Virus record (IMG/VR): IMGVR_UViG_3300025483_000017
Span: 1 to 52,098 of that record
Strand: one strand, 5' to 3'
Origin: a virus
Length of the DNA stretch: 52,098 bases
Shown here piece after piece: positions 1 to 52,098 of this stretch. Position 1 is the first letter of the stretch. Each line of letters begins with the position of its first letter. The position numbers were made by a program, and so were the translations under genes. The notes beneath the pieces are model-generated. The model saw only the letters and a program-made list of their open reading frames with translations. It searched no databases and was not told where the DNA came from.

Positions 1-80
1 ATGTACGGTCTGTTATTGATACTATTCATGAACAACTTATTACTCTTAGTAAATCAATCGGGGAATATTATCAACCCTAA
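1..80 (+). CDS. 3' end of an upstream gene (partial), unknown function
   Basis: The third frame is open from the window edge (first full codon at 3) to TAA at 78-80. It encodes about 25 residues (VRSVIDTIHEQLITLSKSIG... ending EYYQP) that look like an amphipathic helix, so this is probably the C-terminus of a protein starting outside the window. Frame 1 is also open to 84 but gives a Leu-rich string that looks less like a protein end. Too little is visible to name a family. Confidence 0.45.
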   Translation, partial: VRSVIDTIHEQLITLSKSIGEYYQP

Positions 81-105
81 GTAATACACCATCTCTTTAC
101 TAAAG

Positions 106-366
106 TTTTCCACAGATGAAAGACTTCACTCAAGGGCAACAAGTTACTTACAAACAGTTCCAAGGTAAAGTTAACTTTATCTGTGAACACTATGTAACTC
201 TTACTATTCAAGAATGGGATAAACACCCGCAGGAACAAGTTAACTCCCTATGTAAGACTCATCAAGTTAACCTATGTGTATACAGAGAACATTGGAGTGA
301 CATACATTTAGTCCCTCCACAGGTTACTAACACTTTTTCCACAGATAATGCGGAAATTGTGGAAAA
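106..366. repeat. Cluster of three DnaA-box-like 9-mers (TTTTCCACA)
   Basis: TTTTCCACA occurs at 106-114 and 335-343 on + and at 358-366 on - (TGTGGAAAA). The last two form a perfect 9-bp inverted repeat with a 14-base spacer. The first ends one base before the ATG at 116, and the other two lie at the end of the same small gene. The 9-mer matches the DnaA-box consensus reported for Synechococcus chromosomal origins. Seen: sequence and spacing. Inferred: a possible DnaA-binding, origin-like or regulatory role. Confidence 0.4.
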
Positions 367-376
367 CATTAAATAA
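116..376 (+). CDS. Hypothetical 86-aa protein
   Basis: This 86-residue ORF begins at ATG 116 right after a TTTTCCACA box. No good ribosome-binding site is visible, so the start is only moderately sure. The protein alternates charged and beta-forming stretches (FTQGQQVTYKQFQGKVNFI near the N-terminus, then NLCVYREHW near 60), which suggests a small SH3-like beta-barrel. That fold guess rests on pattern alone. Short proteins of this type are common in cyanomyovirus accessory regions, but I do not recognise a function. Two more DnaA-box-like 9-mers fall inside its last 45 bases. Confidence 0.6.
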   Translation: MKDFTQGQQVTYKQFQGKVNFICEHYVTLTIQEWDKHPQEQVNSLCKTHQVNLCVYREHWSDIHLVPPQVTNTFSTDNAEIVENIK

Positions 377-502
377 ACTACTATGTGTTCTTTATCTCTC
401 TCTAAATGTCTTGGAGAATTACACTCTTAGCACGCTTCCTAACAGTTGTCAACCCCTCAGAAATACTCGGAGGATACTCTCATCACCATTGCTAATCATT
501 CC

Positions 503-523
503 CCTCTGAGGATCATACAGAGG
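503..523. promoter_or_regulatory. Inverted repeat just upstream of the -35 box
   Basis: CCTCTG at 503-508 pairs with CAGAGG at 518-523 around a 9-base loop. It ends three bases before the -35 hexamer of the strong promoter at 527. There is no T-run, so it is not a terminator. The position would suit an operator or activator site, but that is inference from location only. Confidence 0.3.
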
Positions 524-526
524 CAC

Positions 527-555
527 TTGACAAACTATCAGATATCTGGTATAAT
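527..555 (+). promoter_or_regulatory. Consensus sigma70-type promoter with extended -10
   Basis: TTGACA (527-532), a 17-base spacer and TATAAT (550-555) match the bacterial sigma70 consensus at all twelve positions. TG at 547-548 adds an extended -10. Transcription would start near 562 and read the 67-aa gene at 600. This type of promoter is used by host RNA polymerase and would fit early expression of the small genes, unlike the late promoters further on. Confidence 0.8.
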
Positions 556-599
556 TACCTTGTAGAGGTTCAGAAACAGACCTAGTATCTTTCAGACTT

Positions 600-803
600 A
601 TGCAATACATTATCTACGACAACACAGAGACACTTAGAGCAACATTCGTAAGTGTTTATGACCTTGAGAAGTTCATCGATGGTATTAGAAACTCTCGGGG
701 AGATAGTTACCCAAACACTCCGAGAATGTCTACGTTTGATTACATCAAGACTATCGGATGGTACTGGGAGATAGTTGACAAATCAGCAGAGGTTAGTGTA
801 TAA
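600..803 (+). CDS. Hypothetical 67-aa protein under a strong early-type promoter
   Basis: The ATG at 600 lies about 38 bases after the expected start site of the consensus promoter at 527-555. The protein is small and mixed alpha/beta, rich in aromatic residues (FDYIKTIGWYWEIVD near the C-terminus), soluble and without a membrane segment. No family is recognised. Its last codons carry a second consensus promoter (775-804), so the gene end doubles as the control region of the next genes. A short cytoplasmic early protein, perhaps host-directed, is likely from context only. Confidence 0.6.
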   Translation: MQYIIYDNTETLRATFVSVYDLEKFIDGIRNSRGDSYPNTPRMSTFDYIKTIGWYWEIVDKSAEVSV

Positions 804-804
804 T
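775..804 (+). promoter_or_regulatory. Second consensus sigma70-type promoter, overlapping a gene end
   Basis: TTGACA (775-780), an 18-base spacer and TATAAT (799-804) form a second perfect pair of hexamers. The -10 overlaps the TAA stop of the preceding gene. Transcription would begin near 811 and leave a leader of about 180 bases before the gene at 993. Chance occurrence inside a coding end is possible, but two perfect promoters within 280 bases argue for real use. Confidence 0.65.
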
Positions 805-992
805 AGCAGAGGTAATCGGAGGACCTGTGAGTAACACTTAGCGGCAGTACTAAATGTAACTTAGGCAGTTATATTGGCCCCCTTAAATATAAAATAAGCC
901 ACTACCCTAACCTACAAAGGTTCCCCAAAGCGAGTGTTATATAATATCAAAAATAATTTTCATAAGATCTAAAAAAATTTCTGAGGTAAAAA
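805..992 (+). other. Non-coding leader upstream of the small-gene operon
   Basis: These 188 bases have no ORF of note. They contain a short hairpin (AACCT 909-913 with AGGTT 918-922, loop ACAA), a TATAAT-like string at 940-945 without a matching -35, and an A/T-rich run leading into GAGGTAAAAA before the ATG at 993. No riboswitch or tRNA is recognised. It would be the 5' leader of transcripts from the promoter at 775-804. Confidence 0.4.
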
Positions 993-1211
993 ATGGATGC
1001 TAAGACCCGCGTAGAGAGACAAGATACACGAGTATGGGCATTGGAGCAACTAATAAAGTTAGAGGCATTCCTAGACCCTCGTATGTACGAGTGTGCAGAT
1101 TATTACACATCATCTTATGCATCTCAGGTTGTAGAAGATCTATATACACTATGGGTTGAGTGGAAAGAAGATAATCCCACAAATAATCCCCAAGTAATAA
1201 ACCGTATGTAG
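993..1211 (+). CDS. Hypothetical 72-aa helical protein
   Basis: A good ribosome-binding site (GAGG, nine bases before the ATG) supports this start. The protein is predicted by eye to be mostly helical, with an early basic stretch (KTRVERQDTRVWALEQLIKL) and a Tyr-rich middle. No known motif is visible. The next gene follows after six bases and two more genes overlap in series, so this is the first gene of a tight cluster 993-4570. Function unknown; possibly expressed from the promoter at 775-804. Confidence 0.65.
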   Translation: MDAKTRVERQDTRVWALEQLIKLEAFLDPRMYECADYYTSSYASQVVEDLYTLWVEWKEDNPTNNPQVINRM

Positions 1212-1217
1212 AGAGTT

Positions 1218-1388
1218 ATGTCCCATAGATTCACAACCAAATTAGAAGAAGATGATTTCGGTGATTTAATTCTCACTGTACCTTATGAAGCATGTGAAGA
1301 ATTGGGATGGGATGTAGGGACAGAATTAGAGTATGATATCACCGAAGATGGCACAGCATTTACACTAAGAGAAGCAAAAGATGAATGA
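1218..1388 (+). CDS. Small AbrB/MazE-like protein (56 aa)
   Basis: The ATG at 1218 follows a GAGAG site and runs 56 codons to TGA at 1386-1388, overlapping the next gene by eight bases. The sequence DLILTVPYEACEELGWDVG, then TELEYDI and a final TFTLREA, follows the pattern of swapped-hairpin AbrB/MazE/SpoVT domains: hydrophobic strand, 'P' plus short helix 'eLgw..G', acidic strand, final strand. Such domains bind DNA as dimers, often as regulators or antitoxins. No toxin partner is adjacent, so a phage regulator or orphan domain is more likely. Family assignment is by pattern only. Confidence 0.6.
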   Translation: MSHRFTTKLEEDDFGDLILTVPYEACEELGWDVGTELEYDITEDGTAFTLREAKDE

Positions 1389-1617
1389 TGAATTAGTTGA
1401 AGTACCTGTCGAAAAAATTGGAGAATCATTAAAGACTATCAATGAGTGTCTACAAGTACTGGGAAAGCGCCTGCAAGAGGTTGAAAAGTATGTTTCCGAG
1501 TTACCCACACCAGACAAGACTTATTACAAACCAGAGGCATATGAGGAGTATATGAATCTGAAAGAAAATTTTGATGAAATCTATAAAAGGTTAGGGAAAA
1601 TAGAAGATGGGATGTAA
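1381..1617 (+). CDS. Hypothetical 78-aa coiled-coil protein
   Basis: This gene overlaps the end of the AbrB-like gene by eight bases and the start of the 987-aa structural gene by eleven, which points to translational coupling. Residues 8-40 and 52-76 show heptad-like spacing of Leu/Ile/Val among charged residues (ESLKTINECLQVLGKRLQEV), consistent with two helices that could form a hairpin or coiled coil. There is no signal peptide. A role as a small assembly or chaperone-like partner of the downstream virion protein is plausible from the overlap but not shown. Confidence 0.65.
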   Translation: MNDELVEVPVEKIGESLKTINECLQVLGKRLQEVEKYVSELPTPDKTYYKPEAYEEYMNLKENFDEIYKRLGKIEDGM

Positions 1618-4570
1618 GCAAAATATAGACGAATTAGATGATTCTTTAGATCCAATTTGTAATGATAAACATTGTTATAACTACACCGCGCCGAAACCAC
1701 CCTCAATAGGTACTGGGACAGGTGTGACGTTTTCATTTATTGAATACCCACCTGCGACTATTCGGGATCCTAATTTAAAACACAGTTATAATATTCCAAA
1801 AAGGGATAGTAATGCTGTGATGTATAATTCCACCAAAACAGCATATGATCCATCTTTAGGGGCACCACCAGCTATTTGTGGGATGGCAACTAAAGCAGAT
1901 GGTTGTACGACACTTTTTGGTAGGGATAATTTTAGTACAAGTGTTCTAGCATTTGATTATACTCCTAATAAATTATCATTTGATTTTCAGTATTCAGATG
2001 CATGGTTTTCTTATTTGTATGATACAGCGAGTGAAGCAGGTCATATTGGTATAGCAGCATATCATTTAGAAACACGAAACCGTACAACTACAAATACGAC
2101 TGCTGGCACTCCTGCTAGTGGTACAGAAGGACAACCTGGTTATAATGCAGGCACTCCTGGCACATCAACTTCGACGACTTCAGATGGTGTAAGATGTATT
2201 CCTTGCACAAATTTTACTTGCACTCCAGCATCAACCACATTAAGTTATTCTGGAGTTGAAGATTTAACAGATGATCCAGATTGCCCACATCCAGCATTAT
2301 TTGCTATTTCAAGTGAATCTTATAAGATTGCATTTAGTTATGATGAACTTTCAACTCAAGTACCAAATGGTGTTTTAGGTTTTGAAGTTAGTTATGATGG
2401 TGTAACGTATACTAATGCATGGGATACTGGAGAATTAACTGGTATTGAATATGTAACAAGTCAAAATCCATGGAGTATTGATGATGCTGGATTTTCAGAT
2501 TTTGAAATTTTTGATATTAATGATGGTGTAAATGCAGTTGATTTAAGAGTAAAATTTAGGATTGAATCGATTCTTGATGATACTGTCACTCCTGCAGTAA
2601 TTACTGGAACTAGATGGATTGCTACTGAGATAGTTAGTAATGGAACAGGATTTTCTGTAGGTCAAGTATTTCCATTAGAATCTCTAGTTCGTCTAGCAGA
2701 TAACTCTATAGTGACAATGACATTGAATTTAAAGATTACTTCTATTGGTCCTATTGAATCTCTTTCTAGTGCTGACTTTGCAGATATCTTAAGAACTGAT
2801 GATAGGATTAATGGGCATAGAATTCTCCGTGCATTTCACACTGAAGTGGGTGAATTTCCGTATCATATTGTATATCTTGATGGAAAAGGCGCTAATTTTG
2901 TTAAAGATGGTCAATATAACTCAAATAGAAATCATAGTATTACCGTACAAGCAGGTTATGGAATCCCAGATCGCGCAATGCTAGTTGGTTTGTATGAATT
3001 TTTAGATAAATCTTTGCAATATGTCACGGGAGATGTCAATCGTAAAGCGCCAGATGTCTTTAATTCCGTTATATCACCGCTTGCATTCATTTCTTTGAAT
3101 GAAAATGGCGGTGTTTCTGATGTAAATATCTCTTCTGGTGTTTATAGTTTCAATAATATAGATCTTGATGACTTAAATGCTGAAAATGAGTTAGCTGGAT
3201 ACAGTTCAGGCGAAAATATTTCAACTTCTGGGGGTAGTGGAAGCGGATTAACAGTCGATATTGAAGTTGATACTATACAGAATGAAGATGGTGATGGGAT
3301 GGTTGATCGTATTACCACTGTATTGGTGAATAATCCTGGTACGGGGTATGCTATTGGCGATTTGATCACTGTTTCTGGTGGTTCTGCAAAAATTAGAGTT
3401 GGGGAAATCACTCATGGTGGATTTAACTTGGATAAATTAGACGGACCTCCTGAAATAGGAATTACTAGTCCTGCTGATAGTGTTACTGGAATATCAAATA
3501 AGGCAACAGATGATGGAAATCCAGAATTTATTCTTAAACTTAGTCCAAGTAAACTTAAATTCAAACTGGTTACCGATGATGGTGGTGTTGATATTGAACC
3601 AATTTCAGATGATGGTGGAAATAATGTTTCAGCAATATTAAAAAGTAAGTTTATTGGAGGATCTTTAACTTCGGTAAGTATTATTAAGTCTGGATCTGGG
3701 TATAGTGCAGAACAGAGACCTCAATTGGTTCTTGATAACCAACACGAAGAGGTGAAAGAGACTGTTCCTAACGATGCTTATAGGGATGACTTGGTTGGAG
3801 AGTTCCAAGGCATCATGAAGGACCTTCCAGAGGGCGATCTGAATGCATCTCAAGGAGACTTGGATGCAATTGAAGACTCTTATGAACAAGTACCCAAGGA
3901 GAGGGATAATAATCAAAAACAACCTCCCATGGAAATTAAACTTGATCCAGATAGAACTCGAATTCATCAACGTAGTCAACGTAAATTGACCAAATCACAA
4001 ACTGATCCATTAAAAAGTACTATTGTGCCCGAATATGACTTAGGATATCTAGATCAGGTTCCACTTCCTTCAGATTATAAAACTGTTATTACGGATGATA
4101 AGGTAAGATCTAAAAAAACAGTCATTGATAATATTGATGCTATTACTCAAGAAAAATATCCTGAGTTTGTTGAGTATCAAGAATCTAAAGTACAAACTCA
4201 AGTTGGTTCTTTTACTGAATTGCCAAGGGCATCTCAGTTTACTAAATACATCATGCGACAATATCGTCCAGATCCTGCTGAATCAACAACTATTACAGTT
4301 AGTTTAAGTTGCACACCTGCTGATATTGGTACATCACATTTTACATGCACTACACCAATAGCACAACCGAATTCATCAACCACGACAGCAAATGCTGATG
4401 GATCATCTACTACAGAATCTGATGTATTTACAATGAATCCAGTTATATTGGGCCCTGGTTGTCAATCATGGGAAGCAACTGGTGAAATGATTATCTGGCA
4501 TTCTTTGAGTCGTGATGCTGAGCTAGTAGTAAAGGCATCTAACGCATTTGGAAATCCGTTTTTAAGTTAA
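1607..4570 (+). CDS. Large virion structural protein upstream of the PAAR spike tip (987 aa)
   Basis: The ATG at 1607 is the first in frame and overlaps the preceding gene. The N-terminus is Cys-containing (MGCKQN..., CNDKHCYNY). Residues about 160-190 form a Gly/Thr/Pro-rich linker. The middle is beta-rich, and two GSGY-type units are visible near residues 579 (PGTGYAIGDLITVSGG) and 699 (SGSGYSAEQRP). Residues about 715-870 are highly charged and probably helical, and the C-terminus is again beta with several Cys. It ends four bases before the PAAR gene. Large proteins here in cyanomyoviruses are annotated only as structural; a tail spike, hub accessory or fibre role is inferred from the neighbours gp25, gp6 and PAAR. 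Confidence 0.75.
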   Translation: MGCKQNIDELDDSLDPICNDKHCYNYTAPKPPSIGTGTGVTFSFIEYPPATIRDPNLKHSYNIPKRDSNAVMYNSTKTAYDPSLGAPPAICGMATKADGCTTLFGRDNFSTSVLAFDYTPNKLSFDFQYSDAWFSYLYDTASEAGHIGIAAYHLETRNRTTTNTTAGTPASGTEGQPGYNAGTPGTSTSTTSDGVRCIPCTNFTCTPASTTLSYSGVEDLTDDPDCPHPALFAISSESYKIAFSYDELSTQVPNGVLGFEVSYDGVTYTNAWDTGELTGIEYVTSQNPWSIDDAGFSDFEIFDINDGVNAVDLRVKFRIESILDDTVTPAVITGTRWIATEIVSNGTGFSVGQVFPLESLVRLADNSIVTMTLNLKITSIGPIESLSSADFADILRTDDRINGHRILRAFHTEVGEFPYHIVYLDGKGANFVKDGQYNSNRNHSITVQAGYGIPDRAMLVGLYEFLDKSLQYVTGDVNRKAPDVFNSVISPLAFISLNENGGVSDVNISSGVYSFNNIDLDDLNAENELAGYSSGENISTSGGSGSGLTVDIEVDTIQNEDGDGMVDRITTVLVNNPGTGYAIGDLITVSGGSAKIRVGEITHGGFNLDKLDGPPEIGITSPADSVTGISNKATDDGNPEFILKLSPSKLKFKLVTDDGGVDIEPISDDGGNNVSAILKSKFIGGSLTSVSIIKSGSGYSAEQRPQLVLDNQHEEVKETVPNDAYRDDLVGEFQGIMKDLPEGDLNASQGDLDAIEDSYEQVPKERDNNQKQPPMEIKLDPDRTRIHQRSQRKLTKSQTDPLKSTIVPEYDLGYLDQVPLPSDYKTVITDDKVRSKKTVIDNIDAITQEKYPEFVEYQESKVQTQVGSFTELPRASQFTKYIMRQYRPDPAESTTITVSLSCTPADIGTSHFTCTTPIAQPNSSTTTANADGSSTTESDVFTMNPVILGPGCQSWEATGEMIIWHSLSRDAELVVKASNAFGNPFLS

Positions 4571-4573
4571 ACT

Positions 4574-5134
4574 ATGTCTGGAGCAGCAGCATTATACATG
4601 GGAACCTGTAGTGGACATACAGGGGGAGGTTCTGGGTCTACACACCATCCAGGACTAGGTGGATCTATTCTACCTGGTTGTACGATGCCACCTTTGGATC
4701 CAAAAATCGTTCCTAGGTCAGTAGGACTTATGAACGCCACTACATTGTGGCCACCTACTCCACAAACATCCCTGAACGACTTAACGAGGACTGTTAGAAT
4801 TAATCTTCTTGGTCCTATTTTGGATCAAGATCTTTTAATCCCACACCCAACTCCAACTGTACATCAGGTTAACTATACGGGTGTTCCTGATGGATGTCCG
4901 CCTGGATCAGTGACAAATCCTGCTCATTGGTGTACAATAGGTACGGCAGGCGGACGTGAACCCGTTGTGGGGCACGCTCGCAAGCTATTTGCTACCTGCA
5001 AGACAGTCAGAATCAATGGTCGTCGTGCAGGTAGATTTGCAGATCCCTTTGGGGATTTTTCAGTTGCATTTCCATGCACCTCCGTGGTGACTGGATGCAG
5101 TGTAAATGTTTTTATTGGTCTTATTAACGGTTAA
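4574..5134 (+). CDS. PAAR-type spike-tip protein
   Basis: The 186-aa protein has a Gly/His-rich N-terminus and a C-terminal segment with the PAAR-like pattern: KTVRINGRRAGRFADPFGD (about 142-160) followed by PCTSVVTGCSVNVFIG and a final NG. PAAR proteins cap the central spike of contractile injection machines; in T4 this job belongs to gp5.4. Candidate metal ligands are C12, H15, H24 and H25 near the start and Cys residues near 100-170. It is longer than the usual ~95-residue PAAR, with an insert around 55-125 rich in Pro, Gly and Cys. Its place just before gp25 and gp6 fits a baseplate hub role. Confidence 0.7.
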   Translation: MSGAAALYMGTCSGHTGGGSGSTHHPGLGGSILPGCTMPPLDPKIVPRSVGLMNATTLWPPTPQTSLNDLTRTVRINLLGPILDQDLLIPHPTPTVHQVNYTGVPDGCPPGSVTNPAHWCTIGTAGGREPVVGHARKLFATCKTVRINGRRAGRFADPFGDFSVAFPCTSVVTGCSVNVFIGLING

Positions 5135-5136
5135 TT

Positions 5137-5283
5137 ATGGCAAAAGTTAGAAAATCGCTCACTAGCGATAACATGATCGAGAGTAAACCCAAGAAATCCC
5201 GTCAGGGTTCTGGGCAGAATACTAAGTATGGTTCTACAAGTAGAAATAACGCTAAAAAGCGTTATCGTGGACAAGGACGATAA
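5137..5283 (+). CDS. Small highly basic protein (48 aa)
   Basis: The ATG at 5137 follows the PAAR stop by two bases and runs to TAA 5281-5283. The product is about one-third Lys+Arg (MAKVRKSLTSDNM..., ending AKKRYRGQGR) with Ser, Gly and Asn, and is probably unstructured. Such a peptide could bind nucleic acid or an acidic partner during tail assembly. Its stop overlaps the late promoter at 5279-5286. Clean start and stop, tight spacing and protein-like composition support a real gene; function unknown. Confidence 0.7.
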   Translation: MAKVRKSLTSDNMIESKPKKSRQGSGQNTKYGSTSRNNAKKRYRGQGR

Positions 5284-5286
5284 ATA
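5279..5286 (+). promoter_or_regulatory. T4-type late promoter element (GATAAATA)
   Basis: GATAAATA fits the NATAAATA late element described for cyanomyoviruses (T4: TATAAATA), recognised by the phage late sigma factor gp55. It lies 26 bases before the gp25 ATG and overlaps the stop of the preceding gene. It would drive gp25, gp6 and the giant gene as one unit. Confidence 0.75.
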
Positions 5287-5312
5287 TAATAGTATAAAGT
5301 CCTGATAGGGAG

Positions 5313-5732
5313 ATGGCTTTAAAAAATATAGGTGGTTCTAATTTAAAAAGATCGCGAAGTTTTAAAGATTTTGCGATCAATTTTTCTAGGAATCCTTTCA
5401 CAGACGATCTTTCTATCGTAAATAATGATAACTCCATTAAACAAGCAGTTAAAAATTTAATTTTAACTTCTCCAGGAGAAAAACCGTTTCAACCTTTAGT
5501 TGGTTCGTCGGTAAATAGTTTGTTATTTGAACCATTGGATGCATTTACTGCAGACACGGTTGCTGAAGAAATAACAACGACAATCAATCAATATGAACCT
5601 AGAGTACAACTTACAAATGTAGATGTTACTCCAATTTTTGAAGGCAATAAATTAAATGTAACTATTGAATATCAGATAGTTGGTTTACCTATTGTTGAAA
5701 CAATAGAATTTGTTTTACAGAGACCAGAGTAA
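5313..5732 (+). CDS. 25: Baseplate wedge subunit gp25
   Basis: The 139 residues (T4 gp25: 132) show the GPW/gp25 lysozyme-like family pattern: an N-terminal SFKDFAINFSRNPFTDDL, then DNSIKQAVKNLILTSPGEKPF near residues 43-63 with the usual 'GErp' turn, and a C-terminal strand pair (LNVTIEYQIVGLP). gp25 is part of the baseplate core that triggers sheath contraction, in contact with gp6 and gp53. The stop overlaps the gp6 start as TAATG, giving coupled translation. A late promoter at 5279 and a purine-rich AGGGAG before the ATG support the start. Confidence 0.93.
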   Translation: MALKNIGGSNLKRSRSFKDFAINFSRNPFTDDLSIVNNDNSIKQAVKNLILTSPGEKPFQPLVGSSVNSLLFEPLDAFTADTVAEEITTTINQYEPRVQLTNVDVTPIFEGNKLNVTIEYQIVGLPIVETIEFVLQRPE

Positions 5733-7762
5733 TGCAACCAAATAACCTAACAGCATTAGATTTTGAAGATATTAAATCTTCAATTAAGTCATATTTAAGA
5801 ACTCGAACAGAGTTTACTGACTACGATTTTGATGGATCGGCACTTTCATATCTAGTTGATCTACTAGCATATAATACTTATTATACCTCATTTAACGCAA
5901 ATATGGCATTAAATGAGTCATTTTTGCCTTCTGCTACAATACGAGATAATGTTGTAAATATTGCTAAGTTATTAAATTATGTTCCTAGATCTATTAACGC
6001 ATCTAAAGCATGTTTGAAGTTTGATCTTGTAACTACTGCAGTAAATGGTGAATATCCAACCTCAGTCACTTTAAAGAAAGGTTCTGTAGCATCTGGTGGT
6101 TCATATCTTTGGAATATTTTAAACGATATTACAGTTAGTGTAGATCAAAATACTGGTGCAGCAACATTTGATTCTACTATAGTATATGAAGGTAGTTTAG
6201 TAACCTTTTCTTATATTGTTAACACATTTGGAAAACAAACATATAAAGTTCCTTCGGAAGATGCTGATATTTCAACATTGGTTGTAAGAGTACGACCGAA
6301 CGAATCATCTACTCAATTTGATCTCTATAGTCGCGCAGAGACAGTTGCTACAGTAACACCAACAACTCGTTCATATTTCTTATCTGAAACTGAAGATATG
6401 CGATATGAGATTAGATTTGGTGATGATAGTGTTGGTAGAGCAGTAAAGGATGGAGAGGTCATTGATCTTGAGTATTTGGTTACATCAGGAAGTGAAGGTA
6501 ATCAAGTTAGTCAGTTTAATTTTATTGGAAAAATTGTAGACAATTTTGGTAGATCATCCGCATCTACGTCTATTGGTATTACCGTTAAAGATAAATCACA
6601 ACAAGGTGATGCTGCAGAAAGTATCGAATCAATTAAATATAACGCACCAAGATATTACTCTACACAATATAGAGCAGTTACTGCTCAAGATTATGCGGTC
6701 ATTACTAAAAATATTTACAACAATGCAGATTCTGTAGTTGCATATGGTGGAGACTCATTGAATCCTCCTGTTTATGGAAAAGTTTATATTGTTATTAAAA
6801 CTAAAAGTGGTACTAATCTTAATGATGCAACAAAGAGTCAGGTTGCAAATCTTTTAAGACCCTATGCAATGGCATCTATTGATCCTGTTATAATTGATCC
6901 TGATGATGTTTATATCAATATAAAAGTTTTTGCCTTATATGACACTGGTTCTGGATCAAATCCATCCGAGATTCAAACTGATATTAGCAATGCAATAACT
7001 GACTGGGGATCGCAGACAAAAATTAATAACTTTAACTCTACTTTTAGAGCAGCACAACTTGAGAAAGCAATTACTCTTTCTAATAAGTCTATTACAGATA
7101 CATCACTTCAAGCAACAATTTTGAAGTACATACTCCCAAACTCTAACCAAACGAACACATATTGCATTGCTACAGGATCTGATCTGTACAATAGTGCTCC
7201 TAGTAAAGACGATGGTGATGGAGCGTGTAAAAAAGAACCTGTAATCCTCTCTGGTACATTTAGAACTGCCGATAGACCTGGTGTTGATCAACAGTTTGAA
7301 GATGATGGTTATGGAAATTTGAGAAGTTTTTATAATACAGGTATTCGTAAAATTTATACTAATGATGCTGCAGGAACAGTAAATTATGGTAATGGTCAAA
7401 TTTGTTTTGGACCAGTGAATGTTATAAGTACTGGTCCAACACCACCCCCCACAGGTTCCGTTGTAATCACAGATCCTGACACTGGAATTGGTGATGTTGC
7501 TGATAGCACACTGTTATCAACAGATCTTAAAATTCCAGTTCAATTTATCCCTGCCAACAATTCAACTATTCCAGCAACAACTCCTGGAACTATCATTAAT
7601 ATTATTACACCAGCAATTACAGTTGCTCCTGTCGGCACCATTGTTCCTCCCACAATACCTCTAAATAGTTTGACGCCAACGGAGTTTAATGTAACCCCTG
7701 CAGTTCTTCAAATTCCCGACATCTCCAATCCTGGTTCAATCAACGATTCTAGTTGCTTCTAA
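5732..7762 (+). CDS. 6: Baseplate wedge subunit gp6
   Basis: At 676 residues it is close to T4 gp6 (660). The N-terminus (LTALDFEDIKSSIKSYLRTR, then FDGSALSYLVDLLAYNTYY and ATIRDNVVNIAKLLNYVPRS) is the classic gp6 start, and the middle (RYEIRFGDDSVGRAV; APRYYSTQYRAVTAQDYAVI near 310-330) matches Baseplate_J-like proteins. gp6 dimerises to form the inner ring that links the wedges. Residues about 560-676 are a Pro/Thr/Ile-rich low-complexity tail. Start overlaps the gp25 stop; six bases separate it from the giant gene. Confidence 0.93.
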   Translation: MQPNNLTALDFEDIKSSIKSYLRTRTEFTDYDFDGSALSYLVDLLAYNTYYTSFNANMALNESFLPSATIRDNVVNIAKLLNYVPRSINASKACLKFDLVTTAVNGEYPTSVTLKKGSVASGGSYLWNILNDITVSVDQNTGAATFDSTIVYEGSLVTFSYIVNTFGKQTYKVPSEDADISTLVVRVRPNESSTQFDLYSRAETVATVTPTTRSYFLSETEDMRYEIRFGDDSVGRAVKDGEVIDLEYLVTSGSEGNQVSQFNFIGKIVDNFGRSSASTSIGITVKDKSQQGDAAESIESIKYNAPRYYSTQYRAVTAQDYAVITKNIYNNADSVVAYGGDSLNPPVYGKVYIVIKTKSGTNLNDATKSQVANLLRPYAMASIDPVIIDPDDVYINIKVFALYDTGSGSNPSEIQTDISNAITDWGSQTKINNFNSTFRAAQLEKAITLSNKSITDTSLQATILKYILPNSNQTNTYCIATGSDLYNSAPSKDDGDGACKKEPVILSGTFRTADRPGVDQQFEDDGYGNLRSFYNTGIRKIYTNDAAGTVNYGNGQICFGPVNVISTGPTPPPTGSVVITDPDTGIGDVADSTLLSTDLKIPVQFIPANNSTIPATTPGTIINIITPAITVAPVGTIVPPTIPLNSLTPTEFNVTPAVLQIPDISNPGSINDSSCF

Positions 7763-7768
7763 AGTTAG

Positions 7769-10700
7769 ATGAATACAAATAAGGTCTCCCAGTCGATCGC
7801 TTCTCAGTCTCCTGAGTTTCTTAAGGCAGAATATCCGCTATTCAATAAATTTATTGAGTACTATTATAAGTCTCAAGAGAAGACAGGTCTAGGTCAAAAT
7901 ATTATTAACGACTTTTTGCAATATCTTGATATTGACAAACTGAATATTAATATTTTGGGTGGATCTACGAAGGTAGTAGAAGCAATTAGTGCAGATAGTA
8001 GTGAAATTATTGTTGAAAGTATTGATAGTTTCTTAGATGTTAATGGTTCTATTTTAATTGGTGATGAGGTAATTTATTATGAAAATACCTCAAGCGCACC
8101 GAATATTGCTTTAAGTCCTGGAATTTCTTACGATCAAGTAAAATTAAAGTGGACTGGACTTGCTCAAATTATTGATTTATTTGATGGAACTGAAGTTCGT
8201 TTCCCTCTAACTTCCCAAGGTTCTCCAATTTCATCACCTTCATCTCAACATCTTATTGTTAGTTTGTATGGTAGTGTTTTAATTCCCAATGTTGATTACA
8301 CAGTTAATGGAACTGATATTGTATTCACAGTAGCTCCAAGATCTAGAACTACTGGGGATGATAATATTGATACGTATATTACTTTTTTAAGTGGTTTTAT
8401 TGAAAATGAGATCGTTAGTATTGACGATATTTCTGGATCTTTTGGAGAAGGTGAAACTAAATTTAAACTTACTAGTAATGCTATTAAATATGAACCTATT
8501 GCCGATGAATATATTTTAGCAGTTTATGAGAATAGATTTCTTGTACCTAAAGTAGATTTCTTTATTGATGGTGATATATTCATTTTTAATGAAGCTCCAT
8601 TAAACGGAAGAGTTCTTTCGTTATATTCTATTGAGGCACCAATTCCAACATTTGGTAGTAATGCTGTAGGATATGCACGTATTAACGATACTGGTGAACT
8701 CACATCTATCAGTGTTAATAATAGCGGATCTGGATATGAATATAAGTATCCCCCAAGAGTTTCTGTAAAACACCCAGATGGTTCTGGTGCTTCAGTAAAT
8801 GCTCTTGTGAATGGTATTAAAGACGCAACTTTACTTGACGGTGGAAGAGGGTATAGTGATACAAATCCTCCTATTGTTGTTGTACAAGACCCAATAAATG
8901 TTGATGCTGAAGTACCTGAGTTAAAAGCTGTTGTTACCAATGGTTCTATTTCAAGTCTTGAAATTTTAAATTCTGGCAGTGGATATACATTTATCCCTAG
9001 AGTTTCATTCAAACAACCAGGTGGTGCAAAACTTGGATTACCTACGATTGCAAGTGGATCTGTTACAGGAACTATTTCAGTATTAAATGGTGGTAGTGGA
9101 TATACAACTGTACCAGAAGTTTATACCGATGAACCAACAGGAGATAATCCTGTAAAACTCTCTTTACAAGCAGTTCTGACAAATGGAGTTGTCAGTTCAG
9201 TTAATATCCTCAATAGTGGTCAGGGATACGAAACACCACCCAGAATTGCAATTATTGATCCTACTGGTGCTCAAGTTTTACAAACCCTTGTTGACGCTGA
9301 CGGTAGAGTCATTTCAGTTGAATTGTTGGATGGTGGTAGTGGATATGATGATGTACCATCTGTTTATATTGTTGATAGTGAAGAAGATGGTGGAACTGGT
9401 GCATCTGCAACTGCCAATGTTTTTAATGGAAAAATTACTGATATTAATATTACTAATTTTGGATCTGGATACTCTTCTTCCAATCCCCCAAGAGTTATCA
9501 TTCAAAATCCACCAGAGGCAAGATCTTCTGTACAAATTGGATTGAATGAAGTTACTGGTTTCTCTGTCTCTAAGAAAGGGTCTGGATATACTAAAGCAAA
9601 ATTTGAAGGTTGTGCAAGAGCAGTTAGTGGTATTGTTTCATATAATGAAACTGGGAATGCAGTATTTTCAAACAATACCATAGCAGCAGTTGCTAGTGAA
9701 AATACCGAAGTTAAATGTCTCGATGCTCTCTTCGTTAAGAGACTTTTGGACAAATATACCGAGCAGTTCCTTCCTGATGTTCCAGAACTTGATTATACTA
9801 AAATTGATGTAAGAAATGCAATTAAATCTGTAAAAGATTTTTATTCTACAAAAGGAACTTCATTTAGCGTTGCATATTTATTTAAATTGCTTTATGGTGA
9901 AGAAGTAACAGTTTCTTACCCAAAAGATCAAATTACCAAACCATCTGCCGCAACTTGGTCTATTGATACCGTTCTTAGAGCAACTCTTGTTAGTGGAAAT
10001 CCTACAGATATTAAGGATGGTCTTTTAACTCAAGAAGAGAATATTGCAGACCCTAATATTACAGCAGCAAGTGCTCTAATTGAAAATTATATCTCAATTA
10101 AAACTTCCGATGTTGAACTATTTGAACTTGTTCTATCTGAGGAAACTATTAATGGATCATTTGTAGTTCCTTATAAAACAAAACTTGCAGAACCTCTTGA
10201 TACAACCAATAGTATCATCACTGTAGACTCTACAATTGGTTGGCCAGAAAGAAATGGTGAATTTATCATTGGTGGTACGGAACTTATTCAATATAAGGAA
10301 AAATCCTTAAATCAGTTTATTGAGTGTACTCGTTCTGTAAATAACGTTGTTGAGGATTGGGATTCTGCAACCGAAGTTACTTCAAATCTTGAGGTTTATG
10401 TTAATAAAGGAACTCCGCAAGAAGTTATTTTAAATATTGTTGGTATTGTTGATGCTCAACAAACTGTTTTAACCGATACGGGATCTTATTACCTTGGAGG
10501 AGATAAACTTAGTGTATCTAAACTTGGTGGTAGTTCTCAAAAACCAGAATTGCAAACTTGGTTGTATAATGTCAAAAAACTTTTAACTGTTGATAGTATT
10601 ACTTTTGGTGGTGTTGATAATCAATTTGCAACAGTTACTTGTGCAAATTCTCATGGTCTCTTGGTTGGAGATCAAGTTACCATCTATGGTGCGAATCCTA

Positions 10701-13700
10701 TTGTTTATAATGGAACTTTCTTAGTAACATCTAGAGATAGTTCAACGGTATTTCAGTATCAACTCCCACAAACAGCAGAAATTGTACCTCAGGGAAACAT
10801 TCTTGTATCTGTTGATTTGAATAAAGGTAAGTCTGATAATAGTGCTGTTTTGAATTCTATTGGACCATACACAACCAATATTCAAAATTCTTTCTTCAAT
10901 ACTGACTATGTGTATGTTGCATCCACAGGTATTCCAAATTATAAAATTGGTCCATTTCCAGGATCGGCACTTTTACCTGGAAATCAACGTAAGTTAAATA
11001 GATTTCCATTAAATCCTTCAACTATTTCAATTAAGGATATTATTAATCCAGGTCCAATTGGAACTTGGATTAACGGTACATCTGTTTGGTCTTACAAATC
11101 TAGTATCAAAAAAACTTTTGGTCCTATTACTTCAATTGGTATTACTAATGCTGGTGCTGACTATGATGCAGCATCCCCACCAAATATCAGTATTTCTGGT
11201 GGTAGTGGAACAGGAGCAGCTGCTTCTGTAGTAGTTAATGGATCTATTACAGAAATTTCTGTAGATACTGGTGGTAGTGGATTCACTTCATCTCCATTGA
11301 TCTCAATTGTTGGTGGTGGCGGATCTGGTGCATCAGCAACTGCTATTGTCACTAAAGGAATTGTTTCTAGTATCCTAGTGAATAATGGTGGTACTGGATA
11401 TACATCTAAACCAAATATTACTGTTGTTGGTGGCGGTGGCACAGGTGCTACAGCAACTGCCTCGGTTCGTGGTCCTATTCAATCGATTTCAGTTACAAAC
11501 GGTGGTGATTCTTACATATCTAAACCCGATGTCATTTTAAGTTCTGGTACTGGTGCTGTTGCCCAACCAATTGTTAATAATGGTAGAATTATTTCTGTTG
11601 CTATCATTTCTGCTGGTTTTGGATATACAACCGCTCCCGAAGTAACTATTCAGGGAGATGGTTTTGGTGCAATCGCCCGCGCAACAATTGATGTTGATGG
11701 TGAAAATGCGGGTAGAGTAACTAATATTGAAATTATCAATCGTGGTATCAACTATACTCAAGGAACAACATTAATTAATCTTACATCTGCAGGTTCTGGA
11801 GCAACTTTTGAACCGCAAGTATTTGAATGGAATTATAATTTACAAGAAACTACAACTGTTGATTCTGCAAAAGGTTCGGTATTTTCTGGATTTAATAGTC
11901 AGTATGGTGGAGAATATGCTCATATATCAAATCCTCAAAGATTGAGATATATTCTTGGGGATAATTTATTTGAAAGTGTAACAGGTTTAATTTTAGAACG
12001 AGATAATCAACTAGATCATTCTCCTATTATTGGTTGGGCATTTGATGGAAATCCAATTTATGGTCCTTATGGTTATTCGGATCCTACGGATCAATCATCA
12101 AATATTACTCGCCTTAATACTTCATATAGACTTAAAAATAATTTAGTTTATAATCAAGTCTCAAATCCAACTCCAGTGAGACAGTCTGGTCCATTGCTTT
12201 CTGATGAAGCGGCTGGTAAATTTGTTGAAGATTATGAATATTCTTTTGGATTAGGTGATCTTGATCAATATAATGGTCGTTTCTGTAAAACTCCAGACTT
12301 TCCTGAAGGTAGCTATTGCTATTTTACTACAATTGATACTACTGAAAACGGAAATCCAGTATTCCCTTATGTTCTTGGTCCTAGTTTTAATTCTATTGTA
12401 GATTCTTGGAATATCAATAAAGATGCAATTCAACAGAACATTCCTACAGGTGTTGTAAGATATCGTGATCCTTATGAGAATGTTGACATTGATGTTGAAC
12501 GTGCACCAAATGCCTCTACAAATGCACTAACTCTTGAAAATGGTGATATTCTATTATTTGACATTGAAGATGAAAATAGAGATGGTATTATCAGTCAAGA
12601 TGAAACTGATGATCCAGATCAAATATTTGAAGAATCTCCATTGCAATTATTTGATTATTTCCCATCGGTAAGATTTGATTCCAAAGTTGATATTGAAGTT
12701 GAGACAACTACTAAATTTGAAGATGCTTCTGTTAGTGGATTTATTATTGAAGATGCTGGAACAAGTTATCAGGTTAATGATATTCTAACTTTTGATAATG
12801 CAAACACTGATGGAATCGGTGTATCTGCAAGAGTTTCTAAAATTACAGGTGAAACTATCAGTGCATACGGTTTTGAAACTTCAGGTGACGATTTTACTGG
12901 TAAAATTACTACAAGCACACCTCATAATATTGTTTCTGGAGATACGGTGTATGTCTCTTATAATCCGATTATGGACGAGACAAACAAACAGTTTTTTGTT
13001 AGGCAATTTAAAGGTATTGAAGAAATTGTCATTAATCAATCTGGTTCTGGATATGATTCTGAAATTCCAACAACAGTTATTATTGATGGAGATGGAGAAT
13101 CTGCAGAACTTAGTGCTGTCGTAAATCCTACAGGATCAATTACCAATGTTAATATTGTAAATTCTGGAGTCGGATACACTACTGACCCTAGAGTTATTTT
13201 AAGTCATCCACAAATCTTTAAAAAAGCAAGTTATTACGTATCTTTGATTACTAGTCAAAATTATGTAAAAGTTAATGATGTTATTGTTAATGATGAAAAG
13301 GATGTTTTCTTTTGTGGTAAAACTCTTGATACTAATGGAAATGAAGTTGCATTCCTATCTAAATTTTCAGAACTTGGTGTTAAGGAGTGGGAAGAAACTC
13401 TAGAGAGTCAAGATGGTGAAACATATACTGAATTTGTTAAACTTGATGTGAGTGGAGATGATATTTGGGTAGTTGGTCAAAATAAACCAAATTCAGCAAT
13501 CCTTACTGCTTATAATCCTGATATTATCTTAGCAAAATATACTCAATCGATTGATGGATTGAGTGCAACCTTGAATTTTCAGAAAGGATATTCTGGTATC
13601 TCAGGTTCTACTAGATCTGACAATATTACAACTATTAAAAAATATTCAGATTCTCGTTATATTATTGGAGGATTTACTAATACCAATTCTGCCAATCCAC

Positions 13701-16700
13701 AAGATGCTTTTATCGCATCAGTTGATCCTGCAGGATCATTTGCTGCTAAAAGGAAAATTGCATCTGCTTCTGGATCAGAAAAAATTACTGATTTGATTAT
13801 TTTGGACGATGCAGTTTATTTTACTATGGAAACTGCAACAACTGATGGTAATGCAGATAGTAAAGTTGCTTTTGGTAAGGTTCTCATCGGAACTTCTGTA
13901 ATTACAGTTGAATGGATTAAAGAAATTAATAATACTGCATATTCTTTTAGAGATACTAGTTTAGCAGTTGATGAATTTGATGAATTTTATATTACTGCTA
14001 CTTTAGCACTTAAGAGTGACAATAATACAAAGGATAGTTTCTGGATTGGAAAACTCGATACTTCTGGAGATTTACTTTGGAATTACAGATATACTGTTCC
14101 TTCTGGTAATTCTATTGAACTCGCATCTAGATCCACGATTGATATTTTTGGTGATTTAAATCTTGCTTATACCAGAACCGATAGTACAACAGGATATAAA
14201 ACAATTGACACCGCTAAAATTGGATATGATGGTAAACTAAAGAAGCATACAAATACAGAATTCAACAAGAACAATATTGAAGGTATTACGGTAAATGCAA
14301 TAACATCAGATAATTCTGGAGACACATATGCATTTGGTCAAACTTCTTGGAATAGAAATGAAGTTGTTTGTGAATTTGCTTCTGATGCTACTGATAAAAC
14401 TGATCATTATACATTAGAAACACTCAGTGCTACCGATTCTGTTAAGTATGAAGGTGGATATGCTAAAATCTTTGGTTTTGATCCCACAGGTTCTAATTCT
14501 GCCTGGGTTAATGGTGCAATCAAGGTTCCTGGAAATGTCCTTGAAGAAAAACTTGGTGATGATTGGACAATTGAGTTCATGCTCCATAAGGACGCTACAA
14601 ACTCTCAAACACTCTCTCAGACTCAGCAGACATTAGTTGCAATTGGAGACGCTACAGACGCTACTGGTGGTCTCTGGATGTATTATGACATCTCTAGTGG
14701 AAGATTAGAGTTGGTTGTTACTAACAATTCTACTACCATCAATTCTGCTGGTGGCGCTCTTCAGTCTACAGAAACTACACTGTATGCTGATGATAGTTGG
14801 CAATTTATTGGACTCAAGAAGTCTGGTAATACCTTTACTGGATATGTTAATGGTACACAAATCATTAATGGTGTTATTGCCAATACCGATCTTGAAGACA
14901 AGAATTTATATATTGGTAATATTCCTGGTAAAAATGGAACGACAGGCGAGTTCCGTTCTAATGAGCAAGGTCAATTCTATATGGATAACCTTGTAATCAA
15001 GAATAGAGCAATTACACCAGATGTTCCTTCTGATGTTACTACCATCCCACCTGTTGCATCTTATGCTTTAGGATTCACTTGGGCTGATACTGCATGGTTT
15101 ACAAGTCATACAAATCGTTATGATTATATTGATTATGTTGGTTTTGGTATTAAAGTAGATAAAGAATCTGATTCTGAAAGACTAGGTGACCAAGGTGTTC
15201 AAACAAATACAAATATTGGATTTGTTAGAACTGAAATTGCACTAGTAACTGGAGTATCTTTAACCAATACTAATCTTGGTTATTCGTTAGGTGGGACAGG
15301 GTTACAGGCACTTGATTTTGAAGATGCCACAACTATCATGATTTCAAATCCATCTGATGTTACATTGGTTTACAGTAGTGATATCTGGAGTGCTAGAACT
15401 GCAACTGTACCTTCTCCTGGTTCTAGGAAACTTTCAATTTCTGCGAAAGTTAAAAATCGTTTTTACATGAAGACAACTTCTACTTCTAAAATTGATAACG
15501 TTCAAGAACTTACACTCAACCAGAAATTCAATATTACGATTGGATCAAAATTAGTATTGAATAATGATTCTGGAAGTTTCATTAACAGTGGATATGTTCT
15601 TCGTGTTGATAATACTACTAATAAAGTTTATCTTGCTGTTAATAATAATGCCTGGTCTAATGATTTGAATACTGGTTTGTTATCCACAACCAGATTTGAT
15701 GAACAGAGTACTTATGGTATTACTGGTCCTGTTGTTGCAGATGTAAATGAGATTTCTGAATATTATTTCTCAAACATTGTTAATACAACTCCTGGAACCT
15801 TTGATATTGATTTGAATGATTGGAACTTAAATAGAACTGCAAATACTGGAAGTGGAGACTTAGATACTTTTGCTAAGTTTAAACCCTTTGCAGAAGATGT
15901 GTATAGTGTCAGAATTGATGAGATTTCTGGATCTTCTTCCTTTATTACTGGATCTGTTGTTAGTATTACTGCATCCGACATTTCGTTTAATGCTGCTAAA
16001 ACAACAGCACAGATTACTAATTTGACAGGAGTTACTAAGATTACTCTTGTTGCAAATCTAGATAAAGTCTTACAAGTAACATCCCTTGCTAATACTGATG
16101 AGGTATATGTAATTACTGGAAGTAGACATTATCTATCTCTTGGTGATAACATTTATGTTGATGGAAACCCAAGTCAAACTGTTAATTCTACTGTATATGA
16201 TGAGTATGATGGATCGTTCACTGTTAATACAGTTGTAAGTAATAGAGAATTTACTTATAAGTTGGATGCTGTTGCGTTGACAGCGCCAGCAACCATTCCT
16301 GCAAATGTTAATATTTTTGCCAAATCACCTGTCTTAAAGATGTATTATGGGCACCAATATCGTTTTGACTTAAGTCATTCCTCGATGGTCGGTGCAAATC
16401 TTTCTTTCTCTAAGGATAATCTGTATAAACTTGAATATTCTTTCAACTCTATTGAAAGAATCGGAACTCCTGGAGTTACAGGAGAGGGTCAAACCGCACC
16501 AACAATTAAGTTGAAGGTTGACAAAGATGTTGTTACTAATATTTCATATTATTTTGATCCATCTAGAACTGGGGATGATTCTCCTATTAATCCAAATAGT
16601 TATTTGGATATTGTTGATTCTCCATATGTCGGAACATTTACTGTTAGTGAAGTTGATGGTGCAACTATTACATCAGGTGCAACAATCTTCAAATTCCCTC

Positions 16701-19700
16701 TAATTAATGAACCAGAAGGTTCTGCAAATACTTCTAGAGCATCTTATACTACAAGTTCTGTTAAAGCAGTTGGTTCAATTGGTGATATTAGATTAATTAA
16801 CTCGGGTGGATTCTATTCTAAGTTACCAGTTGTAACTGGGATTCTTTCCTCTAGAAAAATTGAAAGAGTTCAGATTAATGAACCAGGAACTGAATATTCT
16901 GTTGGTACATATAACAGTGTTCCTATCAGCGGCGATGGTGAGGGTGGTTTGGTTACTGTTGTAGTTGCTAATGGAACTAATGATGACGGAGATGTCATTC
17001 CTGGTCAAATTCAACAAGTTGTAATTACATCTCCTGGAAAGGGATACACTACAGCAACTATTGATGTTGAGTCGATTAGCGGAATTTTAGGAGCAGGATT
17101 GACTGGATCTGGTGCTGATATTGAGGTTGTGATTCCTCCATTTGGAACTGGTGCAGTAGTATTTGCTAAAGGTACTAATGTTGGTAAAATTAAAAAATTA
17201 AAAAATAATAATTTTGGTTATGATTATCCACATGATTATACATTACGTCCAGAAATTACATTCCCAATTAATGCTCAATTAACCTCTACTAGTATTTTGG
17301 ATAGTATAACTGTTACTGATCCTGGTTCTGGATATTCTCAGGCACCTGCAGTCGTTATTACTGGTGGTGGTGGTTCTGGTGCAATTGCTGAGGCAGAAAT
17401 TAGAAACGGAAGAATCAATCAAATCGCTATAAAAGATCCTGGGGCTGGTTATTCTTCTGCACCAACAGTTTCTTTGAGATCTTCCTTTAACTATGTTGTA
17501 AACCTTGATCTTGGTCTGCTCCAGTTTGCATTCCCCCATGGAATCACAAATGGTTCTGAAATTACTCTCAATGTAGTTGATACTGGAGAAGGAGTAGAAT
17601 TCCCTCTTGCCTCTGGTGCTGTTGGTAGATTGAACGCTTCTACAACATATTACGCTATTTCTGGTACAGCAAACTCTCTTGAGAATGATCAATTAAAACT
17701 TGCTATCACACCAGCAAATGCAGAATTGGGTGATTCTATTGCATTTGCTAATGCTGGAACTGGAAGGCAGCAAGCATTAACAGAATCTTTTGGAGCATCT
17801 GCTACGGCAAACGTAATTACCTCCACTTTCTTGGAAGGAGAACTTGTATATCAAGGTGATACTCTAGAGAATGCGACTGCTACTGGATATGTTTCTACAA
17901 ATGAAGGTTGGCAAGTTGGACCAAGAGTTCTTAAAATTGTTGACTATACAGGATCTTTCGCTCAAAATCAAAGTGTTACTGGTAGTATTTCAAAGTCTTC
18001 TGGTGTAATTAGTGATTTGAAGATTGCTAAAGGTGTTTTGGAAGTTGGACCGATTACCAAGACATCAGGTCAATTTATTGACGATGTTGGAAAACCATCT
18101 GAAATTATTCAAAAAATTCAAGACTCTTACTATTACCAAGATTTCTCCTACGCTGTTAAGTCTTCTGTATCTATTGGTGATTGGAAAGATATTCTTATTA
18201 AAAATGTACACCCAGCATCATTTAAAGTGTTTGGTGAACTTAATTTAGAAGAATATGGTCGCACTGCCAATAAAGAGATTGATTTTCAACTTACCAAGTC
18301 GGTCGAACTTGCTAGAGATGCAACAGTCCCCAATATTCAAAGTTTTGCTCTTGCAGAACCTATCTATAGTGAGTTTAATAATACAGAGGTCCTTTTCCGC
18401 CAAAAACGTCTTACTTCATCAGAAAATATTCTGACCTCTGTTGTACAAAGACTTGATGATATTTCAAATCTTTTTGATGGTGAAAGGACTCAATTCCCTA
18501 TCACTGTTAATAGTGCTAATGTGATTGCAAATGCAGATCAAATGTTGGTTGTTCTTAATGGTGTTGCACAAACTCCAAATACCTCTTTTGAAGTGCAGGG
18601 AGATTCAATTATATTTGCTGAACCACCCCAACCTCCCGCAAGTGTTAAGTATGTTAATGTTGGTATTCAACTAGTTGCAACTAAAACTCTTAGGTTCCCT
18701 CCTAATAGTGGTATTTTCCCGAATATTGGAAATGTATTAACTGGAATTGCTTCTACAGCAAGACTAACTGTAACTTCTGTTGCTGGTAATACTATTACTG
18801 GTTTTGTTACGCAAGGAACATTTATTCTTAACGAGCAATGCTTTGTTAGTGCTACTGGATTCTCTGGAGCACTATTAGAGGTTACAGATGTTACTAACAA
18901 TGGTTTGTTTGAATTTAATGAGAACATTACAAATCTTACTGGTAACACTGCACTTGTTGAAAGTATCAACTTAGAAACGGGTCAAGAGACTCCTATTGCA
19001 GAACTTCGTTATAGTATTGGTGCTGCATCAACAAATATTGAAGTTGTCTCTCCTAATTCATCAACAGATACTCCTGTAACTGAAGGCACGTTTACTATTG
19101 GTGAAAACTATCAAATTGCTTCTGAAATTTTCAGAGTCGATTCTATTTCAAATGGAACTGAGTCAACTATACTTGTAGTAACCAGAGGGCAACTTGGAAC
19201 TACAACAATTTCGCATCAAGAAGATACTCCATTATATTCTACTGAAATTGAAGTAACTAATGCGTTAACTCTCAGTAAAACAACAGGTACATATCAGTCT
19301 ACACCTGGTCTTTTTAATATTCAAACTGATGATACTATTATTGGTGCTAGATCTGGTGTTGTTGCTAGAATTACACAAACAAGTGCATATCAAGATCCAG
19401 TAACATTAGAGTTTATTGAGCAAGTCAATATTTCTTCTGGTTCATCTTTCTTTGGTCTTCTCTTTAACAGATTGACTTCAGTCACATATCCAAATGTTAT
19501 TATTGATGATATTTCACAATCTCAAGTAAGCATTGTTGATTTTGACGATAATCTTACTGCGTTTGATTCTAAATTCCCTGCCAATGAGTCAATTAGTAAT
19601 AATATTTTAACTTATGACAACCCAAGTGGTGATCTTGTTGACAATGAGTTTATTCGTAATTATAAAATCCGTTATGGTAGCAATAGTGGTGAGTTTATTG

Positions 19701-22700
19701 TAGGTGAGAACTTTAAGATTAAGAAACTTACACTTACCAATGAGACTGGTAATGGATTCTTTACTCAGGGTCAAATTATCAGAACCAGAGATACTAAGGC
19801 AGAAATTATTGGATATAGTCAAGCAAGAAATACAATTTATCTTGGTAAGATCGGTAGATCTCAATCTACGGGTCAGGATTATCATACTGCCACATTTGTT
19901 GCTGGTGCTCAACTAAACACATATCATAAAAAGTTTGGTTCTAGTTCCTTAGCACTTTCTAAAGGCGCTTCTACCCATCTCTTTGCCAGTGGGGTTACTA
20001 ATGCAATTGTTGCTGGTGGTGGTGCTACAGGATCATTTACTGCTGCTACAGGCACTACATATGACCCATTTAGTGGTGATATGGTAATTGAAATTGGTAC
20101 TCATACTTTGACGACCAGTAACACAGTTACCATTGCTGATAGTGGCGTTAGTTTTACATGTGATTCTGATAACAATACCAATACTTATGATTATCCCAGA
20201 GCAAGTGATCCTGCATCTGGATCTACACTTAACATTACTGCAGTAACTTCTACCACAATTACTGTAGATGTTGGTGTAGTTCCTGTTGACGAATATCTAA
20301 CTATCCCAACTTCTACCGAGTTTGGATTTGCTTCAGGAGACTTTACTGTTGAAACTTGGATTAAACTGAACAGTGTTGCTGCTGGTAGTAAGACTATTTT
20401 TGATATGAGATCTGCTGCAACTGAACTTGCTCCTTATCTGTATGTCGATGGTGCAAATATTAAGTATTACAATAATGGTTCTGTAACTATTACGGGCGCA
20501 ACAACTCTTGTAGTTGATACCTGGTATCATGTTGCTATTTCTAGAAGTGGTACTGACACTAAGTTGTTCTTAAATGGCACTCAAGAGGGTAGCACATATA
20601 CAGATTCTAGCAACTACGGTTCAACAAAACCAATTAGAATTGGTGCTGACTATGCAGGTTCTGCTGTTACTCCTGGATATTTTGACGACTTTAGAGTTTC
20701 TACTAATGCTCGCTACACAGCAGACTTCACCGCTCCCACAGGCATGTTCCAAGGTGATGCAAATACCAAACTCCTCTTCCACTTTGATGGTGCAAATAAT
20801 CAAACATATACTCAAGATTGGTCTGGTGGAGAATCCTTTACTGATGGTGAAGAATTCAATAATGATGCTATTGCAGAGACTTGGAAAGTAGGTTCTTCTA
20901 ATCTTCCTTCTGGATTTGCAAATAGAACTCACAGATACTACGATGCCGCAACATCTGTGCAGCAAAACATTGAACTTCTTTCTGAAGAAGGCAACTATGC
21001 TGCAATTCAAGCATCTCCATTCCAGTTTGATGCATTACAGTCTCCAACAACATTAACACCAGCAACAATTTCTGCTTCTTCTTACTTTGGTAGTGCTGTT
21101 GCAGTTTCTAATGATGGATCTACCGATAGAATGGTAGTTGGTTCTGAAAGATATAATAGTTACAGAGGTAGAGCATATGTCTATGATCTGAACGGCGGAA
21201 ATGAAGTTGTCCTTAATGCTTCTGATGCTGCTGTTGATGATTACTTTGGTGCTTCTGTTGCTGTCAATGGAAATAAGATTGTAGTTGGTGCTCCTTACAA
21301 TGATGATGGTGGTGATGGTTCAGGTTGCATCTATACTTACAACCTTGATGGCACAGGCGAAAATAAAATTGTTGCTTCCGATGATGCGGGATCAGATAAC
21401 TTCGGTATTTCTGTTGCAATGACAGACACTTACATCTTTGTTGGTGCTTCTGGAGTATCTACTGGTCAAGGTGCTGTTTATCGTTTCGATCTAGACGGCA
21501 CTAATCAAGTTAAGATTCAAGCTAGTGATGGTGCTACTGGAGATGACTTTGGATATAGTATCGGGGTTGGTAGCAGTCGTCTTATAGTCGGTGCTAGGTA
21601 TGAAGATACCGAAGGAAGTCAATCTGGTGCAGCATACGTTTATAACTTAGACGGAACTAATGAAGTTAAGATTACTGAAACTGATGTGGATGCTGGTGAT
21701 AACTTTGGTGCAGCAGTTGCAGTTGGTGAAAATAAAGTTGTTATTGGTTGTTCTTTATATGATGGTGATGCAAGCAATGTATCTAACCAAGGTGCAGTTT
21801 TTGTCTATGACTTAGATGGAACTAATAAAATTAAAATTCAAGCATCCGATCTTGGACAATTAGATCAGTTTGGTCAGTCAGTTGCTGTTGGTGAAGGAAA
21901 GATTTTTGTATCTTCTCCTTATTGGGATGCTGGTGGTATTCAAAATACTGGTCAAATTTATGCATATAACCTTGATGGTACTAATGAACAGAAATTGGTT
22001 ATGCCATCTGCTATTGCTTTTGACAATATTGGTTATGATGCATTAGCGGTTGGTTCTGATAGGATTATAGTTGGTGCTCAGTTTGCTGATCCTAATGGTC
22101 AAAGTTCTGCTGGTGCTGCATATTTCTGGAAATATACACAAGAACTTACATCTGTCGACTTTACTGGCACATACAGAACAATTCTCCAAGAATTGGTTCA
22201 AGATATGCGTAATGGTAGTAATAGTCATGTCTGGGATGTGTCTGCTGCTCTCGTAGATAGAACTGGATCTAGTGTTAGTGGTATTGTTGGATATACAACA
22301 GTTGATGATAATCAATTATTGACTGGTTTCCAAACAATTCAAGGTCATATGAGTTCTATCGTAAACTATGTGCCTATTACTATTGCGGGTAGTCATGGAT
22401 TGACTCAATTCACTGATGCAACAGTCACGGATTCTTCTTATGGTACACTCGCTGAATTGACTGCCGCAGCAGGAACAACTTATAATGCATCGACTGGTGA
22501 TATGGTTATTACCTCTAACTCTCATGGACTGACGACTAGTAGTCTGATTAGAATCAAACCTGAGTCCTTAAGATTTACTTGCACTAGTGATAATAACGAA
22601 TGTGTTCTTGCTCACCCCCGTAAGAGTGATACTACTGCATATAACAGGGTTCTCAAGGTTACTGCGGCGGATACAAATACATTCACTGTTAATGTCGGGG

Positions 22701-25700
22701 CATCTCCTGTTGGTCAACAATATACACACACTTTTGCTAGTGCTGATACAAATGGTATTGTTGTTCTTGGATATACCACATCAGATTGTGCGGACGTTGT
22801 ATCCACAGTCAACAACCTTTTAGATATCACTGAAGACACTATTAGTGAAGCAATTGGCACGACTTCTAACGCTGCTAATGGTGACCACCTTGCTACAATT
22901 ACTAAGGTTACTCCTGCAGTTGAATTTGTTGGTGCCGCAGTAGATGCGTTCTTTGAGAATGAATTTGCTGGAACATATCATGATGGAACCGACGATTTTG
23001 TCTATACAAATCAGATTGGAACCGATGCCCGATATCGATTCCGTGATGCAGCAAACTTAATTCGTGCTAATAGTTCTGTAATTGTAGACAAAGCATCTGC
23101 TGATATGCTTTCAAGATATCCAGATCTTGCTAATGAAATGCCAAGAAATGTTAGTGGCAGTGATGCTGGCACTGAGCGTTGTAAGACTGATTTAGCAATC
23201 ATTGTTGGACAACTTGCTAAGGATATTGAATTTGGTGGTAATAGCAATACAGTTACTGCTTCTAAATTCTACCTTAATAGTGTTAATGAAATTCAACATA
23301 TCAGACTTCAGGTATGGCAATCTGCTTATGCCCATGAAAGATTGGGTTACTATATTAAGCAAGCGATCAATGGTGATCTTGATTATACTAATACTGATAA
23401 TATTATTACTAGTGATTGGGGGATTACTAATGATGCAGGACAATGTGCGAATGTTGCATCTGCTGTTGATACTTTAATTACTACTATCAATGATCTTATA
23501 GCTCCAACAGGAAATGATTTCAATATTGCTGCAGATAGATTATATTTCAATAGAAAGTATATTGCAGAAGAAATTGTAGGTCGTAATAATGCTGGTCAAA
23601 ATGGATTACTTGGTGCAGAACTAAGATATACCATTAATAGTGGTACTTTTACTGCAATCACTTATGATCGTCCCGAATTTACCACTTACATTAAAGACTT
23701 TATCGTTGCAATGATTTCCGATCTTCAAACAGGTGGTGATAATAGTACTATCGCCCAAATCCAGAAGTTCTTATCTTCCGATCTTAAGATTTCAGATGAT
23801 ATTGATACTAAGTTGTTTGCATTCTTCTATACTCATGAGCAGATTAAGATGCTTTCTGAGAAAGCAATTCAGAATCTTTTGTATACTGCAGGATCTTCCG
23901 TAAGTGGTGATCAATATGCTGCAGTACATACAAATGACTCTGCATACAGAGATGCTGAATCTCCAACTGACATTACTGCAGTATCTTGCAGAATGAGAAA
24001 ACTGGTTGATATTGGTCTAGACACCATTATGCCTGGTGATGTTGAAGCGCGTGGTGCAGTTAAGAATATTCTTTATAATGAGAACTACTATAAAGCAGAA
24101 ATTGCGTCTACGGTAAACTCTCAGTTTGGATCTGGTTCTTGGATATATGATTCCTTTGTTACGGATATTATCAATAATATTCAATATGATATATTCACTA
24201 CAGATACAGGTAATACTAGAACTGCATATACAGTAACTCTTGAAACTTATAGTGGAACTTTTGTTGCTGGCAACACTATCACAGATGGTACAAATACTGC
24301 AGAAATTTTGTATGTTTCTGAACCCGTTCTGATCATTGGTGCTGTAACTGGAACAGTTTATTCCGCAGGTGCTTCTCTTTCATCTAACGGTGCTACTGGT
24401 ACTATTGTTAGTGGAGGAATTACTACAGCACACGAATGGTATGAAAATATCAGTAATATTAAGACCATTGAAAGTGCCACTACAATTTCTTCTTTGATTG
24501 AAGGTTCTGTAGTCAATACCAATCTTTGGACTCTGCCTGAGCAGTTTGACCAAAACTGGACTACAACTTTAAGCACAGTCACTGCAAATGCAGGTACATC
24601 TCCAGACTCAACAAACACTTCAGATAAAGTTGCTGTAACTGAAACCACGGGTGAGCATTATATTGAGAGAACTTATGCTTTATCATCCTTTGATACTCTT
24701 GATAGCACATCTACTAAATTTGATAACGATACAGAAACATTTGACACTGGTGCTACTAATGCTACACAGACGTTTACATCATCTATGTTTGTTAAGGCAT
24801 CGGAATATAATAATGTTCAATTCTCAGTTATCTTAGATGGAGGAACTGTCAATGCTAAATTCAAGGTTGATCTGAATACTGGTACATTAGGATCATTGTT
24901 TGTTCAACCAGGCATAACAGTTTCTGATCATGGAGCAATCCCATTTGGTGATGGTTGGTTTAGAGTGTATATTACTGCTGAATTTGGTTTTGGTTTCACT
25001 ACTCTCAAAAACAAACTTAATGTTCTTCAGAATACCACACAAGTTGATAATTATGCTGTTCCTTCTGGTGGTGCTGGTGGTGTATTTGCCTGGGGTGCTA
25101 AACTTACAAATCAAGCATTAGCAACATATGTTGCTGTCAGTGGTCAAGAATTTTATGCTAATGCAGAATTCAATATTAAGAAATTTGCTCTCGATCTCAT
25201 GCAAGATCAATTTGGTCTTGCATTGAGCAATCTGTTACCAAGTCCTTCCACAAATGCATCATTCTATAAATTTTATGATGCTGCTGCTGCCTCAAATTAT
25301 AATACAGATACAATTAATGCATTTATTAGAGTTAGTATTGATGTCATCAGAGAGCAGTTAAAATCTAGTCTCTATTATACTACTATTACTGAAAATAATG
25401 GATTGACAATCCCCGTCAAAACATATGGCGATCGTGATATTCCTGTTGGTATTAGTGGTCAAATTATTGGATCTGACTACTTCTATTCTAGTGATAGAGA
25501 TTTGTATGCAGAAATTCAAACTGTAACTGAGAATGAAGCAGAAATCGCTAAAGTTTATAAGAGATTTAGGATTGATGGTGATATCACAGATGGTCCTTAT
25601 ACCATGAATGAAACTGTTCAGAAACAGGGAGATGCTTCTGTTACTGGTGTAGTTTACGGATTCTCTTCGGACGCGAACTTTAAGTATCTTGATGTTGCTG

Positions 25701-27406
25701 TAACTGGTGGAACCTGGGCAATTTTGGATACTATTGAAGGTGCTACAAATACAACAACTGCACAAATTAGTGCTATTGAAGATCGCTTACATCTTATCAA
25801 TATCAGAGGGTCTTTCGGTCCCAATATTCCTTTCAAGGGATATACAAGTGGTGAAACTGCGGATCCAGTTTTATTCACTCTCAACCAAGCAGCAGTAACA
25901 AATAATACTGGTGGTAAGTTGACAGTTGATACTGAAACTCTTTTAGGTTCTTTAGAAGTCAACTCTGTTCTATATCCAGAGTCTTCTAGAGAATATTTGG
26001 AAGTCTCTAAGTATAGTGGTCTTGATATTGAGGTGGGCGATCAGATTGCATCTATTGGTTACACTCGTTTAACTGTTAGTGTTGCTGCAAGTCTCAATAT
26101 ATTCACTGTTGGTAATAGATTATATCAAGTCTCTGGTGGTGCTCAGAACACAGCAGTTTATGGTGTAATCACTGAAGTTGATCTTAATAATAACTATATT
26201 TACTATGTCCCAGTTCAAGGAACATTTAGTAGTAGTCAATCAATCGGTGATTATGGTTTGAGTGGAGTTGTACAACAGGGATCTGCAACTATCAGTAATG
26301 TCACTGTTGTTGATGGTGGTGCTTCTGGCAGAGTTCAAGATGTTCGTGAATCTGGTTTAAATAAGAGATTGTATCTTACTGATATCTCAGGAACATTTAG
26401 TGGGAGAGATGGTATTAGAGGTTCTGATAATTATCGTGCTGCAGTTATTTCTAGGGAAATTCTTAAGGGACGAGTAAAACGTTTCTTCAAAGGATTTGAT
26501 GGAGTTCAAACCACATTTGATCTTACGATTGGTAATGGTACGCAGTATCTCCCAGATCCTGCAGGACACATGCTCATCTTCATTAATGGTGTTCTTCAAC
26601 CTCCTGGTAGTGGTAACTCTTATAACGCATTCTCAGATAAAATTCAATTTACCGAACCACCCGATTTAGGATCTTCTTTCACAGGATTCTATATTGGTAA
26701 ATTAAGACAACTTGATGATATTTCTTTTGAATTTGACTCTTTACGCCAATCCTTCAACCTTAAGCGTGATGATATTTTCTACTCCCTTACGCTTACGGAC
26801 GGTGTTCAGTCTAGTGTTATTAGACCCGAAAATAATATTATTGTTTCTGTTAATGGTGTTCTTCAAGAACCTGGTGTTGGTTTTGAGATTGTTGGTTCTA
26901 GAATCATTTTCTCTGAAATTCCTCGTTTTGGATCTACATTTGTAGCATTCTCTTATGTTGGTTCTGAAGCAGACGTTGATGCTGATGTTGTTGTACCGCC
27001 AGTTGAAGTGGGAGACTTTATTGATATTGAAGGTGAGATAAGTGATCGTGAAGTTGCTGTTATTGAATCTTCCAACTCCTTAATCACATTCGATTATCTC
27101 GGATCTGTATTTGGTCAAAATGCTGATGCTGCTGCAATTTTAACTAATGGATATATTGAGAAAGTTAACGTCACCGCTGGTGGATCTGGATATACATCTA
27201 GACCTGTTGTAAGACTTGATTCAATTTCTGGATTTGATGGTCAAGTTAAAGCTCTTGTGGGTGTTGCTGGCGTCACTGTTTTAAATAGTGGATCTGGTTA
27301 TTCAAATCCATCTGTAGATATTGAAACTTCCGTTCCTGATGATTGGACTGCTCCAGACCTTTCCTTATATGGTGCTGAAGTAATTGACCCTGAAGTAATC
27401 TCATAA
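7769..27406 (+). CDS. Giant mosaic tail/baseplate protein (6545 aa)
   Basis: One uninterrupted 19.6-kb frame, directly after gp6 (the T4 gp7 position). Layout by residue: 1-57 helical N-terminus (LFNKFIEYYYKSQEKTG); 133-291 two FDG/strand modules; 311-614 eight GSGY units; 655-735 conserved KDFYSTKGTSFSVAYLFKLL segment; 1122-1350 six more GSGY units; ~1395-1515 YHYH-like domain; 1821-2208 beta-propeller-like; 2224-2418 LamG-like; 3085-3238 GSGY; 3438-3493 conserved SYYYQDFSYAVK...HPASFKVFGEL; 3564-3634 FDG module; 4054-4334 second LamG-like, interrupted; 4434-4791 seven FG-GAP blades; 5071-5488 helical; 5585-5791 carbohydrate-binding-like; 6244-6398 two FDG modules. The three conserved segments resemble consecutive parts of a much shorter marine T4-like tail protein. 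Likely host-contacting fibre or baseplate protein; no signal peptide, membrane segment or catalytic motif seen. Confidence 0.88.
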   Translation: MNTNKVSQSIASQSPEFLKAEYPLFNKFIEYYYKSQEKTGLGQNIINDFLQYLDIDKLNINILGGSTKVVEAISADSSEIIVESIDSFLDVNGSILIGDEVIYYENTSSAPNIALSPGISYDQVKLKWTGLAQIIDLFDGTEVRFPLTSQGSPISSPSSQHLIVSLYGSVLIPNVDYTVNGTDIVFTVAPRSRTTGDDNIDTYITFLSGFIENEIVSIDDISGSFGEGETKFKLTSNAIKYEPIADEYILAVYENRFLVPKVDFFIDGDIFIFNEAPLNGRVLSLYSIEAPIPTFGSNAVGYARINDTGELTSISVNNSGSGYEYKYPPRVSVKHPDGSGASVNALVNGIKDATLLDGGRGYSDTNPPIVVVQDPINVDAEVPELKAVVTNGSISSLEILNSGSGYTFIPRVSFKQPGGAKLGLPTIASGSVTGTISVLNGGSGYTTVPEVYTDEPTGDNPVKLSLQAVLTNGVVSSVNILNSGQGYETPPRIAIIDPTGAQVLQTLVDADGRVISVELLDGGSGYDDVPSVYIVDSEEDGGTGASATANVFNGKITDINITNFGSGYSSSNPPRVIIQNPPEARSSVQIGLNEVTGFSVSKKGSGYTKAKFEGCARAVSGIVSYNETGNAVFSNNTIAAVASENTEVKCLDALFVKRLLDKYTEQFLPDVPELDYTKIDVRNAIKSVKDFYSTKGTSFSVAYLFKLLYGEEVTVSYPKDQITKPSAATWSIDTVLRATLVSGNPTDIKDGLLTQEENIADPNITAASALIENYISIKTSDVELFELVLSEETINGSFVVPYKTKLAEPLDTTNSIITVDSTIGWPERNGEFIIGGTELIQYKEKSLNQFIECTRSVNNVVEDWDSATEVTSNLEVYVNKGTPQEVILNIVGIVDAQQTVLTDTGSYYLGGDKLSVSKLGGSSQKPELQTWLYNVKKLLTVDSITFGGVDNQFATVTCANSHGLLVGDQVTIYGANPIVYNGTFLVTSRDSSTVFQYQLPQTAEIVPQGNILVSVDLNKGKSDNSAVLNSIGPYTTNIQNSFFNTDYVYVASTGIPNYKIGPFPGSALLPGNQRKLNRFPLNPSTISIKDIINPGPIGTWINGTSVWSYKSSIKKTFGPITSIGITNAGADYDAASPPNISISGGSGTGAAASVVVNGSITEISVDTGGSGFTSSPLISIVGGGGSGASATAIVTKGIVSSILVNNGGTGYTSKPNITVVGGGGTGATATASVRGPIQSISVTNGGDSYISKPDVILSSGTGAVAQPIVNNGRIISVAIISAGFGYTTAPEVTIQGDGFGAIARATIDVDGENAGRVTNIEIINRGINYTQGTTLINLTSAGSGATFEPQVFEWNYNLQETTTVDSAKGSVFSGFNSQYGGEYAHISNPQRLRYILGDNLFESVTGLILERDNQLDHSPIIGWAFDGNPIYGPYGYSDPTDQSSNITRLNTSYRLKNNLVYNQVSNPTPVRQSGPLLSDEAAGKFVEDYEYSFGLGDLDQYNGRFCKTPDFPEGSYCYFTTIDTTENGNPVFPYVLGPSFNSIVDSWNINKDAIQQNIPTGVVRYRDPYENVDIDVERAPNASTNALTLENGDILLFDIEDENRDGIISQDETDDPDQIFEESPLQLFDYFPSVRFDSKVDIEVETTTKFEDASVSGFIIEDAGTSYQVNDILTFDNANTDGIGVSARVSKITGETISAYGFETSGDDFTGKITTSTPHNIVSGDTVYVSYNPIMDETNKQFFVRQFKGIEEIVINQSGSGYDSEIPTTVIIDGDGESAELSAVVNPTGSITNVNIVNSGVGYTTDPRVILSHPQIFKKASYYVSLITSQNYVKVNDVIVNDEKDVFFCGKTLDTNGNEVAFLSKFSELGVKEWEETLESQDGETYTEFVKLDVSGDDIWVVGQNKPNSAILTAYNPDIILAKYTQSIDGLSATLNFQKGYSGISGSTRSDNITTIKKYSDSRYIIGGFTNTNSANPQDAFIASVDPAGSFAAKRKIASASGSEKITDLIILDDAVYFTMETATTDGNADSKVAFGKVLIGTSVITVEWIKEINNTAYSFRDTSLAVDEFDEFYITATLALKSDNNTKDSFWIGKLDTSGDLLWNYRYTVPSGNSIELASRSTIDIFGDLNLAYTRTDSTTGYKTIDTAKIGYDGKLKKHTNTEFNKNNIEGITVNAITSDNSGDTYAFGQTSWNRNEVVCEFASDATDKTDHYTLETLSATDSVKYEGGYAKIFGFDPTGSNSAWVNGAIKVPGNVLEEKLGDDWTIEFMLHKDATNSQTLSQTQQTLVAIGDATDATGGLWMYYDISSGRLELVVTNNSTTINSAGGALQSTETTLYADDSWQFIGLKKSGNTFTGYVNGTQIINGVIANTDLEDKNLYIGNIPGKNGTTGEFRSNEQGQFYMDNLVIKNRAITPDVPSDVTTIPPVASYALGFTWADTAWFTSHTNRYDYIDYVGFGIKVDKESDSERLGDQGVQTNTNIGFVRTEIALVTGVSLTNTNLGYSLGGTGLQALDFEDATTIMISNPSDVTLVYSSDIWSARTATVPSPGSRKLSISAKVKNRFYMKTTSTSKIDNVQELTLNQKFNITIGSKLVLNNDSGSFINSGYVLRVDNTTNKVYLAVNNNAWSNDLNTGLLSTTRFDEQSTYGITGPVVADVNEISEYYFSNIVNTTPGTFDIDLNDWNLNRTANTGSGDLDTFAKFKPFAEDVYSVRIDEISGSSSFITGSVVSITASDISFNAAKTTAQITNLTGVTKITLVANLDKVLQVTSLANTDEVYVITGSRHYLSLGDNIYVDGNPSQTVNSTVYDEYDGSFTVNTVVSNREFTYKLDAVALTAPATIPANVNIFAKSPVLKMYYGHQYRFDLSHSSMVGANLSFSKDNLYKLEYSFNSIERIGTPGVTGEGQTAPTIKLKVDKDVVTNISYYFDPSRTGDDSPINPNSYLDIVDSPYVGTFTVSEVDGATITSGATIFKFPLINEPEGSANTSRASYTTSSVKAVGSIGDIRLINSGGFYSKLPVVTGILSSRKIERVQINEPGTEYSVGTYNSVPISGDGEGGLVTVVVANGTNDDGDVIPGQIQQVVITSPGKGYTTATIDVESISGILGAGLTGSGADIEVVIPPFGTGAVVFAKGTNVGKIKKLKNNNFGYDYPHDYTLRPEITFPINAQLTSTSILDSITVTDPGSGYSQAPAVVITGGGGSGAIAEAEIRNGRINQIAIKDPGAGYSSAPTVSLRSSFNYVVNLDLGLLQFAFPHGITNGSEITLNVVDTGEGVEFPLASGAVGRLNASTTYYAISGTANSLENDQLKLAITPANAELGDSIAFANAGTGRQQALTESFGASATANVITSTFLEGELVYQGDTLENATATGYVSTNEGWQVGPRVLKIVDYTGSFAQNQSVTGSISKSSGVISDLKIAKGVLEVGPITKTSGQFIDDVGKPSEIIQKIQDSYYYQDFSYAVKSSVSIGDWKDILIKNVHPASFKVFGELNLEEYGRTANKEIDFQLTKSVELARDATVPNIQSFALAEPIYSEFNNTEVLFRQKRLTSSENILTSVVQRLDDISNLFDGERTQFPITVNSANVIANADQMLVVLNGVAQTPNTSFEVQGDSIIFAEPPQPPASVKYVNVGIQLVATKTLRFPPNSGIFPNIGNVLTGIASTARLTVTSVAGNTITGFVTQGTFILNEQCFVSATGFSGALLEVTDVTNNGLFEFNENITNLTGNTALVESINLETGQETPIAELRYSIGAASTNIEVVSPNSSTDTPVTEGTFTIGENYQIASEIFRVDSISNGTESTILVVTRGQLGTTTISHQEDTPLYSTEIEVTNALTLSKTTGTYQSTPGLFNIQTDDTIIGARSGVVARITQTSAYQDPVTLEFIEQVNISSGSSFFGLLFNRLTSVTYPNVIIDDISQSQVSIVDFDDNLTAFDSKFPANESISNNILTYDNPSGDLVDNEFIRNYKIRYGSNSGEFIVGENFKIKKLTLTNETGNGFFTQGQIIRTRDTKAEIIGYSQARNTIYLGKIGRSQSTGQDYHTATFVAGAQLNTYHKKFGSSSLALSKGASTHLFASGVTNAIVAGGGATGSFTAATGTTYDPFSGDMVIEIGTHTLTTSNTVTIADSGVSFTCDSDNNTNTYDYPRASDPASGSTLNITAVTSTTITVDVGVVPVDEYLTIPTSTEFGFASGDFTVETWIKLNSVAAGSKTIFDMRSAATELAPYLYVDGANIKYYNNGSVTITGATTLVVDTWYHVAISRSGTDTKLFLNGTQEGSTYTDSSNYGSTKPIRIGADYAGSAVTPGYFDDFRVSTNARYTADFTAPTGMFQGDANTKLLFHFDGANNQTYTQDWSGGESFTDGEEFNNDAIAETWKVGSSNLPSGFANRTHRYYDAATSVQQNIELLSEEGNYAAIQASPFQFDALQSPTTLTPATISASSYFGSAVAVSNDGSTDRMVVGSERYNSYRGRAYVYDLNGGNEVVLNASDAAVDDYFGASVAVNGNKIVVGAPYNDDGGDGSGCIYTYNLDGTGENKIVASDDAGSDNFGISVAMTDTYIFVGASGVSTGQGAVYRFDLDGTNQVKIQASDGATGDDFGYSIGVGSSRLIVGARYEDTEGSQSGAAYVYNLDGTNEVKITETDVDAGDNFGAAVAVGENKVVIGCSLYDGDASNVSNQGAVFVYDLDGTNKIKIQASDLGQLDQFGQSVAVGEGKIFVSSPYWDAGGIQNTGQIYAYNLDGTNEQKLVMPSAIAFDNIGYDALAVGSDRIIVGAQFADPNGQSSAGAAYFWKYTQELTSVDFTGTYRTILQELVQDMRNGSNSHVWDVSAALVDRTGSSVSGIVGYTTVDDNQLLTGFQTIQGHMSSIVNYVPITIAGSHGLTQFTDATVTDSSYGTLAELTAAAGTTYNASTGDMVITSNSHGLTTSSLIRIKPESLRFTCTSDNNECVLAHPRKSDTTAYNRVLKVTAADTNTFTVNVGASPVGQQYTHTFASADTNGIVVLGYTTSDCADVVSTVNNLLDITEDTISEAIGTTSNAANGDHLATITKVTPAVEFVGAAVDAFFENEFAGTYHDGTDDFVYTNQIGTDARYRFRDAANLIRANSSVIVDKASADMLSRYPDLANEMPRNVSGSDAGTERCKTDLAIIVGQLAKDIEFGGNSNTVTASKFYLNSVNEIQHIRLQVWQSAYAHERLGYYIKQAINGDLDYTNTDNIITSDWGITNDAGQCANVASAVDTLITTINDLIAPTGNDFNIAADRLYFNRKYIAEEIVGRNNAGQNGLLGAELRYTINSGTFTAITYDRPEFTTYIKDFIVAMISDLQTGGDNSTIAQIQKFLSSDLKISDDIDTKLFAFFYTHEQIKMLSEKAIQNLLYTAGSSVSGDQYAAVHTNDSAYRDAESPTDITAVSCRMRKLVDIGLDTIMPGDVEARGAVKNILYNENYYKAEIASTVNSQFGSGSWIYDSFVTDIINNIQYDIFTTDTGNTRTAYTVTLETYSGTFVAGNTITDGTNTAEILYVSEPVLIIGAVTGTVYSAGASLSSNGATGTIVSGGITTAHEWYENISNIKTIESATTISSLIEGSVVNTNLWTLPEQFDQNWTTTLSTVTANAGTSPDSTNTSDKVAVTETTGEHYIERTYALSSFDTLDSTSTKFDNDTETFDTGATNATQTFTSSMFVKASEYNNVQFSVILDGGTVNAKFKVDLNTGTLGSLFVQPGITVSDHGAIPFGDGWFRVYITAEFGFGFTTLKNKLNVLQNTTQVDNYAVPSGGAGGVFAWGAKLTNQALATYVAVSGQEFYANAEFNIKKFALDLMQDQFGLALSNLLPSPSTNASFYKFYDAAAASNYNTDTINAFIRVSIDVIREQLKSSLYYTTITENNGLTIPVKTYGDRDIPVGISGQIIGSDYFYSSDRDLYAEIQTVTENEAEIAKVYKRFRIDGDITDGPYTMNETVQKQGDASVTGVVYGFSSDANFKYLDVAVTGGTWAILDTIEGATNTTTAQISAIEDRLHLINIRGSFGPNIPFKGYTSGETADPVLFTLNQAAVTNNTGGKLTVDTETLLGSLEVNSVLYPESSREYLEVSKYSGLDIEVGDQIASIGYTRLTVSVAASLNIFTVGNRLYQVSGGAQNTAVYGVITEVDLNNNYIYYVPVQGTFSSSQSIGDYGLSGVVQQGSATISNVTVVDGGASGRVQDVRESGLNKRLYLTDISGTFSGRDGIRGSDNYRAAVISREILKGRVKRFFKGFDGVQTTFDLTIGNGTQYLPDPAGHMLIFINGVLQPPGSGNSYNAFSDKIQFTEPPDLGSSFTGFYIGKLRQLDDISFEFDSLRQSFNLKRDDIFYSLTLTDGVQSSVIRPENNIIVSVNGVLQEPGVGFEIVGSRIIFSEIPRFGSTFVAFSYVGSEADVDADVVVPPVEVGDFIDIEGEISDREVAVIESSNSLITFDYLGSVFGQNADAAAILTNGYIEKVNVTAGGSGYTSRPVVRLDSISGFDGQVKALVGVAGVTVLNSGSGYSNPSVDIETSVPDDWTAPDLSLYGAEVIDPEVIS
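8700..9610 (+). repeat. GSGY beta-repeat array 1 in the giant protein (8 units)
   Basis: About eight units of 35-45 residues with the pattern 'I.V.N.GSGY...P.V.I..P.G.GA.A.A.V..G.I..' follow each other, for example SVNNSGSGYEYKYPPRVSV and VLNGGSGYTTVPEVY. Units are diverged in sequence, so the array is a protein-level repeat and not a recent DNA tandem duplication. It lies between the N-terminal helix and the KDFYSTKGT segment. Confidence 0.85.
11131..11815 (+). repeat. GSGY beta-repeat array 2 in the giant protein (6 units)
   Basis: Six units, including GGSGFTSSPLISIVGGGGSG, GGTGYTSKPNITVVGGGGTG and AGFGYTTAPEVTIQGDGFG. These are closer to each other than the units of array 1 and share the GGGGSGA.ATA turn, so this block expanded more recently. 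It directly precedes the YHYH-like domain. Confidence 0.85.
17020..17480 (+). repeat. GSGY beta-repeat array 3 in the giant protein
   Basis: Units PGKGYTTATIDVESI, PGSGYSQAPAVVITGGGGSG and PGAGYSSAPTVSLRS lie here, preceded by more diverged copies near 16795-16960 (SGGFYSKLPVV, PGTEYSVGTYNSVPI). Two further units lie near the C-terminus at 27175-27330. The gene holds about 24 recognisable units in all. Confidence 0.75.
21070..22140 (+). repeat. Seven FG-GAP blades (integrin-alpha-like propeller)
   Basis: Seven successive repeats of about 50 residues carry 'D.FG.SVAV....I.VGA.........GA.Y.Y.LDGTN..KI.ASD'. Examples are YFGASVAVNGNKIVVGAPYN, NFGAAVAVGENKVVIGCSLY and QFGQSVAVGEGKIFVSSPYW. Seven copies would close a seven-bladed beta-propeller as in integrin alpha subunits. 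Several Asp/Gly-rich loops could bind calcium. Confidence 0.85.
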
Positions 27407-27409
27407 ATA
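27402..27409 (+). promoter_or_regulatory. T4-type late promoter element (CATAAATA)
   Basis: CATAAATA overlaps the TAA stop of the giant gene (27404-27406) and lies 20 bases before the ATG at 27430. It matches the NATAAATA late element found at four other gene boundaries here and would start the transcript of the two cupredoxin-like proteins. Confidence 0.75.
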
Positions 27410-27429
27410 ACTAAAAATTGTAGCGAGTA

Positions 27430-28650
27430 ATGGCTAAACAATCCCTAAACATTGGTACTGTTGCCAATGACAATACAGGTGATACTCTAAGGAGTGGCGG
27501 TGATAAAATTAATGATAATTTTGATGAACTATACACCGCCATTGGTAATGGAGCCACTTTAGGTATTTCAGTATCAAATCCAGCAGTGGGTCAGGTTCTG
27601 ACATACAACGGGAGTAGTTTTTCTCCCTCAAATTTTAATGCACTTACCTCAGCACTAGATGTTTCTGGTAATTCTATTATTTCCTCATCTGATGGAGACG
27701 TTACCATTGTTCCAAATGGGACAGGTGATTTTAGAGTTACTGCTGGAAGTCAGACAACAATTTTTGATGGTGCTACAGGAAATGTTTCTGTAGGTTCGAC
27801 TATTTCATATAAAAATGAATATACTGCATTAGGTAATGCTCCTAGTGCCGCATCTACACCTGGTTACTTTTTTACCGTTGATGGTGACGATAACCCATAT
27901 GTAAATATGAATATCACTTCTGGTGGTATTGGTGATAGTAGAGTAAAACTTCTTACTGAGTATTCAGGGATTGATACTCTGTCTGATGTTGATATTACAA
28001 CAACCGCTCCTACTACCAATCAAGTATTGAAGTGGAATGGAACTAATTTTGTTCCTGCTGATGATGTAGCTGGTGCTGGACAATCAAATACTTTTGCAAC
28101 TATTTCTTCAGATTCTGGTAGTACTACCGCAAATACTGTATCGGATACATTAACAATTGCTGGTGGTACTAATATTACTACAGCAGTTGTTGGTGATACT
28201 ATAACTGTAAACTTTAATGGAACTCTTACTACAACACTATCAGCATTAACTGATACTGATGTTTCTGGAATTACTCAGGGAGATTCCTTATATTGGAATG
28301 GAACTAATTGGGTTGTTACTAGAAGTCCAATCACCTGGTGGGAACTTGGTGCTGATGGAGCAAGTCATTTTACAATTAATGGTCCAGGTTTTTCTGCTGC
28401 TACAAATGATCCGACACTCTATGTAATGCGAGGTATGACTTATGCATTTGACAATAGTTCAAATGGCGGGTCACATCCATTCAGAATCCAACAATCTCAG
28501 GGACTTTCTGGAACTGCTTATACTACAGGTCAAAGTGGTAGTGGAACAAATGTCTTGTATTGGACAGTTCCAATGGATGCTCCAAATACTCTATATTATC
28601 AATGCACCATTCATGCACTTATGAATGGCACTATTAACGTTATCGTCTGA
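27430..28650 (+). CDS. Tail fibre-like protein with C-terminal cupredoxin-like domain (406 aa)
   Basis: The N-terminus (SLNIGTVANDNTGDTLRSGG, then DKINDNFDELY) is a common attachment motif of phage fibres. The middle is Ser/Thr/Gly-rich with beta repeats (LSDVDITTTAPTTNQVLKWN; LTDTDVSGITQGDSLYWNGT) typical of fibre shafts. The last ~110 residues form a cupredoxin-like beta-sandwich: H349 in GGSHPFRIQ and C392, H395 and M398 in LYYQCTIHALMNG. This is a complete type-1 copper ligand set (His, then Cys-x2-His-x2-Met). Whether copper binds is unknown; the fold may simply be a stable receptor-binding head. A late promoter precedes it and the next gene follows after five bases. Confidence 0.8.
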   Translation: MAKQSLNIGTVANDNTGDTLRSGGDKINDNFDELYTAIGNGATLGISVSNPAVGQVLTYNGSSFSPSNFNALTSALDVSGNSIISSSDGDVTIVPNGTGDFRVTAGSQTTIFDGATGNVSVGSTISYKNEYTALGNAPSAASTPGYFFTVDGDDNPYVNMNITSGGIGDSRVKLLTEYSGIDTLSDVDITTTAPTTNQVLKWNGTNFVPADDVAGAGQSNTFATISSDSGSTTANTVSDTLTIAGGTNITTAVVGDTITVNFNGTLTTTLSALTDTDVSGITQGDSLYWNGTNWVVTRSPITWWELGADGASHFTINGPGFSAATNDPTLYVMRGMTYAFDNSSNGGSHPFRIQQSQGLSGTAYTTGQSGSGTNVLYWTVPMDAPNTLYYQCTIHALMNGTINVIV

Positions 28651-28655
28651 TATAA

Positions 28656-31600
28656 ATGGCTAGAACTGTTCCTGGATCTGGTGCTGTCATCGAACCAATC
28701 TTTGATGAGATTTTCGGTGTCCGTGCGATAAAAGTAATAAATGGTGGATCGGGATATGATCCTGCAGATCCACCTAGACTTACTGTACAAGGTTGTGGTA
28801 CTCCTGATCAAGAGTCTTTACTATATCCAATTATTGATAGTGCATCAGGAAGAATAACTCATGTACGAGTTCTTGAAAGGGGTAGAGGTTATGATCCTCT
28901 ACGCTTACAATTTTTTCCTGAGCAAGAAACACCGAATGTAATTTCATCTTTTAATATAAACAGAATTTGGCAACCTCATCCAAATTCATCCACTATTGGA
29001 ACATTTACTGTCGATACGGATAGACTCCGTATTCAATCTGATAATCACCCTAAACCTACTTGGTCACAATCTGAGGCAATACCTGGTGGTGGACCTCTTA
29101 TTGATAGAAATTTTGATCAAACATTTGTATATCGTGGTGGTAAAGATGTTCCAAATCCAGGAACTAGATCGGAACAAACTAATAAAGTAACTGGTATCCT
29201 TGCTAATGGAGGTCTGCTCCACACTCCAGAGTGGGGTACTGATGGGGGATCTCCTACTAACTTTGCTATCGATTCTGTAAAGTATGATTACGTAAAGAGT
29301 AATGATGTATATGACACAGTAACTGAATCTAACGTTCAATATTATCAGTCTAGCAAAACCCTCGATCAGTTTGCTCTGGAGAATGGTGTATTTGATTGGG
29401 GGAAATTAAAACAATTCACTTGGAACATTAAAGTAGAGTATGGCAATATCATGCTCCCTATTAATAATATTGATGAATCTCTTGGCGATATTGAAATCGG
29501 TAGAATTGTAGATGAAATTTCTGGAATTGCCAGGGGTGAGATTGCTAAAATCGTTAGAGACTCTAATAATTTAATTACAGCAATCTATTTAAGAGATGTA
29601 TCTAGTGGTTCTGCATTTGAAGATGGTGATAGATGTCTTGGATCTAATGGATTTACATTTACAATTAATTCATCACCAATTTCCTTGAATGTTTATTATA
29701 TTGATTTTGGAACCGATGCTGAAAAGTTTGGAGCCTTTACTCCAGGTCAGTATTATTTGGCACCCGAAAATATTAAGGTAAAACAAAATTATTTAATTAA
29801 ATTCAATCAGTCCGACTCATCTAATTCTCAAGGTGTAGGACATCCAATACAGTTCAGCACAACTGCTGATGGAATTCATAATAGTTCACCTGGAACTTTA
29901 TATTATCAGAGTACAGGTGTTTCTTCTGCTCCTGCAGCAGACTATGAAAATGAGTTGCAACCGATATTAATAATGAATTCGGATGAATCTAATAGAATCT
30001 ATTACTTCTGTAAGCATCATCCCAATATGTCGGGTCATGATGATCATGAAGGTTATATTACCATCGATACTGATACTAGTGCTGAAACTATAATCAATAA
30101 CTACTATGCTGAAGATTTTTATCAATCAGATTCGGAAAATCCTAACACTATTGACAAGTCTAGACATGTAGATGGGCACTCTAAGATTCTTGGTATGTCC
30201 TTTGATGGATATCCCATTTATGGTCCTTATGGATATAATTCCAGTGGAAATGCTGCTAGGGAAGTTTCATCTTTCCGACTCAGAACCACTGCAGAACTTC
30301 CTGGTGCAAGACCTCAGGTAAATACCGTTTCGACAGTTACTTATGCAGTAACAGTTTCTAATGGTGAATTTTTATTTGATGGATCTAGACCAAATTTCTT
30401 GTCCCTTGAGAGGGGTAAAACATATATTTTTAGTCAAAATGATTCCTCTAATGATGCACAGTTTTTATTAATTAGTGAAACTGATGATGGTTGGCACAGT
30501 GTTGGTGATCCACCAGCAATTGGACAGACTTCATTCTTGTATACATTGGGCGTTGAATATTATATTGATGGATCTGCAGTTTCTACATTTGCAGAATATG
30601 TTAGTGCCTTTAATGGTGCAACTACAAGAGAAACTAGAATTACTGTTCCTGTTACAGCACCAAATACATTATATGTTTTTGCTTATACTAGTTCTAATCT
30701 AGGTCTTAGAACTGTTCAAGTTGGTTATGTTTTGGGGGATTTGATACAAGATCATATTTACGATTCTTCAGTTGGAACTTTGGATGAGTTCAATGGTAAG
30801 TTCGGTGTAACACCCGAATATCCTAATGGAACATATGCATACTTTATGACTGAAGATAGCAGTGGAAATCCTGTATATCCATATACTATTGGTCCTAAAA
30901 TGTATGGGAGTCCTTTATTTGAGGGAAATGTAGTTCCTGATATTGTCGATGTTTTTCCTGACGGTGCGGCAGGTAATATTGTATTGACTGATACAGGAGA
31001 AGTTTCTTATATTAAAATGATCAGAAATGGTGATAACTATTTTGGACCTACAAAGGCTAGAATATTAGGTGGTGAAGGATCTGGTGCAACAGGTTCTTCT
31101 ACGGTTCAAACTGTTACTGGACTGACATTACTTAATGCTGGTAGAAGTTATGCTTCTGCCCCAACAGTTATTTTTGAAGGTGGCGGTGGACAAGACGCTC
31201 AAGGATCTGCAAAAATTGATACTACTGGAAAGGTAACTTCTATTAGTATTGCAAATAGTGGAGAGTTTTATCAAGAAGCACCATTCATTCTAATTTCTGG
31301 TGGTGGTGGTCTTGGCGCAAAAGCAGTAGCAACTATTGATCAGGGACAAATCACATCAATTACTGTTACTGAAGAAGGAGAAGGTTATACGTCACCTCCA
31401 AATATTATCTTTACAAGATTAGTTAATCTCAAACGAAAAGCTGGTGCTCGTCAAGCAAATAATGCAACAAGCATTTATATCAGTGGATTAACTAAGACTA
31501 TTACTCCTTCTGACACAGAAATTTTTGTAAAATCTACAAGTTCTTTTCCTGGATCTGGAGAGTTTATTGTTGGGTATGAAACTATTTCATATACCGCAAA

Positions 31601-32813
31601 AACTGATAAGAAGTTTAGTGGTCTTACCCGTGGTGTGAACTTTAATTACGATCAGAGAATTATTCTTGATACAAGTCAGGACAATCGAGTTGGTGTGTCA
31701 ACATATAAATTTAATGTTGGTGATAGATTAATTCGTAGGGTTGAGAGTTCAACAAATAAAATTGCAAAAGTTTATGATTGGAATCCAGAAACTAGAGAAC
31801 TCTTAGTAGTTTTTGAAATTGATGAATTGGCATTTATTGATGGTGGCATCGCAGCAACTGAAGACGCCACAGTTCAATTTGACGCTGGTGTTGCAAATAG
31901 CAGCACATCAGCAGACATTACACCAAACCCATTACTAGTTACCGAGAGTGAGACTGATATTATCACATTATTGACCGCACCTATATCAACTCTTACTAAT
32001 AGAGTATTTGAAGATAATGATGAGCAGGATGGTGCTGGTGACGGTATTGCTGATTTGGTAAATACTGGAACTGAATTTGAGAACCAACTCAATTTAGATG
32101 GCGGCATTTATAATTCTCTTTATGGTATTGAAGAGACCCAAGGAGGAACCAACACCACTTTATTTGCAGTCGGTGATGCAATTAAAGATGCTACGGTTCC
32201 ATTTAAATATGCTGGTGTTGACACCGCAGGTGGTTTAAATGAAGGAACAGATCACAATTCTATTATCAATCTATACTTGGATGGAGGATCTGGAACTTAT
32301 AGTGTTAATGAGGTTGTTACTGGAGGAGTTTCTGGAGTTGCAGCAACAGTAGTTTCTTGGGATTCTACAAATAAAGTGTTGCAAGTTCAGAATGTTGTTC
32401 CTTATAACACGGGCAATGTTGCTAAGGGTGAACAAGGTATTTTGTACGAATTTTCTGATAATAATACTATAACGGATTTTTATATTCAAAATCCTGGTAC
32501 AAACTATACAGGAGCTCCTACAGTTGCAATTGAGGATGTTGGGGATATTCAATGCACGGGCACTGTAAATATGACTACAGCGGGAGATCAGGTTGCTTCT
32601 ATCACTATTAATAATGGTGGGTATGGAATAAATCAGTCTGTTGATGGGACATATAATTTACATCCAACAGTTACATTCACAAATGCTGGTGGAGACTCTA
32701 CAGGTTCAGGTGCTGTTGCATATGCAATTATCGGTGGAGAACTTTTAGATGGAACTGGTGGAGCATCTTATAGAATTAAGAGTATTGATTACCTAACTGG
32801 TGTTCGCTCATAA
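28656..32813 (+). CDS. Large tail protein with cupredoxin-like and YHYH domains (1385 aa)
   Basis: Domain order by residue: 1-90 two GSGY units (GGSGYDPADPPRLTV); 346-472 cupredoxin-like domain with H396 (GHPIQF) and C452, H455, M458 in YYFCKHHPNMSGH; 499-745 YHYH-like domain (HSKILGMSFDGYPIYGPYGY) interrupted at about 555-690 by a second cupredoxin-like sandwich that lacks the Cys/His/Met set (APNTLYVFAYTSSN); 782-922 four GSGY units; about 935-1030 a beta module (TPSDTEIFVKSTSSFPGSGE); 1180-1385 more beta repeats and GSGY units. It shares its YHYH and GSGY modules with the giant protein upstream. Likely part of the same host-facing fibre or baseplate network. Confidence 0.82.
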   Translation: MARTVPGSGAVIEPIFDEIFGVRAIKVINGGSGYDPADPPRLTVQGCGTPDQESLLYPIIDSASGRITHVRVLERGRGYDPLRLQFFPEQETPNVISSFNINRIWQPHPNSSTIGTFTVDTDRLRIQSDNHPKPTWSQSEAIPGGGPLIDRNFDQTFVYRGGKDVPNPGTRSEQTNKVTGILANGGLLHTPEWGTDGGSPTNFAIDSVKYDYVKSNDVYDTVTESNVQYYQSSKTLDQFALENGVFDWGKLKQFTWNIKVEYGNIMLPINNIDESLGDIEIGRIVDEISGIARGEIAKIVRDSNNLITAIYLRDVSSGSAFEDGDRCLGSNGFTFTINSSPISLNVYYIDFGTDAEKFGAFTPGQYYLAPENIKVKQNYLIKFNQSDSSNSQGVGHPIQFSTTADGIHNSSPGTLYYQSTGVSSAPAADYENELQPILIMNSDESNRIYYFCKHHPNMSGHDDHEGYITIDTDTSAETIINNYYAEDFYQSDSENPNTIDKSRHVDGHSKILGMSFDGYPIYGPYGYNSSGNAAREVSSFRLRTTAELPGARPQVNTVSTVTYAVTVSNGEFLFDGSRPNFLSLERGKTYIFSQNDSSNDAQFLLISETDDGWHSVGDPPAIGQTSFLYTLGVEYYIDGSAVSTFAEYVSAFNGATTRETRITVPVTAPNTLYVFAYTSSNLGLRTVQVGYVLGDLIQDHIYDSSVGTLDEFNGKFGVTPEYPNGTYAYFMTEDSSGNPVYPYTIGPKMYGSPLFEGNVVPDIVDVFPDGAAGNIVLTDTGEVSYIKMIRNGDNYFGPTKARILGGEGSGATGSSTVQTVTGLTLLNAGRSYASAPTVIFEGGGGQDAQGSAKIDTTGKVTSISIANSGEFYQEAPFILISGGGGLGAKAVATIDQGQITSITVTEEGEGYTSPPNIIFTRLVNLKRKAGARQANNATSIYISGLTKTITPSDTEIFVKSTSSFPGSGEFIVGYETISYTAKTDKKFSGLTRGVNFNYDQRIILDTSQDNRVGVSTYKFNVGDRLIRRVESSTNKIAKVYDWNPETRELLVVFEIDELAFIDGGIAATEDATVQFDAGVANSSTSADITPNPLLVTESETDIITLLTAPISTLTNRVFEDNDEQDGAGDGIADLVNTGTEFENQLNLDGGIYNSLYGIEETQGGTNTTLFAVGDAIKDATVPFKYAGVDTAGGLNEGTDHNSIINLYLDGGSGTYSVNEVVTGGVSGVAATVVSWDSTNKVLQVQNVVPYNTGNVAKGEQGILYEFSDNNTITDFYIQNPGTNYTGAPTVAIEDVGDIQCTGTVNMTTAGDQVASITINNGGYGINQSVDGTYNLHPTVTFTNAGGDSTGSGAVAYAIIGGELLDGTGGASYRIKSIDYLTGVRS
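31000..31420 (+). repeat. GSGY beta-repeat array in the 1385-aa protein
   Basis: Four units (NGDNYFGPTKARILGGEGSG, AGRSYASAPTVIFEGGGGQD, SGEFYQEAPFILISGGGGLG, EGEGYTSPPNIIFTR) of about 38 residues each belong to the family seen in the giant protein. The spacing and GGGG turn match array 2 there. Confidence 0.8.
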
Positions 32814-32817
32814 CTCT

Positions 32818-32825
32818 CATAAATA
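32818..32825 (+). promoter_or_regulatory. T4-type late promoter element (CATAAATA)
   Basis: CATAAATA in the 39-base gap between the 1385-aa gene and gp8, 27 bases before the gp8 ATG. A purine-rich AAGAGGA follows. It would drive gp8, the 2618-aa gene and the two small coiled-coil genes up to the terminator at 42723. Confidence 0.8.
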
Positions 32826-32852
32826 AACAAGAGGACAATAGTACCCTAGGAA

Positions 32853-34385
32853 ATGGCAGCCCTATTAACTGATCAATTTAGAATTTTTTCTGCGAGAAAA
32901 TTCATTAAGGCACTTGAGGGTCCTGACGCAACTCAGAGCGATTCTGCGGCAGGATCTAATAGAGATAGACTGTATGTCTTTATTGGAAGATCTCAACCTT
33001 GGGATAATGAGAACTCTCCGCCTCAAGCGGTAGACTCATTCTCAGAATTTTCTAATTCTTATGATGACATGATCTCATTAAAAAGAGTTCTAGCTTCGGA
33101 CACTGTTCAGGTTGTTCGTAGAATTGACTGGGTTTCTCCTGAAGAAACTACGGGTGGTTTGGGATTTACATATGACATGTATCGTCATAACTATTCTCCA
33201 AGTAAGACTGCTTCCTCTGGTGCTACCAAATTATATGATGCAGACTTTTTTGTTGTGAATTCACAATATCAAGTTTATAAGTGCATCTACAATGGTACTG
33301 CCCCTTCTGATCCAAACGGTAAGCCTTCTACTGTTGAACCTACTGGTACTTCAACTTCCATTATCACAACTGGTGATGGTTATCGTTGGAAGTATATGTA
33401 TACGATTCCTGTTGCATCGGTCTTGAAATTCTTTTCTAATGACTATATGCCAGTTTTTACTAATACTGCGATTCAATCTAACGCTGTTAGCGGAGAGATT
33501 GATACTGTTGTTATCAATGCTTCTGGTTCTGGATATAATAACGGAACCTACGACAATGTTGCTATCAACGGTGATGGTGCTGGTGGTCGTGTTTCTATCG
33601 TTGTTGACGGTGGTAAAATTACTTCTGCTACTGTGACATCTGGCGGTACAGGATACACATTTGGTCAAATTAGTATTAGTGCCATCACTGGCATTGGTAC
33701 AGGTACTGCTGGCGAAGTTGATGTTGTTATTCCTCCTCCAAATGGTCATGGATATGACTCAGGAGTAGAACTCGGTGGTTTCCGAGTAATGATTAATGCC
33801 AAACTTTCTTATGATGAAGGTGCTGGAGACTTCCCTATTGATAACGACTATCGTCGTATTGGATTGATAACCAATCCACTCAAATTTGGAACAGCGGAAC
33901 TTATTTCTGACCTTACAGTTTCTGCTGCAAAAGCTCTTATTTTCTCACCAACATTTCAAGGTAACTATGTTCCTGATGAAATTATTACACAAACTCGTGT
34001 AGTTGGTGGAACAAATGTAACTGCTCGTGGTCGTGTAGTTTCTTGGAATGCTACAACTAAAGTTCTGAAGTATTATCAGAACTCTGTTGACGGCATTTTC
34101 CCTGAGGTTACTGGTACACAAAATGAATTTGATGGTTCTAATGTTATTAGTGGTGCTACCTCTGGTGCATCTGGACAACCAGATGTAAATTTCCCTACAG
34201 TCCCAAATTCATCTTCCAGAACTATTAATAATACTGAATATGATTTGGGTATGAGATTTAATGCTGGATTTGCAAAACCAGAGATTGAACCAAACAGCGG
34301 TCAGGTTGTTTATATAGATAATAGACGAGCAATCAGTCGTGCAAACGACCAGGTAGAAGACATCAAAATCGTAATCGAGTTCTAA
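32853..34385 (+). CDS. 8: Baseplate wedge subunit gp8
   Basis: It carries the gp8 signatures YVFIGRSQPWDNENSPP (T4: FGRSEPW), DYADMISLKRV-like helix, VVRRIDW, and GDGYRWKYMYTIPV (T4: GDGYVWEYLFEIP), in the T4 order. gp8 is the wedge protein that binds gp7 and gp10. It is 510 residues against 334 in T4. Part of the extra length is two GSGY repeat units inserted at about residues 215-305 (SGSGYNNGTYDNVAINGDG; GGTGYTFGQISISAI). Another insert, at about 365-440, has the SGA-type beta pattern. Its stop overlaps the next start (TAATG). Confidence 0.9.
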   Translation: MAALLTDQFRIFSARKFIKALEGPDATQSDSAAGSNRDRLYVFIGRSQPWDNENSPPQAVDSFSEFSNSYDDMISLKRVLASDTVQVVRRIDWVSPEETTGGLGFTYDMYRHNYSPSKTASSGATKLYDADFFVVNSQYQVYKCIYNGTAPSDPNGKPSTVEPTGTSTSIITTGDGYRWKYMYTIPVASVLKFFSNDYMPVFTNTAIQSNAVSGEIDTVVINASGSGYNNGTYDNVAINGDGAGGRVSIVVDGGKITSATVTSGGTGYTFGQISISAITGIGTGTAGEVDVVIPPPNGHGYDSGVELGGFRVMINAKLSYDEGAGDFPIDNDYRRIGLITNPLKFGTAELISDLTVSAAKALIFSPTFQGNYVPDEIITQTRVVGGTNVTARGRVVSWNATTKVLKYYQNSVDGIFPEVTGTQNEFDGSNVISGATSGASGQPDVNFPTVPNSSSRTINNTEYDLGMRFNAGFAKPEIEPNSGQVVYIDNRRAISRANDQVEDIKIVIEF

Positions 34386-37300
34386 TGGCACAAAACACTA
34401 ATCTAAACGTCACCCCTTATTACGACGACTTCGATAAGGATAAGAATTTTTATCGAGTCTTATTTCGTCCTGGGTTTCCTATTCAGGCAAGAGAACTCAG
34501 CACAATGCAGAGTATTCTGCAGAATCAAGTAGAGTCTGTTGGAACACACCTCTTTAAAGATGGTGCGATGATAATTCCTGGTCAGGTCGGTTATGACTTG
34601 AATGTGCAGGCAGTTCTTGTTCAAGAATCTTTCTTGGGTAGTGATGTTGAAACTTACAGAACTCAACTAAACGGAACAATTATTGAAGGTCTTACTACTG
34701 GTGTAAAAGCAAAAGTTCTTTATAGTATCTCTGCATCAGAATCTGAAAAAGGGTATATTACTTTTTATGTAAAATATATCGACTCTGGAGACACAACTTC
34801 TGATACTGGTCTCAAAACATTCCAAATCAATGAGCAGTTGGTTACCGATAAAGAAATTACATTCGGTTCAACTCTGATTGAAGTTGGCACTCCATTCGCA
34901 CAACTTCTTCCTGTTAATGCTATTTCAAAAGGATCTACAGCATATATCAGTGATGGTGTTTATTATATTAGAGGTCATTTTGTAAATGTTCCATCTAAGT
35001 ATCTTATTCTTGATCAGTATGGTAATAATCCATCCTATAGAGTAGGTCTTGATGTTTTAGAATCTATTGTCACCCCTGAAGATGATGAATCTCTGAATGA
35101 TAACGCTGCAGGAACTTCAAACTATTCTGCACCTGGTGCTCATAGATTTAAAATTCAAACTCAATTTGTAAAACGATTAATTACTGATGAAGCAGATAAA
35201 GACTTCATTGAACTTTTAAGAATTAATAACAGTAGAGTAGAAAGTTTCGTAGAGAGAACTGAATATAGTGAGTTGGAAAAATCTCTAGCTCGCAGAACTT
35301 ATGAAGAGTCTGGTGACTATGTAATTGATACCTTTAATCTTACGATGCGTGAGCATCTTAACGATGGATTTAACAATGGAGTCTATCTTAGTGGACAAAC
35401 CTCGGATCAAGGAAATCCTGCCTCTGATGAGAAATTGGCAATTGAAGTTTCTCCTGGTAAGGCATATATCAGAGGATATAGAACCGAATTTATTAGTCCT
35501 AGGTACATCGATGTAGATAAACCAAGAGATTTTGAGACCCGTGAGAATGGCATTATCAACTTTAATCTTGGTAATTTTGTAAAAATCTATGATGTTCATG
35601 GTTGGCCAGAAGTTTCTGGAGATGGTGTTAGTGATGCATATCAAATTCTTAATCTGTATGATGATTGGGCACCAAATGCAACTTCTTCTGTTAAGTCTGG
35701 TGCCAATAGAATTGGTAGATGCAGAGTAATCCAGTTACAAAAATCCAGCAGTGCCTTAGCTGCAACTTCACCTTTTGGAATTCAACCAAATATTACTGGT
35801 GGTGTTTATGATCTTTGGTTCTTTGATGTTCAGATGTTTACTGTTTTAAACATCTCTAATGCAATAACTTATGTTTCTGGAACTAAAGTTCAAGGTAAGA
35901 CCTCTGGTGCAATAGGTTATATTGCAGATACTGGAAACAACACACATTATGTTTATCTAGAGCAAGTAAGTGGTAATTTTACCAACGGTGAACTTTTAAC
36001 TATCAATGGTAGAGATTCTGGAACATTAGAGGCAGCACATAGTTATCAACTTTCCGATGTAAGATCGTCTTTCGGTCTTGACAGTGTTAGTGCTGTTAGA
36101 TTTGGTGCAAACTGGATCTTGAATGACTCCCGTCCTATTGAATCTTCTACGGTAAACATTGATGAGACATCTGGCGATGTTCTTACTGTAGATACTATTG
36201 TTGGTGGTACTGGATATACAACTGCTACAGGTATTGCTACAACTGGTGGTGGTGGTTCTAGTCTAACTGTAGATATTACTGCGTCAGCAGGTGTTGTTAC
36301 TGCAGTAACTGTCAATGCCCCTGGTACTGGTTATGCAGTTGATGAGACGATTACGATTACAAATGCAAACGCATCTGGTATTGCCACGATTGATACTATC
36401 AGTGCTGCTGATGGTAGCAGGACTGCGGGTACATATGCAATTGGCGCATCAGATTATAGTACTGATGCTTCTGGTAGTGGTGCTACTTTCTCTATCGTAG
36501 TTGATGGATCTGGTGCTGCAACTGTTACTATTACTGATGACGGTACTGGATTCGTAGTTGATGAAACGTTTACAGTTGTTGATGCACAACTGGGTAGTGG
36601 GGGAGGTGCTTCTCTTACCTTTGATGTTGCTACAATTCATGGTAATAGTGCAACTTTTGATGTTGCTACTATTGGACATAACGATATTAATGGTTTCCGC
36701 ACAAGATTTGAAAAAGATCTGAGACCTGGTGATGTAATTACTCCAACAATTTCTGATCTGGAAGGTACAAATACTATTCGTGTTGAAAGGGTCGATCCTA
36801 CTGCTATTGCAACTACTTCAACAAATAAAAAGTCTACAGTTCCAGCAGGAAATGAAATCTTTAATTATGCAGATCAAACTGCTAGATTGGACAATGCCTT
36901 AAAAGTTGGTACAGTAACTGCAGGTGAATATGGAGAATTAGTTAGGTTACGTCCGTTCATTTTCCAAAAAGATTATCAAAATGGAGAACTTTCCTTTGAT
37001 CTCCCAGAAGATACAATGAAGTCTTTGGACGATGAATCATTCTTTGTCTATAGAAATTTTGCATCCAAAACTGTAACATCTGGTTCTATTACATTCACTC
37101 TTCCAGAAACTGAGGCATTTGGAGCATTATCTGGAGACAACTATATTCTTACAATTACTAATAATGGAACTTCTGTAATATTCTCTGATGGTGAAAACGT
37201 AGATATTGATGCACAGTCAGACGCTGGTGTTCTATCAACATCTTTTGGTTCTGATAACCAGTCATTCTCCATTAGTGGTCTTACTGGAGTTGCTACAGTA

Positions 37301-40300
37301 ACTCTTACTGCATTAGTTTCTAAAAATACTGTTGCTAGAAAGATTAAAACTGCTTCTAAAATGAAGGCATTAAAAGTCTTCAAAACCACTAGTGATGTAG
37401 ACACGCAACCGACTGGTCTTACTTATAGTGCTCTTTATGGAACTAGAGTTGAAGATTTGGATATTTCATTCGGTGTAAATGACGTTTATAATATCCATGC
37501 AATTTATGAATCATTTGATGATGAAGATGCATCTTCCCCATACATCGTTCTTACTGAATCAGTATTCTTCGCTGCAAGCACACTGATTATTGGTAAAACT
37601 TCTGGTGCTAGAGGTCGTGTAATTTCATTCTCTAACGCAGATTTAAAATTATATTATGTTGCATTGAATGAAATTCCATTTATTACGGGTGAAACTATCA
37701 ATGGCGAGAACTCTGCAGGAGATCCTATCACTGGTATTATTGATGATGGTGAGAATTCTGTATTTGTGGGCAGTAAAGTTATTACGGACCAGTTTGAACT
37801 TGAACCAGGACAAAGAACTAACTTCTATGATGTATCAAAACTGATTCGTCTTCCTTCTACAGTATCACCCACGAGAAGATTACTTGTAATTTTTGACTTC
37901 TTCACTCATGAAGCGTCTGGTGATTATTTCTCAGCAGAATCTTACAGTGGAATTAAATATAAAGAGATTCCTAATTATAAATTGGATGGTTCTATTAAGT
38001 ATATTCGGGATCAGATTGACTTCCGTCCTGCTGTAAAGGAACTTAGAAATGGTACTGGAACAGTCAGTGCTCCCTACTATGTTAACTGTACAACTTTTGA
38101 CTTTGTTTCTAGAGTCTTTAGCACGACAGGTGGATCTGGTGGTTCTACCATCTTCGATATTATGCAAGTTGACTCCTCATTTAGAGCAGACTATGCATGG
38201 TATCTCCCAAGACTTGATAAACTATATCTCTCTCATGATGGTGAACTGATTATAAGTAAGGGTGTATCTGGATACTATCTCATTCCACCTCCAAAAATTG
38301 AGAATGCCATGCTTTTGGCAACTCTTGAATACAAACCATATGTGTTTGATCCAGAAAGGGATGTTTTGATAAGCACTGAGGTTATTCGTCGTTATACGAT
38401 GAAGGATATTGGTGATCTTGAGCAGAGACTTACTCATGTTGAATATTATACCTCACTATCAATGCTTGAATCTCAAGCAGAGAATACTAAGACATATGAT
38501 GAAAATGGTTTTGATCGCCTGAAGAATGGTTATGTTGTTGATGATTTTACTGATCATACAACTGGAGATATTTTAAATCCAGATTATAAATGTTCTCTGG
38601 ATTTCAGGGAGGGTCAATTACGTCCACAGCACTACACAACAAATGTAGCACTCCAATATAATGAAACAGATTCTACAAATATTGTAAAAACTGAAGGTAA
38701 TGTATTGATGCTTCCATACGAAGATCTTGCACTTATCACACAACCATATGCATCTAGGACTGAGAATGTTAACCCATTCAACGTGTTTACCTTCATTGGT
38801 CGTATTGACTTGACACCTGCATCTGATGACTGGATTGACATTGAGCGTTTGCCTGCTCGTGTTGAAAATGTTGAGGGTGACTTCTCTTCTGTTTCTAGAG
38901 ACCTTCAGATTGACCAAAATGGTTTTGCTCCTGTCCAATGGGGTTCTTGGCAGACAAACTGGACAGGTGAAACATTAACATCATCTTCTTCGCAACGATC
39001 CACATCTGGTACATATGGAATTGGTCGTCAGTTAGGTCGTGCAGGTCATGGTCAGCGTCGTCAAGGTTTGTTCTATCTACATGAACGTCGTACATTCCGT
39101 GTTGTTAATAATCAAGCACGTCAAGGTATTCGTACAAGAGTTGTTCCTAAGATTGAGCGTAGATCTTTAGGTGATACGATTCTTTCTAGAAGTACAATTC
39201 CATGGATTCGTTCTCGTAACATTGGTTTCAACGTTGATCGTTTGAAACCTCGCACCAGAATGTATGCATTCTTTGATGGCGTTGATGTAACCAACTATCT
39301 TACCCCTAAAGTAATTGAACTTATCAAGAATTCTACATCAGATTCTAGAACAAATGAAACTCCCTTTGTTGTTGGTGAAACTGTTATTGGTGGAACTTCT
39401 GGTTGTCAACTAAAGGTAGTTGCTCCTGATGATGGTTATAAAACCAATCCTTACGGCAGAGGAACAGACACACTTCCCACATCATACGCTTCTCAAACAG
39501 CACTGTTGAATCATGACATCACTGCAATTTCTGAAACAGTATCTCCCGACTTCTTTGGGAATATGCAAGTTGGTGAAATTTTAGTCGGTCAAACCTCGGG
39601 TGCTAGAGCAGTTGTTCAAGATCGTCGTATGCTATCTGATAATGTTGGTAATTTGCAGGGCACATTCTTCGTTCCTTCTCCTAAGAACGATGCAAATCCA
39701 CGTTGGGCAACAGGTACTCGTTCATTCAGATTTACAACATCTGATGAAAATAGTAAAGCGCCAGGTGCAGTAGACTCTTCTGCTGACACAACATATTCTG
39801 CAACAGGAACATTACAGACAGTTCAAGAAAATATTCTTGCAGTTCGTAATGCTGAAGTTGTTAGAGATACAGTTAGTGAAGATAGAGTTGTACAAACAAC
39901 CAGAACAGAAACACGCCAGATTGGTTGGTATGATCCTCTTGCACAATCATTTATTGTTGAAGAAGAAGGTGGCGTATTCATCTCATCTGTAGAAATTTTC
40001 TTTAATACAAAAGATACTAATATTCCAATCTCGATGCAGATCAGAACAATGGAAAATGGTTATCCAACAAAGACAATTCTACCTTTCTCTGATGTTACCA
40101 TTACACCTGATCAGGTAGAACTTTCAGAAACTGCTGCAATCCCGACTAAGTTTACATTTAAAGCACCTGTTTATATTAAGTCTTCTGTTGAATATTGCTT
40201 TGTTCTTCTGTCAGACTCTAATGAATATCAGGTCTGGATTTCTAGAATGGGTGACGTTGATATTAGTGGTAATAGAACGATCTCAGAACAACCTTATGCG

Positions 40301-42241
40301 GGTGTCTTATTCAAATCTCAGAACGCATCTACATGGACTGCTGATCAATATGAGGATTTGAAGTTTACGGTTTATCGCGCAGAGTTTACACAAACTCAAG
40401 GAACGGTTGCTCTTAATAACGCACCGCAAGGTAGAGGTAATGGTGGTGTACACAGATTAATTGATAATCCAATTCAAACTATTAAACCAAAACTTGTCCT
40501 TACTGCTGGTCCTACTGGTTCTCAATATACTTTCAGTATTGGTGCCCGTTTATTACAACTCACTTCAAATGCTGAAGCAACTGTAGTTAGTTCTACAACA
40601 TCATCATCTGTTGCAGATACGATTACAGTTGATGATGTATCTGGAAATTGGTTGGCAGGAAGTAGTACTACTTTCCTGTTAAGATCTTCTGAAGCACTTG
40701 CAACTATGGTTGTAGGTAATGTATCTGGAACTCTGGAGGTTGGTGATATTGTTACTGGTGCAACTTCAGCATCGGTTGGTATTGTTAAGACCTGGGATGG
40801 TTCTACTAACTTAGTTCTCCATTATATTACAGGAGCATTTACAGATACAGAAACTTTAAATGAAACAGGTGGTTGGACTGCTACAGTGACATCTTCGACA
40901 GAAAGTGGTGACTCTTTTGGTTCTTACCTCTCTGCTGCACCAGTATATGCAAATGATGAGAAAGAAATTCTCGTGTATCATAGAAATCATGGTATGCATA
41001 GTAGACAGAACAATGTTAAAATTGAAGGTGTTATTTCTGAAGTTTCTGATACCTCATTAACAAGTGCATTAGCAGCTGCAGCAACATCAATTACTGTAGA
41101 TAATGCGAATGCGTTCCATAAAATTGTAAATGGTGCTGCAATTAGTGATGTAAATCCAGGATATATTCTGATCAATAATGAAATTATAAAATATTCTGCC
41201 ATTTCTAGTGATGGGAAAACTATTACTGTTGCTACTTCTGGCAGAGGCACCAATGGAACAGCTGATGTAACACATGCATCTGGAGACATTGTTAAGTGCT
41301 ATAATCTCGACGGTCTTCCTTTGATCGATATTAACAAGACTCATACAAGTCTTGAGTGTCCTTGGATGGATACTTACATGCTTCAAATGGCAGGTGTGGC
41401 AAATGGTGGTATTCGTGCTGGTGGCAATCAAGTATATGCTTCCCAAAATGTTCAATTTGAAACTCTTACACCAACTGTTTCTGTCATGAACATGCCCGAA
41501 ACCGACATCACTGCTAGACTTAATACTACTACGGCAACTTCAGTTGGTGATGGTGGTGGTGAAGGTGCTTCCACCCCTCGTGATCAAGCATCGTTTGTTA
41601 ATGATGGTGCTTATATTCCTATCACATTGAATGATCTTAACTTCTTCCCCAATCCAAAAATGGTTGCTTCTGAAGTTAATGAAAATTCTAAACTTGATGG
41701 TCAAAAATCATTAACTATGCTTATTGATTTGTCCACCACTAAGTCATCACTTTCCCCTGTTATTGACTTAGATAGATGCTCATTAATTACAACGAGCAAC
41801 AGAATTAATGAGTGGCCAGGTGGTTCTTCTCCATATGGTCAGCAAGGTCAGATTGATCGCGCACAAGATGTTTCACAACTTCCAATTGGCGATCAAAATG
41901 ATTGTGTATATATTACGAGACTTGCTCGTCTCATCAGAGAATCTAGATCTTTAAGAGTTGACTTCCAGATGTCTCGTCCACCTGAAGCAGATGTTAGAAT
42001 TTATTACAGGGCATTTGGCACTGGTACTAATGATGATATTGATTCTATTGGATGGACACAAATGAGTAAACCACTTCAATATGATGATTCTCCTAATGAA
42101 GAAATCCTGTGGAAGGATTATTATTACGAAGTAAGTGGTTTGAACTTTAATGCATTCCAACTTAAGATCGTTCTGAGATCGTCTAGTCAAGCGAGAGTTC
42201 CACTAATCGCAGATTTACGTGCCATCGCACTTGCAACCTAA
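34385..42241 (+). CDS. Very large baseplate/fibre-network protein, DUF4815 type (2618 aa)
   Basis: The N-terminus (YYDDFDKDKNFYRVLFRPGF, then QARELSTMQSILQNQVE) and the segment RRYTMKDIGDLEQRLTHVEY near residue 1340 match the DUF4815-type structural proteins of marine T4-like phages. They sit after gp8 where T4 has gp9/gp10. Residues 592-770 hold GSGY-like units (GGTGYTTATGIATTGGGGSS). Several '.VGE.I.G.TSGA...V' beta modules are visible (IIGKTSGARGRVISF, ILVGQTSGARAVVQD). The region around residues 1535-1630 is Arg-rich. The C-terminal part (about 2350-2618) is beta-rich. It probably anchors fibres to the wedge; this is inferred from position and family, not shown. Confidence 0.85.
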   Translation: MAQNTNLNVTPYYDDFDKDKNFYRVLFRPGFPIQARELSTMQSILQNQVESVGTHLFKDGAMIIPGQVGYDLNVQAVLVQESFLGSDVETYRTQLNGTIIEGLTTGVKAKVLYSISASESEKGYITFYVKYIDSGDTTSDTGLKTFQINEQLVTDKEITFGSTLIEVGTPFAQLLPVNAISKGSTAYISDGVYYIRGHFVNVPSKYLILDQYGNNPSYRVGLDVLESIVTPEDDESLNDNAAGTSNYSAPGAHRFKIQTQFVKRLITDEADKDFIELLRINNSRVESFVERTEYSELEKSLARRTYEESGDYVIDTFNLTMREHLNDGFNNGVYLSGQTSDQGNPASDEKLAIEVSPGKAYIRGYRTEFISPRYIDVDKPRDFETRENGIINFNLGNFVKIYDVHGWPEVSGDGVSDAYQILNLYDDWAPNATSSVKSGANRIGRCRVIQLQKSSSALAATSPFGIQPNITGGVYDLWFFDVQMFTVLNISNAITYVSGTKVQGKTSGAIGYIADTGNNTHYVYLEQVSGNFTNGELLTINGRDSGTLEAAHSYQLSDVRSSFGLDSVSAVRFGANWILNDSRPIESSTVNIDETSGDVLTVDTIVGGTGYTTATGIATTGGGGSSLTVDITASAGVVTAVTVNAPGTGYAVDETITITNANASGIATIDTISAADGSRTAGTYAIGASDYSTDASGSGATFSIVVDGSGAATVTITDDGTGFVVDETFTVVDAQLGSGGGASLTFDVATIHGNSATFDVATIGHNDINGFRTRFEKDLRPGDVITPTISDLEGTNTIRVERVDPTAIATTSTNKKSTVPAGNEIFNYADQTARLDNALKVGTVTAGEYGELVRLRPFIFQKDYQNGELSFDLPEDTMKSLDDESFFVYRNFASKTVTSGSITFTLPETEAFGALSGDNYILTITNNGTSVIFSDGENVDIDAQSDAGVLSTSFGSDNQSFSISGLTGVATVTLTALVSKNTVARKIKTASKMKALKVFKTTSDVDTQPTGLTYSALYGTRVEDLDISFGVNDVYNIHAIYESFDDEDASSPYIVLTESVFFAASTLIIGKTSGARGRVISFSNADLKLYYVALNEIPFITGETINGENSAGDPITGIIDDGENSVFVGSKVITDQFELEPGQRTNFYDVSKLIRLPSTVSPTRRLLVIFDFFTHEASGDYFSAESYSGIKYKEIPNYKLDGSIKYIRDQIDFRPAVKELRNGTGTVSAPYYVNCTTFDFVSRVFSTTGGSGGSTIFDIMQVDSSFRADYAWYLPRLDKLYLSHDGELIISKGVSGYYLIPPPKIENAMLLATLEYKPYVFDPERDVLISTEVIRRYTMKDIGDLEQRLTHVEYYTSLSMLESQAENTKTYDENGFDRLKNGYVVDDFTDHTTGDILNPDYKCSLDFREGQLRPQHYTTNVALQYNETDSTNIVKTEGNVLMLPYEDLALITQPYASRTENVNPFNVFTFIGRIDLTPASDDWIDIERLPARVENVEGDFSSVSRDLQIDQNGFAPVQWGSWQTNWTGETLTSSSSQRSTSGTYGIGRQLGRAGHGQRRQGLFYLHERRTFRVVNNQARQGIRTRVVPKIERRSLGDTILSRSTIPWIRSRNIGFNVDRLKPRTRMYAFFDGVDVTNYLTPKVIELIKNSTSDSRTNETPFVVGETVIGGTSGCQLKVVAPDDGYKTNPYGRGTDTLPTSYASQTALLNHDITAISETVSPDFFGNMQVGEILVGQTSGARAVVQDRRMLSDNVGNLQGTFFVPSPKNDANPRWATGTRSFRFTTSDENSKAPGAVDSSADTTYSATGTLQTVQENILAVRNAEVVRDTVSEDRVVQTTRTETRQIGWYDPLAQSFIVEEEGGVFISSVEIFFNTKDTNIPISMQIRTMENGYPTKTILPFSDVTITPDQVELSETAAIPTKFTFKAPVYIKSSVEYCFVLLSDSNEYQVWISRMGDVDISGNRTISEQPYAGVLFKSQNASTWTADQYEDLKFTVYRAEFTQTQGTVALNNAPQGRGNGGVHRLIDNPIQTIKPKLVLTAGPTGSQYTFSIGARLLQLTSNAEATVVSSTTSSSVADTITVDDVSGNWLAGSSTTFLLRSSEALATMVVGNVSGTLEVGDIVTGATSASVGIVKTWDGSTNLVLHYITGAFTDTETLNETGGWTATVTSSTESGDSFGSYLSAAPVYANDEKEILVYHRNHGMHSRQNNVKIEGVISEVSDTSLTSALAAAATSITVDNANAFHKIVNGAAISDVNPGYILINNEIIKYSAISSDGKTITVATSGRGTNGTADVTHASGDIVKCYNLDGLPLIDINKTHTSLECPWMDTYMLQMAGVANGGIRAGGNQVYASQNVQFETLTPTVSVMNMPETDITARLNTTTATSVGDGGGEGASTPRDQASFVNDGAYIPITLNDLNFFPNPKMVASEVNENSKLDGQKSLTMLIDLSTTKSSLSPVIDLDRCSLITTSNRINEWPGGSSPYGQQGQIDRAQDVSQLPIGDQNDCVYITRLARLIRESRSLRVDFQMSRPPEADVRIYYRAFGTGTNDDIDSIGWTQMSKPLQYDDSPNEEILWKDYYYEVSGLNFNAFQLKIVLRSSSQARVPLIADLRAIALAT

Positions 42242-42495
42242 TGAGTGATTTTGTAGATTTAATACCAGTTGAGGGGAAGGAGGATCTCTATAGAGACCCT
42301 TCTTCTAATGCTATCATTAAAGGTAGTCAAGATGAATATGATAAATATATGACATCTTACAATAAGAGGCAAAAAGAAGAATCTGAGAAGAAAGCTTTAC
42401 AAAAAGAGGTTTCTGATCTAAAATCTGAGATGGGTGATATCAAATCACTATTACTAACGTTAGTCCAAAATCAAAATAAACATCATGACAATTGA
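42241..42495 (+). CDS. Small virion-associated protein with C-terminal coiled coil (84 aa)
   Basis: The start overlaps the stop of the 2618-aa gene (TAATG), so translation is coupled. The N-terminus LIPVEGKEDLYRDPSSNAII follows a pattern seen in small T4-like proteins ('v.g..dL.RD..s.AIi...'). Residues 45-80 form a charged helix with heptad spacing (LQKEVSDLKSEMGDIKSLLL). It overlaps the next gene by 11 bases. Function unknown; an assembly partner of the large baseplate protein is a reasonable guess. Confidence 0.75.
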   Translation: MSDFVDLIPVEGKEDLYRDPSSNAIIKGSQDEYDKYMTSYNKRQKEESEKKALQKEVSDLKSEMGDIKSLLLTLVQNQNKHHDN

Positions 42496-42715
42496 ACAAG
42501 TTTCCCAACCAGAAATGCTCCGACAGTTTAAGGACCGTTTTTCTGCATTGATTGAAGAAAATCAGAAACTAGCAGAAAAAGTTAAGGAGAATGAAGTTAC
42601 TGCATTGAAACTCCAAGGTGCTATTGAAGCACTAGAGTATTATAATAAAGAAACTATGTCCGCACCACCTGAAGAGGATGAGGAAGAGGATCTTGCGGTA
42701 GGAACAACAGATTAA
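42485..42715 (+). CDS. Small coiled-coil protein with acidic tail (76 aa)
   Basis: The start lies inside the end of the previous gene (11-base overlap). Residues 8-55 form one long helix with coiled-coil spacing (SALIEENQKLAEKVKENEV). Residues 60-70 are a run of Glu and Asp (PPEEDEEEDL). Pairs of small coiled-coil proteins between giant fibre genes suggest trimeric fibre assembly factors, but no family is recognised. It is the last gene before the terminator at 42723-42742. Confidence 0.75.
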   Translation: MTIEQVSQPEMLRQFKDRFSALIEENQKLAEKVKENEVTALKLQGAIEALEYYNKETMSAPPEEDEEEDLAVGTTD

Positions 42716-42722
42716 TCAAAGA

Positions 42723-42742
42723 GGGGCAATTGCCCCTTTTTT
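42723..42742 (+). terminator. Rho-independent terminator
   Basis: The perfect palindrome GGGGCAATTGCCCC (42723-42736; stem GGGGC/GCCCC, loop AATT) is followed at once by six T. It lies eight bases after the stop of the 76-aa gene and just before a late promoter, so it closes the gp8 unit. It is the only clear hairpin-plus-T-run terminator noticed between genes in the window. Confidence 0.9.
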
Positions 42743-42747
42743 AATGG

Positions 42748-42755
42748 CATAAATA
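42748..42755 (+). promoter_or_regulatory. T4-type late promoter element (CATAAATA)
   Basis: CATAAATA lies six bases after the terminator T-run and 36 bases before the ATG at 42792. Terminator followed directly by promoter marks a true transcription boundary. It would drive the 2002-aa fibre and possibly gp13-gp16 behind it. Confidence 0.85.
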
Positions 42756-42791
42756 ACTTAGAAGCATGTTCTCGTAGAGTTGTCGTAAAAA

Positions 42792-45700
42792 ATGGCAAAT
42801 AGAATTCAATTAAGACGTGGTGGCGCTCAGGAATGGCAAAACGCGAATCCAATTCTCGCTCAAGGTGAATTTGGGATTGAACTTGACACAGGTCGTATCA
42901 AGATAGGTGATGGTGTCACATCTTGGAATACCTTGAGATATGAACGTCCTATCGAGTCTGTATCTAATACAGCAAATACTCTTGTACAAAGAGATGCTGA
43001 TGGTAATTTCTCAGCAGGTACGATTACCGCAACTATCATTGGTAATGCGTCAACATCTACTAGACTTGCTTCTTCTAGACAAATTCAATTAGCTGGTGAT
43101 ATTGAAGGATCTGAGATTTTTGATGGATCTCAAAATATCACGATTACTTCAACTCTAGACTTACTACCAACTTTACCTCATCACGATAATACTGATACAT
43201 CAGAAGGAACATATACTAAGGTTGTAGTAGATTCTAAAGGTAGAGTTAAAAATGCCTCCAATCCTACAACTCTTTCTGGATATGGTCTAGACACTAATAT
43301 TGAAGGAACTGGTGCTCAACCATATGATCTAGATCTTGTATCACTTGCCGCTCTCACTACCAACGGTATGGTCAGTAGAAGTGCTACCAATACCATGGTA
43401 ACCCGCACTATTACTGGTACATCAACAAGAATTTCAATTAATGATGGTGGTGGTATTAATGGTAATCCCACCATTGATATGATTACTACTGCTGTAGTTG
43501 ATGGTGATTATAATACAGAATCTCTCACATCAGTTTCTGGTCTTGGATCTAACGACGAACCATTCGGCACGGAAACTGTAAACGCTACGAAATTTACAGT
43601 TGATGCCTATGGCAGACTGACAAGTGCAACAAATGTACCTATTGCTACTGCTACCGAGGGTAGTAAGTATGCGGCATATGAAGGAGGTACAACATATGTT
43701 AGATATAATATTATTGAAGATAGTAGTAGAATATATCAAGCAATTACAGGAATTGCTGCAGGTGGTGGTGCTCCAACCCATACTGATGCTTCAGATGCTG
43801 GTGGATGGAGATACCTCGGTGCTGCATTAGTAGAGCAGAAAGGACTTGCTTCTTTCGCACAAGAAGATTTTGATGTTGACAGCAACGGACATGTAACTAT
43901 TTCTGCTGTTGGTGTTGATAATACACAATTACAAAATAATAGAATTTCTTTTGCTGATGGAACTACAAAAGAAGATTTTGAACTTGATCAAGAACTTACT
44001 GCAACCACTGGATACAGAGGATTCAATTATCTTAACTATCTTAAAGTTAATGATACGAGCGGTAATCTACTTGTTGGCGCTAATAATACGGGGGACAGCG
44101 GAGCTGGCGAACTTGATGTTAATGTACGGTCGTATTTCTCTGACCCTGATATTACTTTTGACGGTGCTCTTGATCAGACACTGGATAAAACTGGGGATGG
44201 GGACCTTACCTTCCAGTTAACACAGAATACTGCTACAAATAGAAACTTTAACATTCTGACAACTAATGCTGGGTCTGGATCCAGCAACATTATTATTACT
44301 GCTGAAGATACTGTACAGATTAGTGCATCAGAAGCAACTGGTAAAGTCCATGTAGAAGATTATAGATTCCAGGAAAACTACCTTGGTACTACTGATGCAA
44401 CTATGCATCTTGATCCAGGCGATGACCGTGCAGTAACTGGTCTTGTTCGTATTCATGGCAATCTTCAGATTGATGGTACTACAACTACAGTCAACTCTAC
44501 ACAACTAACTGTAGATGATGTCACCATTCTACTTGGTGGTGATACTGTTCCTACAACCGATGACAATTTAGATCGTGGTATTGAATTCAACTATTATGAT
44601 ACTGAAGCACGCTTAGGTTTCTTTGGTTGGGATACTAATTATTCTGATTTAGCTGCTCATGCTGGCGGATATCGTTTCCTTCATGCTGCTACAAATACCA
44701 ATGAAGTCTTTAGTGGTACTGATTCTGGTATCATTGCAGGTAATCTAAAACTTACAACTGGTACTGCATCCACAACTAATACTACTGGTGACTTAGTGGT
44801 TGCTGGTGGTGTTGGAATCACTGGTGCAGTTAATATTGGTGGTCTGTTAGATGTAGATAGCACATTGCGTGTTACTAGTACCTCCCGTTTCGACGATAAT
44901 GTGGTTTTGCAGGGAGCATCCAAGACTCTGCAACTTAACAACGGATCAGGGACAACCAAGATTGAATTCCAATCTACAACTGGTAACGGATCTCTTGCTG
45001 GTACTCTGGATGTAACTAGTAACCTCAACATCAATACTAACAAGTTCAACGTTGTTGCTGCTTCTGGTAATACATCTATTGCTGGCACATTGGGTGTTAC
45101 AAATATCGCAACCTTCTCTAATAATATTGATGCTAACGGTGATGTTGCAATCTCAGGTAACATTCACTCTGAAAGCACTAATGATATTACTACTGCTAAG
45201 AATGGCACAACTGGTGTATGGGAGATTCAATCTAATGACTACGGATCTCTGAGAGTTGATGGTGGTGCATATGTTGCTGGATCTGCTCTGATTGATGGCA
45301 CACTTCATGTTAACGGCGCTATTGAAGTTAAGGATAGTGCGACAGAGACTGAATCTAGACTTAACTGGTTGAGAGTCAGATACAGAGGTCGTTTCGGTGA
45401 TACTTATCAGGCAAGTCCTTCCTACGCATCCCATAATACTTCCACCTTAAAAGCACATGGTGGTGCAGGTATTATGAAATCCCTGTATGTTGGTGCTACT
45501 GGAACTGATGAAAGATTCTCTGTTGGTAAACTCAATAGTGGAGACACTGAGAAGTTTAGTGTTATTGGCGCAACTGGTAATACAACAATTGAAGGCACAC
45601 TAACTGTTAATGATAATGTAAATTTAAACGGCACGCTTGATCAGGACGGTGACTTTGCTGTTAGATCGGGAACTACTGATAAATTCTTTGTTACTGCTGC

Positions 45701-48700
45701 TTCAGGTAATACAAATATTGAAGGCACATTAACTGCTGATGGTCATACCGAGTTGAACTCAACTCTTAATGTTGATAACAATGTCACACTTGGTGCTCAG
45801 TTAACAGTTACTGGCACAACCGAGTTTAATAACACCGTTGATGTTGATGCCAACTTTGCTGTTAGAAGTGGTAGTACCGATAAGATGACCGTTGCCTCTT
45901 CTTCAGGTAACATTGCAACTGATGGCACACTGGTTGTTCAGGGTCAGACAACTATCAATGACTCTCTCATTGTTGATGCTTCCAATGAAGTCTTCTCCAT
46001 CAGAAACGGATCTGCTGTTGAGAAGTTTGGTGTTGATGCCGATAACGGTAATACAAATATCATCGGCACCCTGACTGTTGGTGATGCAACTCAGATTAAT
46101 GACACCTTGGGTGTATCTGATGTTGTAACCTTTACTAGAAATACCGAGCAAACTCTGACTGGTTCTTATGCTGCTGATGGTGCATTCCGTCTGACTGGTG
46201 GTGCTGGTATTGCTAGAAATCTTGCTGTTGGCGGTGATGCTAGAGTCTATGGCGGCACTGAATTAACTGGTGCTCTGGATCTTAACAATAGTGCAGACAT
46301 CTCTGGTGCTCTGGTAACTCACGACAATGTAACTATCACTGCAAATAACAAAACATTTGCTATCCAAAATGGATCTGCTGCTAACAAACTTACAGTAGAT
46401 ACTGATAATGGTAACACTGATATTCGTGGCACCCTAGACATTGGTGGTGATGTAACTGCTGAGTCCAATCTTACTGTTACTGGAAACCTTACTATCAATG
46501 GAACGACCACTACTGTCAATTCTACGGTCACAACTCTCGATGACCCTATTATTACTGTGGGTGGTGACACAGCACCAGCGTCTAACGATGGTAAGGATCG
46601 TGGTGTTGAGTTCCGTTATTACGACGGCTCTGCGAAAATTGGTTTCTTCGGATACGACAGATCCGCCAACCAATTCGCATTCTTAACAAGTGCAAGTAAC
46701 TCATCAGAAGTTCTTTCTGGAACTGATGGTCCTCTTCGTGCTGGTAGTCTTAATCTTACTGGTGCTGGTACATCACTTGATGTTGATGCAAACGCAAATA
46801 TTGATGGCACTCTGACTGTAGATGGTCAGATTATCTCTCAAGTTTCTTCTGGTGCTGCTCTAGTCATTCCTAACACGACTAAGATTAACAACCTGAATGC
46901 TGACCTTCTGGACGGTTTGACAACTGCTTCTACAGCAACTGTTTCTACTGTTGTTGCTCGTGACGGTAGTGGAGACTTTGCTGCAAATATCATTACGGTT
47001 GCTTCTGGTGTAGGTGCTGCTGCTGGTATTCAAGGTAATGCAACAACTGCAGATGCACTGAGGACTGCAAGAACAATCACTGTTGATGGTGTTGTTGATG
47101 GTAGTGTATCCTTTAACGGATCTGCTGATGTAACTATCAGCACTACCTACAACGATGCAGATATCACTGCACTTGCTGCAATGACGGGCACTGGTCTGGT
47201 AACAAGGACTGCCGATAACACTTATGCACGACGCACACTTGCTGTCACAGCATCCTCTGGTATTACACTGACGAATGCTGATGGTGTTTCTGGTAACCCA
47301 ACAATTAACGTTGCTTCCACAGCAAGTAACTCAGCAAACAACCTAGTCCTTCGTGATGGATCTGGTAACTTTGCTGCTGGAACTATTACTGCAGCATTAG
47401 TTGGTAATGTCACTGGTCAAACATCTGATATTAGTAATCATGATACCGATGCTCTTTCAGAAGGTTCTACCAATCTTTACTTCACTAATGAGCGTGTTGA
47501 TGACAGAATCGACGCACTGGTACAAGCAAGCACTGGTATTACTAAGGTATATGATGACACAGCAGGCACCTATACACTCTCTGTAACGCAGGCAGACGTT
47601 AATACTGACAATGTAACAGAAGGTTCCACAAACCTCTTTACAACCGCTGCTAGGACCCGCACACACTTCACATACGGAGTAGGCGTAGAACTTAGTGGTG
47701 CAGGCGCTCTGAGTGTCACTCAGGCAGACATTGATACCGACAATGTAACTGAAGGTTCTACGAATGTCTTCTACACTGAGGCACGCTTTGATGCAAGTCT
47801 TGCAGGTAAGAATACTGCTAATTTGGCAGAAGGTACTAACCTCTACTATACGGATGCAAGAGCAGACGCAAGAATTGCAGCAGCAGATACTGATGATCTA
47901 AGCGAAGGTTCTACCAATCTCTATCACACAAGTGCTCGTGCTGATGCAAGAGTCAATTTACAGACTGGTGCAAACCTGGATCTTTCTAGTAAGTCGACTT
48001 CTGATCTTTCAGAAGGTACTAATCAGTATTACACTGAAGCAAGAGTACAGACAAAACTGGATAATGCATTTGCTCAACTACAAGCAATGCTCACCAACCT
48101 TGCAACTACTACAACTCTAACCTTGAATCTCTCTGGTGATCCTACACCTGGTGCTGCTGTTACTACTTCCGTCACAAATGGTGGTCTGGGAGGATTTACT
48201 GCAGGAACTGCTGTCGCCACAACAGGTGGTACAGGTACTTCACTAACAGTTAATACTACTGTTGTTAATGGTATTATTACTGCCGCTGCAGTTAATGCAG
48301 GTGGTTCTGGTTTCCTTGTCAATGAGACTGTAACAGTCGCCAATGCTAATGCTGGTAAAGTATTGTCACTGAACCTAGCATCTCTTGCAGGCGGTTCTGG
48401 ATATACCACTGGAACTGCTCTGGCAACAACAGGTGGATCTGGTTCTGCCTCACTGACTGTTGATATCACTGCCTCTGCTGGTGCAATCACTAACGTTACT
48501 ATTAACGACGGTGGCACTGGATACGTCGTTGGTGAGACAATCACTATTGTTCAAGCAGGTGGTTCGGGTGGTACAGTTAATGTTGCCACTGTTGCTACTG
48601 ATGCAACTCTGCAACTGACCGACGTTACTACAATGGAAATTGGTGCAACTGTAACGGGTGCTACCAGTGGCACCACTGGAGTTATTACTGCTCTTGCTGC

Positions 48701-48800
48701 TAGTGCAATTACTGTCGATACCGTTGATGGATTCTTCAAAGTTGGAGAAGTCGTCAGTGCTAATGATGTTACTACTTTGACTGTCCAATCATTCGCTTGA
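42792..48800 (+). CDS. Long tail fibre-like protein with tropism-determinant-type N-terminus (2002 aa)
   Basis: Residues 1-55 (RIQLRRGGAQEWQNANPILA, then QGEFGIELDTGRIKIGDGVT) match the small N-terminal domain found in phage Mtd-type tropism proteins and other fibres. Two copies of a 'TTTVNST...LGGDT...DRG.EF.YYD..A..GFFG' module follow at about residues 560-650 and 1235-1325. Between them are many short shaft repeats (ASGNT.I.GTL.V...T..N.TL). Six 'EGSTNLYYT.AR.DAR' repeats lie at 1550-1757 and GSGY-type repeats at about 1780-1960. No intramolecular chaperone, peptidase or lectin-type C-terminus is recognisable. A host-range fibre is the best reading. Confidence 0.85.
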   Translation: MANRIQLRRGGAQEWQNANPILAQGEFGIELDTGRIKIGDGVTSWNTLRYERPIESVSNTANTLVQRDADGNFSAGTITATIIGNASTSTRLASSRQIQLAGDIEGSEIFDGSQNITITSTLDLLPTLPHHDNTDTSEGTYTKVVVDSKGRVKNASNPTTLSGYGLDTNIEGTGAQPYDLDLVSLAALTTNGMVSRSATNTMVTRTITGTSTRISINDGGGINGNPTIDMITTAVVDGDYNTESLTSVSGLGSNDEPFGTETVNATKFTVDAYGRLTSATNVPIATATEGSKYAAYEGGTTYVRYNIIEDSSRIYQAITGIAAGGGAPTHTDASDAGGWRYLGAALVEQKGLASFAQEDFDVDSNGHVTISAVGVDNTQLQNNRISFADGTTKEDFELDQELTATTGYRGFNYLNYLKVNDTSGNLLVGANNTGDSGAGELDVNVRSYFSDPDITFDGALDQTLDKTGDGDLTFQLTQNTATNRNFNILTTNAGSGSSNIIITAEDTVQISASEATGKVHVEDYRFQENYLGTTDATMHLDPGDDRAVTGLVRIHGNLQIDGTTTTVNSTQLTVDDVTILLGGDTVPTTDDNLDRGIEFNYYDTEARLGFFGWDTNYSDLAAHAGGYRFLHAATNTNEVFSGTDSGIIAGNLKLTTGTASTTNTTGDLVVAGGVGITGAVNIGGLLDVDSTLRVTSTSRFDDNVVLQGASKTLQLNNGSGTTKIEFQSTTGNGSLAGTLDVTSNLNINTNKFNVVAASGNTSIAGTLGVTNIATFSNNIDANGDVAISGNIHSESTNDITTAKNGTTGVWEIQSNDYGSLRVDGGAYVAGSALIDGTLHVNGAIEVKDSATETESRLNWLRVRYRGRFGDTYQASPSYASHNTSTLKAHGGAGIMKSLYVGATGTDERFSVGKLNSGDTEKFSVIGATGNTTIEGTLTVNDNVNLNGTLDQDGDFAVRSGTTDKFFVTAASGNTNIEGTLTADGHTELNSTLNVDNNVTLGAQLTVTGTTEFNNTVDVDANFAVRSGSTDKMTVASSSGNIATDGTLVVQGQTTINDSLIVDASNEVFSIRNGSAVEKFGVDADNGNTNIIGTLTVGDATQINDTLGVSDVVTFTRNTEQTLTGSYAADGAFRLTGGAGIARNLAVGGDARVYGGTELTGALDLNNSADISGALVTHDNVTITANNKTFAIQNGSAANKLTVDTDNGNTDIRGTLDIGGDVTAESNLTVTGNLTINGTTTTVNSTVTTLDDPIITVGGDTAPASNDGKDRGVEFRYYDGSAKIGFFGYDRSANQFAFLTSASNSSEVLSGTDGPLRAGSLNLTGAGTSLDVDANANIDGTLTVDGQIISQVSSGAALVIPNTTKINNLNADLLDGLTTASTATVSTVVARDGSGDFAANIITVASGVGAAAGIQGNATTADALRTARTITVDGVVDGSVSFNGSADVTISTTYNDADITALAAMTGTGLVTRTADNTYARRTLAVTASSGITLTNADGVSGNPTINVASTASNSANNLVLRDGSGNFAAGTITAALVGNVTGQTSDISNHDTDALSEGSTNLYFTNERVDDRIDALVQASTGITKVYDDTAGTYTLSVTQADVNTDNVTEGSTNLFTTAARTRTHFTYGVGVELSGAGALSVTQADIDTDNVTEGSTNVFYTEARFDASLAGKNTANLAEGTNLYYTDARADARIAAADTDDLSEGSTNLYHTSARADARVNLQTGANLDLSSKSTSDLSEGTNQYYTEARVQTKLDNAFAQLQAMLTNLATTTTLTLNLSGDPTPGAAVTTSVTNGGLGGFTAGTAVATTGGTGTSLTVNTTVVNGIITAAAVNAGGSGFLVNETVTVANANAGKVLSLNLASLAGGSGYTTGTALATTGGSGSASLTVDITASAGAITNVTINDGGTGYVVGETITIVQAGGSGGTVNVATVATDATLQLTDVTTMEIGATVTGATSGTTGVITALAASAITVDTVDGFFKVGEVVSANDVTTLTVQSFA
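44470..44745 (+). repeat. Fibre module copy 1 (LGGDT / RGIEFNYYD / GFFG)
   Basis: This encodes TTVNSTQLTVDDVTILLGGD and RGIEFNYYDTEARLGFFGWD and matches a second copy at about 46494-46760 (TTVNSTVTTLDDPIITVGGD; RGVEFRYYDGSAKIGFFGYD). Both copies end in an 'EV.SGTD....AG.L.LT' segment. The pair is an internal duplication within the 2002-aa fibre. Confidence 0.8.
46494..46760 (+). repeat. Fibre module copy 2 (VGGDT / RGVEFRYYD / GFFG)
   Basis: Second copy of the module at 44470-44745. Protein similarity is strong, but the DNA is clearly diverged, so the duplication is not recent. The 1.7 kb between the copies is filled with short shaft repeats. Confidence 0.8.
47440..48060 (+). repeat. Six 'EGSTNLYYT-AR' fibre repeats
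   Basis: Six copies of 'L.EGSTNLY.T.AR.DAR' occur: LSEGSTNLYFTNERVDDR, VTEGSTNLFTTAART, VTEGSTNVFYTEARFDA, LAEGTNLYYTDARADAR, LSEGSTNLYHTSARADAR and LSEGTNQYYTEARVQ. This repeat is frequent in phage fibre shafts. Spacing varies between copies (about 20 to 50 residues). Confidence 0.85.
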
Positions 48801-48806
48801 TAACAA

Positions 48807-49613
48807 ATGTCCGCTACAAGACCCGCTTCTAAAACAGAGTTAAAAAACTATGCTCTTCGTAGATTAGGTTTTCCTGCCATCGATATTAACGTATGCGATG
48901 AACAATTGGATGACCTAATTGAAGAAGCAGTTGATTACTTTCAAGAGTATGCATATAACGGTAGTTATAAAGCATTCATCAAGATTGAAGTAACCGATGC
49001 TATTAAGACTGCCACCAAAACTGGTAGTGCGATGGGTGCTACCGATTGGACAGAAGGGAATGAATATGTATCACTTCCTCCTGGAGTATTAGCAGTTAAT
49101 CATGTTTATAGTCAGATTGGTGCTTCTAGTGTAACTCCTGGTAATATTTTTAATATTAAGTATCAGATTTTCTTGAATGACATCTATGCAATGACGCATG
49201 GACAAATTCTTCATTATTACATGACATCTCAGTATCTTGAGACTCTTGATTGGATTACAAACTCAGACAAAAATCGCAGAGTTAGATTTAATGAATATCA
49301 AGGAAGACTCTATCTAGATTTTGATTGGGCGCAACTCCAAACTGGTAATCAGATTGTGGTAGAAGTTTTGATGCGTCAAGACCCTGATACTTACACTGCA
49401 ATGTATAATGATTCCTGGTTGAAAGATTATGTAGAAGCATTATTCCAACAACAATGGGGTCGTAACCTTAGTAAGTATGACGGTATTCAGATGCTAGGTG
49501 GTGTGACTCTTAATGGTCGTCAGATTCTTGAGGATGGCAGTCAGTTCAAGAAAGACCTAGAAGATACTATTCGTAGCACATACGAACTCCCTCCAATGGA
49601 CTTAATAGGTTGA
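48807..49613 (+). CDS. 13: Neck protein gp13
   Basis: At 268 residues it is a little shorter than T4 gp13 (309). The pattern TELKNYALRRLGFPAIDINV, DEQLDDLIEEAVDYFQEYAY and a later LKDYVEALFQQQWGRNLSKY is that of T4-like gp13. With gp14 it forms the neck that closes the filled head and provides the tail docking site. It starts six bases after the fibre stop and is one base from gp14, whose neighbours gp15 and gp16 follow in the T4 order. Confidence 0.93.
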   Translation: MSATRPASKTELKNYALRRLGFPAIDINVCDEQLDDLIEEAVDYFQEYAYNGSYKAFIKIEVTDAIKTATKTGSAMGATDWTEGNEYVSLPPGVLAVNHVYSQIGASSVTPGNIFNIKYQIFLNDIYAMTHGQILHYYMTSQYLETLDWITNSDKNRRVRFNEYQGRLYLDFDWAQLQTGNQIVVEVLMRQDPDTYTAMYNDSWLKDYVEALFQQQWGRNLSKYDGIQMLGGVTLNGRQILEDGSQFKKDLEDTIRSTYELPPMDLIG

Positions 49614-49614
49614 T

Positions 49615-50787
49615 ATGACTTATAGAAACGATCCCCCAGAAAATTGCATTCAGTCGGACTATACAAGTAGTTGCCGACTAAATCTAAACGGTTCTTCTCA
49701 GGAACAAATGTTCATGGGTAATCTGATCATTGAGAGTATCGAACTCTATGGTCAGGATATCTATTATCTACCCAGAACATATGTCAATAAAGACACGATT
49801 TTTCAAGAAGTAGAAAGTAGTAATTTTACACAGGCACTTGCTATCAGAGCATATGTCAATAACGTAGAAGGATGGGAAGGTCAAGGAGAACTTCTGAGTA
49901 AGTTTGGTGTTCGTATCGAAGACAAGACCACCTTTATATTTTCTAGAAGTAAATTTACCGAGAAGGTAGATGACAACGCAGTATTAAATGTAGAAGGTCG
50001 TCCTAATGAGGGTGACCTTATTTGGTTTCCAACAACAAAACATTTGTTTGAGATTAAGTTTGTAGAAGCAGAAAGACCTTTCTATCAGTTAGGTAAGGGT
50101 TATGTCTGGGAATGCCAATGCGAACTCTTTGAGTATAGTGACGAAAAACTTGATACTGGTGTTGCAGCAATTGACGCTATCGAAACTGCCTTCGCCAATT
50201 CTATTAAGTTGGTTATGGATGCTGGCGGTTCAGGAGACTTCACAGTTGGTGAAGAAATTGTCGGTGATCTATATCTTGCTGCAGCAACAGCAGCAATCAC
50301 TGGGGACGCAGTAAGTTCCTTTACAATCACTGATGGTGGTGAGCACTATAAATCAGCATTGCCACCTACAGTTACTATTACAGGAGGTGGTGGAAGTGGA
50401 GCGACGGGCACGGCTGTTGTATCGGCTACAGGTATTGTTACTGGCATTACTGTCACAGCTGGTGGTACTGGTTATACTAGTGCCCCATCTGTCACGATTG
50501 ACTACTCTCCAAAAGACTCTAGAGCAGAAGTCAAGTCCTGGAATAGTGGAACAAGAGAACTCCAAGTCATTAATAGAACAGGAACCTTCAATACTTCAGA
50601 AACAATTAAGGGAATAACATCAGGTGCTCTCTGGAGTCCTGAATCTTATAACACTCTAAATAATACTAATACCGCTGATAGCATTGACCAGAACTATAGT
50701 TTTGAAACTGCTGATGACGATATTATAGATTTCACTGAAGGCAATCCCTTTGGTTCTGTTGGGTCCATTACTGATACTACAATCTGA
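49615..50787 (+). CDS. 14: Neck protein gp14 with GSGY repeat insertion
   Basis: The N-terminal half is typical gp14: QEQMFMGNLIIESIELYGQD, IYYLPRTYVNKDTIFQEVES and later YQLGKGYVWECQCELFEYS. gp14 joins gp13 in the neck. It is 390 residues against 256 in T4. The extra length is an insertion at about residues 200-340 of two GSGY units (GGEHYKSALPPTVTITGGGG; GGTGYTSAPSVTIDYSPKDS) flanked by 'FTVGEEIVG' and 'FNTSETIKGITSGA' strands. The conserved C-terminus (SIDQNYSFETADDDIIDFTE) resumes after it. The stop overlaps the next start (TGATG). Confidence 0.9.
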   Translation: MTYRNDPPENCIQSDYTSSCRLNLNGSSQEQMFMGNLIIESIELYGQDIYYLPRTYVNKDTIFQEVESSNFTQALAIRAYVNNVEGWEGQGELLSKFGVRIEDKTTFIFSRSKFTEKVDDNAVLNVEGRPNEGDLIWFPTTKHLFEIKFVEAERPFYQLGKGYVWECQCELFEYSDEKLDTGVAAIDAIETAFANSIKLVMDAGGSGDFTVGEEIVGDLYLAAATAAITGDAVSSFTITDGGEHYKSALPPTVTITGGGGSGATGTAVVSATGIVTGITVTAGGTGYTSAPSVTIDYSPKDSRAEVKSWNSGTRELQVINRTGTFNTSETIKGITSGALWSPESYNTLNNTNTADSIDQNYSFETADDDIIDFTEGNPFGSVGSITDTTI

Positions 50788-51572
50788 TGTTAGGCACATA
50801 TTCATATCACGAGATTTTTAGAAAGACTATTGTAGCGTTCGGTACGTTGTTCAATAATATTGAACTTCGTCGCTCTACTGAAGTGATGAAAGTTCCTTTG
50901 GCATATGGTCCAAAGCAAAAGTTTCTAGCACGTTTAGACCAAACTCCTGACCCTACAAACAAAAGGGTTCAGATTACTGTGCCTAGAATCTCTTTTGAGA
51001 TTAATGGCATCACATATGATTCTACTAGGAAGGTATCCCCAACTCAAAAAATTAAAATTGCCAAAGATAATGATGAAAATAAGAATGTGTTTATGCCCGT
51101 TCCTTATAATCTATCATTTGAGTTAGCGATTATCTCTAAAAATCAAGAGGATGGATTACAAATTTTAGAACAAATTTTACCATTCTTCCAACCTCATTAC
51201 AATTTATCAGTAAAACTTTTACCAACGTTAAATGAAACTAAGGATGTTCCTGTAGTTTTAAATAGTGTTGGTTACGAGGATGATTATGAAGGTGATTTTT
51301 CTACTCGTAGAGCAATCATTTATACTCTTCAATTTACTGTTAAGACATACCTATATGGTCCTGTTACAGACGCGAAGATTATCAAAAAAGCAATTACAGA
51401 CATTTACACCGATACAAATACTGCAACTGCACCAAGAGATGTTCGTTATACCATCCAACCAGATCCAATCGATGCTGATGCAGACGATGATTTTGGATTT
51501 GGTATTGTTGATGAAGACTTTACCGATAACAAGAAACGTAATCCCGTAAGCGGAGCGGATGAGGATATTTAA
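50787..51572 (+). CDS. 15: Tail sheath terminator / tail completion protein gp15
   Basis: The 261 residues (T4 gp15: 272) show the family landmarks: YSYHEIFRKTIVAFGTLFNN with ELRRSTE, VPLAYGPKQKFLARL, VPRISFEI, and ISKNQEDGLQILEQILPFFQ followed by PHYNLSVKL (T4: FQIVEQILPYFQPHFN). gp15 forms the hexameric ring that ends the tail tube and sheath and binds the neck. Start overlaps the gp14 stop; gp16 follows after two bases. The C-terminal 40 residues are acidic (DADADDDFGFGIVDEDF). Confidence 0.95.
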   Translation: MLGTYSYHEIFRKTIVAFGTLFNNIELRRSTEVMKVPLAYGPKQKFLARLDQTPDPTNKRVQITVPRISFEINGITYDSTRKVSPTQKIKIAKDNDENKNVFMPVPYNLSFELAIISKNQEDGLQILEQILPFFQPHYNLSVKLLPTLNETKDVPVVLNSVGYEDDYEGDFSTRRAIIYTLQFTVKTYLYGPVTDAKIIKKAITDIYTDTNTATAPRDVRYTIQPDPIDADADDDFGFGIVDEDFTDNKKRNPVSGADEDI

Positions 51573-51574
51573 TT

Positions 51575-52006
51575 ATGGGCAATCCTTTTGATGGACTAAA
51601 TGATGCTTTTGGAGCAGAACCTTCTGAACTCCAGAAACATGTTGAAAAAGTGAAACCTGAACTTAAGAAAACAGATACTCCTGATGTGAGGCAGGATTAT
51701 GAGTACTCTCGTGCTCAACTTCACAACTTAGTAATGAAAGGTCAGGAGGCAGTAGATGGCATACTTGATGTGGCACGAGCGTCAGATCATCCTCGTGCTT
51801 ATGAAGTTGCAGGTCAGCTTATTAAACATGTAGCAGATACTGCTGACAAACTCATTGACTTACAAAAGAAAATGAAGGATTTAGATGCAGAGGATAAAAA
51901 GTCGAGCCCGTCTACTGTTAATAACACGATGTTTATTGGTAGTACTGCGGACTTACAAAAGATGTTAAAGAAGCAAAAAGAGATAAATAATACGGACACG
52001 AATTAA
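51575..52006 (+). CDS. 16: Terminase small subunit gp16
   Basis: At 143 residues it is near T4 gp16 (164). The central motif DYEYSRAQLHNLVMKGQEAV, then DGILDVARASDHPRAYEVAG and TADKLIDLQKKMKDLD is the T4-like small terminase core, a helical hairpin that forms rings and recognises DNA for packaging with gp17. The C-terminal tail is short and polar (MLKKQKEINNTDTN). It sits directly after gp15 as in T4-like phages. A late promoter element for the next gene lies inside its last codons. Confidence 0.93.
   Translation: MGNPFDGLNDAFGAEPSELQKHVEKVKPELKKTDTPDVRQDYEYSRAQLHNLVMKGQEAVDGILDVARASDHPRAYEVAGQLIKHVADTADKLIDLQKKMKDLDAEDKKSSPSTVNNTMFIGSTADLQKMLKKQKEINNTDTN
51982..51989 (+). promoter_or_regulatory. 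T4-type late promoter element (GATAAATA)
   Basis: GATAAATA lies within the last codons of gp16 and 23 bases before the ATG at 52013. The distance matches the other late elements of this window (20-36 bases between element and start codon). It would start the transcript of the following gene. Confidence 0.65.
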
Positions 52007-52012
52007 CAAGAC

Positions 52013-52098
52013 ATGACAGTATTAAATGTTTTAAGCACAAATGCAATCGCTGCTGCTGCTACTGAGTATCAAGTTGTACAGACTGGATACTATCGCGT
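52013..52098 (+). CDS. Start of a gene cut by the window end
   Basis: An ATG at 52013, six bases after the gp16 stop, opens a frame that stays open to the window edge (28 codons: MTVLNVLSTNAIAAAATEYQ..., then VVQTGYYRV). The segment looks beta-rich after an Ala-rich stretch. It does not look like the start of gp17 (terminase large subunit), so it is probably a small structural or hypothetical gene between gp16 and gp17. A late promoter element precedes it. Confidence 0.65.
   Translation, partial: MTVLNVLSTNAIAAAATEYQVVQTGYYR

Follow-up and report, generated by a model that had tools for sequence, protein, structure and literature searches.

Gp7 of phage T4 (PDB 5IV5, 5HX2) is a baseplate wedge protein of 1,032 aa, in which Pfam recognises a helical domain (643-689), a domain V (766-861) and a domain VI (920-1012). 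A much shorter counterpart, gp17 of XM1 (242 aa), is found in a solved wedge: together with two copies of gp16, the equivalent of gp6, its N-terminal helix-turn-helix contributes to the core bundle, while its unresolved loops are embedded in the density of the tail spike (PMC10457771). Furthermore, TssG of the type VI secretion system is considered to be the same kind of part as gp7 (PMC6300606); both XM1 gp17 and TssG are structural analogues, likened here to our protein by description and not by sequence. For cyano- and pelagimyophages it has been stated that T4 gp7 is missing and that VrlC substitutes for it (PMC7029224).

The stretch of DNA analysed here (the window) comprises 52,098 nucleotides of the IMG/VR record IMGVR_UViG_3300025483_000017 and belongs to a marine virus of cyanobacteria. 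It contains an open reading frame of 6,545 codons without internal stop, which is matched over its whole length by PHROG 701 (6,136 positions). The evidence gathered below makes it very probable that this giant ORF encodes a gp7-type wedge subunit of the T4-like kind, the core of which has been enlarged by domains added at three tolerated slots.

The giant gene and its neighbourhood

The genes around the giant ORF follow one another in the order gp25, gp6, giant ORF, gp9-type connector, phrog_708 protein, gp8 and VrlC-like ORF:

5313..5732, + strand: gp25 baseplate wedge gene (phrog_261)
5732..7762, + strand: gp6 baseplate wedge gene, the expected partner of gp7 (phrog_219, E 2e-225)
7769..27406, + strand: giant gp7-type baseplate wedge gene (probable identity), 6,545 aa, ~701 kDa (phrog_701 over the whole length)
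27430..28650, + strand: gp9-type tail-fibre connector (phrog_677)
28656-32813: phrog_708 protein
32853..34385, + strand: gp8 baseplate wedge gene (phrog_438)
34385-42241: VrlC-like ORF (phrog_358)

The position next to gp6 in a baseplate operon is shared with the gp7 homologues of other phages. The downstream 24.7 kb are closest to S-CAM22 (79% nucleotide identity, 93% covered) and ACG-2014a (83% identity, 83% covered), and the protein is one of several hundred orthologues, with 290 phage records covering at least 80% of its first 760 residues. At the nucleotide level no tandem repeats of note were found, so that the protein repeats described below must be old at the level of DNA; the absence of any step in base composition at the insert boundaries, together with the absence of tRNAs, gives no sign of a recent entry of mobile elements.

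A core of three conserved blocks

The initial annotation had proposed that three distant segments of the giant protein are successive parts of one short tail protein. Block HMMs were trained on 28 compact proteins only (461-760 aa), 400 randomised copies of the giant protein and the other large ORFs of the window being used as controls. The three HMMs matched the giant protein in order:

7778..7879, + strand: core block A, residues 4-37, first helix of an N-terminal helix-turn-helix (block HMM 25.6 bits; helices in models)
9740..9946, + strand: core block B, residues 658-726 (block HMM 42.5 bits; Pfam PF23786 Baseplate_wedge)
18056..18247, + strand: core block C, residues 3430-3493 (block HMM 54.8 bits)

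Scores went no higher than ~4 bits among the randomised copies and ~2 bits among the other large ORFs of the window. Moreover, PF23786 scores 30.8 bits in the giant protein, with a curated cut-off of 27. The distances of ~600 and ~2700 residues originally estimated between the segments were measured as 598 (A-B) and 2,701 (B-C), followed by 3,052 residues after block C; only 3 residues precede block A. The borders of the segments stood where they had been placed, except that the LQYLDID motif belongs to block B: in the window it stays joined to block A, and the break lies just after it.

The A-B-C blocks are collinear in all 82 complete homologues tested. The short collinear homologue that had been predicted does exist, namely in pf16 (523 aa), RHph_I1_18 (528 aa), contig L019 (461 aa), Melnitz (896 aa) and HTVC008M (1,016 aa), and in the most compact case the core A+B+C amounts to ~280 aa. 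The series of proteins found at the same locus also includes Cr30 (767 aa), phiM12 (1,007 aa), T4 itself, S-CREM2 (1,937 aa), MA10 (1,942 aa), a group of 3,884-4,454 aa (S-CAM9, S-SM2, ACG-2014f and P-HM2) and the giants of 6,064-8,573 aa, while a scan of IMG/VR returned many further short complete homologues, down to 461 aa.

The compact proteins (pf16, RHph_I1_18 and those of contigs L019 and L080) share with the window protein the core blocks and the proposed wedge role, as well as the genome position in the case of pf16 and RHph, but have no A-B insert, and their B-C gap may be as short as 83 aa. In T4 gp7 the A-B-C core, placed at residues ~643-900, corresponds to that of the window; domain V occupies the B-C slot and domain VI the C-terminal slot, so that the same slots are used, modestly. 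T4 gp7, however, has nothing added in its A-B slot but ~640 residues ahead of block A, whereas the additions of the window protein in the A-B, B-C and C-terminal slots are very large. The giant cyanophage orthologues of PHROG 701 (P-SSM7, 7,124 aa; P-SSM4 gp7, 7,312 aa; S-CAM22; S-SM1; P-RSM6) have the same locus, blocks and slots, P-SSM7 being 78% identical to the window over the first 760 residues; they differ in the set of cassettes at residues ~4065-4802, and among them the window protein is mid-sized, not the largest.

Nested insertion between blocks A and B

The sizes of the A-B slot do not form a continuum. In every phage examined that does not belong to Kyanoviridae the slot measures ~1 aa, reaching up to 14 in a few; HTVC008M, Melnitz and six cyanophages have 94-106 aa there, and the ten giants tabulated have 598-612 aa. 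The following parts were distinguished in the window:

7937..8089, + strand: older ~100-aa insert, first half, residues ~57-107, after LQYLDID (insert HMM)
8081..9586, + strand: younger ~500-aa insert within the older one, residues ~105-606, small beta domains and GxGY repeats (blastp breakpoints; AF2)
8675..9511, + strand: tandem GxGY repeats, residues 303-581, 7 copies of ~40 aa, with a degenerate eighth near 604 (iterated repeat HMM)
9587..9739, + strand: older ~100-aa insert, second half, residues 607-657 (insert HMM)

An HMM of the older insert, built from the 126-position insert region of six other cyanophages, matches the window in two pieces: positions 1-70 at residues 37-107 (32.9 bits) and positions 70-125 at residues 607-662 (24.9 bits). 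The same split was found in eight further giants, the second piece being weak in P-RSM6, and blastp places the break at 110/111 of S-CAM9 and 112/113 of ACG-2014f, both equivalent to 104/605 of the window. Since these pieces are the two halves of the older insert, some 500 residues must have entered an insert that was already there. The direction of growth, compact forms first, follows from the compact outgroups; in a gp6 tree the giants form one clade (100/100) beside other cyanophages, the branch joining these others having a support of 82/84 and the deep outgroup branches being weak. The pelagi- and methylophage homologues, HTVC008M gp055 and Melnitz gp161, resemble the window protein in gene order, in an A-B gap of ~100 aa and in GxGY repeats between B and C, but their ~100-aa insert lies before the DID motif and that of the cyanophages after it, and the two were therefore probably separate events.

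When residues 1-760 were modelled with AF2, the insert (~65-618) came out all beta, mostly with pLDDT 80-92, and core blocks A and B, modelled without partners, stayed under 50, as expected if the insert is an autonomous domain flanked by two helical pieces which would need their partners. Foldseek found no relative of the modelled insert in the PDB, while among predicted viral proteins it returned mainly phage structural proteins, with cyanophage relatives leading. One of the matches to this repeat-rich model is a Sylvanvirus protein, from a large virus that infects eukaryotes (BFVD A0A3G5AH46, E 3.5e-9, 23% identity).

The nested architecture appears to be undescribed: the openly searchable literature gave no account of the split core, of the slots or of the nested insertion.

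The B-C insert and the GxGY repeats

The largest of the two inner inserts combines repeats with recognisable domains:

9947..18055, + strand: B-C insert, residues 727-3429
10175..10351, + strand: unsplit further copy of most of the ~100-aa insert module, residues 803-861 (27.9 bits)
11111..11656, + strand: GxGY repeats, residues 1115-1296, 5 copies (repeat HMM)
11744..12340, + strand: YHYH domain, residues 1326-1524 (Pfam PF14240, 69.3 bits)
17276..17491, + strand: GxGY repeats immediately before block C, residues 3170-3241 (repeat HMM)

The YHYH domain is also present in S-CREM2 gp7, and no match to it was obtained in HTVC008M. As regards the GxGY repeats, 109 of the 112 copies found in 65 compact proteins lie in the B-C gap, which indicates that the repeat is native to gp7 and was seemingly copied into the A-B slot, where the insert consists largely of such tandem repeats (7-8 copies, ~40 aa). 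We infer an intragenic origin for the latter, the 35-residue units not being individually traceable. No Pfam model and no solved relative of the repeat were found.

Elsewhere in the window, GxGY repeats occur in the phrog_719 protein (1607-4570), the phrog_708 protein, gp8, the phrog_697 protein (42792-48800) and a gp14-like head-closure protein (49615-50787). The repeat is thus common to head, neck and baseplate proteins of one phage.

The C-terminal extension and the location of variation

The part after block C is built as follows:

18248..27403, + strand: C-terminal extension, residues 3494-6545 (3,052 aa)
19961..20290, + strand: 110-aa cassette, residues 4065-4174, with clean presence or absence among giants
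20288..20713, + strand: LamG-like (Laminin_G_3) domain, residues 4174-4315, between the two cassettes (PF13385, 74 bits; weak PDB match 4qvs)
21047..22174, + strand: FG-GAP beta-propeller cassette of 376 aa, residues 4427-4802 (PF14312, 154.6 bits, 5 repeats)
26495..27211, + strand: conserved C-terminal module, residues 6243-6481

When the window protein is aligned with nine giant relatives, hardly any gaps appear in residues 1-4050, the sporadic insertions being found mainly in the two more distant relatives; the A-B and B-C inserts are mostly 50-90% identical across close giants. The best conserved parts are residues 3151-3600, around block C, and residues 6301-6450 (86-94% in close giants), the latter within the C-terminal module, which has counterparts in P-HM2, S-SM2 and S-CAM9. 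Turnover of cassettes is confined to the C-terminal extension. The 110-aa cassette is cleanly absent, with 0-5 residues left, from ACG-2014a, S-RIM8, P-SSM4 and ACG-2014d, and is 61% identical to P-HM2, other matched stretches reaching 30-39%. The FG-GAP cassette is cleanly absent from S-CAM22 and S-SSM5, with ~10 residues left; in P-SSM7 and P-SSM4 this stretch is instead occupied by many copies of the 110-aa module.

This distribution bears on two other explanations of the giant protein. It could be mainly a short gp7 fused to a separate downstream gene for a tail fibre or receptor-binding protein, the insertions between blocks being secondary: the extension is nearly absent in S-CREM2 (16 aa after block C) and MA10 (49 aa) and carries its own conserved end module. 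Such a fusion would, however, leave the 598 and 2,701 residues between the blocks and the split of the older insert unexplained, and in none of the phages inspected does the extension exist as a separate gene; as an account of the whole protein we regard it as improbable, though a fusion may be the origin of the C-terminal extension alone.

Alternatively, all the inserts could be host-recognition domains, as the LamG, FG-GAP and YHYH domains would suggest. A scaffold with receptor-facing inserts was already the initial interpretation of this protein, of which the short protein split by insertions holds good and the receptor-facing nature of the inserts does not hold throughout: those at A-B and B-C are near-gapless and conserved in close giants, variable, lectin-like cassettes are limited to the part after block C, and proteins of the window that are not receptor proteins, among them gp8 and the gp14-like head-closure protein, have GxGY repeats too. 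This second alternative is slightly less probable still than the fusion. Conservation and native repeats together give both inner inserts the appearance of fixed structural enlargements of a gp7 core, and the basis of host-range differences among close relatives should be sought at residues ~4065-4802.

Other forms of growth were seen among the homologues. A protein of 2,056 aa (L060:5986-12153) has no A-B insert, an ordinary B-C gap of 320 aa and 1,542 residues after block C, and is, judging by its sequence, a case of separate C-terminal growth. The longest protein seen, P-RSM6 gp7 (L014:908-26629; 8,573 aa, 25.7 kb), has more than 1,000 extra residues near window residues 5400-5550 and ~5,000 residues after block C. 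Finally, the BFVD entries I3UL95 and I3UL96, as well as phrog_19630 and phrog_18802, separately cover the first ~1,260 residues and the part of the protein after ~3,290, and some phages or gene calls may split the gene.

Probable identity as gp7 and integrity of the gene

That the protein holds the position of gp7, as first proposed, is supported by sequence profile, Foldseek and gene order. A direct phmmer search of the PDB with the first 1,500 residues only hinted at T4 gp7 (E 0.24), and a profile of homologues was used instead: built from six proteins of 523-1,016 aa (alignment A1), it matched a Klebsiella-phage gp7 (E 1.3e-6) and T4 gp7 (E 1.1e-5). On the PDB gp7 the match comprises the A-B region (~648-760) and, in the right order, a weak match to block C (862-902) with the motif YxxKIKSxLPxSRxxxDVxRFVHPVGFGF; the block C HMM taken alone is weak on T4 gp7 (4.6 bits). 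For the 461-aa homologue an AF2 model from 28 sequences is of moderate quality (pTM 0.46), and the only three PDB matches that Foldseek gave for it below E 1e-3 are all gp7 entries, the low TM-scores showing that the match is local (3Di/sequence signal). Neither of the two window stretches tested had a match in NCBIfam, and the match of RHph to TIGR02242 stayed below the cut-off.

The reading opposed to gp7 identity is that of PMC7029224, according to which gp7 would be absent from cyano- and pelagimyophages, with VrlC in its place, and the giant ORF would be another structural protein. It is true that T4 gp7 as a query finds the window protein weakly and that the Pfam domains Gp7_helical, Gp7_5th and Gp7_6th, found in T4 gp7, are absent from it, and in its accessory domains the window protein, going by these searches, is not a T4-type gp7. 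Nevertheless, it is the giant ORF that carries blocks A-B-C in order, adjoins gp6 and has Baseplate_wedge above the cut-off, besides the profile and Foldseek results; the block HMMs found none of the three blocks in the VrlC-like ORF of the window, and no similarity to phrog_358 or VrlC was found in the giant ORF. The absence of gp7 is thus very unlikely here. As for an assembly chimera or misjoined ORF, conceivable in a single IMG/VR contig fragment, it is refuted and its probability is negligible, since the stretch compared is identical in another IMG/VR contig (L105) and continuous orthologues of 6,064-8,573 aa occur in eleven other phage records, mostly isolates.

Annotation in the databases

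The gp7 identity of the giant ORF contradicts the absence claimed in PMC7029224. The class of giant ORFs is not new: it has been in the databases since P-SSM4, some members being labelled gp7. As for the name itself, the records of P-SSM4 and S-RIM8 give it to the giant ORF and that of S-CAM22 to the adjacent gene, and other records do not use it. In S-CAM22 a neighbouring phrog_708-type gene (L098:22429-26556) is named 'baseplate wedge initiator gp7', and the giant that precedes it is labelled 'baseplate wedge protein' only; the block HMMs did not find blocks A-B-C in the window ORF that corresponds to this neighbour. The identification of the giant ORF settles the contradiction between the claim of absence and the database records that name a gp7.

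PHROG 701 is filed under 'head and packaging', and the family of HTVC008M gp055 (L003:5436-8486), phrog_3465, is annotated 'head closure Hc2'. Such Hc2 and head labels on gp7 homologues probably arise from the GxGY repeats shared with the true Hc2 protein, phrog_460. Moreover, in the records examined one orthologue is spread over T4-GC 397, 507, 643, 969 and 1204; the enlarged architecture explains why homology clustering broke it into several clusters, and so T4-GC969 could appear as a Synechococcus-enriched gene.

Virion presence and proposed role

Proteins of this series have been detected in virions. The S-SM1 orthologue (SSM1_102, 6,180 aa) belongs to T4-GC969, for which purified virions of S-SM1 yielded multiple peptides (PMC3037559), and ORF122 of S-CREM2 (1,937 aa) was found with 91 unique peptides and 27.2% coverage (PMC10665884).

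The wedge role of the core is deduced from homology, and the other functional steps from conservation and domain types. The A+B+C core most likely builds the helix-turn-helix bundle and the trifurcation with two copies of gp6 in each of the six wedges. Three slots have received large domains that fold independently, namely the A-B slot at the turn of the helix-turn-helix, the B-C linker and the C-terminus, growth taking place partly by amplification of the protein's own GxGY repeats and partly by uptake of outside modules; in the A-B slot, the newer ~500-aa insert lies within the older ~100-aa insert. The conserved A-B and B-C inserts, to judge from their conservation and domain types, may make the outer baseplate larger and keep conserved neighbours in place, while the variable C-terminal part (LamG, FG-GAP propeller, 110-aa modules) would point outward, contact the host surface and might bind receptors, and the conserved last ~240 residues would anchor the extension to a conserved virion partner.

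The ordered series of ~1, ~100 and ~600 residues in one slot illustrates how a core part of a machine can be enlarged without breaking the core. If six copies are present, each baseplate would contain ~4 MDa of gp7. In a broader and distinctly tentative interpretation, gp7 would be a protein of fixed insertion slots, with inserts nesting in inserts, and the ~0.7 MDa subunit of cyanomyophages might have taken over the separate outer-baseplate and host-contact roles of T4; if this were true, one polypeptide would be both the first part of wedge assembly and the sensor of the host.
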